A DNA stretch of 61,344 nucleotides from Burkholderiales bacterium (lineage in GTDB: Bacteria > Pseudomonadota > Gammaproteobacteria > Burkholderiales > Burkholderiaceae_C), in NCBI GenBank assembly GCA_018969975.1, contig JAGWXI010000005.1:1-61344 (forward strand). The letters are read 5' to 3'. The position numbers were made by a program, and so were the translations under genes. This document shows positions 1 to 61,344 of the stretch, in pieces; within the stretch, counting starts at the first letter, position 1, and every line of letters starts with the position of its first letter. The notes beneath the pieces were generated by a model. That model searched no databases, was not told where the DNA came from, and saw nothing but the letters and a program-made list of their open reading frames with translations.

Positions 1-1164
1 GCCGGCCCTCGCCAGGCAGGCAAGACGACGTTGGTACGACAGATGGCTGCGCAGGGGATGCGCTACTTGACGCTGGATGATGAACTGACATTGTTGTCGG
101 CGCATGAAGACCCGGTCGGCATGATTCGCAGCCTAGACCGAGCGGTGATCGATGAAATTCAGCGCGCCCCCGCTTTGCTGCTCGCAATCAAGAAGAGTGT
201 GGATGAAGATCGCCGACCAGGGCGCTTCCTGCTCACTGGCTCGGCTAACTTGATGGCCTTGCCTACGGTTGCAGATTCTCTGGCGGGTCGCATGGAGACC
301 TTGTCACTCCTGCCCTTATCTCAAAGCGAGATTGAAGGACAAGCGGAAAACTGGATTGACAGCGTGTTCTCCGGACGGATTCCCATGCCAGGTACGCCTT
401 CTCTCGGAACTGAGCTGGTGGAGCGTGTGTTGCGCGGGGGATATCCGGAGGCGATTTCCCGCTCCACAGCGAAGCGAAGGATGGCCTGGTCCCGGCAGTA
501 CGTCGATGCCATTATTCAGCGTGATGTCAGAGACGTAGCTGGCATTGAAAAGCTGGACCAGTTGCCACGTTTTTTGCGCGCCTTGGCGCAGACCGCTGGG
601 CAAATGTGCAACTACGCCCAACTGGGCGGACAGGTCGGTCTGGACGGAAAGACTGCCTCTCGTTATATCGGCGTCTTTGAACAGATGTACCTGCTCAGGC
701 GCATTGAAGTCTGGGCTCGCAATCGCCTCAATCGCGTCGTGAAAACGCCCAAGTTGCAGTTCATCGATTCCGGCTTGCTGGCCACGCTGCTCGACTTGGG
801 TGCCCCGGAGGTTCAACGGGATCGAACCCGCTTTGGCAATGCCCTGGAAACCTTTGTGTTCGCAGAGCTGATCAAGCACACCGCCTCGGCAGAGGGTGAC
901 TACCGGCTGATGTACTACCGAGATGCTGACAAATTTGAGGTTGATGTGGTGATCGAGAATGCTGCGGGTCAGTTGGTCGGCGTCGAGGTAAAAGCGGCTG
1001 CCACCGTCAAGCAGAGCGATTTTCGGGGGCTGAGGAAATTGTCCAGCTTGGCCGGTGATAAGTTCAAGATGGGGGTTCTGCTCTACGACGGCGACGAGAC
1101 CATGCCCTTGGGCGATGGCCTATGGGCAGCGCCACTATCGACCTTGTGGGGTGCGAATTCGTAA
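1..1164 (+). CDS. AAA/DUF4143 family ATPase, 5' end outside window
   Basis: The reading frame is open from base 1 and begins inside a Walker A motif (GPRQAGKTT), so roughly the first 30 residues lie upstream of the window. A Walker B-like segment (VIDEIQRAP) and a sensor-like LLTGSANL follow. The second half matches the DUF4143 type: a winged-helix-like stretch (YAQLGGQVGLDGKTASRYI), then a PD-(D/E)XK-like core with D and ExK (FEVDVVIEN ... VGVEVKAA). Proteins of this family are common, scattered singletons, often suspected of mobile or toxin-like roles but without an established function. It ends with TAA at 1162-1164 and has no functional link to the downstream genes. The family call is firm and the role unknown. 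Confidence 0.88.
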   Translation, partial: AGPRQAGKTTLVRQMAAQGMRYLTLDDELTLLSAHEDPVGMIRSLDRAVIDEIQRAPALLLAIKKSVDEDRRPGRFLLTGSANLMALPTVADSLAGRMETLSLLPLSQSEIEGQAENWIDSVFSGRIPMPGTPSLGTELVERVLRGGYPEAISRSTAKRRMAWSRQYVDAIIQRDVRDVAGIEKLDQLPRFLRALAQTAGQMCNYAQLGGQVGLDGKTASRYIGVFEQMYLLRRIEVWARNRLNRVVKTPKLQFIDSGLLATLLDLGAPEVQRDRTRFGNALETFVFAELIKHTASAEGDYRLMYYRDADKFEVDVVIENAAGQLVGVEVKAAATVKQSDFRGLRKLSSLAGDKFKMGVLLYDGDETMPLGDGLWAAPLSTLWGANS

Positions 1165-1467
1165 TTCACGCAATAGTCGCGATTTGAAATAAGCAGCGAC
1201 AGTGCCCGCGCTCGCCGAACTGCGAGCATGACTGCTATTTCAACATCACTTCATGGTTTCGGGCAGTCAGAACCAGATGTCTCGGTCCTGCGAGTGATTG
1301 AGGCACTCGGTGGGGTGATTAACTTAAATGGTTTGCCATCCTCTGCGAATGAGGTTTCCACACATGGTTCATTCTTCCTAGTAGCTCGGACGCAAGAAAA
1401 TTTGACTTAAATCAATGCGTCATCTTTGATTTTTGCCTATGCTGATTACGCATAAGCAAAAGACCAC
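1165..1467. other. Intergenic region upstream of the metallo-hydrolase/USP pair
   Basis: These 303 bases carry no convincing gene. A 60-codon frame at 1228-1410 exists, but its product resembles nothing I know and it lacks a clear ribosome binding site. The only recognisable element is the FNR-type box near the right end, with a plausible -10 (TATGCT, 1438-1443) at the spacing expected for an activated promoter. Confidence 0.6.
1402..1415 (+). promoter_or_regulatory. FNR/ANR-type box
   Basis: TTGACTTAAATCAA differs from the FNR/ANR consensus TTGAT-N4-ATCAA at one position. Its centre (1408.5) is 41.5 bases before a start point near 1450, and TATGCT at 1438-1443 can serve as the -10. That is the class II activator geometry. 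The downstream genes encode a beta-CASP hydrolase and a universal stress protein. In Pseudomonas, stress proteins of this kind are known ANR targets, so induction at low oxygen is a reasonable inference. Confidence 0.68.
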
Positions 1468-2832
1468 ATGACAATCCAAATTTCTTTTTTCGGGGCGACT
1501 GGGACGGTGACCGGATCAAAGTACCTTGTGCAAACCGATGGTCAAAAAGTTTTGATCGATTGCGGACTATTTCAAGGTTTCAAGCAACTGCGATTGCGCA
1601 ATTGGGAGCCTCCCCCCTTCGATCCGAGCGCACTCGATGCAGTGGTTTTAACCCATGCCCACGTTGATCACAGTGGTTATTTGCCGCTATTGGTTAAGTA
1701 TGGTTTTCGTGGCAAGGTTTACTGCAGTCACGCTAGCCGAGACCTTTGCGGCATCTTGTTACCTGATGCGGCACATTTGCAAGAGGAAGAAGCCTTTTAT
1801 GCCAATAAATACAAGCTCTCCAAACACAAACCCGCCTTACCGTTGTTTGATACGCAAGACGCCAAGCGTGCGCTCAAGTTGATGCAAAGTGTCGAGTTCA
1901 ATCAGGACGTCAAGCTCGCAAGGGATGTTTCTTTTCGCTTAGTTCCCAATGGACACATGCTGGGTTCTGCTTGTATTGTCCTCAAGTCGGGGGAGCGTAG
2001 CGCTGTTTTTTCAGGAGACTTGGGCCGACCTCATGATCCGATTTTCAGAGCACCAGAGCCAATTACTGAAGCCGATGTTTTGTTACTCGAATCGACCTAT
2101 GGAAACCGTCTACACGCACAGGAAGACCCTGAACAATTGCTCGCGGAAATTGTCAATCGAACTACCAAGCGTGGAGGTGTGGTGGTAATTCCGGCCTTTG
2201 CCGTGGGTAGAGCGCAGACCCTGCTCTACCACCTCTACCAGTTAAAAATACGAAAAGCTATTGACGATGTGCCGATCTATCTCAATAGCCCCATGGCATT
2301 GGATGCAACGCGTTTGTATGAAACACATTACCAAGACCATAAGTTATCGCGACAACAGTACCAAGCTATGTGTCGCAACGCAATAGCCATCAATACACCA
2401 GAAGAGTCACAGGAATTAAATAGACGTAAGGGCCCCATGATCATTATTTCGGCCAGTGGCATGGCAACAGGGGGGCGGGTACTACACCACATCAAACAAT
2501 TTGCCCCTGACCCGCGCAATACTTTGTTGTTTGCTGGATTTCAAGCAGGCGGAACACGTGGAGCCACGATCACCAGTGGCGCCGACTGCGTCAAACTACA
2601 CGGCCAATATGTTCCCATTCGTGCAGAAGTAAATAATCTGGATGTATTTTCTTCCCACGCTGATTACGCCGAAACACTTCAGTGGTTGAAAAACTTCAAG
2701 AGACCGCCAAAGGAAACCTTTTTGGTTCACGGTGAACCTGCCGCCGCTGATGCTTTGCGCCATCGAATCCAAGAAACACTGGGTTGGAATTGCAGAGTGC
2801 CCGAATATCGGGAAACGATGGAGATCCACTGA
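1468..2832 (+). CDS. MBL-fold beta-CASP RNA-metabolising exonuclease-like protein
   Basis: The 454-residue protein has the metallo-beta-lactamase signature HAHVDH (H63, H65, D67, H68), a GHMLGSA histidine motif and the SGDLGR aspartate motif. Later come beta-CASP features (SASGMATGGRVLHH and HGEPAAADALRHRI). This layout is that of the CPSF73/Ysh1-like bacterial family, zinc-dependent nucleases thought to process RNA. The length is normal for the short bacterial form without KH domains. The ATG at 1468 fits the family N terminus (MTIQISFFGATGTVTGS). A stress-protein gene follows 39 bases downstream, and an FNR box lies upstream, suggesting low-oxygen induction of the pair. The true substrate is unknown. 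Confidence 0.88.
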   Translation: MTIQISFFGATGTVTGSKYLVQTDGQKVLIDCGLFQGFKQLRLRNWEPPPFDPSALDAVVLTHAHVDHSGYLPLLVKYGFRGKVYCSHASRDLCGILLPDAAHLQEEEAFYANKYKLSKHKPALPLFDTQDAKRALKLMQSVEFNQDVKLARDVSFRLVPNGHMLGSACIVLKSGERSAVFSGDLGRPHDPIFRAPEPITEADVLLLESTYGNRLHAQEDPEQLLAEIVNRTTKRGGVVVIPAFAVGRAQTLLYHLYQLKIRKAIDDVPIYLNSPMALDATRLYETHYQDHKLSRQQYQAMCRNAIAINTPEESQELNRRKGPMIIISASGMATGGRVLHHIKQFAPDPRNTLLFAGFQAGGTRGATITSGADCVKLHGQYVPIRAEVNNLDVFSSHADYAETLQWLKNFKRPPKETFLVHGEPAAADALRHRIQETLGWNCRVPEYRETMEIH

Positions 2833-2871
2833 GTTCAGTACGATTTTTTAATACATTTATAGGGGAAGTTT

Positions 2872-3294
2872 ATGAAAATATTAGTTGCGGTTGACGGATC
2901 GAAGTCGTCCTTGCATGCAGTGAAGTACGCTGCCAAGCTCTCAGCAAATATGCGTAGCAGCGATGTCATTACCTTGATCACCGTGCACGATGACCAAGGT
3001 TTACGACTCGCAAAGCGATTTGTTGGTAAGGCCGAAGTTGGTGACTACCTTCGCGAGATTAGTGAAAAAGAATTGAAGCTATCTTTGTCGGTACTTATTA
3101 AAGCCGGCATCCAACACAACACCATTATCCAAACTGGTCACGTAGCAGAGACGATCGCCAAAGTGGCCAACAAAGGATTTGATCTGGTTGTGATGGGGGC
3201 CAAAGGCCGTGGCGGTATTTTTGATGTGCTAATAGGTTCAGTTGCGCAGCGTGTACTTTCAACTTGCAAAAAACCTGTTTTGCTTGTTAAGTAA
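2872..3294 (+). CDS. Universal stress protein, UspA family
   Basis: A 140-residue single-domain USP. It opens with the usual ILVAVDGS strand and ends with the ATP-binding pattern G-x2-G-x9-G-S (GAKGRGGIFDVLIGS), so it is likely an ATP-binding type rather than the UspA/C type. A good ribosome binding site (GGGGAAG) stands before the ATG at 2872. The gene follows the beta-CASP gene on the same strand and probably shares its FNR-controlled transcript. It ends four bases before the stop codon of the convergent CobW-type gene. The cellular target is not predictable. Confidence 0.92.
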   Translation: MKILVAVDGSKSSLHAVKYAAKLSANMRSSDVITLITVHDDQGLRLAKRFVGKAEVGDYLREISEKELKLSLSVLIKAGIQHNTIIQTGHVAETIAKVANKGFDLVVMGAKGRGGIFDVLIGSVAQRVLSTCKKPVLLVK

Positions 3295-3298
3295 GTTG

Positions 3299-4267
3299 TC
3301 AATCTGCACTGGCCAAACTCTCTAACGCTGCAAGAGGCAAGTGCCCGCGCAATCCAATTGCCACAAGCACTGCTTGGTTGGCGGTCGGTGCATTGGGTGT
3401 TGGGCGCAATTGCAAGCGACGACCCACCCTCTGCACTTCAAGCCAACCTTGCTTGTGGGTAGCAACTACGCCCTTGAGGCGCAAAATGCCTGTTGGTAGC
3501 GCTTCAAGTGAGTCACGCCAGTCTTCGAATGAGCGTTGGTCGATGGGATGGGCACTCCAGGTTTCAAACTGGTTGGTGTGCAAATTAGCTTCTTGTGTAG
3601 TGGAAACTGGGTGCGGATGCAGGCACTCTGCACTATGCGAGCATGGGAGGTCGTGGTTGGGGTCGATAGTCAGTTTTGCACAGGCACTTAAAACCGAGAT
3701 TGGCACACGCCCCTGCGTCGATGGAACCACCGCTACGCCTGGAGCCTGCGCTGCTAGCAGGGCCTCTACTGCAGTTAGGGTGGGTTCATCCACAAGGTCT
3801 AGTTTGTTGAGCACCAATACATCAGCCGCTTGTAATTGCCTTTGTAAAGTGTCTAACAGCAACTTATCCTGCCACTGAGTCAGTATTGCGCTGGCATCCA
3901 CTAGGACCAGGACCGCATCTCGCTGCAACTCGGGTGCAGCTTGTGCCATGCGTGCTATTCGGCCGGGATCAGATACCCCACTGGCTTCGATCATCACCGC
4001 CTCGAAAGGGGGGTGGGTGTCGAGCACCTTTATCAACGCCAAACTAAGGTCGTCGCCCAAAGAGCAGCAGACACAACCATTGGTCAGCGCCAGGGTATCG
4101 CCGTTTTGTTGCGCGATCAGACTGGCGTCAATGTTGAGCGAACCAAAATCGTTGATCAGCAATGCAGTGCGTTTGTCTGGGTGTTCTTCAAGCCAATGGT
4201 TGAGTAGACTGGTTTTACCTGAACCCAAAAAGCCACCGATGACAGTCAGCGGGATCGGTGCGTTCAT
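3299..4267 (-). CDS. CobW/P47K-family G3E GTPase (probable metal chaperone)
   Basis: The 322-residue protein shows the G3E layout: P-loop GGFLGSGKTSL (11-21), the CxCC metal-binding motif NGCVCCSLGDD (C65, C67, C68), EASG (94-97) and the guanine-specificity motif NKLD (154-157). A CobW C-terminal domain follows a short His/Cys-rich linker (HSAECLHPHP). Such GTPases deliver zinc or cobalt to client metalloenzymes. The gene is the last of a minus-strand run and starts two bases after the stop of an amidohydrolase whose active site needs a metal. That makes the hydrolase its obvious candidate client, though this is inference. No cobalamin synthesis genes lie nearby. Confidence 0.88.
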   Translation of the reverse strand: MNAPIPLTVIGGFLGSGKTSLLNHWLEEHPDKRTALLINDFGSLNIDASLIAQQNGDTLALTNGCVCCSLGDDLSLALIKVLDTHPPFEAVMIEASGVSDPGRIARMAQAAPELQRDAVLVLVDASAILTQWQDKLLLDTLQRQLQAADVLVLNKLDLVDEPTLTAVEALLAAQAPGVAVVPSTQGRVPISVLSACAKLTIDPNHDLPCSHSAECLHPHPVSTTQEANLHTNQFETWSAHPIDQRSFEDWRDSLEALPTGILRLKGVVATHKQGWLEVQRVGRRLQLRPTPNAPTANQAVLVAIGLRGHLPLAALESLASAD

Positions 4268-4269
4268 AC

Positions 4270-5922
4270 TTATCTTTGAGCTGGAAAGACCCGTCCCGAG
4301 AGCACCGTGCCCCAGATACCGATGTCTTTGAGTGCCAGAGGTTCGACTTGCAACGGGTGCTGCTCAAGAACGCAGAAGTCGGCGCGCTTGCCACACTCGA
4401 TACTGCCGATTTCATGGTCCATGCGCAAAGTCCAAGCTGCGCCAAGAGTGATGGCATGTAGGGCCTGCATCACAGTCAGTCGTTCGGAAGCGCCTAACAC
4501 CTGCCCTGATGGCGTGAGGCGGTTGACAGCACACCACGCTGTAAACAGTGGTGCCAAGGGGGTCACCGGTGCGTCCGAGTGAATCGCCAGTGGCACGCCA
4601 GCTGCCAAGGCGCTAGCGCATGCGTCTAGTCGCTCTGCACGGTCTGGCCCCATAGTCATTTCAGCGTGCTGGTCGCCCCAGTACCACAGGTGATTGGCAA
4701 ACAAATTGGCGCCTAGGCCTAGCGCTGCCATGCGTCGAAACAGCGCGGCGTCGATCATTTGACCGTGCTGCAACACATGTCTATGGTCGGGACGGGGCGA
4801 GCGAGCCAGCACGCGGCCGATGGCGTCGATGGCAACTTCGCTGGCCTCGTCACCGTTGGTGTGTGTATGCACCTGCAGACCGGCACCGTGGTAGACCTCA
4901 AAATCGGTCTCGAATTGTGCGGGCGCGGTTACCCAGATGCCGTTGGCTGCACCGTTGAAATAGCCCGGCCAGCGCAGACGGGCAGAAAACCCCTGAATCG
5001 ATCCGTCAAGCATCATCTTGACTAGACCAAAACGCAAGCGATCGGTGTTGCGCGCTTTCAGTTCACGTACATGTTCAGCGCCCTCGCGCGCACCGTGTGT
5101 GCCATGAAATGCTTTAAAAGCTGGAAAAATTCGCACACTGTAATCTTCTCGGCCACAGGCACGCTCTAGGGTTGCTATCTCGGATGGGCCTAGCGGATTT
5201 ACCAAGTCGGTAGCAGTTGTTACACCTTGCAGGCGACAAATGGCGGCGAAACCTTCCATCCCAGCGTCGTCCATGGGGGTCAGCAATCCAGCGTTGCCAA
5301 CCGCACGCACAACTGGGAACATGGCTGCGGGCTCTTGCAACTCACCGTTGGGTTGACCGTCGTCAAACTTCATAACGCCCTCAATTTCTGTACTGGCATT
5401 GATGCCAGCACGCACAAGCATCGGGGTGTTGACGTTCATCAGGTGGCCGTTGGCGTGCGCGATCACGATCGCTCGGGTGGCGCTGGCTTGGTCAAGATGA
5501 TGCACGGTCATGCGTTCGCCACCAAAATAAATGGGGTCAAAGCCCCATGCAATGATGGGCACCTCCATACCTCTGCCCTCTGCGAGCATTTGTGCGTCAA
5601 TTTCGCGCAGGCGCTCGATCACTGCCTCCATCGATCGCAGCCCCTGACACAACTTACCTTCTGGATTGCGTCGGTCGAACCAGCCGAGGTAGGGCATGGT
5701 CCACATGCCACCTTCCTTAAGATGGCAGTGTCCTTCGACAAATCCGGGTACCAGTACTTTGCTGGCAAAGCGCTCGTCTAAATCAAAAGGCCCCCATGCT
5801 TGCATGCGCGCCAAGTCGCCTACGGCCAAGATGCGGCCATCGCGTACCGCCACATGGGTAGCTTCAGGCAGCATGGGGTTAAGAGTCAGAATGTGGCGGG
5901 CAACATAGACGGTAGTGCGCAT
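4270..5922 (-). CDS. YtcJ-like metal-dependent amidohydrolase
   Basis: The 550-residue protein has amidohydrolase-superfamily landmarks in order: PGFVEGHCHL (metal HxH), a TIM-barrel histidine in VHTHTNGDEA, HVLQHGQMI, and the catalytic aspartate in AIHSDAPVTPLAP. A C-terminal composite-sandwich segment follows (GSIECGKRADFCVLE). This is the Amidohydro_3/YtcJ group, which hydrolyses amide bonds of varied small molecules. I use the ATG at 5922; an upstream TTG at 5928 is in frame. No signal peptide is seen, so the substrate must be imported, presumably by the peptide-type ABC transporter encoded just upstream. Co-directional placement behind tauABCXY makes an N-acyltaurine a reasonable but unproven substrate. 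Confidence 0.82.
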   Translation of the reverse strand: MRTTVYVARHILTLNPMLPEATHVAVRDGRILAVGDLARMQAWGPFDLDERFASKVLVPGFVEGHCHLKEGGMWTMPYLGWFDRRNPEGKLCQGLRSMEAVIERLREIDAQMLAEGRGMEVPIIAWGFDPIYFGGERMTVHHLDQASATRAIVIAHANGHLMNVNTPMLVRAGINASTEIEGVMKFDDGQPNGELQEPAAMFPVVRAVGNAGLLTPMDDAGMEGFAAICRLQGVTTATDLVNPLGPSEIATLERACGREDYSVRIFPAFKAFHGTHGAREGAEHVRELKARNTDRLRFGLVKMMLDGSIQGFSARLRWPGYFNGAANGIWVTAPAQFETDFEVYHGAGLQVHTHTNGDEASEVAIDAIGRVLARSPRPDHRHVLQHGQMIDAALFRRMAALGLGANLFANHLWYWGDQHAEMTMGPDRAERLDACASALAAGVPLAIHSDAPVTPLAPLFTAWCAVNRLTPSGQVLGASERLTVMQALHAITLGAAWTLRMDHEIGSIECGKRADFCVLEQHPLQVEPLALKDIGIWGTVLSGRVFPAQR

Positions 5923-5956
5923 GGTCAAACTTTATGTGTGGGAAGGAAATAACTAT

Positions 5957-6988
5957 TTATGCCAAGCTCGGCAAAGCCAGAAGAGGTTCGGCCACGCCGT
6001 CGATGGTCTCGATGCGGTGGCATCGCACCCAGTGACTGGGCATGATTTCGCGCAGTGGCGGCAGTTCTTGCTGGCAGACCGCTTGTGCCATCGGACAGCG
6101 GCTGGCAAAACGGCAGCCCGGTGGTGGAGAGATCGGACTAGGCGGGTCACCCTGCAGACGGATGCGCTGCTCAGCGCGTGCACGACCGCCTTGTACCGTT
6201 GGAACAGCCGACATCAGTGCCGCGCTGTAAGGGTGTAACGGTGCGCTGAAGAAGGCAATTCGAGGTGCGCGTTCAACGATTTGGCCCAGATACATAACTG
6301 CAATCTCGTCACACAGATGCTCGACCACCGCCATATCGTGCGAGATAAACAGATAAGTCAGACCCAATTCACGTTGAAGCTTTGCCAGTAGATTGAGAAC
6401 TTGGGCTCGTATGGCTACGTCCAGCGCAGACACCGGTTCGTCGCAAACCACCAATTTGGGTTGCGTGGCCAGTGCACGAGCAATATTGATACGTTGGCGC
6501 TGCCCTCCTGAGAACTGGTGCGGAAATAAATGCTGCTGCTCCGGCCTAAGTCCAACTTGCTCGAAAAGTTCATCAACCCTTTGTTGACGAGATTGCAAGC
6601 TACCTATTTGCATCAGGTCCAGTGGTGATCGCACTGCATCGCCCACGCGTTGTCGAGGGTTGAGTGAGGAATACGGGTCCTGGAAAATAATCTGCAGTCG
6701 ATGCCGTTCCTGACGTAGGGCTTCGCCTTCGAGGTTGTGCAGCGCAGTCTCGCCCAACATCACACTTCCGCTGGTGATAGGCGCTAGGCGCATCACCGCC
6801 AGCGCGGTGGTTGTTTTACCTGAGCCAGATTCACCAACCAAGGCCAACGTGGTGCCGCGACGAATCTCGAGGCTAACGCCGTCAACGGCCTTGACTACCT
6901 CTTTAGGGGTCCACCACTGACTGTTCTTGCGTTGGAAATGGACCTTGAGATCCCGTACTTGTAACAAAGCTGGGTTGGTGTCGATCAT
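5957..6988 (-). CDS. Oligopeptide/dipeptide ABC transporter ATPase (DppF/OppF type)
   Basis: A 343-residue ABC ATPase with Walker A GESGSGKTTT, Q-loop IIFQDPYSSLNPRQ, signature FSGGQRQRINIARAL, Walker B VVCDEPVSALD and the H-switch ISHDMAVV. The C-terminal oligopeptide-transporter extension carries a CRFASRCPMA cysteine motif typical of the OppD/OppF type. Its ATG overlaps the stop of the DppD-type gene (ATGA, 6985-6988), indicating translational coupling. It would form the ATPase pair of the importer encoded between 5957 and 11450. The imported substrate cannot be read from the sequence. Confidence 0.93.
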   Translation of the reverse strand: MIDTNPALLQVRDLKVHFQRKNSQWWTPKEVVKAVDGVSLEIRRGTTLALVGESGSGKTTTALAVMRLAPITSGSVMLGETALHNLEGEALRQERHRLQIIFQDPYSSLNPRQRVGDAVRSPLDLMQIGSLQSRQQRVDELFEQVGLRPEQQHLFPHQFSGGQRQRINIARALATQPKLVVCDEPVSALDVAIRAQVLNLLAKLQRELGLTYLFISHDMAVVEHLCDEIAVMYLGQIVERAPRIAFFSAPLHPYSAALMSAVPTVQGGRARAEQRIRLQGDPPSPISPPPGCRFASRCPMAQAVCQQELPPLREIMPSHWVRCHRIETIDGVAEPLLALPSLA

Positions 6989-7995
6989 GCTGGCTCTCCC
7001 GAAGGCGCGCGCAGTAGCCAGCAGGCAGCGGCGTGCTCCTCTTCAATGGTGTGCATGGTCGGATGTTCCTGCCCGCATCGCTCAACAGCATGCGGACAGC
7101 GCTCTCGAAAGGCGCAGCCTTGGTCGAGTTCCCAGATCGAGGGCACCACGCCGGCGATCTCGGGTAGTTCGACGCGTTGCGGTAACAAGCTGCTGCCTAA
7201 TTCGGGCAGGCAGGCGATAAGACCACGGGTGTAGGGATGAGCAGGTGCCTTGAGAACCAACTCAGTGCGGCCCTGCTCAATGACGCGGCCCGCATACATC
7301 ACGATGACCCGATCTGCCATTTCAGCCACCACCCCCATGTCGTGGGTGATCAGCATGATCGCTGTGCCTTTGTCCTGTTGCAATTGGTGCAGTAGTTCAA
7401 AAATTTGCGCTTGCACCGTGACGTCTAACGCAGTGGTTGGCTCGTCAGCTATCAAGACATCAGGCCGGCAGGCTAGCGCCATTGCAATCATCACCCGCTG
7501 GCGCATACCGCCAGAGAGTTGGTGGGGGTATTCGTCGACACGCCGCTCAGGCGCAGGAATACCCACTTGACGCAACATCTCTATGGCCTGTTCGCGAGCC
7601 TGCGTTGAATTCAGTCCGGCATGCAGGCGAAGTGATTCTCCAATCTGGTCACCCACGGTGAAGACTGGGTTGAGTGAGGTCATGGGTTCTTGGAAGATCA
7701 TAGAAATACGGTTGCCGCGGACCTCGCGCAGGCGCGCGGTGCTGACCTTGAGAAGATCTTCTTTCTGAAACAAGATCTGGCCCGCGCACACCTCTCCCGG
7801 GGGGTGTGGGATCAGACCAAGCAGTGCCAGCGCCGTCATGCTTTTGCCACAACCTGACTCGCCCACTACACATAGCGTCTCGCCTGCATGCAGATCAAAA
7901 CTCACGCCGTTGAGCACCGTGGCCTGACCGCGCCTGCCTTTGAATTGCACCTGTAGATTGCTTACTTGCAACAAGGGGGTAGTGGCAACCATCAA
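6985..7995 (-). CDS. Oligopeptide/dipeptide ABC transporter ATPase (DppD/OppD type)
   Basis: A 336-residue ABC ATPase with Walker [12 protein letters not shown]-loop [14 protein letters not shown], signature [15 protein letters not shown], Walker [13 protein letters not shown] and ITHDMGVV. The C-terminal extension has the cysteine-containing [10 protein letters not shown] motif of this transporter class. It overlaps both neighbours by four bases (ATGA), as expected in a tightly coupled dpp-like operon. It is the partner of the 5957-6988 ATPase. Confidence 0.93.
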
Positions 7996-8855
7996 CGCTC
8001 CCGCAACTTGGGATTGAGTGCATCATTGAGACCGTCGCCAATCAAACTGACTGCTAGTACGGTAATGAAAATTGCCAAACCCGGGAAAGTGACAGTCCAC
8101 CAACTGGTCAGGATGTACTGCCGGTTGGAGCCGATCATCAGTCCCCAACTCATGAGATTGGGGTCAGATAGACCCATAAAGGACAGGCCGGCCTCAAACA
8201 AAATTGCCGACCCCACTGCCAGCGTGGCCGAGACCACCAAGGGCGGAAAGGCGTTGGGCAGAATAACTTTCCAGATGATGCGCGCGTTGCTAGCGCCAAT
8301 AGCCTTTTCGGCGCGCACAAACTCGAGGTTACGGACCTTCATGAACTCGGCGCGTGTCAGTCGCGCAGTGCTGGTCCAACTGACGCTACCAATGGCCAAT
8401 GTGACGGTGACTAAGTTGGGCGAAAACAAGCTCACCACCACCATGGCAAACAGCAGGGCAGGCAAAACCTGAAAGAACTCGGCCACGCGCATCAGCAGGG
8501 CATCAACCCGCCCACCGTAGAAGCCTGCCATCGCACCCAAGGAGATGCCGATAGTGACCGACAACAAAGCGGCAGTCACACCCACCAACAAAGTTACCCG
8601 TCCACCATGGATGAGCGATGTCAGCACATCGCGTCCCAAATAGTCGCTGCCCAGTAAAGCATCTTCGCTCCATGGCGGTGTCATGGGCGCAGCTGTGATG
8701 TCAAAGGGATCAGCGGGCCACAGCCAAACACCAGCGATAGAGATCACCACAATGCTCAGCAATATCAAGGTGCCGGCCAAGGCCGATGGGTTGCGCACAA
8801 ACATGCGCAAGGCCTCCAGAAAAGGGCTAGGGGCCTTGTTTGTAGGGGGACTCAT
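7992..8855 (-). CDS. Peptide-type ABC transporter permease (DppC type)
   Basis: The 287-residue membrane protein has an N-terminal anchor (about 22-45) and five more hydrophobic segments. The coupling motif EKAIGASNARIIWKVILP is of the EAA type that docks on the ATPase. The SDYLGRDVLTSLIHGGR segment is typical of DppC/OppC. Start and stop both overlap the neighbouring genes by four bases. It would pair with the DppB-type protein to form the membrane channel. Confidence 0.92.
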   Translation of the reverse strand: MSPPTNKAPSPFLEALRMFVRNPSALAGTLILLSIVVISIAGVWLWPADPFDITAAPMTPPWSEDALLGSDYLGRDVLTSLIHGGRVTLLVGVTAALLSVTIGISLGAMAGFYGGRVDALLMRVAEFFQVLPALLFAMVVVSLFSPNLVTVTLAIGSVSWTSTARLTRAEFMKVRNLEFVRAEKAIGASNARIIWKVILPNAFPPLVVSATLAVGSAILFEAGLSFMGLSDPNLMSWGLMIGSNRQYILTSWWTVTFPGLAIFITVLAVSLIGDGLNDALNPKLRER

Positions 8856-9829
8856 GATGACTTGATCCTAGGGTCAATCAGTCGATAACAGGCATCAGTG
8901 ATCAGATTCATGATCACCACCAATATCGACGAAAACAGCAGCACCCCAAGGATGGTGGGGTAGTCGCGGCGAAGCACAGACTCGGATGCCAAACGACCCA
9001 AACCGGGCCAGTTAAACACCGTCTCAACCAAGATGGCGCCAGCCAACACGTTGCCAAACTGCAGACCTAGCATAGTCACCATAGGCAGCATGGCGTTGCG
9101 TAGCGCGTGTTTGTAAAGCACCACGCTGTCAGACAAGCCCTTTGCGCGTGCAGTTCGAATGTAATCAGCACCCAGTACATCCAGCATGGAAGCACGCGCA
9201 AGGCGGCTGTATATAGCAAGGTAAATCATGCCCAAAGATGTAGAGGGTAGCACCAGATGGTGAAGCACATCCAGCATTTGTGCCAGTCCACCGATATCCG
9301 TGGTATCAACATTGCGCATGCCCGAAATGGGAAAAATCGGTATCACCGAAGCCAGCAAAATGACTAGCAAAATGCCAGTCCAAAACACCGGTGCGGCAAA
9401 GCCAAACAGGGACAGAGTGTTGATCAACTGTGACAGCCAGCCGTTGGGTTTGCGCGAAGACAAAATGCCCATCGTGGTGCCAATCAGAAAAGCGCTGATC
9501 ACGGAGGTAAGCATCAGCAATAGCGTGGCAGGCACACGGTCACCGATCAACGAGGACACCGGCAGATTGAAAAAGAACGAGTAGCCTAAATCGCCGCTGA
9601 GGACATTGCCCAGATAAACGCCTAGTTGTAACCACAGTGGTTTGTCCAGACCATAGTGCGCGCGCAGTTGTGCCTTGATCTCTTCGCTCATGCCACCGCT
9701 AACGCCAGCTATCGTTTCCACCGGGTCGCCCGGTGCAGCATGCACCAGCAGAAAATTAAGTACCACCACCGCCAGCACCAGGGCCGCTCCCTGAAGCAGG
9801 CGGTTCAAGAGGGCCTGAATCACTCGCAT
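8852..9829 (-). CDS. Peptide-type ABC transporter permease (DppB type)
   Basis: The 325-residue membrane protein has the DppB/OppB layout: an N-terminal transmembrane helix, a periplasmic region (VHAAPGDPVETIAG ... HYGLDKPLWLQ), then five helices and the EAA-like loop RTARAKGLSDSVVLYKHALRNA. It lies 19 bases downstream of the binding-protein gene, the normal order for this importer class. The substrate is set mainly by the binding protein. Confidence 0.93.
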   Translation of the reverse strand: MRVIQALLNRLLQGAALVLAVVVLNFLLVHAAPGDPVETIAGVSGGMSEEIKAQLRAHYGLDKPLWLQLGVYLGNVLSGDLGYSFFFNLPVSSLIGDRVPATLLLMLTSVISAFLIGTTMGILSSRKPNGWLSQLINTLSLFGFAAPVFWTGILLVILLASVIPIFPISGMRNVDTTDIGGLAQMLDVLHHLVLPSTSLGMIYLAIYSRLARASMLDVLGADYIRTARAKGLSDSVVLYKHALRNAMLPMVTMLGLQFGNVLAGAILVETVFNWPGLGRLASESVLRRDYPTILGVLLFSSILVVIMNLITDACYRLIDPRIKSS

Positions 9830-9848
9830 GCAAGTGTTTGCGCTTCAG

Positions 9849-11450
9849 TTACTTCAGATAAACATCATCAAAGGGCGAGAGAGGCCCCCAGATGGACTGC
9901 GGTGGGTTACCCACTTGCTTTGATGAAGCGGTGTAGTAGGGAATCTGGTTGATGAAGAGGATTGGTAGCTCGTCGGTCACGATCTTTTGGAAAGTCGCGT
10001 AATAGGCCTTGCGTTTGGTCGGTTCGAGTAAGCCACCTGCGGTGTTGAGCAATTCGTCCACCATGGGATTGCGGTAAGCCTGGTTGTTGGTCCAGATGAT
10101 GGGTTTGATGTTGGTAGAGAGGTAGGTGCGATGCACCCCAATGACCGGATCTCCCCAATTAAATACCGCGTCCATGGTCACGTCGTGCTCGCGCGAGGCT
10201 ACGCGCTTGGCCCAAGACGGGAAGTCGGCAGAGGTGCGTACTTCCACCGTCACGCCAATTTTCTTAAGTTGGGCCTTGAGGTATTCGGCAACAATTTTTT
10301 GCCCATCGCCCCCACTGGGTATGTAGTCGATGCTGAATTTAAAGCGTTCGCCGCTGGCGTTGGGTTTGAGGTTGGCCTCATCTAGCAAGGCAGCGGCCTT
10401 TTTGAGATCCAACGGATAGGTCACTACATCAGGCACCGCAAACGGACTGCTAGCCACGATCGGTCCATTGGACTCTTTGGCAAAACCGCCCATCAGCGCC
10501 TTAAGCACAAACTTCTTGTCCATGCTGTGCGCAATAGCCTTGCGAACCCGTGCATCGTCGAATGGTTTTTTTTCTGTGTTGAAGGCCAGCCAACTCAGCC
10601 CGCCAATACCTTCGTAGCCCTTGTCAAACAGATGGAGTTTGTTATTGGTTTGCAGTCGTTTGAGGTCGTTGGCACTCGAGACAAACAGGAGCATTTGCAG
10701 CGTTCCACGTTCGACGGACAGAACCTGGCTGGCAGCGTCGTTGTTTTGATCGATCACCAGTTTGTCTAGATGGGGTTTACCTTGTAGAAAAAATTTGTCA
10801 AAGCGTTCGAGCACTACGCTTTGGCCTGGCTTGAATTCAACCAGCTTGAACGGTCCCGATCCAACCACATTGGCGCTGTTACGAGGGTGGGTCTTGAGAT
10901 CCTTGCCATCGTCGTAAATGTGTTTAGGAAGGATAGGGCACAAGGCTGGAGACATGGCCAGCAAGATGGCCGGGTGTGGAACGCGCATACGGATGATGGC
11001 AGTGTGGGGGTCGGGGGTTTCGACTTTTTCCACTGGTTCCATCATGGTGCGAAAGGGGTGGTGCTCCTTGATGGCCATGATCGAGAACGCCACATCAGCC
11101 GAGGTGATGGGCTTGCCGTCGTGAAAGAGTGCGTTACGTCGCAGGTTCAAGGTGACCGATTTGCCATCGGGCGATACCGACCATTTCTCGGCCAAATAAG
11201 GTTGAGGTTGCCATTTGTCGTCATAGCGCAGAGGGCTGGCAAACAGTTGGGTTGAGGGTAGGGCAGTAGCCACGCCTGATTGAACTGCACCGTTGAGGTG
11301 ACGCGGAGTCTGACCTAGCCCCACAACCAGAGTGCCACCGCGTTTTGGGACCTCTTGTGCGGTGCCTAGGCTGGGTGCCAGAAGTGCGCCGCTGATCAGA
11401 ACCATGCTGGACAGCAGGTGCCTGAATGGATGAGTTGCAAGGGGATTCAT
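9849..11450 (-). CDS. Peptide-type ABC transporter periplasmic binding protein (SBP family 5)
   Basis: I start this gene at the ATG at 11450 because AGGAG stands 7 bases ahead and the protein then begins with a Sec signal peptide (hydrophobic core LLSSMVLISGALLAPSL, cleavage near AQE). The frame is open further upstream, but that part runs into tauY. The mature domain has the SBP_bac_5 opening (RGGTLVVGLGQTPRHLNG) and the length of this class (533 residues). Family members bind peptides, nickel or other amides. The gene begins 52 bases after the tauY stop with no hairpin that I can see, so it may belong to the tau transcript. Confidence 0.88.
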   Translation of the reverse strand: MNPLATHPFRHLLSSMVLISGALLAPSLGTAQEVPKRGGTLVVGLGQTPRHLNGAVQSGVATALPSTQLFASPLRYDDKWQPQPYLAEKWSVSPDGKSVTLNLRRNALFHDGKPITSADVAFSIMAIKEHHPFRTMMEPVEKVETPDPHTAIIRMRVPHPAILLAMSPALCPILPKHIYDDGKDLKTHPRNSANVVGSGPFKLVEFKPGQSVVLERFDKFFLQGKPHLDKLVIDQNNDAASQVLSVERGTLQMLLFVSSANDLKRLQTNNKLHLFDKGYEGIGGLSWLAFNTEKKPFDDARVRKAIAHSMDKKFVLKALMGGFAKESNGPIVASSPFAVPDVVTYPLDLKKAAALLDEANLKPNASGERFKFSIDYIPSGGDGQKIVAEYLKAQLKKIGVTVEVRTSADFPSWAKRVASREHDVTMDAVFNWGDPVIGVHRTYLSTNIKPIIWTNNQAYRNPMVDELLNTAGGLLEPTKRKAYYATFQKIVTDELPILFINQIPYYTASSKQVGNPPQSIWGPLSPFDDVYLK

Positions 11451-11502
11451 GGGACGTCTCCTGGGGTTGGTTATGGTTATCAAAAGCAGGCATACACCTT
11501 CT

Positions 11503-12924
11503 TCATAGCACCTCATCGCGCAGGTGGTACCAGTGGTATAAAAAACGTTGACCAAAGCGACGAAAGGGCGCAAATCCACGTGAGCGCACCAGGTTCATCA
11601 CATTCGGGTATTGGAGCTCCGAGTTGTAGATTGGCAAATCGAACATCGACAGTGACTGACCGGCCACGCGTTGCGCCATGCGGCGACCAGCGTGGGCTGA
11701 GAAGGAGACACCATTGCCACCGTAACCTAAAGCGTAAAACACTTGGGAGCTGGGATCGGGCTGCACGATGCGCGGCATCATGTCGTGGCTGACATCGACC
11801 CAACCCCACCAAGAATGTTCGATATCAATGCCTTTAAGGGCCGGGAATTTACGATGCAGGCCGTCGATCAGCTTAGATAAATGCACGGGGTTGGATGCAT
11901 CGGCCCCGGTGATCGCACTGCGGCTACCCATCTGCACTCGGTTGTCGGGCAGGCGACGGTAATAAAAGCGAAGCGTTCGGGTGTCGGTAATGATTTCGGT
12001 GGTCTTGAATTGGGTGACACTGAGCTCGGCCTCGGTCAGCGGTCGCGTGACCAAGGAGTTCGAAAGAATGGGCATGATCTTGGAGTCCAGTCTTGAATAC
12101 ATGCCGTTACTTGTGTAGCCACCGGTAGCAAAGGCTACGGTACGCGCACGCACTGTGCCCCCGGGGGTTTGCAGATGGTGCACACCATTGACAGTATGCA
12201 TACCCAGCACCGGGCTGCTGGGATGCACTTTCGCACCCAGCTCCCGCGCTTTGCGCAAGTAAGCAAAGGCCAGCTTCAGTGGATGTACCCCAATGCCATC
12301 AGGCTCATGCAAAGCGCCGTAGGTTTCAGCGTCGTTGACGTATTGGTAACGCACTTCTTGGGCTGAGAGCATGCGGGCGTCGTAGCCAAAAACTTCACGC
12401 ATGGTCTTGGCCTCGTTTTGCAAGAAGGCCATCTTCTTTTCGCGGTGCGCAATGTAGAGATGGCCGCCATGTTGGGGCTCACACTCTGGAAATTCGTCGA
12501 CCAAGTGTTTGAAAGTTTCAAAGCCCTCTCTTATTTCAGCATCGAGGCGCAGCGCTGTGGCTTTACCCCAGCGTTCGATCCACTGGGAACGGTAGAGTCT
12601 GCCGCTGGCATTTTGGCCTTGGCCTCCGTTTCGACTGGTGCAGCCCCAGGCGGCTTGGTTGGCTTCAAGCACTACGGCCTTGATGCCGTGCTCACGCGCC
12701 AAAAATAGCGCTGTGCACAAGCCTGTAAACCCCGATCCAACAATGGCCACATCTACATCCATGTCAGCACTGACAGGCCCATCGTCGCTTGGCGGTTGGC
12801 CTGCAGATGCCACCCAGTAGGTGGGAGCGTAATCGCGTCCGTGTCCAGGATGACGGTCTACCAAGGGGTCGTAGTGGGGATCGTAGGTGCTCAAGGGTTT
12901 GGTCTCAGCGATATGGATAGCCAT
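11503..12924 (-). CDS. tauY: Taurine dehydrogenase, large FAD subunit (TauY-like)
   Basis: A 473-residue DAO-family flavoprotein. It has an FAD-binding VAIVGSGFTGLCTALFLA near residue 58, an ASGR/GGQ region, and a C-terminal ALGYGGNGVSFSAHAGR motif. Sequence alone would say gamma-glutamylputrescine oxidase or D-amino-acid dehydrogenase. Context decides: the order tauA-tauB-tauC-(NTF2-like)-(DAO-like) is that of tauABCXY in Paracoccus pantotrophus, where TauXY oxidises taurine to sulfoacetaldehyde and ammonia with a cytochrome acceptor. I start at the ATG at 12924; the frame extends upstream to 13104, but only through the tauX gene. No signal peptide is apparent, so it probably acts on the cytoplasmic side. 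Confidence 0.82.
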   Translation of the reverse strand: MAIHIAETKPLSTYDPHYDPLVDRHPGHGRDYAPTYWVASAGQPPSDDGPVSADMDVDVAIVGSGFTGLCTALFLAREHGIKAVVLEANQAAWGCTSRNGGQGQNASGRLYRSQWIERWGKATALRLDAEIREGFETFKHLVDEFPECEPQHGGHLYIAHREKKMAFLQNEAKTMREVFGYDARMLSAQEVRYQYVNDAETYGALHEPDGIGVHPLKLAFAYLRKARELGAKVHPSSPVLGMHTVNGVHHLQTPGGTVRARTVAFATGGYTSNGMYSRLDSKIMPILSNSLVTRPLTEAELSVTQFKTTEIITDTRTLRFYYRRLPDNRVQMGSRSAITGADASNPVHLSKLIDGLHRKFPALKGIDIEHSWWGWVDVSHDMMPRIVQPDPSSQVFYALGYGGNGVSFSAHAGRRMAQRVAGQSLSMFDLPIYNSELQYPNVMNLVRSRGFAPFRRFGQRFLYHWYHLRDEVL

Positions 12925-12940
12925 GTTCTTTCTGTTGGAA

Positions 12941-13354
12941 TTAGTTTGAATGCAAGGTAGGTGGACGGTCTTTGCGGAAGGCGTCCTTGACCGCGATGAG
13001 GCCATCCTTGAATGTGAAGACGTCGACACCATCCATGTCAAATAGCGCACCGTCTGAGGCGCGTGTCGCCACAAAAGTCCATTCCGATAAACCACGGTCG
13101 CCAAAAATCATGTCCGGCCCGCGCGGATGCCAACGCGCGTCGGGAAAGTTAGCAAAGGTGGTTTCAAAAGCCTTCATCACGGCCTCGCGTCCGACTATGG
13201 CGGTACCACCTGCGGTATCGCCCATGGCAGTTCTAAAAACGCAGTCTGCCGTCATCATGCTGACCAATGCTGCGGCGTCATGGCGATTAAAAGCCTCGCC
13301 AAAGGACTTGAGCAGATCTTGGAGTTGGGTTGGTTGGTGATTCATGGCGTGCAC
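12941..13354 (-). CDS. tauX: Taurine dehydrogenase, small NTF2-like subunit (TauX-like)
   Basis: A 137-residue SnoaL/NTF2-fold protein, the usual size for this fold (helix with FGEAFNRHDAAALVSMMTADC, then strands ending in DVFTFKDGLIAVKDAFRK). On its own it would be a generic ketosteroid-isomerase-like protein. Its place between tauC and the flavoprotein gene identifies it as the small subunit TauX, from memory of the tauABCXY order. The GTG at 13354 lies nearer an AAGG than the ATG at 13345; either is possible, a difference of three residues. It follows tauC by 7 bases. Confidence 0.75.
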   Translation of the reverse strand: MHAMNHQPTQLQDLLKSFGEAFNRHDAAALVSMMTADCVFRTAMGDTAGGTAIVGREAVMKAFETTFANFPDARWHPRGPDMIFGDRGLSEWTFVATRASDGALFDMDGVDVFTFKDGLIAVKDAFRKDRPPTLHSN

Positions 13355-13361
13355 TTTTTTG

Positions 13362-14168
13362 TTAAACCTTGCCCTTCCAGGGCACTAATTTTTTCTCGAA
13401 CCAGCGCATCATCAAATCAAAGACGTAAGCAAATACGCCGATGACGATGATGCCCATGATCACGATGTCAGTCCGCAGGAAGTTAGATGCATTGAGCACC
13501 ATCTGGCCCAGACCTACGTTGGCAGCGACCATTTCAGCAGCTACTAGGGTGGTCCAACCAAAGCCGATGGCAATGCGCATGCCCACCAGAATTTCAGGCA
13601 GGGCTGCTGGCAACATGACGTAACGGATCACCTGCCACTGCGAGGCACCCATGGAATATGCAGCGTGAATCTGTTCCTGGCTAGCAGAACGTACACCAGC
13701 ACGGGTTTGCAAGGCCAAAGGTGCAAAACACGAGAGGTAGATCAGTAGCACCTTGGGAACTTCATCGATACCAAACCAAATAATGATCAGGGGCAGGTAA
13801 GCCAATGGCGGCAAAGGTCGATAGAACTCAATAGGCGGATCCATGATGCCGCGTGCCACTCGGCTCACACCCATGGCCACACCTACCGGAATAGCGGTAG
13901 CGCAGGCCAACCAGAAAGCCAGAAACACGCGGACGAAGCTGGCAAACAGGTGCTCAAACAAAGGTTTGTCGTTGGCTTGTCCGGTGGCATAGGCTACAAA
14001 TTGTTCCAGCACTGCCTGCGGTGAAGGCAAGAAGATGGGTTTGATCAGGCCAAGGTTGGTGACAGCAAACCACAACACCAAGATTGCAACAGTTGTAATG
14101 ATGCTGATGTGCGCACTCGGCCCTTCGCCCGGAGTTCGGTAGGAGCTGGTAGTTTGTTGCTGACTCAT
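13362..14168 (-). CDS. tauC: Taurine ABC transporter permease TauC
   Basis: The 268-residue membrane protein of the TauC/SsuC/NrtB group has about six hydrophobic segments. The family coupling loop is SMGASQWQVIRYVMLPAALP, and a PPIEFYRPLPPLAYLPL segment is typical of sulfonate and nitrate permeases. The start overlaps tauB by four bases (ATGA). Together with TauA and TauB it would import taurine. Confidence 0.9.
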   Translation of the reverse strand: MSQQQTTSSYRTPGEGPSAHISIITTVAILVLWFAVTNLGLIKPIFLPSPQAVLEQFVAYATGQANDKPLFEHLFASFVRVFLAFWLACATAIPVGVAMGVSRVARGIMDPPIEFYRPLPPLAYLPLIIIWFGIDEVPKVLLIYLSCFAPLALQTRAGVRSASQEQIHAAYSMGASQWQVIRYVMLPAALPEILVGMRIAIGFGWTTLVAAEMVAANVGLGQMVLNASNFLRTDIVIMGIIVIGVFAYVFDLMMRWFEKKLVPWKGKV

Positions 14169-14959
14169 ACGGTGATTTGCTCAGGCTCACGGTGGTGGAT
14201 GAGGCTGAGAACTTCTTCACGCATGGCAATGAAGTCGCGGTTGGACTTGACCTCGCGGGAGTTGCGTGTATCTAAAAACATTTTTGAAAACGGCAGATCC
14301 TCATAAATGCGCAGGATGCGCCCTGGACTGGGTGTCATGATGACCAAGCGCGTGGCTAGAAAAAGAGCTTCTTCAACCGAATGGGTGATGAAGAAGATCA
14401 TTTTGTTGCTGCGCTTCCAGACATCGATTAGCAATTCTTGAACAGTTTCGCGAGTGAATGCGTCAAGCGCACCCATGGGCTCGTCCATTAGCAACAGGGC
14501 TGGATCATTAGCCAGTGCGCGGGCAATGCCAACCCGTTGTTGCATGCCACCTGAGAGTTCATAAATAGCCTTCTGAGCGTGCTCTTCCAACCCAACTAAT
14601 TTGAGTTTTTCCAAGGCGACGCGTCGCCGCTCAGTCAGGCCAATGCCGCGCATTTTTAGACCCAAAGCTACGTTGTCGATCACGTTGATCCATGGCATAA
14701 GCGCGTGTTTCTGAAAAACCACCCCTCTGTCAGCGCCCGGCCCGCCGATGGCGTGGCCATCTAGTTCAATCTCTCCAGAAGACGGGGGCAAAAAGCCAGC
14801 AAGGCAGTTAAGGAGCGTTGTTTTACCGCAGCCAGATGCACCCAAAGCAACCAAGAAATCGCCACTTTCCATTTCCAAATTCACTTCGGACAGCGCCGTG
14901 ACGACCCCTCCTTTGACGGGATAGCGCACGCACAGATCCTTGAGGCTGAGATGAGACAT
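14165..14959 (-). CDS. tauB: Taurine ABC transporter ATPase TauB
   Basis: A 264-residue ABC ATPase with Walker [12 protein letters not shown]-loop [11 protein letters not shown], signature [15 protein letters not shown], Walker [13 protein letters not shown] and [12 protein letters not shown]. This is the TauB/SsuB/NrtD pattern. Linkage to tauA, tauXY and tauR points to taurine rather than alkanesulfonate or nitrate. The 40-base gap to tauA contains the tauB ribosome binding site and no obvious terminator. Confidence 0.92.
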
Positions 14960-14999
14960 GGGGGAAGTTCTTGGTTACAAAAAAGCTGAAATCAGAGCT

Positions 15000-16001
15000 T
15001 TAGTTGCTGGCTTTGGCGGCAAATTCGGTAGTGATGAATTTGCTGTAGTCTGCTGCCACATCTTTCACGCGTCCCTGCTCCTTGAGGAATTCGGCTGTAT
15101 CTTTGAGGGCCTTAGCTGCTCCACCCCCGAGCCATGTGGCAGAGATCTGTTCCTGCGGGGTGGGAAACTTGTAAAGGGCCATGGATCGTGTCACGTCCTT
15201 GGCATCTGCTTTGGTCCATTTTGCGATGGCTTTAACCTGTGGTGAATCTGTAGTCCACTTCGCGCCATTGGCACGGTACTCAGCATCGGCCTTGGCCAGT
15301 GCCTTGGTCAATGCCAAAACGAAATCTTTGTTTTCTAAAGCCCACTGGCGGTTGACTACAAGACCGTCAAAGGTTGGAAATCCTTTCTTGCCAATCTGTC
15401 CCGAGGTGGTGAGGATGTTGCCGTTAGACTTGATTTTGGTGAGGATCGGATCCCAGATGAAGGCACCGTCAATGTCCCCACGCTCCCAAGCGGCGGCTAT
15501 TTCTGGTGGACGCATGTTCATGACATTAACGTCCGAGGTCTTGAGACCTTCCATTTTGAGAGCCAGCATCAACTGGTAGTGAGAAGTCGATACAAAGGGC
15601 GTGGCCACTTTTTTGCCTTTGAGATCCTTGATGCTTGCAATCCCCTTCTTGACAACCAGAGCCTCCGCATCCGAAATGTCGTCCAAAATCCAAAAAAGTT
15701 GAATGTCCTGGCCTTGGCTAACTGCTGCAGCTACCGGAGAAGAGCCCGCCTCACCGATTTGTACATCACCAGAGGCCATCGCTCGAATCACGTCACCTCC
15801 GCCGCCAAACATACGCCAGTTGATCTTGTAGCCAGTGGCTTTTTCTAACTCACCCGATTCCATTACAACGCGCAGTGGAACCATCATGTCTTGGTGCGCA
15901 AAAGTTACTTCCTTTTTGGCTTGCGCCATAGAGCCAAATGCCATACAGGTAGACGCAACGACCAGCATGCTCTTGGCCATTTTTGTGATGGATAGTTTCA
16001 T
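15000..16001 (-). CDS. tauA: Taurine-binding periplasmic protein TauA
   Basis: The 333-residue protein has a Sec signal peptide (MKLSITKMAKSMLVV, cleavage near AQAKKEV) followed by an NMT1/SsuA-type binding domain. Family features include an early HQDMMVPLRVVMESG segment, IGEAGSSPVAAAVSQG and WERGDIDGAFIWDP. The start is fixed by AGGAG eight bases before the ATG at 16001. It is first of the operon tauABCXY and is read divergently from tauR, the usual taurine-dissimilation arrangement. Expression is probably switched on by TauR acting at the direct repeats in the intergenic region. Confidence 0.9.
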   Translation of the reverse strand: MKLSITKMAKSMLVVASTCMAFGSMAQAKKEVTFAHQDMMVPLRVVMESGELEKATGYKINWRMFGGGGDVIRAMASGDVQIGEAGSSPVAAAVSQGQDIQLFWILDDISDAEALVVKKGIASIKDLKGKKVATPFVSTSHYQLMLALKMEGLKTSDVNVMNMRPPEIAAAWERGDIDGAFIWDPILTKIKSNGNILTTSGQIGKKGFPTFDGLVVNRQWALENKDFVLALTKALAKADAEYRANGAKWTTDSPQVKAIAKWTKADAKDVTRSMALYKFPTPQEQISATWLGGGAAKALKDTAEFLKEQGRVKDVAADYSKFITTEFAAKASN

Positions 16002-16112
16002 CGTGTTTACTCCTATTGTTGAGACCTGAAGTCTTTAATTAGCTGTGTATCTCGCTGTTCAATCTATAACGTTGCGCAAGATGGGTGGATAGTAGGTGTG
16101 CATCGAGGATGT

Positions 16113-16147
16113 TTATAGAGCCAGAATGCTATAGTTATAGAGCCAGA
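16113..16147. promoter_or_regulatory. Direct-repeat operator between tauA and tauR (candidate TauR sites)
   Basis: TTATAGAGCCAGA occurs twice, at 16113-16125 and 16135-16147, with a 22-base period (two helical turns). A third, inverted partial copy (TCTATAAC) lies at 16063-16070. MocR-type regulators such as GabR, PdxR and TauR bind direct repeats of this spacing. Read towards tauA the repeat is TCTGGCTCTATAA, which recalls the CTGG...TAA boxes I remember for Rhodobacter TauR. Confidence 0.72.
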
Positions 16148-16179
16148 TGCCCAAACAAGGGTAATTGCTTAGGAGGTTT

Positions 16180-17673
16180 ATGACGCGTTCTCAACTCTCC
16201 ATGTGGAAGACTTTGTTTCAGCAGCATCTCTCGCCAGAGCCTACATTGCAGGGTCGCTTGCGAACCATGGTGGTGCGTGCCATTTTGGACGGTGTCCTGG
16301 GGCCCGGAACCATATTGCCATCCTCACGCAAGCTGGCCGCCTTGTTAAAGATTAGTCGCAACACCGTCACGTTGGTCTACCAGCACTTGGCAGATCAGGC
16401 CTACATCGAGGTTAAACCGCGCAGCGGCTATATGGTCTCTGCAAATGCTGCGCCCAAGCTGGAAAAAGAAGAGTGCGTCAGCAATCAACAAAACGCACCT
16501 AACTGGGATCAGCGACTCCCCAGAAAACTGTGGACCTTGCCCAATATCCGAAAGCCCACCAACTGGCAGGATTACCCCTATCCGTTCATTTATGGTCAGT
16601 TCGATGCAGCGCTGTTTCCATCCCGCGAGTGGCGTGAATGCGTTACCCAGGCTTTGCGAGCCACTGCAGTGCGTGACTGGGCTTGTGACCGGATTGACCA
16701 AGACGACCCGCAACTCATTGAGCAGGTACAACAGCGTATCTTGCCAGCGCGTGGTATTTGGGCAAGCAAGGAAGAAATACTAATCACCGCGGGCGCACAG
16801 CAGGCCAATTTCATACTTTCCGAAGTGCTTTTGGGTGCAAACACTGTGCTGGGTTTGGAAGAACCAGGTTATCCGGATGTGCGCAATATTTTTTCATCGC
16901 ATGGTGCGGTTATCAAACCGCTCAAACTCGATGCCGATGGCATAGATCTGGGCAACCACTTCAAGGGGTGTGACTATGTCTACGTTACGCCTAGTCACCA
17001 ATGCCCTACCACCATAGCAATGACTCAACAAAGACGTTTTGATCTGTTGGAGGTGGCCACGCGGAATGACTTTGTCATCATCGAAGACGATTACGACAGC
17101 GAACTCAATTTTGTGAGCGAACCCTCGCGTGCGATCAAAAGCCTTGACAAGGATGGGCGGGTCATTTACGTAGGCAGTCTTTCCAAAACCGTTGCACCCG
17201 GTTTACGAGTGGGTTTCATGGTGGCGGACCCAGCACTGATTCGCGAGGCGCGGGCTTCTAGGCGATTGATGATGCGCCATCCTCCCACCAACAATGAACG
17301 GGCGCTGGCCTTATTCTTATCTCTGGGGCACCACGATATGCTGATACGCCGTCTGACAAAGGCCTACGACCAACGCCTAGCCCTATTGGGTGAAGCGGTT
17401 CGTCGCTACCTGCCTCAGTGGCGTTTTCAAGCGCCCAATGGTGGTTCAGCCCTGTGGTTACAAGCGCCAAAGGGTACTTCGGTAGACCGCTTGGCCGAAG
17501 TTGCACTGGAGGCAGGAGTGGTTATCGAGGCCGGTAGTATTTTTTTCAGCAAACCTAAGAGCGCCTTCGCACAGCGCCATGCGCGCTTAGGGGTGGCGTC
17601 CATACCGCAGACCCACATTGAGGATGGCATCCGCCTGCTGGCCGACACGCACAAGCGCAATTTGCACTTATGA
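16180..17673 (+). CDS. tauR: MocR/GntR-type transcriptional regulator TauR
   Basis: The 497-residue fusion protein has an N-terminal GntR winged helix (about 1-80; SSRKLAALLKISRNTVTLVYQHL). An aminotransferase class I-like domain follows, with the PLP lysine K336 (SLSKTVAPGLRVGF) and EDDYDSEL, the MocR layout. AGGAGG just before the ATG at 16180 fixes the start; an in-frame TTG at 16165 is less likely. In alphaproteobacteria TauR activates taurine genes when taurine forms an adduct with PLP. Here it faces tauA across 178 bases with two direct repeats. Its 3' end overlaps the convergent SulP gene by 6 bases. Confidence 0.9.
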   Translation: MTRSQLSMWKTLFQQHLSPEPTLQGRLRTMVVRAILDGVLGPGTILPSSRKLAALLKISRNTVTLVYQHLADQAYIEVKPRSGYMVSANAAPKLEKEECVSNQQNAPNWDQRLPRKLWTLPNIRKPTNWQDYPYPFIYGQFDAALFPSREWRECVTQALRATAVRDWACDRIDQDDPQLIEQVQQRILPARGIWASKEEILITAGAQQANFILSEVLLGANTVLGLEEPGYPDVRNIFSSHGAVIKPLKLDADGIDLGNHFKGCDYVYVTPSHQCPTTIAMTQQRRFDLLEVATRNDFVIIEDDYDSELNFVSEPSRAIKSLDKDGRVIYVGSLSKTVAPGLRVGFMVADPALIREARASRRLMMRHPPTNNERALALFLSLGHHDMLIRRLTKAYDQRLALLGEAVRRYLPQWRFQAPNGGSALWLQAPKGTSVDRLAEVALEAGVVIEAGSIFFSKPKSAFAQRHARLGVASIPQTHIEDGIRLLADTHKRNLHL

Positions 17674-19416
17674 CTTGCAGGGCTGAAAAACCAATTGGGT
17701 GCATTGTGCGCATTGCTGGCTAGAGAGTTGCGCCTTGATGCTTGCAATAACGTCATCACCCAAGGTGAAAAAATGGTTTGCGCCAATCTCCTCATAGACA
17801 CCACTTCGCTTGAGCGTCTGCAGGGCTTCTTCCTTCATGTGAAAGATGAACAACCCACCCCCCATGGCTTTTCGGCGTCGGGCCTCTTGTGCCAATAGAT
17901 GGGCGCCCGTTAAATCTATGAAATTGATTCCAGAAGCCACTATGAGCAAGTGTCGGTGATCTGGATTGGCCTCATCAATGCCTTGGAGCGCTTCCTGCAA
18001 ATGGTTGACTGCACCAAAAAATAGGGAACCATTGATACGCACGATCTTGAGTTGCGGACAGTCGGGTAGTCCGGTGGCTGCGCTAAATGCTGGCGGGTTT
18101 TGACCGGGCAGTGGCTTGACGTCGTCAAGCCCGGGTTGCGATGTGCGCTTGAGATACATCGCAAGAGAGGATGCCACCCCTATGTAGATGGCAAACTCCA
18201 GCGCCACCGTCAGTGTGGCTACCAGAGTAATCAACAGCACCAGCGTCTCTTGGCGGCTGGCACGGGTGATGTCTCTGATGTGATGAAAGTCAATCAACCC
18301 CCATGCCACCACAAAAAGAATCCCCGCCATCGTCGCCACTGGCAGGTAACGCGCAAGCGGGGCGAGAAACAGCATGATGAGCAACAAAAAAGCTGCAGAG
18401 TAAACCGCAGCCATGGGGGTCATTGCGCCCGCAGCAAAGTTCAGTCCGCTGCGATTGAAGGACCCGCTGCAAGCGTAGCCAGAAAAGAAGCTAGCAACGA
18501 TGTTGGAGAGTCCTTGGCCGACGAACTCTTGGTTGCCGTCGATGCGCTGACCGCTTTTGAGCGCCATGGCGCGAGCAATCGATACCGCCTCCGTCAAGGC
18601 GAGCAAAGCTACTGCTAACGCTATGGGAGCAATCTGGTGCAATGCACTGAGGCTGAAATCGGGGCTGGACAAAGGCGGCAAGCCCACGCGCAGGGTGCCG
18701 ATATTGCTAATACCAGTGTGTTCAACGCCCCAATAGGCGTTGAGAACCGCAGCAAGCACGCTGCCGCTGACCATGCCAACAATCATGTGGGGCATTTGCG
18801 GCCACCAGCGTTTGGTAGCCACACAGGCCAGTACAGTCACAGTGGCTACTAGGAAGATAAAGGGTTGAATATCGCCAAGATGGGTCAACAGTCCATGAAG
18901 TACTACCCAGGTCGAGGAACCTCTGGGGATAGATAAACCAAAGAAATTATTCACCTGACTGATGGCTATCAGCACCGCTGCGCCAGCAGTAAAACCCACC
19001 ACCACGGTATGGGAGACAAAGTTAACCAAACTACCAAGGCGCAAAATACCCAAGGCCAATTGGATAATTCCCGCCAAGAAGGTCAGCGTCAGCACCAGTT
19101 CCACATAGCGCGGACTGCCTGCTTCTGCCAGTGGACTGATGGTGGCAAACACCACAATGGAAATCGCTGTGGTCGGTCCCGACACCAGATGCCATGACGA
19201 GCCCCAAAGGGCTGCCACCACCGCTGGCAGCATCGCCGCATAGAGGCCGAATTCGGGTGGCATACCAGCAATCGTGGCAAAGGCCACGCCTTGCGGTACC
19301 AGAATCAGCCCACCTGTTAGTCCCGCAATCAAGTCGGCGAAGGTGCTTGTGCGGTTGACGCGCGGCCACCAGCGCAAAAAGGGTAACCAGTGGTGCAAGT
19401 CGTTGCGAGTGGCCAT
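17668..19416 (-). CDS. SulP-family anion transporter with STAS domain (candidate sulfate/sulfite exporter)
   Basis: The 582-residue protein has a SulP membrane domain (LIAGLTGGLILVPQGVAFATIAG near the N terminus, many hydrophobic helices) and a C-terminal STAS domain (LKIVRINGSLFFGAVNHL ... VASGINFIDLTGAHLL). The ATG at 19416 overlaps the soeC stop by one base (TGATG), so it is translationally coupled to the sulfite dehydrogenase. An in-frame extension upstream would run inside soeC and is not used. SulP proteins usually import sulfate or bicarbonate. Placed last in xsc-pta-soeABC, export or exchange of sulfate or sulfite made from sulfonates is the natural inference; direction cannot be read from sequence. 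Confidence 0.85.
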   Translation of the reverse strand: MATRNDLHHWLPFLRWWPRVNRTSTFADLIAGLTGGLILVPQGVAFATIAGMPPEFGLYAAMLPAVVAALWGSSWHLVSGPTTAISIVVFATISPLAEAGSPRYVELVLTLTFLAGIIQLALGILRLGSLVNFVSHTVVVGFTAGAAVLIAISQVNNFFGLSIPRGSSTWVVLHGLLTHLGDIQPFIFLVATVTVLACVATKRWWPQMPHMIVGMVSGSVLAAVLNAYWGVEHTGISNIGTLRVGLPPLSSPDFSLSALHQIAPIALAVALLALTEAVSIARAMALKSGQRIDGNQEFVGQGLSNIVASFFSGYACSGSFNRSGLNFAAGAMTPMAAVYSAAFLLLIMLFLAPLARYLPVATMAGILFVVAWGLIDFHHIRDITRASRQETLVLLITLVATLTVALEFAIYIGVASSLAMYLKRTSQPGLDDVKPLPGQNPPAFSAATGLPDCPQLKIVRINGSLFFGAVNHLQEALQGIDEANPDHRHLLIVASGINFIDLTGAHLLAQEARRRKAMGGGLFIFHMKEEALQTLKRSGVYEEIGANHFFTLGDDVIASIKAQLSSQQCAQCTQLVFQPCKS

Positions 19417-20348
19417 CAAGAGACTGTTTGGTAATACAAGTTTTGCGGATGCTTGGCGTGGGCAAAAAACAGCCAGCGCTCTGCTAAGAGGCCGGGAGTT
19501 TGGAGCAGCACCGCCAACCACCACAGGGCCGAGTCATCCGGTCCTTGGGTAGTCAACATCAGCATCACAGGCAATGCAAACAAGGCCAACTGGAAAAACC
19601 AGCGCAGATGGCGCAGCACTGCTGCACTGGCGTGGTGAAAAAATTCGCGGGTGTTGAAAGAACCCGCGGACATGCCCATCGACTTTTGCACCAGCTTGTC
19701 GGCATGGATGCCGGTGGCAGATTGCAGGCTTGAGAGCGACTTGAGATGCGCGTTGCGACGCAAACTCATGGCGCGACTCGCCCAACCCAGCAAGGTAACT
19801 GCCAATGCCAGTGGCCCAAGCCACTGGTAAAAAGCCTGTTGTCCGTACGACGCGGCCATGGCACAAGCCAGCACACTGCCACTGGACATGCCAATTAGTA
19901 TGAAATTGACAATCGTGAGTGGGTGGGCCCATTCCTGCACAAAGCGCAGACATGCGTAAATCATGGCAGTGCAGTACCACAACGCTATGGTCATGACTAA
20001 TGCCAAAAGGGGAAGCACTGTTGCCCAAACAGGCTCAACGGGAAGTAATAAGCTGATTAGCCAAAGGCCATTGATAGCTATGCTGGCGGGCAAGACAATA
20101 ACTTCTCGCGACATCCATGAGGTGCGCCACATCAGCACCGCACGCCATGCCCGCTTTTTGTGCCCCAGGTGAAAGAAACTAGCCACCAGACCGCCGATCA
20201 AGAGTAATTGGGCAGCCAGTAACAACTGCAACGTGAATGTTGGATCCATGGAAACGCCCGTCATCGTAGCCAAGGCGAGAGCCACGACCAGTCCCTGGCC
20301 CGTACCCGAGAGGGTGGTAAATAACAAAATCGAAAAAGCGGGATGCAT
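19416..20348 (-). CDS. soeC: Sulfite dehydrogenase membrane anchor SoeC (DmsC/NrfD-like)
   Basis: A 310-residue integral membrane protein with eight or so hydrophobic segments, beginning MHPAFSILLFTTLSGTGQG, a typical DmsC-family N terminus. DmsC-like anchors hold a molybdopterin/iron-sulfur dimer at the membrane and pass electrons to or from quinone. It follows the SoeB gene by one base and couples to the SulP gene. Context with xsc favours SoeC of the sulfite:quinone oxidoreductase over a DMSO reductase anchor. Confidence 0.85.
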   Translation of the reverse strand: MHPAFSILLFTTLSGTGQGLVVALALATMTGVSMDPTFTLQLLLAAQLLLIGGLVASFFHLGHKKRAWRAVLMWRTSWMSREVIVLPASIAINGLWLISLLLPVEPVWATVLPLLALVMTIALWYCTAMIYACLRFVQEWAHPLTIVNFILIGMSSGSVLACAMAASYGQQAFYQWLGPLALAVTLLGWASRAMSLRRNAHLKSLSSLQSATGIHADKLVQKSMGMSAGSFNTREFFHHASAAVLRHLRWFFQLALFALPVMLMLTTQGPDDSALWWLAVLLQTPGLLAERWLFFAHAKHPQNLYYQTVS

Positions 20349-20349
20349 A

Positions 20350-21159
20350 TCAGTGTCCTAGCTCAGATGTTGTGCCAGTGTTTTTTTCGCAACTGCAACT
20401 GGTTTCGTTACAGGATTGCGTGGGCCTGCGCGGCAGGTATTGGTTAGCAGGGATAGTCTGCCATTCAGGCATCAAGGGGTAGCCACCACGTTCGCGAATG
20501 GCACGACTGACTTGCGAGTCAGGATCTTTGACATCACCAAATAAACGCGCATTGGTAGGGCATGCCTTAACGCAGGCGGGCTGGCGGTCCTCAGGGGGCA
20601 AATGTTGGTCATAAATGCGGTCAACGCACAAGGTGCACTTGGTCATAACCTGACGGCTTTCGTCCAGTTCACGTGCGCCATAGGGGCAAGCCCAAGCGCA
20701 GTACTTGCAACCAATGCATTTGTCATAGTCCACCAACACGATGCCATCTTCAGCACGCTTGTAACTCGCCCCTGTTGGACAGACAGGAACACAAGGGGGG
20801 TCTTCGCAGTGCAGGCAACTCTTGGGAAAGTGCACCGTTTCGGTATGCGGAAATTCTCCTGCTTCGTAGGTTTGAACTCTGTTGAAAAAAGTCCCCGTGG
20901 GATTAGCGCCATAGGGGCTGGTATCGGTCAGGGGCCCGGCACTTCCGGAGGTGTTCCATTGTTTGCAAGAAGTCACACAGGCATGACAGCCCACGCAAAC
21001 ATTGAGGTCGATTACAAGTGCAAGTTGTTTTGCCAGGGTCTCGCCAGGCGCAGCACGGGTTCTAGTGGTCATCCCATTGTGGTCTTGGTCGGTCTCGTAG
21101 GCGTTGGGGTTACCGGGCAAAAGCGGAGGTTGGAGAAGATTTTTGAGCCACTGCATCAT
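20350..21159 (-). CDS. soeB: Sulfite dehydrogenase iron-sulfur subunit SoeB
   Basis: The 269-residue ferredoxin-like protein has the four-cluster arrangement of DmsB/PhsB/SoeB: CVGCHACVTSC, CLHCEDPPCVPVCP, CIGCKYCAWACP and CTLCVDRI ... CVKACP. It would relay electrons from SoeA to the SoeC anchor. The ATG overlaps the soeA stop by four bases. The short N-terminal extension (MMQWLKNLLQPP) before the first cluster lacks a signal peptide, in line with a cytoplasmic complex. Confidence 0.88.
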   Translation of the reverse strand: MMQWLKNLLQPPLLPGNPNAYETDQDHNGMTTRTRAAPGETLAKQLALVIDLNVCVGCHACVTSCKQWNTSGSAGPLTDTSPYGANPTGTFFNRVQTYEAGEFPHTETVHFPKSCLHCEDPPCVPVCPTGASYKRAEDGIVLVDYDKCIGCKYCAWACPYGARELDESRQVMTKCTLCVDRIYDQHLPPEDRQPACVKACPTNARLFGDVKDPDSQVSRAIRERGGYPLMPEWQTIPANQYLPRRPTQSCNETSCSCEKNTGTTSELGH

Positions 21160-24146
21160 GATTTTTTACGTCCTGCGACAAATTTCAGTACCTGAGTGAC
21201 TTGCTTGACCATACCAGGAACCGAGGGCATGCTCGACATTTGCGGTTGACTAGTTGACGTTTCATCGGGCTCAGCTGGCCGGATGCGCACGCGCACGTCA
21301 TACCATCCCGCCTGCCCGGTGATGGGGTCAGAGTTGCTAATGGTGTTCGGAGTTGTGACGCCTTCGACGCAGTCGCCGCTCGCGCGTAAGCGCGCAAATG
21401 GAAGCTCTTCGCTGATCAGATGGTTAAGTAAAAAGCCCTTGCGTGCCTCGTCTGATCCAGGCGCTAAAGCCCAAGCGCCATCTGCCTTGCCAATGGCGTT
21501 CCATGTCCACACCGTGCCTGGTTCGACCGCCTCGCTGTGCCGAACTAAGCATCGCACCTGGCCCCACTGGCTCTCGACCCAAGCCCAACCGCCATCTTCG
21601 ATGCCGGCCGCCAAGGCCGTACGCGAGTTCACATGTAAGTAGTTGTGGCTGTGGATCTGGCGCAACCACGCATTCTGAGAATCCCAAGAGTGGTACATGG
21701 CCATAGGACGTTGCGTAATTGCATTGAGCGGATAGGCAGCTAAATCTGTAACTTCCTCTTCAAGGGGTGGATACCAAAAAGGCAAGGGGTCAAAGTAGGT
21801 CTCAATGCGCTGGCGCAAGTGTTCTGGGGGATGTCGACCAGCACTTTTACCTTGGGCGGCCAAACGGAAGGACTGGAGTGTGTCGGAATAAATGGCTAAC
21901 TGCACAGGGTCGTTTTTCTGACGCCAGCCCTTGTCCTTGGCAAAGTCCAGGTAGGCACGGTTCCAATTGCGCATGTAATGCATGTCCTGAGGCATGTGGT
22001 ACTGAAAAACACAATTGTTTTGCTCATAAGCCTCCCACTGCTTGGGGTTAGGTTCGCCGCGCAGATGTTCGCTACCGTCTTTGCCACGCCATCCCATGAG
22101 AAAACCGATTCCGGGTTGTGGCTGGAAATTGACTATGAAATCTTTGTAGTCAGCAAACTTGCGCTGACCTTGTGCTGTCGTAAAGGCCGGAAACTTCATC
22201 CTCGAAGCAAGTTCTATCAGAACTTCCTGAAAAGGTTTGCACTCTCCCAGTGGCTCTACGACCGGAACACGCACTGAATCCACAGGGCCATCAAACTCCG
22301 AGATCGGGCGGTCCAGCATACCCATAACATCGTGACGCTCTAAGTAAGTGGTGTCGGGTAACACCAAATCGGCATAGGCCACAGTCTCGCTTTGGAAGGC
22401 GTCGCACACCACTAGAAATGGAATCATGTACTCACCCTGTGCGTCCTTGCGGTTGAGCATTTCGCGGATGGCGAGTGTATTCATGGTGCTGTTCCAAGCC
22501 ATATTGGCCATGAACATCATGAGCGTATCAATGCGGTAAGGATCACCTCGGGTGGCATTGCTAATCACGTTGTGCATTAGTCCGTGCGCTGAGAGGGGGT
22601 GCTCCCAAGAAAAGGCGTGGTCAATTCGTATGGGTGAACCATCGGCGTTGATGGCAAGCTCATCTGGATGCGCAGGAAATCCCAATGGCGCTGCGTTAAG
22701 GGGGGTGTTGGGTTGTACCAGTGCTGGGTCGTTGAAGGCGCGGTAATTGGGAACGATGTGGCGCGGATAGGGTGCCTTGTGTCGAAAGCCGCCTGGCGCA
22801 TCAATCGTGCCTAGCACGCTCATCAAAACAGCCAATGCCCGCACAGTCTGAAACCCGTTGGAGTGCGCGGCCAAGCCCCGCATGGCGTGAAATGCCAATG
22901 GCCTTGCTTGTGTCGTGGGGTGCTCCTTGCCCCAGGCATCGGTCCATGGAATTGGCAATTCAAATGCTTGCTGGAGTGCGGCGTGTCCCATCTCTAGTGC
23001 CAGCTTTTCAATACGGCTCGCAGGAATGCCGGTGATCTCGGCCGCCCATTGCGGCGTGCATGGGGCAACGCGCTTGCGCAAGAGCGCAAAAGCCGGAGTA
23101 GCACGACTGCCGTCGTCCAGCGTGAAATACCCTTGTTCCGGTGCTGCAAGTGCAGGGTCACAACCGTCTGCTATGCCTTCGGGATAGGCGTTGAGCACGC
23201 GACCACTGCGTGTGTCGAAAATCAGTTTGTTGTGCGGGTTACGACCATCACCTGGCGGGCCCTTTTCGGGATCGGGGTCAAAGGCAAACAGTCCTTCTCG
23301 CGCACCTTCATCGAGTACCACCAGTTGTGGCGCATTGGTAAAACGCTTGAGAAATGCATGGTCAATGAGGTCACGCTCTATCAGCACATGCAGTAGTGCC
23401 ATCAATAACGCACCATCGGTGCCAGGCTTGATGGGAATCCATTCATCGGCAATGGCCGAATAACCCGTGCGAACTGGATTGATGGAAATAAAGCGCCCGC
23501 CATTGCGCTTAAATTTTGACAGCGCCACCTTCATGGGATTGCTGTGGTGGTCTTCGGCAGTTCCCAGCATCACGAACACCTTAGCGTGGTCCAAGTCGGG
23601 ACCACCAAACTCCCAGAAACTACCACCCACCGAATAGATCATGCCTGCTGCCATGTTGACAGAGCAAAAACCGCCATGCGCTGCGTAGTTGGGTGTGCCG
23701 AACTGGCGTGCAAACAGGCCAGTCAGTGCCTGCATCTGATCGCGTCCCGTAAAGAATGCAAATTGCTTGGGGTCGCTGCTGCGAATGCGGGTAAGGCGTT
23801 CGGTGAGCAAGGTATAAGCGCGCTCCCAGCTGATAGGCTCAAATTCCGCTGCGCCGCGTTCGCTACCAGGCTTGCGAAGAAGGGGCTGGGTCAAGCGGGC
23901 TGGAGAGTTTTGCTTCATGATGCCTGAGGAACCTTTGGCGCAGATCACTCCCTTGTTGAGGGGGTGGTTCGGATTCCCATCGATGTAGCGCACCTCAGGG
24001 CCTTTGTCCCCTTCGGCCAGATGGACCCGTATGCCGCAGCGGCAGGCACACATATAGCAAGTAGTGCATTTGATAGTGGTGTCCTGCGTGGGCGTGGGTG
24101 CATCCAGCGGGTTGTGCAGTGGCTCGGAGGAGAGAAATTGAAACAC
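21156..24146 (-). CDS. soeA: Sulfite dehydrogenase molybdopterin subunit SoeA
   Basis: The 996-residue molybdopterin oxidoreductase carries an N-terminal [4Fe-4S] motif (C30, C33, C37, C69). There is no twin-arginine signal peptide, unlike DmsA and PhsA, so it should face the cytoplasm as SoeA does. The GTG at 24146 is chosen because AAGGA precedes it by 7 bases. Encoded after xsc and pta, which generate sulfite, it most likely oxidises sulfite to sulfate and feeds electrons to quinone, as SoeABC does in Allochromatium and roseobacters. By family alone polysulfide, thiosulfate or DMSO reductase would be possible. The C-terminal guanine-dinucleotide-binding domain is intact. Confidence 0.85.
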   Translation of the reverse strand: MFQFLSSEPLHNPLDAPTPTQDTTIKCTTCYMCACRCGIRVHLAEGDKGPEVRYIDGNPNHPLNKGVICAKGSSGIMKQNSPARLTQPLLRKPGSERGAAEFEPISWERAYTLLTERLTRIRSSDPKQFAFFTGRDQMQALTGLFARQFGTPNYAAHGGFCSVNMAAGMIYSVGGSFWEFGGPDLDHAKVFVMLGTAEDHHSNPMKVALSKFKRNGGRFISINPVRTGYSAIADEWIPIKPGTDGALLMALLHVLIERDLIDHAFLKRFTNAPQLVVLDEGAREGLFAFDPDPEKGPPGDGRNPHNKLIFDTRSGRVLNAYPEGIADGCDPALAAPEQGYFTLDDGSRATPAFALLRKRVAPCTPQWAAEITGIPASRIEKLALEMGHAALQQAFELPIPWTDAWGKEHPTTQARPLAFHAMRGLAAHSNGFQTVRALAVLMSVLGTIDAPGGFRHKAPYPRHIVPNYRAFNDPALVQPNTPLNAAPLGFPAHPDELAINADGSPIRIDHAFSWEHPLSAHGLMHNVISNATRGDPYRIDTLMMFMANMAWNSTMNTLAIREMLNRKDAQGEYMIPFLVVCDAFQSETVAYADLVLPDTTYLERHDVMGMLDRPISEFDGPVDSVRVPVVEPLGECKPFQEVLIELASRMKFPAFTTAQGQRKFADYKDFIVNFQPQPGIGFLMGWRGKDGSEHLRGEPNPKQWEAYEQNNCVFQYHMPQDMHYMRNWNRAYLDFAKDKGWRQKNDPVQLAIYSDTLQSFRLAAQGKSAGRHPPEHLRQRIETYFDPLPFWYPPLEEEVTDLAAYPLNAITQRPMAMYHSWDSQNAWLRQIHSHNYLHVNSRTALAAGIEDGGWAWVESQWGQVRCLVRHSEAVEPGTVWTWNAIGKADGAWALAPGSDEARKGFLLNHLISEELPFARLRASGDCVEGVTTPNTISNSDPITGQAGWYDVRVRIRPAEPDETSTSQPQMSSMPSVPGMVKQVTQVLKFVAGRKKS

Positions 24147-24195
24147 CGTATCGTCCTTCTTGGTTAGGGTTGGTGGCGACTAAGGATAAGCATTT

Positions 24196-25140
24196 CTAGG
24201 AAGTCAAGACGGCCAATGCCACCGAGGCCAAACGTGACTGTAGCGAGTCCGCGCGCGAGGTGAGCACAATGGGCACGCTAGCACCAAGCACCAATCCGGC
24301 GCAGTCAGCCCCTCCAATATAGATAAGGCTTTTGTAGAGCATGTTGCCAGCATTGAGATCTGGCATGAGTAAAAGGTCGGCGTCGCCTGCCAATTTCGAT
24401 TCAATTTTCTTGATCCGTGCAGCCTGTGCCGATATCGCATTGTCAAAACCCAAAGGACCTTCTACCAAAGCACCTGGCCAAGAGCCGGCTCGCGACATAT
24501 CCACCAATGCTTTGGCGTCTAGCGTGGCAACAATGGCTGGGTTGACCGTTTCAACCGCTGCCACGATACCTACTTTAGGTTCTGCGATACCTAGTTTTTG
24601 CAAGAAGCCAACGGCATTGGTGAGTATGTCTTGCTTGGCGCGTAGATCAGGCGAAATATTGACAACGCAGTCGGTGAGGGCGAGCAGCTTGTGGCATTGG
24701 GGCAGATCAAACAGGAACGTGTGGCTGATGCGGCAGTTGGTGCGCAAACCAGTTTCCTTGTTGACTACAGCAGACATCAGTTCATCTGTATGAAGCGAAC
24801 CCTTCATGATCGACTGCACGTTTTGGTTGCGTGCTAGCGTAGTGGCTTGACGCGCAGCATCCTGTGGCAGAGTGCCAGTGTCTATCAGCTCAAAGTGACT
24901 CCAATCAACCGAGGCTTGGTCCGCTGCTTGCTCGATGAGCTGGCGGGGGCCTATCAATACCGGCCTGACCATGCCACTGGCGCGCATGTGTTGGGCCGCG
25001 TCCATCGCCAGCCTGTCACAGGGGTAGACCAACGCCAGCGCATGTTCCTTACCCAAGGCGCTAGCTCGCGCCTTCATCATCAGGTCCAGCAGGCGCGGAT
25101 GCGCCTTGCCATTGAACGATTCTTCAGGTTCGAGGACCAT
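24196..25140 (-). CDS. pta: Phosphate acetyltransferase Pta (short form)
   Basis: The 314-residue protein covers only the PTA/PTB catalytic domain (KGSLHTDELMSAVV, TDCVVNISPDLRAKQDIL, GPLGFDNAIS, LLMPDLNAGNMLYK). The large N-terminal regulatory part of the enterobacterial enzyme is missing. It converts acetyl phosphate made by Xsc into acetyl-CoA. The short form directly behind xsc (10-base gap) is the standard arrangement in sulfonate degraders. The 49-base gap to soeA holds the soeA ribosome binding site. Confidence 0.92.
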   Translation of the reverse strand: MVLEPEESFNGKAHPRLLDLMMKARASALGKEHALALVYPCDRLAMDAAQHMRASGMVRPVLIGPRQLIEQAADQASVDWSHFELIDTGTLPQDAARQATTLARNQNVQSIMKGSLHTDELMSAVVNKETGLRTNCRISHTFLFDLPQCHKLLALTDCVVNISPDLRAKQDILTNAVGFLQKLGIAEPKVGIVAAVETVNPAIVATLDAKALVDMSRAGSWPGALVEGPLGFDNAISAQAARIKKIESKLAGDADLLLMPDLNAGNMLYKSLIYIGGADCAGLVLGASVPIVLTSRADSLQSRLASVALAVLTS

Positions 25141-25150
25141 AGACTGCGCT

Positions 25151-26962
25151 TTAGACGTAGTCTTTGTATTTTTCCAAGAAGCGTACTGGTTTGGCTAGTG
25201 CGTCGCGGCGGAAGGGGTCGCCGAGTTCGCGCGTGCACATGATTTCGATCACGCAAGTCTTGCGCTGGTTCATTTGCAGGTCAATCGCCTTTTGCAGCGC
25301 AGGCCCAACGTCCTCGAGACGATCCACAACAATGCCCTCGGCCCCCATGGCTTTGGCTATGCCAGCAAAGCTCTCGCTGTCGAGTTCTCCAGCTACAAAG
25401 CGGCGGTTGTAAAAATCGACCTGATTTTTCTTCTCAGCACCCCACTGCCGGTTATGGAAGACCACTGCTGTAACAGGAATGTCATGGCGCACTGCGGTCA
25501 TGATTTCAACCATGCTCATGCCCCAAGCCCCATCACCCGCGTAGGCAATGGCAGGGCGGTCTTGCGCTGCGCATTTGGCACCGATGATGGTCGGTAATGC
25601 ATAACCACAATTACCAAAACTCATGGGTGCAAAGAAGCTGCGTGGTTCGTCGAATCGCAAGTAGCTGTTAGCCACCGAATTGATATTGCCGATGTCGGTT
25701 GAGACCATGACGCGCGCAGGCATGGCCTTCTCTAGTTCGCGCAGAACTTGGCGTGGGTGCAGGTAAGTGCCGCCGGTTGGCGTGCGCTCACTTTGGGCTT
25801 CGGTGATCATGTCTAAGCTGTAGGGGTCACGTTCATGTGTCCACTCATTTAGTTCTTTTTCCCAGGCAGCCTTCTCGGCGGCGATGGTGGCGGCGCGTTC
25901 GACCTTATTTTGGTCGCAGGCCAAGGATTGGTTAGCAATACGTGCACTTAGTGTCTTGGCCACAGCCTTGGCGTCACCGTGTATGCCTACAGTGATTTTT
26001 TTGACCAAACCCAGGTTGGTATGGTCGGCTTCAACTTGAATAATCTTGGCATTCTTGGGCCAGTAGTCCAAACCATGCTGAGGTAATGTGCCAAACGGCC
26101 CCATCCGGGAGCCCAGCGCAATCACCACATCGGCTTGTGCGATCAACTTCATAGACGCTTTGGAGCCCTGGTAGCCTAGAGGGCCAGTCCATAGTGGATG
26201 TTTGGCTGGGAAAGCGTCATTACGTAGATATCCAGTAACCACCGGTGCGCCAAGGCGCTCGGCCAAGGCGCGGCATTCTTCAACCGCATCGCCCATGACA
26301 ACTCCACCACCTGCCAAGATGACAGGAAAGCGCGCTTGCGCCAACAACTCAACCGCTGCATGGAGGCTGTTTTCTCCACCCGCACCGCGCTCGATGCGCA
26401 TTGGTTTAGGAATTTCGGTTTGGATTTCCCCATAAAAATGGTCGCGTGGAATATTTAATTGGGTAGGTCCCATCTCAGACATAGCACGGTCAAAGCATCG
26501 CCCCGTGAGCTCAGCCATGCGCTTGGGGTTACAGACATGGCCTTGGTACTTGGTGAATTCTTGAAACATGGGCAACTGGTTAGCTTCTTGAAAGCCTCCT
26601 AAACCGATGCCCATAGTGCCCGTCTCAGGAGTGACGATAACCACAGGACTGTGCGCCCAGTAAGCAGCAGCAATGGCGGTCACGCAATTGCTGATTCCTG
26701 GACCGTTTTGGCCAATCACTACCCCGTGTCGACCCGACACGCGGGCATAGCCATCAGCCATGTGGGCCGCGCCCTGCTCATGCACTACTGGAATCAGCTC
26801 GATGCCGGCTGGAGCAAAGATGTCCATGGCGTCCATGAAGGCTGAACCCATGATGCCAAACATTTCGGTAACGCCATTGGCCACCAGGGTTTCAACAAAT
26901 GCCTCAGAGGGCGTCATCTTATGGACGCCTTCCACTACCTTGCGGTTGCGGGGTGCAGTCAT
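25151..26962 (-). CDS. xsc: Sulfoacetaldehyde acetyltransferase Xsc
   Basis: This 603-residue thiamine-diphosphate enzyme splits sulfoacetaldehyde with phosphate into acetyl phosphate and sulfite. Hallmarks are the N-terminal MTPSEAFVETLVANGVTEMF, catalytic glutamate E62 (HEQGAAHMADGYAR) and the ThDP motif from GDG (476-478) to N504. The N-terminal sequence is closely that of characterised Xsc proteins, not acetolactate synthase. I prefer the ATG at 26962: AGGAG abuts the first ATG (26968) with no spacer but is six bases from the second. It heads the operon xsc-pta-soeABC-SulP, diverges from an IclR gene, and is where taurine, isethionate and sulfoacetate routes meet. Confidence 0.95.
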   Translation of the reverse strand: MTAPRNRKVVEGVHKMTPSEAFVETLVANGVTEMFGIMGSAFMDAMDIFAPAGIELIPVVHEQGAAHMADGYARVSGRHGVVIGQNGPGISNCVTAIAAAYWAHSPVVIVTPETGTMGIGLGGFQEANQLPMFQEFTKYQGHVCNPKRMAELTGRCFDRAMSEMGPTQLNIPRDHFYGEIQTEIPKPMRIERGAGGENSLHAAVELLAQARFPVILAGGGVVMGDAVEECRALAERLGAPVVTGYLRNDAFPAKHPLWTGPLGYQGSKASMKLIAQADVVIALGSRMGPFGTLPQHGLDYWPKNAKIIQVEADHTNLGLVKKITVGIHGDAKAVAKTLSARIANQSLACDQNKVERAATIAAEKAAWEKELNEWTHERDPYSLDMITEAQSERTPTGGTYLHPRQVLRELEKAMPARVMVSTDIGNINSVANSYLRFDEPRSFFAPMSFGNCGYALPTIIGAKCAAQDRPAIAYAGDGAWGMSMVEIMTAVRHDIPVTAVVFHNRQWGAEKKNQVDFYNRRFVAGELDSESFAGIAKAMGAEGIVVDRLEDVGPALQKAIDLQMNQRKTCVIEIMCTRELGDPFRRDALAKPVRFLEKYKDYV

Positions 26963-27057
26963 GTTCATCTCCTAATAAAAATATTGAACAAAAGATTTTG
27001 AAAACTGAAATCTAAAAGCCCAGTTTATAAATTTCAACAGAGCTTGTCAATAAAAAA

Positions 27058-27090
27058 TCATTTTTTGAAATAATTTGACTCAAAAAATGA
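27058..27090. promoter_or_regulatory. Perfect inverted repeat between xsc and the IclR gene
   Basis: TCATTTTTTGA (27058-27068) and its exact reverse complement TCAAAAAATGA (27080-27090) are separated by 11 bases, centre to centre 22 bases. The element lies 19 bases before the IclR start codon and 95 bases before the xsc start. It is a strong candidate operator for that regulator, although the surrounding DNA is very AT-rich. Confidence 0.5.
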
Positions 27091-27109
27091 AAAAATATAT
27101 GATGCCCAA

Positions 27110-27928
27110 ATGATGCACAACACCAGCAGCCAATTGCAATCCCGTTTGGAAGGTGATACGCCCAATTTGCGCTTGTTTTCATTGCTAGAGGTAATTGCAC
27201 AAAGGGATTCCCCATTTACTCTGCAGAACGTGGTGCAAGAAACCGGGCTACCTAAGCCGACGGTCTACCGCATGCTCCAGCAACTTGAGAGTGCTGGCAT
27301 CTTGCAGCGCGAGGGAAATGGCCGGCACTATGGTACCGGTCGTCGCCTGATGCGTTTGGCTGAAATGGTCTTACTCAACAACACTGTCCACGGCGCAAGG
27401 CGTGCGGTGTTGCGTCAATTGGTCGACGAAGTCGGGGAGAGTTGCAACCTCACTGCTTTTTCGGGCAGTGATGTTCTTTATTTAGATCGGGTTGAGACCG
27501 CTGCTCCGTTGCGCTTTTACCTGCATCCGGGATCACGTGTGCCGGCGCATTGTTCGGCTACGGGAAAGTTGTTTTTGAGCCAAATGACACCGACTCAGCG
27601 GCGTCGCCTATTGGCAACGGCATCTCTTGAAAAATTCACCCACAACACCCTGACCCAAACCGAAGACTTGGAGAGGGAGTTCGAGGTGGTGCGCAGTCAA
27701 GGCTATGCCTTTGACAATGAGGAATTCTTGCCTGGCCTGATGTGTCTAGGCGTGCTGGTTCCATCGGCTCAGGGACTCTCAAATATGGGGCTGGCGTTGC
27801 AGGCACCAGTTATGCGCATGAACCCGGAGCGTGCCATGTTGGTACTACCCAAACTACGCCAGGCAGCCGAGGCGATAGCGCGCATCAACGACGAGTGTCC
27901 TGCCGATACGGAAGAGGAGATATGTTGA
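27110..27928 (+). CDS. IclR-family transcriptional regulator (divergent from xsc)
   Basis: A 272-residue IclR protein with a winged HTH in the first 80 residues (VVQETGLPKPTVYRMLQQLES). The effector domain carries typical landmarks (LDRVETAAPLRFYLHPGSRVPAHCSATGK and a late DNEEFLPGL). It is similar in layout and wording to the second IclR protein at 34687-35457. It faces xsc and overlaps the CobS-like gene by 7 bases, so it probably controls xsc, its own operon, or both. Two ATGs in tandem begin the frame (27110, 27113). The effector may be a C2-sulfonate, which is inference. Confidence 0.88.
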   Translation: MMHNTSSQLQSRLEGDTPNLRLFSLLEVIAQRDSPFTLQNVVQETGLPKPTVYRMLQQLESAGILQREGNGRHYGTGRRLMRLAEMVLLNNTVHGARRAVLRQLVDEVGESCNLTAFSGSDVLYLDRVETAAPLRFYLHPGSRVPAHCSATGKLFLSQMTPTQRRRLLATASLEKFTHNTLTQTEDLEREFEVVRSQGYAFDNEEFLPGLMCLGVLVPSAQGLSNMGLALQAPVMRMNPERAMLVLPKLRQAAEAIARINDECPADTEEEIC

Positions 27929-28890
27929 ATCAAACCGACCTCATGCTCAGCGCCCGCGAGCTCTTTGGCATAGATAGCGACCTGATGGTGCCGGCTTTTA
28001 GCGAACGCGATGAACACGTGCCCGATAAGGACACTGCTTACCGCTTCAACCACGATGTCACCCTGGCTATATTGGCAGGTTTTATGAAAGACCGGCGCGT
28101 TCTCTTGCAAGGGTTGCATGGAACTGGCAAATCGACCCACATTGAGCAAGTTGCCGCCCGACTGAATTGGCCCTGTGTGCGCGTTAATTTAGACGGCCAC
28201 ATCAGCCGGCTTGATTTGGTGGGGAGGGACGCAGTGGTTATTCGCGACGGCCAACAGGTGACTGAATTTAAAGAAGGAATCGTGCCTTGGGCTTTGCAGC
28301 GACCGATGGCTCTGATCTTCGACGAATACGATGCAGGTCGCCCCGATGTGATGTTTGTCATCCAACGACTGCTAGAACAAGGTGGCAAGCTCACCCTGCT
28401 GGATCAGAATCGAGTGCTTAACCCGCATCCGAACTTCCGCTTGTTCGCGACCTCCAACACGGTAGGGCTTGGTAATCTCAACGGGCTCTACCATGGTGCG
28501 CAACGCCTCAACCATGCCCAGATCGACCGTTGGAACATCGTCGCTACGCTTAACTACTTGCCGCGTGAGGAAGAAATCGCCATCATCGTGGCGCGCGTGC
28601 CTTCGTTCGCTGGCCAAGCGCATCAAGAACTACTCGGGTCTATGCGTGCCATGGCTGAACTCACGCGCAAGGGCTTTGCAGCTGGTGACCTCTCCACCCT
28701 GATGTCGCCGCGCACGCTGATCACCTGGGCTGAGAATATCGAGATCTTCCGCGACCCAGCGACAGCCCTGCGCTTGTCATTTGTCAATAAATGCGACGAC
28801 GCAGAGCTTCCTGTGGTGGCCGAATACTTCCAACGCTGCTTCGGCCACGAACTCGACGAGTCCCATCAGGTGGATAACAAGGGCGTGTAG
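27922..28890 (+). CDS. CobS-like AAA+ (MoxR-type) ATPase
   Basis: The 322-residue AAA+ protein is most like CobS of cobaltochelatase. The N-terminal peptide (LFGIDSDLMVPAFSERDEHVPDKD) is followed by Walker A GLHGTGKST (64-72), Walker B LIFDEYD (D134, E135) and an arginine-finger region. I start at the ATG at 27922, with GAGGAG before it; the frame is open upstream only through the IclR gene. CobS works with CobT and CobN to insert cobalt, but no cobN or other cobalamin gene is present. The pair may instead act like NorQ/NorD or CbbQ/CbbO, remodelling a particular enzyme. A client from the sulfonate pathway is an inference from context. Confidence 0.85.
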   Translation: MLNQTDLMLSARELFGIDSDLMVPAFSERDEHVPDKDTAYRFNHDVTLAILAGFMKDRRVLLQGLHGTGKSTHIEQVAARLNWPCVRVNLDGHISRLDLVGRDAVVIRDGQQVTEFKEGIVPWALQRPMALIFDEYDAGRPDVMFVIQRLLEQGGKLTLLDQNRVLNPHPNFRLFATSNTVGLGNLNGLYHGAQRLNHAQIDRWNIVATLNYLPREEEIAIIVARVPSFAGQAHQELLGSMRAMAELTRKGFAAGDLSTLMSPRTLITWAENIEIFRDPATALRLSFVNKCDDAELPVVAEYFQRCFGHELDESHQVDNKGV

Positions 28891-28908
28891 GGCTCTAGGT
28901 CACACCCG

Positions 28909-30645
28909 ATGTCCACGCACAACAACGTCCAGCGCCAAGTGCGCCATCAGCAGCGGGTAGAACAATTGTGTGCAGCCGCCATCCGGGCTCTCAGCGGTGA
29001 GACCGACCTGCATTTTCGTGGACAGCGGCTGTACCGCGGTCGTAAGGTGTTGCCCCTTTTTGCGCCTCACCTTCACCCCGACAGCGACAAGGATGACTTC
29101 ACCACCTTTCGCGGTGCCGCTGACGGACTAGCGCTGCGGCTATCTTTGTCGGATGCGGCGTTGCACCGCCAGAAGGCACCGGATGAACCCGTTGCTTACC
29201 TCATTTTTGATTTGCTAGAACAAATTCGAGTCGAGTCGCTAGCCGATCCAGCCATGCCTGGCGTCGCCCGTAACCTGGAGTACAGCTTTAAACAGTGGTC
29301 GCTGGCCTTTCTCAACGCCCAACTGGCTGACAGCGAAACCGGCATCTTGCTCTACACCGTGGTTCAAATGTGCCGCTCGCGCGTTCTTGCCAAGCCGGTT
29401 CCCGACGCCATCGAGGATTTCCTCGAAAGCACGCGTGCTGGAATAGGGCCGCTTATTGGCGCCAGTCTTGCCCAATTGCGCCGCTGTCGCCATGCGCAAA
29501 GTAGCTACGCAATGCATGCATGGGTGCTAGCACGGCAGGTGGCTGACATGCTGTCAGCGGCTGAAACGGATGAAATCTCCTCTCGGGCGCAGGGTGAAGA
29601 TAGCGAAGATATTGAGCGCGCAGCATTTAGCTTGGTAATGCAGGTTGGGAAGGAAGTACCTGAGCGAGTGTCCAGTATTTCCTCTGGCCGAAGTCTCGTA
29701 TTAGAGGAAGCCGCCGACGTTTACCAAGTTTTTACGCATGCCTACGACCGCGAGGTCCATGCACGCGATCTGGTTCGCGCTTCAGAGCTTGATGACTATC
29801 GGCAGCGGTTAGACCAAGCCGTCGCGGCGCAAGGTATCAACTTGCCGCGACTTGCGCGTGCGCTCAAGGCCCTGTTGGCGCAGCCCACCTTCGATGGCTG
29901 GGAAATCGCACAAGAAGAGGGCCTCATTGATGGCCGTCGCCTCACCCAACTTATCGCTTCGCCCACTGAAAGACGATTGTTTAAACGGCAACAGCAACAA
30001 GCGCAGGCTGATTGCGTGGTCAGCCTGTTAGTTGATTGCTCGGGATCGATGCGCGAGCATGTGCAGGCAGTGTCCGTGTTGGTTGACGTTTTGACACGTG
30101 CGCTTGAGATGGCTGGCGTTGTCAGCGAGGTTTTGGGGTTTACCACCGGGGCTTGGAGCGGAGGACGCGCGCAACGCGACTGGCAGCGCGCTGGACGACC
30201 CGCTCATCCTGGTCGTCTCAACGAGCTATGCCATATCGTGTTCAAGGACGCCAAGACATCATGGCGCCAGGGTCGATCAGGAATTAGCGCGATGCTCAAG
30301 GCAGATCTGTTTCGCGAGAGCGTCGATGGCGAGGCCTTAGAGTGGGCTTGCGAACGGTTAGCAAATCGTGAGGAGGCGCGCAAGCTATTGATCGTGGTCT
30401 CTGACGGTTGCCCCATGGATGGTGCGACGCAGTTGGCTAATGACGCCTTCTATCTAGACAACCATCTACAGCAGGTAGTGCTACAGCACGAACAGCGCGG
30501 TGAAGTGCTCATCTTCGCGTTGGGCGTGGGTATGGACTTGAGCCCTTACTACAGCCGCTGCCACGCGCTCGACCTTGCCAGTGCACCGCTCAATGCTTCG
30601 CTTCATGAAATAGTAGCTCTACTGGGGCGGCGAGTTTGGCGATGA
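28909..30645 (+). CDS. CobT-like VWA-domain protein
   Basis: The 578-residue partner of the CobS-like ATPase begins 18 bases after its stop. The N-terminal half resembles CobT (LHFRGQRLYRGRKVLPLFAPHL ...) and includes a short acidic stretch (GEDSEDIER), much smaller than the acidic linker of classical CobT. The C-terminal half is a VWA domain with the MIDAS motif DCSGS starting at D376 and ending near LALGVGMDLSPYYSRCHAL-type sequence. AAA plus VWA pairs are enzyme-activating chaperones or metal chelatase parts. Absence of cobN and location among sulfonate genes make a classical cobalt-chelatase role unlikely here. Confidence 0.83.
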   Translation: MSTHNNVQRQVRHQQRVEQLCAAAIRALSGETDLHFRGQRLYRGRKVLPLFAPHLHPDSDKDDFTTFRGAADGLALRLSLSDAALHRQKAPDEPVAYLIFDLLEQIRVESLADPAMPGVARNLEYSFKQWSLAFLNAQLADSETGILLYTVVQMCRSRVLAKPVPDAIEDFLESTRAGIGPLIGASLAQLRRCRHAQSSYAMHAWVLARQVADMLSAAETDEISSRAQGEDSEDIERAAFSLVMQVGKEVPERVSSISSGRSLVLEEAADVYQVFTHAYDREVHARDLVRASELDDYRQRLDQAVAAQGINLPRLARALKALLAQPTFDGWEIAQEEGLIDGRRLTQLIASPTERRLFKRQQQQAQADCVVSLLVDCSGSMREHVQAVSVLVDVLTRALEMAGVVSEVLGFTTGAWSGGRAQRDWQRAGRPAHPGRLNELCHIVFKDAKTSWRQGRSGISAMLKADLFRESVDGEALEWACERLANREEARKLLIVVSDGCPMDGATQLANDAFYLDNHLQQVVLQHEQRGEVLIFALGVGMDLSPYYSRCHALDLASAPLNASLHEIVALLGRRVWR

Positions 30646-30676
30646 CCGTCTCAGCCATCCATGCAAGAATGAATTC

Positions 30677-30745
30677 ATGAACCCCATGAAGTACGAAGGC
30701 TATAACGCTCGTCTTGAGTACGACGAGAAGGATATTCAACCTTGA
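30677..30745 (+). pseudogene. N-terminal remnant of a HicB-family antitoxin gene
   Basis: A 22-codon frame reads MNPMKYEGYNARLEYDEKD followed by IQP and TGA. The first part matches the start of HicB antitoxins, which typically begin M-K-Y-K/E-G-Y-x-A-R-x-E-Y-D-E-E-D. The rest of the gene (another 90 or so residues) and any hicA are gone. The break falls just before the leader of the Bug receptor gene. It looks like debris from a toxin-antitoxin locus lost or cut by recombination. Confidence 0.68.
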
Positions 30746-30785
30746 GGCCATCGCTACGTTCTATAACAACCTACCGGAGATTTGC

Positions 30786-31781
30786 ATGACTATAAGCTTC
30801 ACTTCATTGCTTCAACGTGTTTTGGTCGCGGCGCTGCTAAGCGGTGTGTTATCGGTTCAACTGGCCTCGGCGCAAGCCCCAGAGGCCTACCCTGTCAAGC
30901 CAATTCGCTTTCTTGTACCTTATCCGCCTGGTGGTGGCACCGATGTGATCGCGCGTATTGTTCAAGAGCGTTTCCAGTCAGCTTTGGGGCAACCTATCAT
31001 CATTGAAAACAAGGGCGGTGCTGGCGGCTCGGTTGGCACCGAAGTGGTATCGCGTGCTGCGCCAGACGGTTACACCGTGCTCTTTACCCTGAGCTCGCAC
31101 ACTATCAATCCAGCGATCTTTACCAAGCTCTCTTTTGACACGGTTAGGGATTTCGCACCCGTTGGTATGGTGGCTTCGCTGCCGCAAATTTTGGTAACCC
31201 ATCCGCAGTTTCCTGCCAATACAGTGGCCGAGTTGGTGGCTTTAGCAAAGGCTAAGCCGGGCACGCTGTCCTTTGCTTCCGTTGGAAACGGTTCGCCAGG
31301 GCACCTTGCAGGGGAACTTTTTAAGCTACGCACTGGCACGCAAATGACCCACATACCCTACCGCGGTGGCGGTCCCGCCGTGACCGATGTAATCGGTGGT
31401 CAGGTGCCCCTGCTGTGGGTCTCCATCCCAGCCGCAGCGCAGTTTGTCAAGACAGGCAAGCTCAAAGCCTTGGCTGTCTCCACGCTCAAACGTAGCGCTG
31501 CTTTTCCTGATGTGCCCACGATGCAGGAGGCTGGCGTGACAGATTTCGAAGTCGATTCTTGGTACGCCATGTTCGTGCCAACAAAGACTCCTAAACCCAT
31601 CATCGATAAGCTTAATAGGGCGCTCAACACCGTCTTGGCTGAACCAGGTGTGCGCGATCAGCTGCTGGCCCAGGGAAGTGAAAGTGTGGGAGGAACACCT
31701 GAAGCTCTTGGCAAAACAGTTTTAGCCGAGTTGCCCAAATGGTCCAAGTTGGCAAAGGACGCCAACATCAAGGGAGATTGA
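30786..31781 (+). CDS. Bug/TctC-family tripartite tricarboxylate-type binding protein
   Basis: A 331-residue periplasmic receptor: signal peptide (LLQRVLVAALLSGVLSVQLASAQ) and the Bug opening YPVKPIRFLVPYPPGGGTD, then HIPYRGGGPAVTDVIGGQVP. GGAG precedes the ATG at 30786; a longer in-frame start at 30714 would remove the signal peptide from the N terminus. Bug proteins bind small carboxylates. No tctA or tctB membrane gene is nearby, so it is an orphan receptor. It lies one base before sauS, so a role in sulfoacetate capture or sensing is likely but unproven. Confidence 0.88.
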   Translation: MTISFTSLLQRVLVAALLSGVLSVQLASAQAPEAYPVKPIRFLVPYPPGGGTDVIARIVQERFQSALGQPIIIENKGGAGGSVGTEVVSRAAPDGYTVLFTLSSHTINPAIFTKLSFDTVRDFAPVGMVASLPQILVTHPQFPANTVAELVALAKAKPGTLSFASVGNGSPGHLAGELFKLRTGTQMTHIPYRGGGPAVTDVIGGQVPLLWVSIPAAAQFVKTGKLKALAVSTLKRSAAFPDVPTMQEAGVTDFEVDSWYAMFVPTKTPKPIIDKLNRALNTVLAEPGVRDQLLAQGSESVGGTPEALGKTVLAELPKWSKLAKDANIKGD

Positions 31782-31782
31782 A

Positions 31783-33198
31783 ATGACCGCTGAGCAAGAC
31801 GAGGTTTCAATCCTCGTGGGCCAATTGGTGACAAGAGCGCGTGCAGCTCAGCGTATGGCTGAGGGTTACGACCAAGCGCGTGTCGACGAACTCGTGGCTG
31901 CAGCAGGTTGGGCCATTCTTGAGCCCGGTCGCAACGAAGCACTGGCTAAGTTCGCAGTGACCGATACTGGAATCGGTAATGTGGCAGATAAGGTGCGCAA
32001 GAACCACCGCAAAACGCTCGGCCTATTGCGCGACTTGCAAGGTGCAAGATCGGTGGGGGTGATTGCGCAAGATTTGGCCAAGGGACTGATAGAGATCGCT
32101 CGCCCTGTTGGGGTAGTCTGCGCCGTCACGCCGTCGACCAATCCGGCGGCAACGCCGGCCAACAAAATTATCAATGCGATCAAGGGGCGCAACGCGGTTA
32201 TCGTTGCACCGTCTCCCAAAGGTTGGGACACAAGCCAACGCCTCATAGGTTTTATTCATGACCAGTTCGAGCGCATTGGTGCACCCCGCGATCTGGTTCA
32301 ACTCTTGCCTTCGCCCGTGAGCAAAGCCGCGACGCTGGAGTTGATGCGCCAATGCGATTTGGTGGTGGCTACTGGCTCACAAGCCAATGTGCGTGCTGCC
32401 TACACCAGTGGCACACCAGCATTTGGGGTGGGTGCCGGCAATGTCGCAGCCATCGTTGATGAGACTGCTGATATCGAGCAAGCTGCGCAACGCATCCTGC
32501 GTTCTAAGACATTTGACAATGCCACCAGTTGCTCTTCAGAAAACAGTCTGGTGCTGATCGACGCTGTTCGGGAGCCCACCATAGCTGCCTTGCTTAAACT
32601 CGGCGCGGTCATGCTCAGCCCACGGGAGAAGGCGCAACTGCAGGCGCTGATGTGGCCCGATGGAAAGCTTTCATCTGATGTCATTGGCCAATCAGCTCAA
32701 GTGGTAGCGCAACGCGCAGGGTTAGCCGAAATTGCTGCTCGCGCTCCAACCATGTTGTTAGTTCAAGAAGATGGTTTTGGATCGCAACACCCGTTTTCGG
32801 GAGAGAAGCTCTGCCCGGTGCTAACGATTTACAGCGCAAAGGATTTTTCTCAAGCAATGCAGATCGTTGAACGAATCTACGCCTACCAGGGCGCTGGCCA
32901 TTCGGTTGGACTGCACAGTGCGCGGCCCGAGCGCGCCTTGGAACTGGGCTTGAAGCTGCCCGTCTCGCGCGTGATCGTTGACCAAGCCCACTGCATAGCC
33001 ACTGGCGGCAGTTTTGACAACGGTTTGCCGTTCTCGTTGTCTATGGGGTGTGGAACTTGGGGCAAGAATAATTTTTCCGACAATATGAACTATCGGCACT
33101 ATCTAAACATCACACGCATTTCGCGTCCGATCCCGGAACGCATGCCAAACGAGCATGAGATTTTCGGCGCCTATTTCGAAAAGTACGGCCAGGCATGA
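31783..33198 (+). CDS. sauS: Sulfoacetaldehyde dehydrogenase (acylating) SauS
   Basis: The 471-residue CoA-acylating aldehyde dehydrogenase belongs to the EutE/AdhE type: VVCAVTPSTNPAATPANKII, GVGAGNVAAIVD and the catalytic cysteine C250 in NATSCSSENS. In Cupriavidus necator SauS reduces sulfoacetyl-CoA to sulfoacetaldehyde with NAD(P)H. The gene overlaps an AMP-forming CoA ligase gene by four bases and is followed by an IclR gene, the sauS-sauT-sauR combination. By sequence alone acetaldehyde or propionaldehyde dehydrogenase would be possible. Closeness to xsc supports the sulfoacetaldehyde role. Confidence 0.85.
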   Translation: MTAEQDEVSILVGQLVTRARAAQRMAEGYDQARVDELVAAAGWAILEPGRNEALAKFAVTDTGIGNVADKVRKNHRKTLGLLRDLQGARSVGVIAQDLAKGLIEIARPVGVVCAVTPSTNPAATPANKIINAIKGRNAVIVAPSPKGWDTSQRLIGFIHDQFERIGAPRDLVQLLPSPVSKAATLELMRQCDLVVATGSQANVRAAYTSGTPAFGVGAGNVAAIVDETADIEQAAQRILRSKTFDNATSCSSENSLVLIDAVREPTIAALLKLGAVMLSPREKAQLQALMWPDGKLSSDVIGQSAQVVAQRAGLAEIAARAPTMLLVQEDGFGSQHPFSGEKLCPVLTIYSAKDFSQAMQIVERIYAYQGAGHSVGLHSARPERALELGLKLPVSRVIVDQAHCIATGGSFDNGLPFSLSMGCGTWGKNNFSDNMNYRHYLNITRISRPIPERMPNEHEIFGAYFEKYGQA

Positions 33199-34685
33199 GT
33201 CATACCGTTCGCGATCTGATTGAGGATCAGGCCTTGGCCCAACCGCAAGCAATTTACGCTACAGACGGCGAGGGTGTCGCTTTAATGGCATATGCCGATC
33301 TCGCGGTTGCTTGCCGCCGTGTCGCAGCGCAACTGCAGTCGCTGGGTTCGCAACCAGGTGACACAGTGTCGCTGGTCATGCCCAACGGTTTGCAGACTCT
33401 GCGCTTGCTGTTGGGCGCGATGCACGGCGGATGGTGTGTCAATCCCATCAACCTTCTGTCCAGTGTTGAGCAGATGCGCTATGTGGTAGAGCACTCCGAT
33501 TGCAAAGTAGTGGTGGCTAGCCATGAGTGGGAACAGCCGATGCGCGAATTATTGGTAGGCATCGAACGCAAGATCTCCCTTTGGATTTGCTCGCCCGATG
33601 GCGATGAACTGACTGCGCTCGAGGCGCACACTGCGTCGCCCGAACCCAGGACACTAGCGCTTCTGATGTACACCTCCGGTACCACTGGGCGCCCCAAGGG
33701 AGTGATGCTGACGCAGGCCAACCTCGTAGCCAACGCGAAGGCTATCAGTGCTGAGCATGCGTTTAGTCCGAATGACCGCGTGCTGGCTGTACTGCCGCTC
33801 TACCACATCAATGCCTTTGCTGTGACCATGCTTGCACCGTTAGCGCACGGCGGCAGTCTGGCGATGCCGCCTAAGTTTTCTGCCGCGCGCTTCTGGGAGC
33901 AAGCTATTGGATGCGCTTGCACTTGGATCAATGTGGTGCCAACCATGATTTCTTACTTGCTAGAAGGGGAGTCACCCACGCGCGAGAGCATGGCGCGCAT
34001 TCGCTTTTGCCGCTCGGCTTCGGCCGCGCTGCCGCCTGAGCACTTGCGCGCCTTTGAGAACAAGTTTGGCATCGGTATTGTTGAGACCATGGGTCTGACT
34101 GAAACTGTGGCGCCTTCTTTCTCCAACCCCATGGAGACGGCTCAACGCAAGCTAGGGTCAGTTGGTCGTGCCTCTGGTTGCGAGGCACGTGTGATCGACG
34201 CCGACTTGCAATCAGTGCCTGATGGCCAGACTGGCGAGTTAGCGATTTGCGGACCCAACGTCATGCACGGCTATTACAAGAACGAGGAAGCTACCCGTGC
34301 CGCTTTCACACCTGATGGCTGGCTGCGTACGGGTGATCTTGGTTTTCGAGATAGCGACGGATTTTTCTTTGTTACCGGACGCATTAAGGAACTGATCATC
34401 AAGGGAGGTGAGAATATTGCGCCACGCGAGATTGACGAGGCTTTGTTACAGCACCCGTGCGTGCTCGACGCAGCGGCAGTAGGTATTGCCGACCGCCACT
34501 ATGGGCAGGAGATCATGGCCTGCATCGTGCTGCGTCCCGGCAATGAGCCCGACGAAGCCGCGCTGCGCGATTTCTGCCTTCTCCGATTGGGGCGCTACAA
34601 GACACCCAAAGTGTTTCGCTTCGTCGACGAATTACCGCGTGGACCCTCGGGCAAGGTGCAGCGGCTTAAATTATTAGATAGCTGA
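33195..34685 (+). CDS. sauT: Sulfoacetate-CoA ligase SauT
   Basis: A 496-residue acyl-CoA synthetase of the AMP-forming superfamily, with YTSGTTGRPKG (159-169), GLTETVAPS, WLRTGDLGFRDSDGFF, GGENIAPREIDE and the C-terminal catalytic lysine in GPSGKVQRLKLL. SauT activates sulfoacetate with ATP and CoA to sulfoacetyl-CoA for SauS. The ATG overlaps the sauS stop (ATGA). The sauU major-facilitator transporter of Cupriavidus is not here; the Bug receptor or the TRAP system may stand in for it. The ligase fold is certain and substrate assignment rests on context. Confidence 0.84.
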   Translation: MSHTVRDLIEDQALAQPQAIYATDGEGVALMAYADLAVACRRVAAQLQSLGSQPGDTVSLVMPNGLQTLRLLLGAMHGGWCVNPINLLSSVEQMRYVVEHSDCKVVVASHEWEQPMRELLVGIERKISLWICSPDGDELTALEAHTASPEPRTLALLMYTSGTTGRPKGVMLTQANLVANAKAISAEHAFSPNDRVLAVLPLYHINAFAVTMLAPLAHGGSLAMPPKFSAARFWEQAIGCACTWINVVPTMISYLLEGESPTRESMARIRFCRSASAALPPEHLRAFENKFGIGIVETMGLTETVAPSFSNPMETAQRKLGSVGRASGCEARVIDADLQSVPDGQTGELAICGPNVMHGYYKNEEATRAAFTPDGWLRTGDLGFRDSDGFFFVTGRIKELIIKGGENIAPREIDEALLQHPCVLDAAAVGIADRHYGQEIMACIVLRPGNEPDEAALRDFCLLRLGRYKTPKVFRFVDELPRGPSGKVQRLKLLDS

Positions 34686-34686
34686 C

Positions 34687-35457
34687 TCATAACAAAGAGC
34701 GCATTCTTTTTGCTGCGGCGCGCAGCGCCGGTAGCCTTGCCATTGCCTGCTCTTGAGACATGCGTGAGCGTGGAGCATGTACCGCCAGTGCCGCACGTAC
34801 CAAGCCCTGTTTGTCACTAACCGGTACCGCCACCGCAATCAGACCTGTGATGAATTCCTCACGATCCACCGAGAAGCCTTGGTTGGAGATTGCATCGCAT
34901 TCCTCTCGCAAAGCGTCCACCGTGGTCAGTGTGCTGTCGGTCATGCGCGTCAGTCGGATGTGCGCAAGTAATTGCTCGCGCTGAGTCTGTGGCATCAGCG
35001 CCAGAAACAGCTTACCGCTCGCGGTGCAGTGCAGTGGCACATGTTCGCCTATGGCAAGCGTCAATCGCCAAGGCCAAGGCGCCTCGACCCGATCTAAATA
35101 GAGTACCGATGCGCCGTCTAGTGTGGTCAGGTTGCAGGTTTCGCCTACCTGATTCACCAGTTCGGTCAGGACTTCGTGACGCAGACCGCGCACGGTGTCG
35201 TGGTTCAGGGTATTGAAAGCGAGTTGACGCAGAGCTGGACCGACCACGAATGCACCTTCTTCGATATCGCGGCTTATGAAGCCACCGGCCATTAATTTGG
35301 CGCACAAGCGATGTGCTGTTGCCTTGGGTAAATCAAGTTGGGCGGCCAGCTCGGCCAGTGTTAGCGCGCGTCCGGTTGCACTCAGGTGCGCGAGTAGGCG
35401 CAGGCTTCGCTCTGACGAGGATCCTGTCGTCGCTGTGGTTTGAAAGGATTGGGTCAT
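34687..35457 (-). CDS. sauR: IclR-family regulator SauR
   Basis: A 256-residue IclR protein starting at the ATG at 35457 (MTQSFQTTATTGSSSERSLR). It has a winged HTH (LAAQLDLPKATAHRLCAKLMA) and the IclR effector domain (LDRVEAPWPWRLTLAIGEHVPLHCTASGK). An in-frame extension upstream would overlap iseJ and is not used. Convergent with sauT (one-base gap) and divergent from iseJ, it is suited to regulate both sulfoacetate and isethionate genes. Cupriavidus sauRSTU also has an IclR-type SauR. A 15-bp palindrome just upstream is its likely operator. Confidence 0.82.
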   Translation of the reverse strand: MTQSFQTTATTGSSSERSLRLLAHLSATGRALTLAELAAQLDLPKATAHRLCAKLMAGGFISRDIEEGAFVVGPALRQLAFNTLNHDTVRGLRHEVLTELVNQVGETCNLTTLDGASVLYLDRVEAPWPWRLTLAIGEHVPLHCTASGKLFLALMPQTQREQLLAHIRLTRMTDSTLTTVDALREECDAISNQGFSVDREEFITGLIAVAVPVSDKQGLVRAALAVHAPRSRMSQEQAMARLPALRAAAKRMRSLL

Positions 35458-35476
35458 ACGGGAAACCTCTAATAAC

Positions 35477-35491
35477 GGAACGTTGCGTTCC
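35477..35491. promoter_or_regulatory. 15-bp palindrome in the sauR-iseJ intergenic region
   Basis: GGAACG-TTG-CGTTCC has two exact six-base arms around a three-base spacer, midway between the divergent starts of sauR (35457) and iseJ (35523). IclR-family proteins commonly bind pseudopalindromes of about 15 bases with GGAA/TTCC-like arms. This is the best candidate SauR site in the window. Confidence 0.62.
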
Positions 35492-35522
35492 ATAAATTTT
35501 AAAACTAAACTGGCCTTACACC

Positions 35523-37136
35523 ATGCAACAAAACACTGAATTTGACTATATTGTCGTTGGCGCAGGATCTGCGGGTTGCGTGCTGGCTGGTCGTCTGAGC
35601 GAAGACCCGTCGGTACGCGTACTGCTTTTAGAGGCTGGCCCACCCGACAGATCGATCTGGATCCACCTGCCTATTGGTTACGGCAAGACCATGTGGAGTG
35701 ATGCGTATAACTGGCGTTTCGAAACTGATCCGCAACCCACTATGAATGGAAGGCGCATCTACTGGCCCCGAGGTAGAACCTTGGGTGGTTCTAGTTCCAT
35801 CAATGGTCTTATCTACATCCGTGGTCAGCGTGAGGACTACGACCGTTGGGCGGATCTGGGTAACTCAGGTTGGAGTTACAACGAGGTGCTGCCCTATTTC
35901 ATACGATCTGAGTGCAATCAGCTCGGTGCCGGCCCCTTCCATGGCGGCGCTGGACCGCTGAAAGTATCCAATATTGGATCGCAACATGAGTTGATTGAAG
36001 CTTTCATCGCTGGTGCGAAGCAAAACGGGGTACCCCGTAATGAGGACTTCAACGGCGCTGTTCAGGAAGGTGCTGGCTACTACCAGCTCAACACGGATAA
36101 AGGATGGCGTTTTAGCGCGGCAAAGGCTTATCTCAAAGGCGCGCGCGGTAGGCCCAATCTGTGTATCGAAACTGGTGCTTTCGCCAGCGGCCTGATTATG
36201 GAAGGTAGGCGTGCTGTCGGTGTGCGTTACAGACAGGACGGAGTGATCAAAAGCGCACGTTGCTCGGCTGAGGTACTGCTTGCGGCTGGCGCGATTCAGT
36301 CGCCCCAGTTATTGCAACTCTCCGGTATCGGTGCTGGAACATTGCTACAACGGCACGGTATTCCCGTCGTATTGGATGCACCCGGAGTGGGAGAAAACTT
36401 GCAGGACCACTTGCAAATTCGTCTCTCCTATGAGTGCGCTCGTCCGATCACCACCAACGATCAGCTGAATTCTTGGTTTGGTCAGTTCAAGATTGGCCTG
36501 CAATGGCTGCTGTTTCGCACTGGGCCGCTGGCAGTGGGCATCAATCAGGGTGGTTGCTTTATGCGTGCGCTACCACAGGAATCGGTCACACCCGACATCC
36601 AGTTTCATGTAGCCACGCTCTCTGCTGATATGGCGGGAGGCAAAGTGCACCCCTATTCAGGATTCACGCTATCAGTGTGCCAACTCAGGCCCGAGTCGCG
36701 GGGACATATTCGCATCCGCTCGAACGATCCCTTTGCACCACCTGAGATGCAACCGAACTACCTCAGCACCGAACTTGACTGTCGCACCGCTGTGGCTGCT
36801 GTGAAGGCTGCTAGGGCCATAGCCCAGTCAGAGGCAATGCAGCCCTACGTCAAGCGCGAAGTCAAGCCAGGGCCGCAACTCGATAGTGACGAGCAGTTGC
36901 TTGAGTTTTGCCGTAATAACGGAGCAACCATCTTCCACCCGAGTGGTACTTGCAAGATGGGCACCGATGCGATGGCGGTGCTCGATGAGCGGCTTCGCGT
37001 GCGCGGGGCAGCTGGGCTGCGTGTGGTGGATTGCTCTGCCATGCCCACACTGGTTTCGGGCAATACCAATGCACCGGCAATCATGATGGCAGAAAAGGCC
37101 GTGGACATGATCCGCGAGGATGCTGTTAGAGGATAA
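35523..37136 (+). CDS. iseJ: GMC-family FAD oxidoreductase, probable isethionate dehydrogenase IseJ
   Basis: The 537-residue GMC flavoprotein has an N-terminal dinucleotide fold (YIVVGAGSAGCVLAGRLSE), GMC signature 1 (GRTLGGSSSINGLIYIRG), signature 2 (AGAIQSPQLLQLSGIG), active-site H472 (FHPSGTCKMG) and the late SGNTNAPAIMMAEKA. Databases would call it choline or alcohol dehydrogenase. In Cupriavidus necator the isethionate dehydrogenase IseJ is of this family and oxidises isethionate to sulfoacetaldehyde with a cytochrome acceptor. It is followed by a TRAP transporter, as in ise clusters of several bacteria. Choline dehydrogenase is less likely because no betaine genes are present. Confidence 0.78.
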   Translation: MQQNTEFDYIVVGAGSAGCVLAGRLSEDPSVRVLLLEAGPPDRSIWIHLPIGYGKTMWSDAYNWRFETDPQPTMNGRRIYWPRGRTLGGSSSINGLIYIRGQREDYDRWADLGNSGWSYNEVLPYFIRSECNQLGAGPFHGGAGPLKVSNIGSQHELIEAFIAGAKQNGVPRNEDFNGAVQEGAGYYQLNTDKGWRFSAAKAYLKGARGRPNLCIETGAFASGLIMEGRRAVGVRYRQDGVIKSARCSAEVLLAAGAIQSPQLLQLSGIGAGTLLQRHGIPVVLDAPGVGENLQDHLQIRLSYECARPITTNDQLNSWFGQFKIGLQWLLFRTGPLAVGINQGGCFMRALPQESVTPDIQFHVATLSADMAGGKVHPYSGFTLSVCQLRPESRGHIRIRSNDPFAPPEMQPNYLSTELDCRTAVAAVKAARAIAQSEAMQPYVKREVKPGPQLDSDEQLLEFCRNNGATIFHPSGTCKMGTDAMAVLDERLRVRGAAGLRVVDCSAMPTLVSGNTNAPAIMMAEKAVDMIREDAVRG

Positions 37137-37219
37137 GAAATTCAAGAGCGTGAGTGGTGGAGCCTAGGCAATTTCGTCTTTGGCTTCGTTGTTTGATGAC
37201 ATCAACTGAGGAGAGAGCA

Positions 37220-38326
37220 ATGATGAAAATAAGCAGGCGACTGAGCGTCGCCATCAGCGTCTTGGCGCTGACCGGATATACAGCGCTGGCCCAGGCTCAG
37301 CAGGTGACACGGTTAAAGATCCAGACGGCGGTGCCTACCGCAAGCATCTACTTTGACCTGATGAAGCGCTTTGGCGATAGGGTGGACAAGATGTCGAGTG
37401 GCCGCATCAAAATGGAAATTCTTCCCGATGGAGCTGTGGTCAATGCCTTCGAGATTTTGGACGCAGTGGATAAGGGTGTGGTTGATGGCGGTTTCGCCTG
37501 GACACACTATTGGTCTGGAAAGAACAGCGCTGCTGCGTTGTTCTCTAACCCTGCAGCGGGCGCGGGAACTGGCATGGACCAACTCTCGCACATGGCTTGG
37601 CTGATGCATGGCGGTGGCAATGCGCTGTATGAGAAGCTTTACGCAGAGGGAATCAAGGTCAACATCATGCCTTTCATGATGCAGCCCATGGGCCCTGATC
37701 CCTTTGGCTGGTTCAAGTCGCCGATCACTTCAATCGCCGATATGAAAAAACTCAAATACCGCTCGCCACCTGGACTGACTGGTGAGATTTTCAAAGAAAT
37801 GGGTATCAATGCAGTGGCCATGCCTGGTGGTGAAATCGTGCCAGCAGCGCAACGCGGCGTGATCGATGCAGCGGAGTGGATTGGGCCAGCAGATGACATG
37901 ATCTTGGGCTTTCATACCGTGTTCAAGCACTACTATTTGCAGGGCTTGCACCAGTCTACCGATGTGGGTGAACTGCTCATCAACAAGACCATTTGGAATA
38001 AGTTACCGGCCGACCAAAAGGCGATCATCGAGGGCGCAGTAATGGCAACGATAGCCGAGACCTACACCTTCAATGTGCAACGCAACGCAGTGGCGCTGGA
38101 TAAATTGAAGAAGGACCATAAGGTGGTAGTGCATGACACGCCTAAGGAGTTTTTCCCTGCTTTTATCAAAGCCACCAACGTGGTGTATGACCGCGAGGCA
38201 GGTCGCAATCCTTTATTCAAGGAAGTTCTTGAGTCACAGCGCGCTTTTGCCAAAACGGTGGTTCCATATTGGACCAAGATCAACGGGCTTTACCTCAATT
38301 TAGGGGTTGACTCTCCTAATAAATGA
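37220..38326 (+). CDS. dctP: TRAP transporter solute-binding protein (DctP type, isethionate candidate)
   Basis: The 368-residue receptor of a TRAP transporter has a Sec signal peptide (LSVAISVLALTGYTALAQAQ) and DctP features (MKRFGDRVDKMSSGRIKMEILPDG and a VVPAAQRGVIDAAEWIGP-like segment). The ATG at 37220 is chosen for the GGAG before it; the frame is open further upstream. It sits 83 bases after iseJ. In isethionate clusters the TRAP set is called IseKLM. A DctP7/TakP-like binder of 2-oxo acids would look similar, so the ligand is inferred from context. Confidence 0.85.
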   Translation: MMKISRRLSVAISVLALTGYTALAQAQQVTRLKIQTAVPTASIYFDLMKRFGDRVDKMSSGRIKMEILPDGAVVNAFEILDAVDKGVVDGGFAWTHYWSGKNSAAALFSNPAAGAGTGMDQLSHMAWLMHGGGNALYEKLYAEGIKVNIMPFMMQPMGPDPFGWFKSPITSIADMKKLKYRSPPGLTGEIFKEMGINAVAMPGGEIVPAAQRGVIDAAEWIGPADDMILGFHTVFKHYYLQGLHQSTDVGELLINKTIWNKLPADQKAIIEGAVMATIAETYTFNVQRNAVALDKLKKDHKVVVHDTPKEFFPAFIKATNVVYDREAGRNPLFKEVLESQRAFAKTVVPYWTKINGLYLNLGVDSPNK

Positions 38327-38392
38327 CCCATGTTGCAGGGTGCCGGTATCTAGGTTAGAAGCCGCGGTGCCGGCCGCCCGCGAAAGGATTCT

Positions 38393-38953
38393 ATGGTTCC
38401 CGCAAATTCATCGCTACTTCGCATAGCGCACGCACTAGACCCGATTGCAATCTGGTCTGGGCGTATCACCGCATTTCTCATCGTGCCTATGGTTTTAGGG
38501 CTGAGCTACGAGGTGTGCGCGCGTTATCTTTTTAATTCGCCGACTCTTTGGGCGTACGACATGACCTTCATGCTTTATGGCAGTTTTTTCATGTTAGGGG
38601 CCTCTTACACGCTGCAGCGCAAGGCGCATATCCGAACAGACTCGCTGTATGCCGATTGGTCACCTCGCCAACAAGGTTGGGTGGACGTGGTTTGTTACTT
38701 GGTGATGTTTTTACCATTCGTCGCTGTGTTCCTGTGGACCGGTTGGGGGTACTTTGAAAAATCTTTTGTTACCAGCGAACGGTTTGTTAGCAGCCCATGG
38801 ATGCCGCTGGCTTGGCCTTTCAAGGCGGTCATGCCTCTGACAGGTCTTTTGTTGGCGCTACAAGGCATCTCTGAGTTGTGCAAGAGCCTCCACGCCGCCC
38901 TCAACGGAGAATGGCCGGATGCAATTGCGGTCGAAGAAAGGATATCCACATGA
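38393..38953 (+). CDS. dctQ: TRAP transporter small permease (DctQ type)
   Basis: A 186-residue membrane protein with four hydrophobic segments (starting near FLIVPMVLGLSYEVCARYLF), the DctQ arrangement. GAAAGGA precedes the ATG at 38393. The stop overlaps the dctM start (ATGA, 38950-38953). It belongs to the putative isethionate TRAP system. Confidence 0.88.
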   Translation: MVPANSSLLRIAHALDPIAIWSGRITAFLIVPMVLGLSYEVCARYLFNSPTLWAYDMTFMLYGSFFMLGASYTLQRKAHIRTDSLYADWSPRQQGWVDVVCYLVMFLPFVAVFLWTGWGYFEKSFVTSERFVSSPWMPLAWPFKAVMPLTGLLLALQGISELCKSLHAALNGEWPDAIAVEERIST

Positions 38954-40260
38954 GCCATGAAATCCTAGGCCTTGTAGCCCTCGCGCTGCTGTTTGTCACA
39001 ATTTTTATCGGATTTCCGATCGCTTTTACCCTAGGCGCTATGGCGTTGGGCACGGGTTTCATCGCCCTGGGCCCCGTTGTGTTCGACTTGGCGGTTCTTC
39101 AGACCTTCTCGGTTATGAAGGATACGGTGCTGGCAAGCATTCCCTTTTTCCTTTTCATGGGGTTTTTACTTGAACAGTCATCCATCATGGAGCGCTTGTT
39201 TTCGGGCATCCAGCAGTTGCTGGCTGGTCTGCGCGGATCTTTGTATTTGGCGGTACTGATCACAGCTACCATCTTCGCCGCAGCTACGGGAATCGTGGGT
39301 TCATCGGTGACTCTATTGGGTGTGATGGCCGCCCCCTCGATGATCAAGAGTGGTTACGACGTGAAGATGAGTGCAGGAGTGATCACTGCGGGTGGCACAT
39401 TGGGTATTTTGATTCCACCCTCGGTGATGCTGATCGTGATGGGGCCGGTAGTCGGTGTACCTGCCACTGATCTGTTTGCAGCTGCTGTGATTCCCGGATT
39501 GCTGCTGTCTTCGCTGTTCACTGTCTGGTGCCTTGTGCGTTGCTGGTTCAATCCCGCTTTAGGGCCAGCATTACCTCCAGAAATGCGCCCCACCGAACTT
39601 TGGCCGGTAGTACGTGACCTGCTCATAGGTGTGTTGCCAGTGATCGTGGTGATCATGTCGACGCTGGGTGTGATCCTCTTGGGTGTGGCCACTCCGACCG
39701 ATGCTGGCGCTGTGGGTTGCGCAGCGGTCTTCGTTCTGACGTTGCTTTCGCGCCGTCTGACCTTGGACAAAATCAAGAAATCGGCCTACCAAACGCTTGA
39801 GGTCTCTAGCATGATTTTGATGCTGGTAGCTGCCTCCAACCTGTTTGGTGCAGTTTTCTCGCGCTTGGGCAGTGCTGAGTTTCTAGCTAATTTGCTAATT
39901 AGCTTGTCGTTACCCCCGACGTTAATGCTGATACTTATCCTTGCACTGATTTTCGTGCTAGGTTGGCCGCTTGAATGGGTGCCCATCGTACTGATCGTGG
40001 TGCCCATCGTGCTACCGATCGTGCAAGCTGCAGGCATCGACTTGATTTGGTTCTGCACCTTGGTAGCAGTTACTTTGCAGACAGCTTGGTTGTCTCCGCC
40101 AGTGGCACTGTCAGCCTATTTCCTCAAAGGAGTGGTGCCCCAATGGGAACTCAAGCAAATCTATGCTGGTATGGTCCAGTTCATGATGCTGCAACTAGTA
40201 GGCGTGGGGCTGCTACTGATGTTTCCGCGCCTAGCAACTTGGCTGCCAACTGTGAACTGA
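38950..40260 (+). CDS. dctM: TRAP transporter large permease (DctM type)
   Basis: The 436-residue protein is rich in membrane helices, with DctM landmarks: IPFFLFMGFLLEQSSIMERL, GGTLGILIPPSVMLIVMG, and the late SPPVALSAYFLKGV. I start at the ATG at 38950, coupled to dctQ; the frame extends upstream only inside dctQ. It drives sodium-dependent uptake with the DctP-type receptor. The short gap to the next gene (33 bases) holds no clear terminator. Confidence 0.92.
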   Translation: MSHEILGLVALALLFVTIFIGFPIAFTLGAMALGTGFIALGPVVFDLAVLQTFSVMKDTVLASIPFFLFMGFLLEQSSIMERLFSGIQQLLAGLRGSLYLAVLITATIFAAATGIVGSSVTLLGVMAAPSMIKSGYDVKMSAGVITAGGTLGILIPPSVMLIVMGPVVGVPATDLFAAAVIPGLLLSSLFTVWCLVRCWFNPALGPALPPEMRPTELWPVVRDLLIGVLPVIVVIMSTLGVILLGVATPTDAGAVGCAAVFVLTLLSRRLTLDKIKKSAYQTLEVSSMILMLVAASNLFGAVFSRLGSAEFLANLLISLSLPPTLMLILILALIFVLGWPLEWVPIVLIVVPIVLPIVQAAGIDLIWFCTLVAVTLQTAWLSPPVALSAYFLKGVVPQWELKQIYAGMVQFMMLQLVGVGLLLMFPRLATWLPTVN

Positions 40261-40293
40261 GTTTTGATGGCTTAGCAGTTCAATGAACCAGTA

Positions 40294-40680
40294 ATGACGT
40301 TTTGGGAGACTAGCCGAGTTTGGGCAAAGCGAATAAAACGAGACGGCGTTACCTTATGGTTTGCTGGTAAGCACGCCCGCACCCCGAAATTGGTAAAACT
40401 AATTGGGGTGTTGGTGGTGGCTTATGCGCTGAGCCCGATTGATCTGATTCCAGACTTTATTCCAGTGCTTGGCTATCTGGATGATGTGATCTTGCTACCA
40501 ATCCTTATCTGGCTCACAGTAAAACTCTTACCTTCAGACGTACTGCTTGAATGTCGTCAAATGGCAGAGGATTGGATGCAGGAGAAGCAAACAACCCCAA
40601 TTAGTAGATGGGGCGCTGTGTTGGTTATCTTTGTATGGGTATTGGTGGCCGCGCTGGTTTGGGTGGTCCTGGTCAACTGA
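40294..40680 (+). CDS. DUF1232 (YkvA-like) membrane protein
   Basis: A 128-residue protein with the DUF1232 hallmark SPIDLIPDFIPVLGYLDD in a hydrophobic central region and a C-terminal transmembrane segment (VLVIFVWVLVAALVWVVLV). The family is widespread and its role unknown. It follows the TRAP operon on the same strand but is not known from isethionate clusters, so it may only be a chance neighbour. Confidence 0.88.
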   Translation: MTFWETSRVWAKRIKRDGVTLWFAGKHARTPKLVKLIGVLVVAYALSPIDLIPDFIPVLGYLDDVILLPILIWLTVKLLPSDVLLECRQMAEDWMQEKQTTPISRWGAVLVIFVWVLVAALVWVVLVN

Positions 40681-40684
40681 CTCA

Positions 40685-41716
40685 TTAAATATCAATTTTG
40701 GGGTAGGTGGTTGTCTCGCGAATACAGAGTTCGGGTTCAATGATTACAGGCGAAACCTTCTCTTTATTAATCAGTTTTCTAATCATAATTGCCGCCTCTC
40801 TACCAACTTCTTCGTACTTCAAATCAACTGTAGTGATCGCCGGCATAGTGAAGCTTGCAAAATCATTGTTATTGAATGAGACGACTGAGATATCACTTGG
40901 TACATTGATCTGTAATTCATGCAATGCTCTGATGACACCAAGTGTGTAGTAATCACTGGTGCAGATAATTGCAGTCGTTTCAGGGTGATTGGTCAATATG
41001 TACTTTAAGGCTATTTTTCCGGAATCAATTCGATGTGGTTGATTAGTTATTGCGCCTTTGGCCAGCCCTAAACCGTAAGCTTGCAGTTCGTCCCTTACTC
41101 CAGCGAGCCTCTCCAGGGCGCGCGGATTGTTACGCATGGAGCTACCTATGTAGGCAAATTTTTTGTGACCCAATTCAATAAGATGTTTTGCAGCAATATG
41201 TCCTGCTTTGCGATGATTAATGGATACATGAGCAGATTCATGAGGTGGGTTGATTGGAGATATAAGTAAGTAGGGCAGATTCCGATATTCAAGCAGTCGG
41301 TAAAGCTCGCTAGCATGCTCTTCACCAAGAAGAATAAGAGCATCTGCACCTTTTTCTAGTAATCGATAAGCAGCGTATCTTGATGCTTGTGAGTCAGCTT
41401 CAGGCTGGGAAACAATTAGCGTTAAATCGAACAAATCAAGCGCGTCGTTCAGGCTCGATATGGTCTGGGAGAAAGCAGAAATACCACTCTTGGGAATTAC
41501 TGCGCCTATAACAGCGGGTTTTGAAAGCTTAAGGCTTCGAGCGTTCGCATCTGGAAGGTAGTGAAGTTGGCCGACGATTTTGAGAATCTTGTCCCTCGTT
41601 TCTTCAGCAACCATGTCGGGGCGCGTCAGAGTCCTAGAAACCGTACTTGGAGATACCCCAGCTGCAGCAGCAACATCGTGCAGTGTTGAAACATTTTTCT
41701 GTCGGGTTTTATTCAT
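40685..41716 (-). CDS. LacI-family transcriptional regulator
   Basis: The 343-residue repressor has an N-terminal LacI HTH (TLHDVAAAAGVSPSTVSRTLTRP) and hinge, followed by a periplasmic-binding-protein-like effector domain (VIGAVIPKSGISAFS ... ICTSDYYTLGVIRALHEL). I prefer the ATG at 41716; another in-frame ATG at 41770 would begin inside the palindromic operator. The gene diverges from a thiamine-diphosphate enzyme gene. The base composition is visibly AT-richer than in the sulfonate genes. Two similar palindromes (41764 and 46124) suggest it controls the whole downstream operon. Confidence 0.9.
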   Translation of the reverse strand: MNKTRQKNVSTLHDVAAAAGVSPSTVSRTLTRPDMVAEETRDKILKIVGQLHYLPDANARSLKLSKPAVIGAVIPKSGISAFSQTISSLNDALDLFDLTLIVSQPEADSQASRYAAYRLLEKGADALILLGEEHASELYRLLEYRNLPYLLISPINPPHESAHVSINHRKAGHIAAKHLIELGHKKFAYIGSSMRNNPRALERLAGVRDELQAYGLGLAKGAITNQPHRIDSGKIALKYILTNHPETTAIICTSDYYTLGVIRALHELQINVPSDISVVSFNNNDFASFTMPAITTVDLKYEEVGREAAIMIRKLINKEKVSPVIIEPELCIRETTTYPKIDI

Positions 41717-41763
41717 GGGCGCAAGAGAGTGTATTTGACTCTTATTACGATTAATGATACGCT

Positions 41764-41781
41764 TATGCAAACGTTTGCATA
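41764..41781. promoter_or_regulatory. LacI-type operator 1, perfect 18-bp palindrome
   Basis: TATGCAAACGTTTGCATA is a perfect palindrome with the central CG step preferred by LacI-family proteins. It lies 47 bases before the LacI-gene start and 15 bases before the first operon gene, where it would block transcription or translation start. Confidence 0.82.
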
Positions 41782-41796
41782 TAAAAGGAACTCTGC

Positions 41797-43479
41797 ATGG
41801 CCTTGACCAAACACCACATCGTTAAAACCTTAGTTGAGTGCGGGGCAACCCATGCATTTACTCTTCCGGGTCTTGGTATTACTTGGATGCTTGATGATTT
41901 CTATGAGGTGAGGGACAAATTAAGGCTTGTACTGACTAGATCGGAGCAACATGCATCGGTTATGGCGCAGGCTTATGGCAAGGTTTTAGGCAGGCCTGGG
42001 GTTTTTATGGGTATGGGACCCTTTGCTACTACAACCGGGGCGTTCGGTGTTCTAGAGGCCTACTTTGCAGGTTCTCCAATGGTTGTTCTCACAGATACTG
42101 CTTGCTATGACGGGTTTGCTATGCGCGGTGTCTACCAAACGATGACTGGAGATTACGGCGCCGCCGATGCGGTCACAGTGCTAAAAACTATGACCAAGTT
42201 TTGCGCCTACGCGACGGAGATCGATGAGGCCGTTTACGGCGTTCAAATGGCCTTTAAACATGCATCGCTTCCACGGTATGGTCCTGCTGCAGTTGTTTTA
42301 AAAACAAGCATTATTCGACGTGAGTTTGAACTCAACAAGCGCGTTACCTTACATCCATCGGCTGGACATTTAGGATACACACCATCGCGACCTGATACGG
42401 GTGCAGTGGATCACCTTGCAAAGTCGTTACTTCAATCTGAAAGACCCTTATTTATTGTTGGACAAGGCGTGCAAAATGATCGCGCGCGCGCTCTTTTAGA
42501 AAGTGTGGCATTCAAAGCTGGCATAGCGGTAGCAACTAGTTACAACGGCAAAGGCGCAATTGATGAGACTGCGCCCGTAAGTGTAGGAATGCTTGGTACT
42601 TGGGGGTGTAGAGCTGCCAACGCTGCCCTCAGAGAAGCTGATCTTGTAGTGGTGCTTGGAGCCAGTCTAGGTCCTGATTACATGCGTTTTTGTGAACCCG
42701 GGCTTCTCGATCCAAAAAGACAAAAAATTATTCAGGTTGATATTGATCCGCGAAATAGTGGTTGGGTGTACCCAGTTGATGCTTCTATTACGGGAGATGT
42801 GGCTGATGTTCTTGAAATGCTCTTGGCGTTTGATCTTGGTGAGTCAAAGCGTTACCAAAGGGAAGCGTGGATTGGAAAGAGTAACAAGGCGCACGCATAC
42901 GGAGTTATTGAAAACTATAAAACCCCGTCAGGTACTCTGCATAACGCTGATATTGTTCGAGCATTAAACGAGCACCTTACAAAAGATCATTTACTCACCC
43001 TTGATGCTGGCAGTAATCGGATATGGGTTACGGGGACGTTGCGATTAAGGACGCCTGGCCAACTTCTCGCACCGGGGGGCATAGGCGGTATGGGTTGGTC
43101 TATTCCGGCTGCTGTAGGTGCAAAGATTGCAAAACCTGAAAAGCGTGTGATCGCACTGACAGGGGATGGGGGCGCTGGAATGTCCGTTACAGCTTTATCA
43201 ACAGCACTTGCTGAAAATGCGCCAATCACTGTTGTAGTGGCCAATAACGCAGGTCTTGGCATGGTTCGAGACAATATGAAAGGACCGCATTATGGAGTTG
43301 ACTATTCCCCCACAGATTTTGCGATGATGGCTAAGTCGATGGGATGTCGTTCTATCTCTGTCCAAAGGGCCCAAGATATGTTGCCCGCCCTCCGAGAGAG
43401 TGAAGAGGGGCAAGGTCCTTGTCTCATTGATGTAGCCATAGACCCAGAGGTGAGCCATCATCCTGCATCTGACTACTAA
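41797..43479 (+). CDS. Thiamine-diphosphate-dependent enzyme, acetolactate synthase-like
   Basis: The 560-residue protein has the three-domain layout of acetolactate synthase and benzoylformate decarboxylase. The catalytic glutamate is E50 (SEQHASVMAQAYGK). A central DHS-like domain follows (VDHLAKSLLQSERPLFIVGQG). The ThDP site runs from GDGG (456-459) to the NNAG asparagines. It is not Xsc: the N-terminal Xsc signature is absent. It would join or split a 2-oxo acid or aldehyde. With two short-chain dehydrogenase genes downstream and a LacI operator before it, it is likely the key enzyme of an unrecognised catabolic route. I cannot name the substrate. Confidence 0.82.
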   Translation: MALTKHHIVKTLVECGATHAFTLPGLGITWMLDDFYEVRDKLRLVLTRSEQHASVMAQAYGKVLGRPGVFMGMGPFATTTGAFGVLEAYFAGSPMVVLTDTACYDGFAMRGVYQTMTGDYGAADAVTVLKTMTKFCAYATEIDEAVYGVQMAFKHASLPRYGPAAVVLKTSIIRREFELNKRVTLHPSAGHLGYTPSRPDTGAVDHLAKSLLQSERPLFIVGQGVQNDRARALLESVAFKAGIAVATSYNGKGAIDETAPVSVGMLGTWGCRAANAALREADLVVVLGASLGPDYMRFCEPGLLDPKRQKIIQVDIDPRNSGWVYPVDASITGDVADVLEMLLAFDLGESKRYQREAWIGKSNKAHAYGVIENYKTPSGTLHNADIVRALNEHLTKDHLLTLDAGSNRIWVTGTLRLRTPGQLLAPGGIGGMGWSIPAAVGAKIAKPEKRVIALTGDGGAGMSVTALSTALAENAPITVVVANNAGLGMVRDNMKGPHYGVDYSPTDFAMMAKSMGCRSISVQRAQDMLPALRESEEGQGPCLIDVAIDPEVSHHPASDY

Positions 43480-43507
43480 TGATTGCTAACACTTTTATTA
43501 AAACTCT

Positions 43508-44236
43508 ATGAAACCGGTAGCACTTATCACGGGCGCCGCAAGCAATATTGGACTTGCGATCGCTAACCGGTTTAAAACCGATTTTTATGTGGTCGGTCTT
43601 GATAAAAAATTTAGTTCTCCGCCTGACCCATCCCAATACCAAGGTTTTGATACATGCTCTTGTGATATCACTAATCAGCAAGATCTGGAGTCTGCATTTA
43701 GTTATGCGCGAAAAAAGGGGCCGATTAGCGCAGTCGTTAATAGCGCTGCAGTTACTGGCCCTCGCTCGACCATCATGGAAATTTCTGACGAGTCTTGGCA
43801 AACCATATTGAACATCAATCTGTCTGGAACTTTTCTTTTGATGAAGGTATCTGCTAAGTACCTTCAGGAATCTCGTGGAGCAGCGGTCTTTATTTCCTCT
43901 CGTGCGGGAAAAGTCGGTTATGCAGGGTTTGATCCTTCAAGCTCTGGAACGAAGGCGCACTATTGCGCATCTAAAGCAGGGGTAATTTCACTAGTAAAGT
44001 CCTATGCAATTGAATTAGCGCCCTATGGGATTCGCGTCAACGGTGTTGCTCCAGGTTCCATAGAGGGAACGATGATTCCGAAGGAAAAGTGGCAAGAGCT
44101 TTCACAGCGCATCCCGATGGGTCGTATGGGTCGGCCAGAAGAGGTAGCTGACGCTGTTTGGTTCTTGTGTTCCGAGAATGCATCCTATATCACCGGCCAT
44201 ATTCTCGATGTGAATGGCGGCACATTAATGGACTAG
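43508..44236 (+). CDS. Short-chain dehydrogenase/reductase (first)
   Basis: A 242-residue classical SDR with the NAD(P) motif TGAASNIG near the N terminus, the NSAA motif, a catalytic serine in FISSRAG, and the YxxxK pair (YCASKAG). It ends with the common ITGHILDVNGGTLMD. An acidic or basic specificity residue cannot be judged safely. It is one of two SDRs encoded back to back (7-base gap) after the thiamine-diphosphate enzyme, so it likely acts on its substrate or product. Confidence 0.88.
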   Translation: MKPVALITGAASNIGLAIANRFKTDFYVVGLDKKFSSPPDPSQYQGFDTCSCDITNQQDLESAFSYARKKGPISAVVNSAAVTGPRSTIMEISDESWQTILNINLSGTFLLMKVSAKYLQESRGAAVFISSRAGKVGYAGFDPSSSGTKAHYCASKAGVISLVKSYAIELAPYGIRVNGVAPGSIEGTMIPKEKWQELSQRIPMGRMGRPEEVADAVWFLCSENASYITGHILDVNGGTLMD

Positions 44237-44243
44237 CAAGCAA

Positions 44244-45044
44244 ATGAATAATCAAGCAATGTTGCAAGAAGAATTCTCCCTATCTGGTCAAGTCGCGCTC
44301 ATTACGGCTGGCGCGCGTGGACTCGGCAAAGGTATCGCGCTTGAACTCGCCAAATGTGGTGCCTATGTTTGGATATGGGACAACGATGATCAGGCTCTAG
44401 AAAGCACCAGAAGCGAATTCGAATCTCAAGGATTACGCATTGGAATTTTAAAATTGGATCTGGTGGATCCGATCTCACTCCAAAGAGCTTATGAAAGACT
44501 GATCAGTGAATCATCGAACCTGCATATCCTTGTAAATAATGCTGGTGGATCTCTTCATACACCATTCCAATTTTTGAAAGAGAGCGATGAAGATTGGATG
44601 CGTTTGATCGAATTAAATTTAATGACTACAGTTCGGTTAACTCGCTTGGTACTTCCTTGCATGGTCTCCAATAAATATGGTCGGATAGTAAATCTCGGAT
44701 CTAAAGCAGGTAGGTACGGCAGCCTTTTTGCGGGCGCGAATTACGTTGCTGTCAAGGGCGCAGTGCATTCCCTCACAATTCAATTAGCTCAAGAGTTTGG
44801 TTTGCATGGAATAACCGTAAATACGGTTTGCCCAGGGGCAATCATGACTGAACGCGTGAAGGGGCTCCTGGCGAGTCGGCAGAGCCCAGAAGAAAGGCAG
44901 CGCGTAATAAATGAAATTCCTGTTCGACGTCATGGTGAAATTGATGACGTAGCAAGAACCGTCAGATTTTTAGTGTCAAAAAGTGCTGGCTTTATTACTG
45001 GATCGCTCATTGATGTCAATGGTGGTCAAGTGATGAGTACTTAA
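44244..45044 (+). CDS. Short-chain dehydrogenase/reductase (second)
   Basis: A 266-residue SDR with TAGARGLGKG (NAD(P) binding), NNAGG, a serine in NLGSKAG and the YxxxK pair (YVAVKGA), ending ITGSLIDVNGGQVM. It differs enough from the first SDR to be a separate enzyme and not a recent duplicate. A stop-to-start gap of 63 bases separates it from the Bug receptor gene. Substrate unknown. Confidence 0.87.
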   Translation: MNNQAMLQEEFSLSGQVALITAGARGLGKGIALELAKCGAYVWIWDNDDQALESTRSEFESQGLRIGILKLDLVDPISLQRAYERLISESSNLHILVNNAGGSLHTPFQFLKESDEDWMRLIELNLMTTVRLTRLVLPCMVSNKYGRIVNLGSKAGRYGSLFAGANYVAVKGAVHSLTIQLAQEFGLHGITVNTVCPGAIMTERVKGLLASRQSPEERQRVINEIPVRRHGEIDDVARTVRFLVSKSAGFITGSLIDVNGGQVMST

Positions 45045-45107
45045 TTTACTTAGATCAATTTTTGACCTAATTCATCAAATTTAAAAGTCAATGGATAGGA
45101 GGAAGTT

Positions 45108-46076
45108 TTGAAAAATTCAATTAAGTTAAGTGCGTTATTTTTTTCTCTGCTTTTTGCAACCGCAATTTTTGCCCAGGATTTCCCAACAAAACCGATCAAA
45201 ATAATTGTTCCTTTCCCACCGGGTGGTGCTACGGATACCATTTCCCGAGCTGTGGCAGAACGGCTACAAGCTGTGTTGAATAAACCCGTCATTGTTGAAA
45301 ATAAGGCAGGGGCAAGCGGCAACATCGGTGTAGCTGAAGTTGTGCGGTCGGCGCCTGATGGCTACACCCTTGTCATGGGGGCGGCGCAAACGCTGACGAT
45401 CAACCATCAACTTTTCGACAAAATGGGTTTCACGCCACAAAAAGATTTGGCTCCTATTGTTGTTGTGGCTTCGGTACCGAATGTTTTGGTCGTTGCAAAT
45501 CGGTTGCCCGCAAAAAATCTTCAGGAACTTATTGCGCTCGCAAAAGCTAACCCTGGAAAATTTAGCAGTGGCTCGTCGAGCACTGGGGGTACGCCGCACC
45601 TGACTCTTGAAATGTTTAAAACAGTCACTGGTACCTCGATTGTCCATGTCCCCTACAAGGGGAGTGCCCCCGCGCTTCAAGATCTCGCAGGAGGCCAGAT
45701 TGAGATGATGTTTGACAACCTGCCAGCTGCTCTGCCCCTTATTTCAGGCGGGCGAGTCCGACCAATTGGTGTTACTTCTCTTAAGCGAACTGCGTCTGCA
45801 CCGGACATTCCGACCCTTGACGAGATGGGATTGAAGGGGTTCGAAACTCAAGGTTGGTTTGGTCTTTTAGCGCCCGCGGAAACGCCTTTTGCAATATTGG
45901 AGAAGCTAAATGTTGAGGTTAATAAGATGATCCAATCGCCGGAATTTCGAGAGCGTCTTGTAAAAGCTGGTGCGGACCCCGTTGGAGGATCCATTGATGA
46001 CTTTCGCCAGCGTTTGAAGGCAGAAACAGATCGTTGGGGCCGGGTCATTAAGGAGGCAAATGTGAAGGCTGAATGA
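45108..46076 (+). CDS. Bug/TctC-family binding protein
   Basis: A 322-residue Bug receptor with signal peptide (LSALFFSLLFATAIFAQ), FPTKPIKIIVPFPPGGATD, VPYKGSAPALQDLAGGQ and the usual C-terminal half. AGGAGG stands before the start at 45108, which appears to be TTG. No tctAB genes are nearby. It belongs to the LacI-controlled operon and probably captures a carboxylate related to the pathway. Confidence 0.88.
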   Translation: MKNSIKLSALFFSLLFATAIFAQDFPTKPIKIIVPFPPGGATDTISRAVAERLQAVLNKPVIVENKAGASGNIGVAEVVRSAPDGYTLVMGAAQTLTINHQLFDKMGFTPQKDLAPIVVVASVPNVLVVANRLPAKNLQELIALAKANPGKFSSGSSSTGGTPHLTLEMFKTVTGTSIVHVPYKGSAPALQDLAGGQIEMMFDNLPAALPLISGGRVRPIGVTSLKRTASAPDIPTLDEMGLKGFETQGWFGLLAPAETPFAILEKLNVEVNKMIQSPEFRERLVKAGADPVGGSIDDFRQRLKAETDRWGRVIKEANVKAE

Positions 46077-46123
46077 TTAAGGTCTTAGCTCATTGACAAT
46101 TAAAAATAACAAAATAAAATTAT

Positions 46124-46137
46124 TGCAAACGATTGCA
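46124..46137. promoter_or_regulatory. LacI-type operator 2
   Basis: TGCAAACGATTGCA matches the core of operator 1 (TGCAAACGTTTGCA) at 13 of 14 positions. It lies 63 bases before the ABC binding-protein start in the only long gap inside the operon. It suggests a second LacI-controlled promoter for the ABC transporter genes. Confidence 0.72.
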
Positions 46138-46199
46138 GTGGGCTAATCGTTTGATGAAAATACCAAGCCTACATCCATTTGACTAAGGAGAAAAATACC

Positions 46200-47237
46200 A
46201 TGTCATCTTTCAACATCACACGAAGAAAAGTAACGTCTTTTGCTGCAGTCGCCGCACTTGGATCTTTACCATGGCCAGCAACTTCTCAGTCAAAACCCGA
46301 TCGATTAACTATTCGTTATGGTTATTTACCCGTCCCAACAGTTCCCCTCTACGCTGCAATAGCGCATGATTTGTTTGAAAAAGAAAACTTAGACGTTCAG
46401 TTGGTTAAATTTACTTCGGGGCCCGCAACTTTTCAAGCGATGCAGGCGGGAAGCGTAGATGCTGGTCAAGGAGGCATTGGAACTTACTTTATGGGAACAA
46501 CGCGAGGACTGGAAATTCGCTGGGTTTACACCTACGGTGATTACTCTCCTATCGAAGGCTTGGTCGTTAAAAAAGGTAGTGCAGTTCGAGACTTTAAAGA
46601 TCTAAAAGGCAAAAAAGTAACTTATGCATCTGGTTCATCACAGCATCTTGCCCATTTGATTGCACTTCGCAAGGCAGGCATGAATATCAGTGATGTTGAT
46701 GCAGTTCCACTTGCTCCGCCCCAAGGCTTGGCTGCAGTTCTAAACGGTGATGTGGAGGCTGGATGGTTCTGGGATCCGTTTGTAAGTCAGGCGATAGATA
46801 AGGGAGCCACTCGAATCATCAACAATAAAGAACTGGGAGCTCTAGATCCCTTTGGTTTTGCCGTGACAACCAAGTTCCTGTCAGATCCAAAAAATGTTGC
46901 TGGTATCGGAAGAATGATTCGCGCAATGGCTGAGGGCCAGAGACGATTTGCCGCAGATCCCGGCCCAACCATGGAGAAGATTCGTACGATTACTGGAATT
47001 GATGACAAATTAGCACAACAAATCATCAAGGGTGTTGAGTGGTATGAACCGCAAGCACAACTCGACGTCAGGCATCCACTTTCGTTGGCTGAGCCCAATA
47101 ACTTTGGCCGTGGTGCTAGCCAATATCTTAAAGATCGGGTGGAGGACCCAGCGATCTTGGCTCAGCTCATTACAAAACGTGGTGACATTGCGGCCTTCAT
47201 AGACAATCGACCCCTAAATGCAGCATTTGTCCGATGA
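46200..47237 (+). CDS. ABC transporter binding protein, SsuA/TauA/NMT1 type
   Basis: A 345-residue protein; AAGGAG nine bases before the ATG at 46200 fixes the start. The N terminus holds a twin arginine (NITRRKVTSFAAVAALG), so export through the Tat path is possible. The binding domain follows the SsuA/NrtA pattern (RYGYLPVPTVPLYAAIAHDLFEKENLDV, AGQGGIGTYFMG). This class binds sulfonates, nitrate, pyrimidine precursors or aromatic acids. With the next two genes it forms a complete importer. Confidence 0.86.
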   Translation: MSSFNITRRKVTSFAAVAALGSLPWPATSQSKPDRLTIRYGYLPVPTVPLYAAIAHDLFEKENLDVQLVKFTSGPATFQAMQAGSVDAGQGGIGTYFMGTTRGLEIRWVYTYGDYSPIEGLVVKKGSAVRDFKDLKGKKVTYASGSSQHLAHLIALRKAGMNISDVDAVPLAPPQGLAAVLNGDVEAGWFWDPFVSQAIDKGATRIINNKELGALDPFGFAVTTKFLSDPKNVAGIGRMIRAMAEGQRRFAADPGPTMEKIRTITGIDDKLAQQIIKGVEWYEPQAQLDVRHPLSLAEPNNFGRGASQYLKDRVEDPAILAQLITKRGDIAAFIDNRPLNAAFVR

Positions 47238-47290
47238 TGCATTGCTAGTTGTCCTGATAAAAGTACTGTCGTAGTTTGCATGGATCAACT

Positions 47291-48085
47291 ATGAAAATTG
47301 AACCTGCACTTATCGAGGCAAGGGGTTTATCCAAAACTTACCCGGGGCGCAGGGAGTCGGATCCATCGACCCTTGCGCTTGAAGACTTTGACATAACGGT
47401 CTCTGCGCATGAGGTTGCCTGCGTGGTTGGCCCTAGTGGTTGTGGCAAGACCACGCTCCTAAACATCATCGCGGGCTTTGAAACTCCATCATCGGGCTCT
47501 TTGAAGGTGCGTGGACAGACGATAACCGGACCGCACCCTGATCGAAGCGTTGTATTTCAACAGCCTGCGCTTTTCCCTTGGTTGACTGTTTGGGACAACA
47601 TAACGCTTGGACCTCGTCTCAGGGGAGTCAACCTCCAAACGCTCGAAGAGTCAACGAAAAAAGTTTTGCTCAGCGTTGGTCTCGCTGGTTTTGAACACCA
47701 CTTCCCTTACCAGTTATCTGGTGGAATGCGACAACGGGTTCAACTTGCTAGAGTGCTAGTAGCCAGTCCAGATGTTATTTTGATGGACGAACCCTTTGGT
47801 GCTTTGGATGCACAAACTCGCGTTGTCATGCACGAAGTAGTCCTCAAAGTCTGGTCGGAATATCGACCAACCATTTTTTTCATTACGCATGATGTTGAGG
47901 AGGCGCTGATATTGTCCGACTGCATTTATGTCATGACCCGCAGGCCCGGTCGGATCAAAGAACGTATCGATGTGCCCTTCAATCGCCCACGCAGTTATGC
48001 ATTAATAGGTGATCCTGAGTTTGCATCCCTTCGAGCGCGCATAGTTGGAATACTCAGAAACGAATGGCTGGAAGCGCAAGAATGA
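47291..48085 (+). CDS. ABC transporter ATPase, SsuB/TauB type
   Basis: A 264-residue ATPase with Walker [23 protein letters not shown], signature [15 protein letters not shown], Walker B ILMDEPFGALD and ITHDVEEALIL. I start at the ATG at 47291; a TTG at 47276 is in frame but has a weaker case. The stop overlaps the permease start by four bases. Partner of the 46200 binding protein. Confidence 0.9.
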   Translation: MKIEPALIEARGLSKTYPGRRESDPSTLALEDFDITVSAHEVACVVGPSGCGKTTLLNIIAGFETPSSGSLKVRGQTITGPHPDRSVVFQQPALFPWLTVWDNITLGPRLRGVNLQTLEESTKKVLLSVGLAGFEHHFPYQLSGGMRQRVQLARVLVASPDVILMDEPFGALDAQTRVVMHEVVLKVWSEYRPTIFFITHDVEEALILSDCIYVMTRRPGRIKERIDVPFNRPRSYALIGDPEFASLRARIVGILRNEWLEAQE

Positions 48086-48855
48086 ATAAGCATCGTCACC
48101 TAAATATTGTGAGTGTCCTCGCTGTGATTGGATTCATCTCTTTGTGGTGGCTAATTGCAATTTCAGGATGGGTACGCCCAGAATTTTTGCCTTCTCCCCC
48201 TCGATTGGTAGAGACGTTCTTCGAAATAGTAGAAAAAGGATATGGTGGTTCATCACTCAGTAAGCATGTAGGGATGAGTGTGATGCGCGCTGTTAGTGGC
48301 TTTCTGTTAGCTGTGCTTGTGGGCGTTCCATTTGGTATTTTGATTGGTCGAAATGAGGTTGCTTACGCCATAGTTTCTCCGATTATTGGGTTTCTGCGAC
48401 CAATTCCACCAATCGCTTTTGCAACACTATTTGTGTTCTATTTTGGGATAGGCGAATCCTCCAAAATTGGACTCATATTCATGGCTGCCTTTTGGTATGT
48501 TGTACTTAACTGTTCAGATGGCGTTCGGGCGGTTCCGCTTATGCTGATTCGTGCTGGACAGAGTATTGGATTGAACCGCGCCCAATTGTTCTTTAGGGTA
48601 ATTGTTCCAGCAGCAATGCCAGCAATCATGACAGCTTTGCGTTCAGCGTCATCTATTTCATGGACTCTTGTTGTAGCCTCTGAATTACTTGGTGCTCAGG
48701 CTGGACTTGGCTTTATTATTTTAGATTCTGCACAATACTTTAATGTGCCTGCAACGTTTATCGGCATAGTACTGATTGGAGTCATTGGACTAGTTTGGGA
48801 ACTCGTTTTGTCTGGCTTACAACATCGTGCCTTGCACTGGCAAGGGCATTTCTGA
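48082..48855 (+). CDS. ABC transporter permease, SsuC/TauC type
   Basis: A 257-residue membrane protein with about six helices (start LNIVSVLAVIGFISLWWLIA), the PIIGFLRPIPPIAFATL segment and the coupling loop SIGLNRAQLFFRVIVPAAMP. The ATGA overlap with the ATPase gene and GGAAG before it favour the ATG at 48082 over an earlier in-frame ATG at 48064. Last gene of the LacI-controlled run. A ten-base inverted repeat lies 18 bases downstream. Confidence 0.9.
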   Translation: MNKHRHLNIVSVLAVIGFISLWWLIAISGWVRPEFLPSPPRLVETFFEIVEKGYGGSSLSKHVGMSVMRAVSGFLLAVLVGVPFGILIGRNEVAYAIVSPIIGFLRPIPPIAFATLFVFYFGIGESSKIGLIFMAAFWYVVLNCSDGVRAVPLMLIRAGQSIGLNRAQLFFRVIVPAAMPAIMTALRSASSISWTLVVASELLGAQAGLGFIILDSAQYFNVPATFIGIVLIGVIGLVWELVLSGLQHRALHWQGHF

Positions 48856-48873
48856 GAGGATCAGTAACTATCC

Positions 48874-48903
48874 TGTGAGCGTTATTTCCCTTAAACGCTC
48901 ACA
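48874..48903. terminator. Inverted repeat, candidate terminator after the ABC permease gene
   Basis: TGTGAGCGTT and its exact complement AACGCTCACA enclose a ten-base loop. The tail (TTGCTTT) is poor in T, so this is a weak intrinsic terminator at best and could be an operator for the next gene. Confidence 0.45.
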
Positions 48904-48979
48904 TTGCTTTGGACAGTTCGGCTAATGCGTTTCGATAGAGATAACGGCTACAGTCAAGCTAATTCGTTGAAAGCAAGAG

Positions 48980-50890
48980 ATGCAGTTTTATAAAAATGGA
49001 TTCAGGGGCGGTAACCCCGATATCGAGGAAGCCGCGCCAAACCGTCGTAATCGCGGTATCCATGAACCATTACCAGAAAAAGTAGATGTGCTGATTGCTG
49101 GAACTGGTCCAGCAGGTTTATGCCTTGCTGCACAGTTGTCGCAATTTCCTGAAATCCATACGATGATTATTGAACGTATGCCCAGCAATATCATCAAGGG
49201 CAAAGCCGATGGCATCAATACGCGCAGTATGGAGATGTTCCAAGCCTTTGGATTTGCTGACAAGGTCAAGCGTGAAACTTACTGGGTCAATCAAACCGCA
49301 TTTTGGATGCCGGACCCCAAAAATCCGGAACATATTCAACGTGTTGGCCGTGTGCAAGATGTTGCCGACGATAGTTCTGAAATGCCGCATATCTTGATTA
49401 ACCAAGCAAGATTGCATGAGCTCTTTCTTGAGGTGATGAAGAACGCACCTTCACGACTTGAGCCTGATTACAGCTGGGAAGTGCAGGGCTTGCGCATTGA
49501 TCACACTTGCAATGACTACCCCGTGACTGTCACGCTGCGAGATGCAAGTGGCGTGAACTGGGGTGCAACGCGCACTGTACGAGCCAACTATGTGGTGGGC
49601 TGCGATGGCGCGCATTCTGCGGTACGCAAAGCTATTGGTGGCGTGTTGCATGGCGATGCGGCGCACCAAGCCTGGGGCGTAATGGATATTTTGGCTAACA
49701 CCGATTTTCCGGACGTGCGCCAGAAGTGCTTGATTTCTTCTGCAAATGAAGGCAATGTGTTGATCTTGCCGCGCGAGGGCGGCTACATATTCCGTATGTA
49801 TGTCGAATTAGACAAACTCCGCCCCGATGAAAAAGCAGCGCATCGCAAATTCACACAAGAGGACATGATTGCTGCAGCCAATCGGATCATCAAGCCTTAT
49901 TCGCTGGATGTGAAAGAAGTGGTCTGGTGGTCGATCTACGATATTGGGCACAGCATCACCGATCGCTTTGATGATGTGCCAGAAGGGGTAGACCGTAACC
50001 CCAGAGTGTTCACTGCTGGCGATGCGTGCCATACCCACTCCCCCAAAGCCGGTCAAGGTATGAATGTATCGATGCAAGATACATTCAATCTCGGATGGAA
50101 ATTGGTACATGTGCTGCAGGGACGGGCAAAAGCCTCTCTGTTGCGAAGCTACTCCAAAGAGCGCCTAACAGAAGCCAAACGTCTGGTGGAAACGGACCAT
50201 GCGTGGTCGCGCATCATGTCGGCACCCACTACACAAGCCGAACGCGATGGCACAGAGGAGCCTCGCATCATCCGTCAATTCAAAGCAAACCTAGAGTTCA
50301 CTGGTGGTACAGCCGTTAAATACGATACCTCCTATTTATTTGCTGCTAACAAACACCAAGACTTGGCTAAGGGAGAAGAGATTGGAAGACGCTTTCACTC
50401 AGCGCCAGTGGTACGTTTGTCTGATGTAAGGCAACTGCAACTAGGCCATGTTGCAAAAGCGGATGCGCGGTGGCGTATTTATGCATTCGCTGGTAGGGCT
50501 GATAGCTCTGATGCCGGTTCTGCAATCCACCGGCTGTGTGAGTGGTTAGAAAGCAACCCTGACTCACCTATTGTCAAGCACACCCGTAAGGAAGAAGACA
50601 TCGATGCATTCATTGATATTCGTGCAATTTTCCAGCAAACCTTCGAGCAACTAGCCTACGAGCGCATGCCCTCGTTGCTCAAACCTAAAACCGGGAAACT
50701 TGGTTTGCAAGACTATGAAAAAGTATTCTGCGTCGACCACAAAGGCCTTGGCGACATTTTTGATATGCGCGGCATCAACCGCGACAAAGGTTGCATGATC
50801 GTAGTACGCCCTGATCAGTATGTGGCTAATATCTTGCCCCTAGATGGTTTTGATGAGTTAGGGGTGTTTTTTTCTGGAGTTTTAAGTTAA
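48980..50890 (+). CDS. mobA: FAD monooxygenase, MobA-like (3-hydroxybenzoate 4-monooxygenase)
   Basis: The 636-residue flavoprotein monooxygenase has GTGPAG (41-46) for FAD, a CDGAHSAVRKAIG DG motif and the GDACHTHSPKAGQGMN second FAD motif. A C-terminal thioredoxin-like domain follows. The start (MQFYKNGFRGGNPDI) and the DYPVTVTL, QAWGVMDIL and GQGMN stretches closely recall MobA of Comamonas testosteroni, which turns 3-hydroxybenzoate into protocatechuate. Length agrees (about 640). Phenol 2-monooxygenase is the alternative. No protocatechuate-cleavage genes are in the window. It abuts the convergent cyclase gene with no gap. Confidence 0.8.
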   Translation: MQFYKNGFRGGNPDIEEAAPNRRNRGIHEPLPEKVDVLIAGTGPAGLCLAAQLSQFPEIHTMIIERMPSNIIKGKADGINTRSMEMFQAFGFADKVKRETYWVNQTAFWMPDPKNPEHIQRVGRVQDVADDSSEMPHILINQARLHELFLEVMKNAPSRLEPDYSWEVQGLRIDHTCNDYPVTVTLRDASGVNWGATRTVRANYVVGCDGAHSAVRKAIGGVLHGDAAHQAWGVMDILANTDFPDVRQKCLISSANEGNVLILPREGGYIFRMYVELDKLRPDEKAAHRKFTQEDMIAAANRIIKPYSLDVKEVVWWSIYDIGHSITDRFDDVPEGVDRNPRVFTAGDACHTHSPKAGQGMNVSMQDTFNLGWKLVHVLQGRAKASLLRSYSKERLTEAKRLVETDHAWSRIMSAPTTQAERDGTEEPRIIRQFKANLEFTGGTAVKYDTSYLFAANKHQDLAKGEEIGRRFHSAPVVRLSDVRQLQLGHVAKADARWRIYAFAGRADSSDAGSAIHRLCEWLESNPDSPIVKHTRKEEDIDAFIDIRAIFQQTFEQLAYERMPSLLKPKTGKLGLQDYEKVFCVDHKGLGDIFDMRGINRDKGCMIVVRPDQYVANILPLDGFDELGVFFSGVLS

Positions 50891-51952
50891 CTACACCGTC
50901 GCTATTGGAGTGGCCGGTGAACCAACAGCTCCGGGTAGTCGCAGAGGTGGTGCTGTTAATAAAAATCGAGAGCGTTGGTTTTGTCGTAGCCAATTTGCAA
51001 GTGGCGATAAGTGCCAAATTTCACCTAGATGAATACCTAATTTAAAGAGGCAATGTTCGTGAAGGGGCAAGGTGGCGCAACTTCCAGGCTGGTGCTTTGC
51101 TGGATGCGCCTCTACTGCGTAGTTATCTGCAATGAGTGCGACCAAGCCTGAATCTGTTATCCATTGCAGGAGTTTGGAGTCTCGGCCCTCTAAAACGGCG
51201 CAACTTTTTTCAAGTAAGTCGCCATCGGGTGTTTTTTGCATTTCTAACAGCATGTCAGCAAATCCCGTATGCAAGCAAACCATATCACCTGATTCAACGC
51301 TGACTTTATCTTTTTTCAGGATATCCATGAGCATATCGTGATCGATATTGACCCTTTCTCTGCCAACGTGTGCGTGTAAGTCGATCATCACAGCCCGGCC
51401 TTGCACACATTTTTCAGACATCTTTTCGATTCCAAGTGCCTTAGCTTGTGATGTAGATTCTCTGGGGATTTTGGCGAAATCAAAAATGCCGGCACCCTCG
51501 GGCTTATCGGGCCCGACTACATCAATGCCAGCGCGATAGCCGTTGTAGTAGAGCGGTTCAGGTTTTCCGTCACCATTACCGTCAAACATGGAGCCCACAT
51601 GCGCAAAGCTATCCCACTGCGTGCTGTATTGCAAATGCATGATGACTAAGTCATCACTCACTACATCGGTGCAACTGGGATCATCGCACCACAGTTGGTA
51701 ATTGAGGTTGGGTTTTCCATTGCGCACAGTTGGTCGAAGCACGGGTGGAAGTCTGCGGGGATTTAAAACATTTCCGCCAGGAAAATCTAGTGGCAGGCTC
51801 AAATTGAACGTAAGCCCCTCATTAACCTCTGCGATGCCTTGTTTTACTTTTTCTGGTGTGAGGAGATTCATTCGGCCATATTGGTCATCAGGACCAAAGT
51901 CGCCCCAATTAGATCCGGGTGGTCGCTGTTTCCATCTTGAAGATTGGCTCAT
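50891..51952 (-). CDS. Cyclase-family (kynurenine formamidase-like) hydrolase
   Basis: A 353-residue member of the cyclase/KynB family (PF04199 type). Its histidine motif appears as SFAHVGSMFD in place of the usual HxGTHxD, with a later DLHAHVG. It is longer than KynB, of the kind often found in aromatic and lactone catabolism. The start at 51952 has AGAT-rich leader sequence. It lies five bases after the stop of the quinone oxidoreductase gene, so the two probably share a transcript. Role unassigned. Confidence 0.8.
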   Translation of the reverse strand: MSQSSRWKQRPPGSNWGDFGPDDQYGRMNLLTPEKVKQGIAEVNEGLTFNLSLPLDFPGGNVLNPRRLPPVLRPTVRNGKPNLNYQLWCDDPSCTDVVSDDLVIMHLQYSTQWDSFAHVGSMFDGNGDGKPEPLYYNGYRAGIDVVGPDKPEGAGIFDFAKIPRESTSQAKALGIEKMSEKCVQGRAVMIDLHAHVGRERVNIDHDMLMDILKKDKVSVESGDMVCLHTGFADMLLEMQKTPDGDLLEKSCAVLEGRDSKLLQWITDSGLVALIADNYAVEAHPAKHQPGSCATLPLHEHCLFKLGIHLGEIWHLSPLANWLRQNQRSRFLLTAPPLRLPGAVGSPATPIATV

Positions 51953-51957
51953 GTTAA

Positions 51958-52959
51958 TTACCCACCCACCTTCAACATAATTTTTCCAATGTGCACGGAA
52001 GACTCCATCAATGCATGCGCTTGACTAGCTTGGGCTAGATCAAAGACTTGATGGATAACGGGTTTAACAGTGCCAGCCTCTAGGAGTGGCCAAACGTGTT
52101 GCTTCAATTCATTTGCCATTTGTGCTTTGTCTGCGGCAGTTCGAGGTCGCAGTGTTGACCCAGTAAACGTCAAACGCTTGGTCATCAGAGATACCCAATC
52201 GACTTCTACTTTTGAGGGTTGTAAAAAAGCAATTTGTACCAATCGCCCATCCGGTGCAAGTGCTTGCAAATTACGCTGCATGTAACTACCACCCACCATG
52301 TCTAGCAGGATATTGACACCCTGTTTATGAGTGTGCTCCATCACGATTGCAACAAAGTCTTGCGTGTTGTAATTGATGGCGACATCGGCGCCTATTTCTA
52401 GGCAAGCCTTTGCTTTTTCTTCATTGCCGACAGTACAAAATACTTTCGCACCAAAAGCATGAGCCAGTTGAATAGCCGTTAAACCGATTCCTGAGGAGCC
52501 GCCGTGCACCAAGAAAGTTTCACCTTTTTGTAATTTCCCACGTTGAAACACATTTGTCCATACAGTGAAAAAATTTTCTGCAAGAGCGGCAGCTTGCAGC
52601 ATGGAGTAGCCTTTTGGAATTGGCAGGGCCTGCCCCTCTGGAACAGTCACATATTCTGCATAAGCACCTCCATTGGTGAGTGCGCATAGCTTGTCCCCCA
52701 CTTTCCATTGGGAGACTCCAGATCCAAGGGCAACAACTTCACCCGAGACTTCTAAGCCAATAATCGGTGACGCTCCTGCAGGAGGGGGGTAACGCCCGCT
52801 TCGTTGCAAACAATCAGGCCGGTTGACACCAGCATAGGCAATACGCACTAAAACTTCACCTGCTACAGGGCTAGGTATGTCGCATTGACTAGGTACCAGA
52901 ACATCTGGGCTGCCACCTTTGCCGTGGTCAACATATTGCATGGTTGATGGAATGGACAT
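51958..52959 (-). CDS. NAD(P)H:quinone oxidoreductase-like zinc-independent MDR protein
   Basis: A 333-residue medium-chain reductase of the quinone-oxidoreductase (PIG3/QOR) type: an N-terminal GroES-like domain (RIAYAGVNRPDCLQRSGRYPPP), then the NADPH motif HGGSSGIGLTAIQLA. The MDR zinc ligands of alcohol dehydrogenases are not evident. It is the first gene of a two-gene minus-strand unit with the cyclase-family hydrolase. The 198-base gap upstream (52960-53157) separates it from the divergent phosphodiesterase gene. Confidence 0.86.
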   Translation of the reverse strand: MSIPSTMQYVDHGKGGSPDVLVPSQCDIPSPVAGEVLVRIAYAGVNRPDCLQRSGRYPPPAGASPIIGLEVSGEVVALGSGVSQWKVGDKLCALTNGGAYAEYVTVPEGQALPIPKGYSMLQAAALAENFFTVWTNVFQRGKLQKGETFLVHGGSSGIGLTAIQLAHAFGAKVFCTVGNEEKAKACLEIGADVAINYNTQDFVAIVMEHTHKQGVNILLDMVGGSYMQRNLQALAPDGRLVQIAFLQPSKVEVDWVSLMTKRLTFTGSTLRPRTAADKAQMANELKQHVWPLLEAGTVKPVIHQVFDLAQASQAHALMESSVHIGKIMLKVGG

Positions 52960-53157
52960 AGTAAAACCTCTTTGATGGGGGGTGTGCTTATTTAAATGGA
53001 GATGGATGCTCTTTTTGTAGGCATCCCAAATACTACAGTAGTAATCAAAGCTGGGTAAGCGGATATAGATGCATGTGGGACAGTTGCATTATTATGATTG
53101 AGAGCATCAATGCATAAAGTTTTGTGCCACCTGTTCACTAATTTTTCAAATTTCTAA
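52960..53157. other. Divergent intergenic region
   Basis: These 198 AT-rich bases separate the quinone oxidoreductase and glycerophosphodiesterase genes. I see only a weak six-base inverted repeat (GGATGC/GCATCC, 53004-53026) and no gene. Promoters for both directions must lie here but are not clear by eye. Confidence 0.5.
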
Positions 53158-53922
53158 ATGAATAATTTTTCTCATCACTGGCCTTATCCTTTTTGGATAG
53201 CGCATAGAGGGGCCGGAAAACTGGCTCCTGAAAACACGCTCGCAGCTTTTCGACTGGGTGCTCAATTTGGTTACCGGATGTTTGAATGCGATGTAAAACT
53301 CAGCTCTGATGATGTCATTTTTTTGCTTCATGATGCGCAGTTGGAGCGGACAACAAATGGCCAAGGTACTGCTGGTGATTTAACGTGGAGCGAACTTGCA
53401 AGATTAGATGCAGGTCAGTGGCACTCGCGCGCGTTTACTGGAGAGCCATTACCAACCCTAGAGGCTTTGGCTAAATTTTGTATGGCAGGTGGCTACTTTT
53501 TAAATATTGAAATTAAGCCTACACCCGGCTTAGAAAGACGTACGGGTGAGGTAGTTGCTGCGCAAGTAAGACAACTATGGAGTAAAGAGGCTATACCTCC
53601 TTTGCTGACATCTTTCGAACCTTTGGCTTTGGAGGCCGCATACAAAGTGGCGCCTGAATTACCAAGAGGTCTCTTATTGAATTCTTGGCAAAAAGATGCT
53701 GTTTCCTTAGCGCAAACCTTGCAATGCCAGGCGATGGTTTGTTATTACGACATTTGGAACGAGGAGCGTGTAGGTGCAGTGCATCAAGCAGGATTCAAGG
53801 CTTTGAGCTATACCGTCAACGATAGCAAGGCTGCTTTGCACTTACTGCAATTAGCTACGGACGGAATCATCACTGATCGCGTTGATCTATTTAATGAGGC
53901 AACATTCCCTTTGCAACAATAA
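53158..53922 (+). CDS. ugpQ: Glycerophosphodiester phosphodiesterase
   Basis: A 254-residue cytoplasmic [20 protein letters not shown] (catalytic H, R), [10 protein letters not shown] (E, D metal ligands), [12 protein letters not shown] and NIEIKP. No signal peptide, so UgpQ type rather than GlpQ. It hydrolyses glycerophosphodiesters to glycerol 3-phosphate. Its last 32 bases overlap the end of the convergent ureG. Confidence 0.92.
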
Positions 53923-54547
53923 AGTCTATGATTTCTTGTAGGCCTGAAAGTGTCCGCAAATTGGTCATCACAAAAGGCTTCAACCCTTGCGTGCTGGTGC
54001 GCATGCGAATGGTGTCCGCTTCCATCACAGATAAATCTGCGCCTACATAAGGCGCCAAGTCGGTTTTGTTGATCACAAACAAATCGCTTTTGGTGATGCC
54101 AGGGCCGCCTTTGCGGGGTATTTTTTCTCCAGCTGCAACGTCAATCACGTAGATTGTCAAGTCGCTCAGCTCTGGGCTGAAAGTGGCGGCCAGATTGTCG
54201 CCACCGCTCTCGATGAACACCACATCGGCGTTGGGAAACTCCACCAACATACGGTCAATCGCTTCTAGATTGATAGACGCATCTTCACGAATAGCAGTGT
54301 GGGGACACCCGCCAGTTTCTACACCCATGATGCGTTCAGCAGCTAATGCGCCGCTCACTGTGAGTAATCGTTGGTCTTCTTTGGTGTAGATGTCGTTAGT
54401 GATAGCGACTAAGTCGTAACGTTCACGCATTGCTTTGCAGAGCATTTCTAACAAAGTGGTTTTGCCTGAGCCGACAGGGCCACCAATACCAACACGCAGA
54501 GGCGGGAGTTTTTTAGTGCGTTGTGCAATGGTGTGTAGTGAACTCAT
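53891..54547 (-). CDS. ureG: Urease accessory GTPase UreG
   Basis: A 218-residue G3E GTPase with P-loop [12 protein letters not shown] (20-31), the CPH nickel motif in [28 protein letters not shown] and [11 protein letters not shown]. It supplies GTP-driven nickel delivery to urease. The start overlaps ureF by four bases. Last gene of the urease run; its 3' end overlaps ugpQ. Confidence 0.96.
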
Positions 54548-55257
54548 GATCTGAATAATCTCGAATATTGGGTTTCATGTTGCGCTGACAAAATGGCCAG
54601 CATAGGTGAGAACACTTGTCGCGTCTCGTCAGTGGTGGCTAATGCCTGCGAAACAGCCTGCGAAATATTTTGCGACATCGCTAATAGTATGCGCTGACCG
54701 GAGTTTTGTCCTAGTGGAACCGACTTCAGTGCAGCTTGAACCATGTTTTCGGCCCAGCCAAACGCATAGCTTTGCAGGCACTGCTCTAAAGGCGCACCTG
54801 TCAACGACAAAGCCAAAGCAAAGGTGAGCGGGTAAGTGGGTACGAGTGCATTGCACAGGTCAACGCTTTCTGCGTTCACATTGTTTTGATTGCGAAGCCA
54901 CTCCAGCATAGATCGCCCCATTTGTTCCGACTGCAAACGCAATTCAGCCGTCTCGCGTGTGGCATGCACCCACCGGCTCAATTCGGTGAGGCGTTGCGTG
55001 TCATGGGCTTGCCAAGCCATCACCATTTGAGCGAGTACCGCCATATCGCCGCGGGCTTGTGAATGATGCAGTTGGTCTAGCAGCCAAAGGCATGCGCTGT
55101 CTTCATCGTGCACCAAGCCTTTGTCAATCGCTGCTTCTAAGCCCTCTGAATAGGAGAACCCGCCGATAGGCAAAGCAGGAGAAGCCAGCCACATCAGCTG
55201 AATAAGTGGTGGCGTTTCCAGAGAGTTTTTATCAGGCGATGGAGGGTCAGTGCGCAT
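54544..55257 (-). CDS. ureF: Urease accessory protein UreF
   Basis: The 237-residue UreF has the family opening [24 protein letters not shown] and a long helical body. The ATG at 55257 overlaps the end of ureE by 11 bases; the frame is open further upstream but only through the His-rich end of ureE. UreF works with UreD (UreH) and UreG in nickel insertion. Confidence 0.94.
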
Positions 55258-55792
55258 GCGAACCTGATCCGTCGTGGTCGTGTCCATGGTGATGCCCGTG
55301 ATCATGGTGTGCATGATCATGCCCATGGCTATGGCCAGCGCTGCTGTAAGCGCCGCCCTCTGGTTCAAATGCCTCGTGTACCGTGTTCACTGTCATATGC
55401 ATCGCACGCAGCATCTCGGCTAAAACATGGTCAGGTTCAATTTTGAGATGATCAGGTTTTAATTCGATCGGTACATGGCGATTGCCAAGGTGATAGGCAG
55501 CGCGCGTCAAATCAAAAGGACTTCCGTGGACGGTGCAGGCAGTAATGCGCAGAACTTCTTGCGGAGCCGCATTCACCTGAATCAGCGAACCGTCTTCAGC
55601 GACCAAAACATCGCCACCACGAATAACGGTTCCTCGGCTCAAGAAAACGCCTAAGGTTCTGCCAAGTGAATCGGTCGTTTCGAATCGGCTTTTTTGTCGG
55701 ACATCCCAATCTAGTGATACAGAGCTTGCGCGCTTGAGCAACACACTCGCAAGCCCTTTGCCACCAGCAATTAATTTTGAGCAGGCAAGCAT
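55247..55792 (-). CDS. ureE: Urease nickel metallochaperone UreE
   Basis: A 181-residue UreE starting at the ATG at 55792, which shares one base with the ureC stop (TGATG). The N-terminal domain ([16 protein letters not shown]) precedes the metal-binding domain with [10 protein letters not shown]. The C terminus is strongly His-rich ([20 protein letters not shown]), suited to store or deliver nickel. The longer upstream start runs into ureC and is not used. Confidence 0.94.
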
Positions 55793-57534
55793 CAGAATAA
55801 AAAGTAACGTTGCGTCATTGGCAAACTGTGCGCAGGTTCGCATGTCAGCAAATGGCCATCTGCACGCACTGCGTAGGTTTGTGCATCGACTTCCATGCGG
55901 GGGGCATAGTCGTTATGGATCATGTGGCGTTTACCAATATTGCGTATGTTTTTGACAGCGCTCAAAGTCTTGTTCAAGCCAAACCGAGAACCAATGCCGG
56001 CAGTCAAACCTGCTTGCGAGACAAACGTAAGAGAACCACGCGCCAAAGCACCACCAAATGCGCCAAACATGGGGCGGTAATGCACAGGCTGTGGGGTGGG
56101 AATAGACGCATTAGGGTCCCCCATAGCGGCCATAGCAATAAAACCACCTTTCAAAATGACAGCGGGTTTGACACCAAAGAAAGCGGGTTTCCAAATGACC
56201 AGGTCGGCCCATTTGCCCACTTCAACACTTCCCACTTCATGGCTGATGCCGTGCGCGATTGCAGGGTTGATGGTGTATTTGGCGATATAGCGTTTGGCCC
56301 GGAAGTTGTCATGGCGATCAGAGTCGCCTGATAACTTGCCACGTTGTAATTTCATTTTGTGGGCGGTTTGCCAGGTGCGAATAATCACTTCGCCCACACG
56401 TCCCATCGCTTGACTGTCTGAGCTAAACATGCTGATAGCGCCTAAGTCGTGCAAGATATCTTCAGCCGCAATCGTCTCGCGTCGAATACGGCTCTCAGCA
56501 AACGCCAAGTCTTCTGCAATGGCGGGGTCTAAGTGATGGCACACCATCAGCATGTCGACGTGTTCGTCAAGCGTGTTGATGGTGTAAGGGCGTGTGGGGT
56601 TGGTGGAAGATGGCAGCACATTGGCTTCGCCCACCACCTTCAAAATATCAGGCGCATGTCCACCGCCAGCACCTTCTGTATGAAAGGTGTGGATGGTGCG
56701 ACCTTTGAATGCCGCCACCGTGTCTTCTACAAAACCAGATTCGTTCAAAGTGTCGGTATGAATGGCTACCTGTGTGTCCGTCGCCTCGGCCACGTTCAGG
56801 CAGTTGTCAATCGCGGCAGGTGTTGTGCCCCAGTCTTCGTGTAATTTCAGGCCAATGGCGCCTGCATTGATTTGTTCATGCAACGCATCTGGCAAAGACG
56901 CATTGCCCTTGCCTAAGAAACCTAAATTCATCGGGAAAGCGTCTGCGGCTTGCAGCATGCGCTCTAAATTCCAAGCGCCTGGTGTGCAGGTGGTAGCAAA
57001 GGTACCAGTAGCCGGCCCAGTGCCACCACCAATCATGGTGGTCACACCACTGGTGAGTGCTTCTTCAATTTGTTGAGGGGCGATGAAGTGGATATGCGTG
57101 TCAATTCCACCCGCCGTCACGATATTGCCTTCACAACTGATGATCTCAGTACCTGGGCCAATCACGATGTCAACACCCGGTTGTGTGTCTGGATTGCCGG
57201 CTTTACCAATTGCAACAATGCGACCGTCTTTCAATCCGATATCGGCTTTCACAATGCCCCAGTGGTCCACGATCAAAGCATTGGTCAATACCGTATCTAC
57301 CGCACCACCTGCTTGCGCACCACTGCCGGTACCGTCTCGTGTGCGTTGGCTTTGTGCCATGCCATCACGAATGGTTTTACCGCCACCAAATTTCACTTCT
57401 TCGCCGTAACCTCGGGCGCGTAGGGTGAAGTCTTGTTCAACCTCAATCACCAAGTCGGTATCCGCCAAGCGAACTCTATCGCCCACAGTAGGACCAAACA
57501 TTTCAGCGTAAGCGCGTTTGCCAATCGTTGCCAT
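55792..57534 (-). CDS. ureC: Urease alpha subunit UreC
   Basis: The 580-residue catalytic subunit has nickel-binding histidines H147 and H149 (GGIDTHIHF), carbamylated lysine K230 (GLKLHEDWG), [13 protein letters not shown] and the flap MVCHHLD. It is about 13 residues longer than the Klebsiella enzyme because of a Gly/Arg-rich loop near residues 62-79 ([16 protein letters not shown]). It hydrolyses urea to ammonia and carbamate. The 23-base gap to ureB is normal. Confidence 0.97.
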
Positions 57535-57557
57535 GCGAATTTTTCCTTGCGCTTGAT

Positions 57558-57872
57558 TTATTTGGATGAAAGAGGGCCACTGGTCAGGCCGCGAAAACCA
57601 AATACTTGCCTGTTACCAGCGTAGTCCACCAGTTCTACAGTTCTTTGCTGGCCTGGTTCGAACCGCACTGCTGTGCCCGATGCGATGTTCAAACGCATGC
57701 CTTGCGCCACTTTGCGATCGAAACCAAGGGCTGCGTTGGTCTCTGCAAAGTGGTAGTGCGAGCCAACTTGAATAGGACGATCGCCGGTGTTTTGAACAAC
57801 GAGCGTGACAGTGCGTCTATCCGGGTTGAGGGCGTGTTGGCCCTCGTCAATAAAAAGTTCACCAGGAGTCAT
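57558..57872 (-). CDS. ureB: Urease beta subunit UreB
   Basis: A 104-residue beta subunit, [16 protein letters not shown] onward with [15 protein letters not shown] and the basic [15 protein letters not shown]. Length and motifs are standard. The ATG at 57872 lies 7 bases after the stop of a small membrane-protein gene. Confidence 0.96.
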
Positions 57873-57879
57873 GAGCGCC

Positions 57880-58050
57880 TCACTTGCCGCGGTTGTTCAG
57901 CCACCACACGAAAGCACCGACGCACAGTGCCATCACAAATCCCCAGATGTCACTGGCGTGGTAATGAGATGCGCCCTCAAGGCCATGGCCCTCATGGGCT
58001 TGCGCAGAATACGCTAGCAAGCAAAGTAGGAGTAAGGCAAATCGTTGCAT
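57880..58050 (-). CDS. Small urease-linked membrane protein (56 residues)
   Basis: A 56-codon gene between ureA and ureB: signal-like segment [18 protein letters not shown], a short His-rich stretch ([13 protein letters not shown]), one transmembrane helix ([17 protein letters not shown]) and a basic end (NNRGK). It fits exactly between its neighbours (14- and 7-base gaps) and shares their strand, so it should be translated. The AHEGHG motif recalls the start of HupE/UreJ nickel permeases, but the rest of that protein is missing. A periplasmic nickel-binding or membrane-tether role is a guess. Confidence 0.8.
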
Positions 58051-58064
58051 AGCAGTCTCGCTTT

Positions 58065-58367
58065 TTAAACAATGGGTTGGTGCACGGTGACGAGTTTGGT
58101 GCCATCTGCAAAGGTGGCTTCTATTTGTATATCGGAAATCATCTCGGCGACCCCGTCCATCACGTCTGCGCGAGAAAGAATGGTTCTGCCTTCGCTCATG
58201 AGTTGGGCAACGGTTTTGCCGTCTCGCGCGCCTTCCATGACGGCGGCGCTGATGAGGGCAATGGCCTCTGGGTAGTTCAGTTTCAATCCACGGGCTTGAC
58301 GACGTTGCGCCAAAAGTGCAGCCGTAAAAATTAGAAGTTTGTCTTTTTCGCGCGGTGTGAGTTCCAT
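58065..58367 (-). CDS. ureA: Urease gamma subunit UreA
   Basis: A 100-residue gamma subunit starting at the ATG at 58367 with the canonical [20 protein letters not shown] and including NYPEAIALI. The frame extends 28 residues upstream without a family match, so that part is not used. First gene of ureA-(small)-B-C-E-F-G. No ribosome binding site is evident before the ATG. The expected ureD is not upstream; the next gene is urtA on the opposite strand. Confidence 0.96.
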
Positions 58368-58457
58368 AACTTTATTTTCATGCAACTTGTGTGCCTTGCG
58401 ATTGTGCAGAAATTTTTCTTGTATTTCGAGTTCGCGCACGAAATGATGCAACTAAGG

Positions 58458-58476
58458 GCGCACAACCGTGGTGCGC
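58458..58476. promoter_or_regulatory. NtrC-like binding site
   Basis: GCGCAC-AACCGTG-GTGCGC contains GCAC-N7-GTGC, the NtrC pattern. Its centre is about 129 bases before the start point predicted from the sigma-54 promoter of urtA, a normal enhancer distance. It is shared by the divergent ureA and urtA. Confidence 0.66.
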
Positions 58477-58569
58477 GAACCATTTTGATGCATTTTCTAG
58501 GCGCTGATTTATGGGAGATGCAGTCATCTATATATAGGAGATGCATTTAAGTTCTGGGTGTGAAGAGGT

Positions 58570-58585
58570 TGGCACAGGGCTTGCA
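58570..58585 (+). promoter_or_regulatory. Sigma-54 promoter of urtA
   Basis: TGGCAC-AGGGC-TTGCA has GG and GC elements exactly 12 bases apart, a near-perfect -24/-12 sigma-54 promoter. The predicted start point is near 58596, leaving a leader of about 50 bases before urtA. With the NtrC-like site upstream it indicates nitrogen-limited expression. Confidence 0.8.
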
Positions 58586-58646
58586 AAGAGTTATTCAGCG
58601 AGTGAATTGCTACCCGCACATACCAACCTTTTTTGGAGTGAACCCC

Positions 58647-59921
58647 ATGATGAATCGTCGAGGAAATCTCAAAGCCCTGGCCGCAGCTGCAGCACTGTCG
58701 GTTGGATCGTTTGTAGCAGTGCCTAATGCATTAGCACAAAATACGATCAAAGTTGGCGTCTTGCACAGCTTGTCTGGCACGATGGCCATTTCTGAAACAG
58801 TTTTAAAAGACACTGTTTTGATGGCAATTGACGAGATCAATGCCAAGGGCGGCGTACTCGGCAAAAAACTCGAGCCTGTAGTGGTTGACCCAGCCTCCAA
58901 CTGGCCTTTGTTTGCTGAAAAAACCAAGCAGTTGCTTGGCCAAGACAAAGTCTCTGTGATCTTCGGTTGCTGGACTTCTGTGTCACGCAAATCAGTGTTG
59001 CCAGTCGTAGAAGAGATGAACGGCTTGTTGTTCTATCCCGTGCAATATGAAGGTGAAGAGCTCAGCAAAAATGTGTTCTACACAGGTGCAGCGCCAAACC
59101 AACAAGCGATTCCAGCGGTTGACTATTTGATGAGCAAAGACGGCGGTGGTGCTAAGCGTTGGGTATTACTCGGAACCGACTATGTGTACCCACGTACAAC
59201 CAACAAAATTTTGCGTGCTTATTTAAAGAGCAAAGGCGTGAAAGAGACGGACATCGACGAGAAGTACACACCTTTCGGTCACTCTGATTACCAAACCATC
59301 GTGGCTGATATCAAGAAGTTTTCTACCGGCGGTAAAACAGCAGTGGTCTCTACCATCAACGGTGACTCGAACGTGCCTTTCTACAAAGAGCTCGGCAATG
59401 CTGGCTTGAAGGCCAAAGACGTTCCAGTCGTGGCTTTCTCAGTGGGTGAAGAAGAATTGCGCGGCGTGGACACCAAGCCTTTAGTCGGTCACTTGGCTGC
59501 ATGGAACTATTTCATGAGCATCAAGAACCCCACCAACGACGCATTCATCAAGAAGTGGAGCGACTACGCCAAAGCCAAGGGTATCGCTGGGCACAAAGAC
59601 AAGCCTCTGACCAACGACCCCATGGAAGCTACCTACATCGGTATCAATATGTGGAAACAAGCGGTCGAAAAAGCGAAGTCTACTGACGTCGACAAAGTCA
59701 TCGCAGCGATGGCTGGTCAAACTTTCACTGCGCCTAGCGGCATCACCTCGAAGATGGATGAGAAAAACCACCACTTGCACAAGTCTGTGTTCATCGGCGA
59801 AGTTAAAGCAGACGGTCAATTCAATGTGGTGTGGAAGACGCCTGGCCCTGTCAAGGCCAAGCCATGGAGCCCCTTCATCGAAGGTAACGATAAGAAGCCC
59901 GATGAGCCTGTGAAGAAGTAA
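58647..59921 (+). CDS. urtA: Urea ABC transporter binding protein UrtA
   Basis: The 424-residue periplasmic receptor begins with a signal peptide (LKALAAAAALSVGSFVAVPNALAQ) and continues with the UrtA pattern (IKVGVLHSLSGTMAISE, VIFGCWTSVSRKSVLPVVEE, FYPVQYEGEE). GGAG is eight bases before the ATG at 58647. The frame is open upstream to 58560 but that part contains the promoter. It binds urea for UrtBCDE. A strong hairpin follows the gene. Confidence 0.95.
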   Translation: MMNRRGNLKALAAAAALSVGSFVAVPNALAQNTIKVGVLHSLSGTMAISETVLKDTVLMAIDEINAKGGVLGKKLEPVVVDPASNWPLFAEKTKQLLGQDKVSVIFGCWTSVSRKSVLPVVEEMNGLLFYPVQYEGEELSKNVFYTGAAPNQQAIPAVDYLMSKDGGGAKRWVLLGTDYVYPRTTNKILRAYLKSKGVKETDIDEKYTPFGHSDYQTIVADIKKFSTGGKTAVVSTINGDSNVPFYKELGNAGLKAKDVPVVAFSVGEEELRGVDTKPLVGHLAAWNYFMSIKNPTNDAFIKKWSDYAKAKGIAGHKDKPLTNDPMEATYIGINMWKQAVEKAKSTDVDKVIAAMAGQTFTAPSGITSKMDEKNHHLHKSVFIGEVKADGQFNVVWKTPGPVKAKPWSPFIEGNDKKPDEPVKK

Positions 59922-59945
59922 TTCGCTTTCTCCTCGGATCAAATT

Positions 59946-59974
59946 GGGGGAGGGCAGTGCGCTCCCCCTTTTTT
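59946..59974 (+). terminator. Intrinsic terminator/attenuator between urtA and urtB
   Basis: GGGGGAG (59946-59952) and CTCCCCC (59962-59968) form a seven-pair GC stem with a nine-base loop, followed by six T. It should end part of the urtA transcripts and let fewer continue into urtB, matching the higher demand for the binding protein. Confidence 0.85.
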
Positions 59975-59985
59975 ATGGAAATTTG

Positions 59986-61344
59986 ATGACTCGTTTTTTA
60001 TCCCTTGTGTTGACCAGTGTGATCTGTTGGGCCTTTGTGGGATCAACGTATGCATTAACTCCCGAACAAGCCCGTGCCCTGACCCAAGGTGATACTGATA
60101 GCCGAATCACTGTCTTGCAGCAAGTTCTTGCTGCACCCGATGAAAAAACTGCCGCTTTGTTGCAAGCCATGGCAGATGACGCTGTGAAAGTCAGTGGATC
60201 CCAAGTATTTGTTATCCGTGACGGTAAAGCCTTAGACCCAGCAACTGGTCAAGAAGTCGCTTTGCCTGCCAGCGCTGAAGATGTGATCAATAACAATCGC
60301 ATGCGTGGCGAAATAGACGCAGCCATATCCGCTTTGCAGTTGCTAAGCCCAGATGTTGCCAAGCGCATTGACGCTGTGAAGTTGATGCTCAAAGAGCCAG
60401 ACATTACCAAGTTACCCATGCTTGAAAAAGCGCTGTCAAGTGAAACCGATAACTCGGCTAAAGTCCTCATGCTGTTGGCACGTGCTGCGATCATGATTAA
60501 CAGCGATAAGCCACAAGAGCGATTGGAAGCAGCCAAAGCGCTCGCGCAAAATCAAACGCCTGATACGGTTCTCTTGTTGAACCAACGTCTAAGTCAAGAA
60601 GACAACAAAGAAGTGCGACATCAAATTGAGTCTTCCTTGCGCACCATCCAATCTGCACTGGGTTGGGGTGAGAAACTAGGGGCCTTGTTCACTGGTATCA
60701 GCCTTGGTTCTATCTTGTTATTGGTGGCATTGGGCTTAGCCATCACCTACGGCTTGATGGGCGTCATCAACATGGCCCATGGCGAGTTGATGATGATCGG
60801 TGCCTATGCCACGTATGTGGTGCAAATACTTTTTAGGCAATATTTGCCTGCGGCTTTTGATTGGTATTTGTTGGTGGCCGTGCCTATCTCTTTTTTATCT
60901 GCCGCCTTGGTGGGCGCAGTATTGGAGCGCTTAGTGCTCAAACATCTTTACGGAAGGCCACTAGAGACACTGTTGGCCACCTGGGGTATCAGTTTGGTTT
61001 TGATGCAAAGTGTGCGAAGTCTATTTGGTGCGCAAAACGTTGGTGTTGAAAACCCTTCGTGGATGAGTGGTGGTGTGCAGCTACTCTCTAATTTATCGCT
61101 GCCCTACAACCGGTTGGTCATCATTGGATTTGCTTTATTTGTTCTGCTGGGCATGGCTTTGCTCATTAGCAAAACACGCTTAGGCTTGTTTGTGCGTGGC
61201 GTGACGCAAAACAGACCCATGGCTTCTGCATTAGGTGTGCACACTGCGCGTATAGATACGTATGCGTTTTCATTGGGCTGTGGCATTGCTGGTTTAGCAG
61301 GCTGTGCCTTGAGTCAGATTGGTAATGTGGGCCCAGACCTTGGA
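59986..61344 (+). CDS. urtB: Urea ABC transporter permease UrtB, 3' end outside window
   Basis: An open frame of 453 codons from the ATG at 59986 to the window end, with no stop. The signal-like start MTRFLSLVLTSVICWAFVGS is followed by a periplasmic helical extension of about 230 residues (LTPEQARALTQGD ... EVRHQIESSLRTIQ). The LivH-type membrane domain then begins (GISLGSILLLVALGLAITYG, INMAHGELMMIGAY, LETLLATWGISLVLMQ). The N-terminal extension is known for UrtB and separates it from LivH. UrtCDE and probably ureD should follow beyond the window. Confidence 0.93.
   Translation, partial: MTRFLSLVLTSVICWAFVGSTYALTPEQARALTQGDTDSRITVLQQVLAAPDEKTAALLQAMADDAVKVSGSQVFVIRDGKALDPATGQEVALPASAEDVINNNRMRGEIDAAISALQLLSPDVAKRIDAVKLMLKEPDITKLPMLEKALSSETDNSAKVLMLLARAAIMINSDKPQERLEAAKALAQNQTPDTVLLLNQRLSQEDNKEVRHQIESSLRTIQSALGWGEKLGALFTGISLGSILLLVALGLAITYGLMGVINMAHGELMMIGAYATYVVQILFRQYLPAAFDWYLLVAVPISFLSAALVGAVLERLVLKHLYGRPLETLLATWGISLVLMQSVRSLFGAQNVGVENPSWMSGGVQLLSNLSLPYNRLVIIGFALFVLLGMALLISKTRLGLFVRGVTQNRPMASALGVHTARIDTYAFSLGCGIAGLAGCALSQIGNVGPDLG

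Follow-up and report, generated by a model that had tools for sequence, protein, structure and literature searches.

The CobS/CobT-like gene pair described here is linked to xsc, the gene for sulfoacetaldehyde acetyltransferase, across genera and gene orders, and most genomes that carry the pair yield no CobN over the cut-off. We lean slightly towards the reading that it is a MoxR/VWA-type remodelling pair dedicated to Xsc, which would keep this ThDP enzyme active in the way that CbbQO acts on Rubisco. An AAA+ ring, aimed by the MIDAS site of its VWA adaptor, would open or remodel Xsc, which would then stay active. Here, we infer both Xsc as the client and reactivation as the action.

The pair lies in a window of 61344 nucleotides (the whole stretch of DNA that was analysed) from a Burkholderiales bacterium. 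On the forward strand, an IclR-family regulator (27110-27928), whose stop overlaps the start of cobS, is followed by a CobS-like MoxR/AAA+ ATPase of the Xsc-linked type (27922-28890; PF07728 and PF12556, Walker motifs conserved) and by a CobT-like VWA (MIDAS) protein (28909-30645; PF11775 and PF06213), which was assigned to an Xsc-linked clade by its position in a tree. Proteins of this kind are usually named cobaltochelatase subunits, and the two genes (27922-30645) sit between the IclR gene and sauS. As expected for a MoxR AAA+/VWA pair, an AAA_5 ATPase with Walker A and B motifs adjoins a VWA protein with a MIDAS motif, and both the motor and the MIDAS motifs are intact. CbbQ-CbbO, the Rubisco activase, and NorQ-NorD, another MoxR/VWA pair, likewise combine a MoxR-type AAA+ protein and a VWA partner beside one candidate client; in contrast, the putative client here is a ThDP enzyme, and the adaptor is of the CobT type rather than the CbbO type. 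Matches of CobS to CbbQ and NorQ chains are weak (43 and 29 bits).

The distribution of the pair was compared with that of xsc in 200 Burkholderiaceae genomes. Strong CobT matches were found in 21, all of which have xsc over the cut-off, and in none of the 177 genomes without it; xsc itself is present in 23 (Fisher p 1.8e-26, uncorrected for kinship). This count leaves out three weak CobT_C matches of 21-22 bits (G024, G079, and G115), none of them with xsc over the cut-off and one (G079) with CobN. It also leaves out G104, a 76%-complete genome with no CobT match, whose xsc fragment at a contig end has a frame break and falls under the cut-off; if it were counted, the ratio would be 21/24. 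CobT tracks xsc in all ten genera sampled both with and without xsc (g1, g21, g33, g53, g71, g73, g82, g91, g94, and g98), and CobS was found in 10/10 carriers and 0/11 non-carriers of these mixed genera. In 20 of the 21 carriers, 2.5-3.2 kb separate the xsc match from the CobT_C match. The remaining one, G101, has only cobS beside xsc, with cobT beside Bug-sauST-iseJ on another contig; both contigs have room for the missing neighbour, and it was counted as non-adjacent. Of the 20 other carrier loci in the family sample, all 20 have cobS no more than 9 kb from xsc, and 19 have cobT there.

These data bear on the possibility that the pair is the ordinary cobaltochelatase motor for cobalamin synthesis and lies in the island by chance, which we consider very unlikely. 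CobS and CobT do align with solved cobaltochelatase subunits, and they share with the CobN-CobS-CobT enzyme homologous subunits, Walker and MIDAS motifs, and gene order. CobN is also mildly enriched among CobT carriers, five of which have it (Fisher p 0.034). However, no CobN over the cut-off was found in the other 16 of the 21 carriers, and, among the matches listed at E <= 1e-200, 14 of the 19 Burkholderiaceae genomes with CobN over the cut-off have no strong CobT. One of the carriers without CobN is the genome studied here, which had no TIGR02257 match over the cut-off and is 89.4% complete, so that a missed gene is possible. Two PF02514 matches were considered as CobN candidates but turned out to be BchH, with bchB and bchL next to them; one of the two is truncated by a contig end. 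In further contrast to the known enzyme, the distribution follows xsc, CobT falls in a separate clade, and both proteins are under their equivalog cut-offs, with 499 against 558.55 bits for CobS (TIGR01650) and 317.3 against 759.05 bits for CobT (TIGR01651). None of ten sampled Xsc-linked CobS proteins exceeded TIGR01650 (499-532 bits).

Outside Burkholderiaceae, Xsc-type CobT was found in six sampled genomes (G246, G341, G462, G708, G640, and G705), all six with xsc, which lies beside this CobT in three. In a plasmid collection, 7/7 near-full-length Xsc-type CobT genes, one of them in a Photobacterium record, lie less than 4 kb from xsc in differing gene orders. The cluster is also carried by Variovorax paradoxus NBRC 15149 and Paraburkholderia phymatum STM815. 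The pair might simply travel with xsc as a cassette, through common descent and transfer, and have no functional tie to it. Consistent with this, the layout is nearly fixed in the family sample, with about 3 kb between xsc and CobT and an IclR gene nearby in 18/20 carrier loci. We nevertheless regard this explanation as improbable, since the linkage holds in several arrangements (co-directional genes in G341, convergent ones in Cupriavidus and Burkholderia multivorans, and no IclR gene between xsc and the pair in Photobacterium and G640), and since the Walker and MIDAS motifs are preserved while CobT evolves fast.

The pair does not accompany xsc everywhere. CobT and CobS are missing from the xsc genomes G017 and G121 and from 6/16 xsc genomes of the class sample, and the pair was not seen in the flanks of Polynucleobacter loci or of one Rhodococcus plasmid xsc. 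Xsc can therefore work without the pair.

A more serious competitor, which we hold to be possible but clearly behind a role on Xsc, is that the pair acts instead on a different pathway protein, remodelling or maturing it, with Pta as the first candidate and, after it, the SoeABC molybdoenzyme or some dehydrogenase or transporter. Other MoxR/VWA pairs act on metalloenzymes. A Pta of some type is found near xsc in 16/20 carrier loci (contig ends cut two of the remaining four), which makes it almost as constant a neighbour as the pair. Moreover, pta directly precedes cobS in G341 and G246, and in G246 cobST adjoins a pta while xsc is on a different contig. On the other hand, Pta types vary between loci (15 have the window type, L084 has another, and G246 has the TIGR00651 type), whereas Xsc is one conserved family. 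The remaining feeders are rarer within 9 kb of xsc, with iseJ in 6, soeA in 4, tauY in 3, and sauS in 2 of 22 loci at the score limits applied, some of the contigs being cut.

Sequence evolution was examined with a CobT tree built by a quick method from 69 of the 90 rows longer than 450 aa (93 were collected, and 21 near-duplicates were dropped). The tree has long branches (L109, L110, and L172), and in it the Xsc-linked CobT clade is split off with an SH-aLRT of 100. A distant pair was left out of the clade. It is in G702, the only phylum-sample genome from the same class as the bacterium studied here that combines a divergent CobT with no xsc, and identities are 34% for CobS and 32% for CobT. 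This pair (TIGR01650, 121.5 bits) adjoins FUSC and MarR genes and is absent from the tree. Mirror-tree support for coevolution of Xsc with the pair was weak, as distances of Xsc and CobT correlated moderately (Spearman 0.46) compared with those of CobS and CobT (0.94) at the 41 loci with all three genes. Likewise, no Xsc residues or tails were found to follow cobST; the best residue differs in 6/8 lineages taken as lacking the pair, among which Polynucleobacter and Rhodococcus were scored as pair-free from flanks only.

As for what a motor might do on Xsc, sulfite cleaves thiamine. Xsc makes its sulfite right at the ThDP active site. The pair might act as a repair motor, opening Xsc and expelling a spoiled cofactor or an inhibitor trapped there to make room for fresh ThDP; we put this forward tentatively and rather doubt it. 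We know of no example of a reactivase for a thiamine enzyme. A search of an open literature collection that linked xsc or sulfoacetaldehyde with CobS, CobT, cobaltochelatase, or AAA+ proteins matched a Ruegeria pomeroyi paper (PMC4334477), in passages that consist of an annotation table and one reference entry, and PMC3087415. A CobN-free role may already stand in the CobS/CobT literature. If a dedicated role on Xsc is right, cobS and cobT, usually named for vitamin B12 synthesis, would here be part of taurine and sulfonate breakdown, B12 capacity inferred from these two genes alone would be wrong in these bacteria, and a thiamine enzyme would join the clients of MoxR/VWA motors.

The surrounding block is best explained as a C2-sulfonate island, judging from its predicted genes. 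All the sets named in the first-pass annotation (tauABC and tauXY plus a MocR regulator, an IseJ-like gene followed by a TRAP transporter, sauS and sauT, and xsc-pta-soeABC-sulP) were found in 11503-40260, although that annotation had overlooked the cobS/cobT-like pair, a Bug/TctC protein, and a module at 3299-11579. Xsc, SauS, TauA, and SulP exceed curated cut-offs, whereas SauT, IseJ, TauXY, and SoeABC rest on domains and context. The interpretation in that annotation held in part, and its route from uptake to sulfate is a fair reading of the predicted enzymes. The inputs would be taurine, probably also isethionate and sulfoacetate, and perhaps a taurine conjugate. All of them would yield sulfoacetaldehyde, which Xsc would convert to acetyl phosphate and sulfite; Pta would then form acetyl-CoA, and SoeABC would oxidise the sulfite. 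The enzyme set is that of known C2-sulfonate systems (tauABC/XY, xsc-pta, sauRSTU, iseJ, and soeABC), but here it shares a single block with cobST, with a Bug protein next to sauS, and with a CobW-amidohydrolase module. Co-occurrence with xsc, whose absence that annotation had named among its refuting outcomes, was observed, with xsc inside the fetched flanks of 24/46 SauS loci (loci of at least 18 kb). The grouping is not due to chance, because relatives have these genes together as well. By contrast, the proposal that a single block is exceptional had to be given up: similar blocks are common, occurring in many Variovorax and several Polynucleobacter loci, so that the layout is ordinary by itself. 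The idea of an organosulfonate specialist was not borne out either; two genomes of the same genus have no xsc over the cut-off. According to PMC3746432, Comamonas testosteroni KF-1, which has xsc, can grow on taurine, whereas neither isethionate nor sulfoacetate supports its growth.

In the central part, xsc (25151-26968, reverse strand) exceeds the TIGR03457 equivalog cut-off (1032.9 vs 676.4 bits), and the adjoining pta-like gene for a phosphate acetyltransferase (24196-25140, reverse) is over that of NF006045. A putative sulfite dehydrogenase complex, soeC, soeB, and soeA (19416-24146, reverse), matched no specific model, but the predicted Mo catalytic subunit, FeS subunit, and DmsC-like anchor are present together (PF04976, DsrO/DMSO-type FeS, and molybdopterin domains), and soe orthologues adjoin xsc in other genomes. 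It is followed by a SulP anion permease (17668-19524, reverse; TIGR00815, 393 vs 380.45 bits). Between xsc and the IclR gene, an AT-rich divergent intergenic region (26969-27109) has promoter-like sites on both strands, a weak signal given four such sites in 26900-31000 against 2.3 expected by shuffling.

The taurine genes start with a MocR-type regulator (16165-17673, forward), called tauR by position, since it exceeds the cut-off of the model for PdxR, a regulator of the MocR type (NF052282, 340.7 vs 320 bits). On the reverse strand lie tauC, tauB, and tauA for a taurine ABC transporter (13362-16001). TauA is over the TIGR01729 cut-off (364.4 vs 304.25 bits), while TauB and TauC match taurine models best yet stay below cut-off (322.2 vs 357 and 302.4 vs 342). 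The small SnoaL/NTF2 subunit TauX (12941-13354, reverse; PF12680) and the FAD oxidoreductase TauY (11503-12924, reverse; PF01266 DAO) matched no dedicated model, and their domains and position fit. For tauY, the earlier interval took in an upstream extension; by inspection, the likely start is the ATG at 12924 (reverse).

The 3299-11579 segment, all on the reverse strand, is possibly an extra feeder module. It comprises a CobW-family GTPase (3299-4267; PF02492 and PF07683), possibly a metallochaperone for the adjoining Amidohydro_3 amidohydrolase (4270-5928; PF07969), itself a candidate hydrolase of a taurine conjugate, and Dpp/Opp-type ABC transporter genes (5957-11579). The latter are an ATPase by domain match (5957-6988), two genes named by position only (6985-7995 and 7992-8855), a permease (8852-9829), and a binding protein (9849-11579). 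The CobW-amidohydrolase pair is also beside xsc-cobST in four other loci (L083, L087, L097, and L174; 51-85% amidohydrolase identity), and oppA/dppB likewise follow tauXY in L006 and L096.

Finally, the sulfoacetate genes, on the forward strand, begin with the Bug/TctC-type periplasmic binding protein (about 30786-31781; PF03401), which is immediately upstream of sauS in 67/80 relatives. SauS, the acylating sulfoacetaldehyde dehydrogenase (31783-33198), exceeds its NF047625 equivalog cut-off (758.1 vs 600 bits). The SauT-like AMP-forming acyl-CoA ligase (33195-34685; PF00501 and PF13193) matched no specific model and is closest to oxalate-CoA ligases among solved structures; its AMP ligase domains and position fit, and it immediately follows sauS in 78/80 relatives. 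Beyond a second IclR-family regulator (34687-35643, reverse) are an iseJ-like GMC dehydrogenase (35523-37136, forward) and the TRAP transporter genes dctP, dctQ, and dctM (37154-40260, forward). The name IseJ, like tauR, rests on position, because the model passed (NF002550, 652.2 vs 605 bits) describes a broad choline dehydrogenase subfamily, and the closest solved chain is a choline dehydrogenase. In several relatives the iseJ-like gene is likewise accompanied by dctPQM.

All gene sets named in the first-pass annotation (tau, iseJ with a TRAP transporter, sau, and xsc-pta-soeABC-sulP) were recovered in the window by profile or domain matches, and these sulfonate pathway genes are of known kinds. 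Xsc, SauS, TauA and SulP scored above curated cut-offs, SauT, IseJ, TauXY and SoeABC were assigned from their domains and gene neighbours, and the gene called tauR passed the cut-off of the PdxR model. The single block had also been considered unusual, a view that did not survive comparison with relatives. Using the best 80 of 94 SauS loci confirmed in a scan of named genomes, we found xsc in the fetched flanks of 24 of the 46 loci of at least 18 kb. The order xsc-IclR-cobST-Bug-sauST-IclR-iseJ is kept in many Variovorax loci, several Polynucleobacter loci carry soeCBA-pta-IclR-Bug-sauST plus iseJ, often with sulP or TRAP genes (cobST was not seen in their fetched flanks), and one locus (L006) unites tau, sau, xsc, soe and cobST. 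Such consolidation is therefore common among these relatives.

Three genes between the IclR gene adjoining xsc and sauS had gone unmentioned: a CobS-like AAA+ ATPase (27922-28890), a CobT-like VWA protein (28909-30645) and a Bug/TctC binding protein (about 30786-31781). The latter could be a sulfoacetate receptor, and a Bug/TctC gene directly precedes sauS in 67 of the best 80 SauS loci. The stop codon of IclR overlaps the start of cobS, where a GAGGAG ribosome site is present, and xsc diverges from these genes across 141 bases, so that IclR, cobS and cobT look like a single transcript opposed to xsc.

The CobS/CobT-like pair (cobST) accompanies xsc across the family. Among 200 Burkholderiaceae genomes from 141 genera, xsc was over cut-off in 23 and CobT_C matched in 24, or 21 after dropping three weak matches (21-22 bits). 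All 21 strong carriers have xsc, 2.5-3.2 kb from the CobT match in 20 of them; in G101, cobS adjoins xsc and cobT lies on another contig next to Bug-sauST-iseJ, neither gene being at a contig end. CobT was not found in two of the xsc genomes (G017 and G121). The association (Fisher p 1.8e-26) is overstated because the sampled genomes are related; a better control is the within-genus comparison, in which both CobT and CobS track xsc in 10/10 genera sampled with and without xsc.

Such pairs are usually annotated as cobaltochelatase subunits. Both window proteins align to structurally solved cobaltochelatase subunits and fall below the CobS and CobT equivalog cut-offs. CobN was over cut-off in 19 of the 200 genomes, 5 of them among the 21 CobT carriers and 14 without strong CobT. 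CobN-like matches in the source genome (2.72 Mb, 167 contigs, 89.4% complete) turned out to be BchH, adjoining bchB and bchL; given these three genes (L001 and L002, contigs C79 and C49), the organism is possibly an aerobic anoxygenic phototroph. In the class sample, 3 of 19 genomes tested had a CobN-family protein, above the CobN cut-off only in G250. The control genome of Caulobacter vibrioides has CobS and CobT, a CobN-family match was not found there, and canonical CobST may thus also have a role outside B12.

In an unrooted CobT tree of 69 sequences, built with a quick method, a branch with SH-aLRT 100 parts 41 Xsc-linked from 28 canonical rows. The fetched piece also contains xsc for 34 of the 41. 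Among the remaining seven, three pieces stop at or just short of cobS (L004, L028, L063), one CobT lies 28 kb from xsc (L157), and three are on different contigs from xsc (L105, L107, L109). In L109 (G246), cobST and pta adjoin a dddP-like gene for a DMSP lyase, which exceeds the cut-off of NF043017, and a tauABC-like transporter. Motif comparison of Xsc-linked with canonical rows (41 vs 21 for CobT, 40 vs 7 for CobS) showed that the Xsc-linked clade conserves the CobS Walker A (GLHGTGKST in the window) and Walker B (FDEYDAG) motifs as well as the CobT MIDAS, which reads DCSGSM in this clade and DNSGSM in canonical rows.

Wider samples overlap with that of the family, G000 and G128 being common to all three. 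Among 274 genomes of the class, 15 have CobT, 16 xsc and 10 both; in five of these ten (G250, G292, G388, G412, G455) the sole CobT is canonical by score or tree and does not adjoin xsc. Among 299 genomes of the phylum, divergent CobT occurs in all six xsc genomes of the class (three in the family), 28 kb from xsc in G708. Canonical CobT is present in each of the 15 xsc genomes from outside the class (presumably Alphaproteobacteria), either on a different contig or separated from xsc by more than 100 kb. This says little, given how frequent canonical CobT is outside the class (83 genomes). A distant pair in G702 (L153), adjoining FUSC and MarR genes and without xsc, is another putative client-serving MoxR/VWA pair. 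In the plasmid collection, CobT matched over 80% of the query in 11 records, four at 32-33% identity and seven at 45-51%. An xsc gene lies within 4 kb of CobT in all of these seven, which come from Paraburkholderia phymatum, Burkholderia multivorans, B. arboris, two Cupriavidus, Caballeronia and Photobacterium. Gene order differs among the five that were read, and P. phymatum pBPHY01 (L178) has an xsc gene on either side of cobST.

CbbQO exemplifies MoxR/VWA pairs that serve to reactivate a single client enzyme. By analogy, we propose Xsc as the client here, since it is the one conserved partner of cobST. Within 9 kb of xsc at 22 loci of the family sample (20 from carriers other than the window, plus G017 and G121), with score limits of our choosing, we counted cobS in 20, cobT in 19, IclR in 18 and window-type pta in 15, and every other gene tested in at most 6. 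With other Pta types included, 16 of the 20 carriers, as well as G017, have pta near xsc, and Pta is the next candidate. There is also a chemical reason why Xsc might need reactivation: its product sulfite cleaves thiamine (PMC8839250), and the enzyme itself depends on thiamine diphosphate. Against Xsc as client count the several xsc genomes that lack cobST, the moderate Xsc-CobT distance correlation, and a comparison of Xsc residues that found none tracking cobST. A helpful yet dispensable reactivase of Xsc would fit these results, as would another client in the same pathway step. Our searches of open-access literature turned up no account of a CobS/CobT pair linked to Xsc.

Beside tauXY lie genes for a CobW-family GTPase, an amidohydrolase and a Dpp-type ABC transporter (3299-11579), a possible fourth feeder of the pathway that would cleave a taurine conjugate; the GTPase-amidohydrolase pair also adjoins xsc-cobST in four more loci (L083, L087, L097, L174). 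Just beyond the block, a second thiamine diphosphate enzyme of the acetolactate synthase superfamily (41797-43479) is flanked by LacI-type regulator and SDR genes, and further on are genes for the urease alpha subunit and a urea ABC transporter (UrtA, UrtB; 55792-61344).
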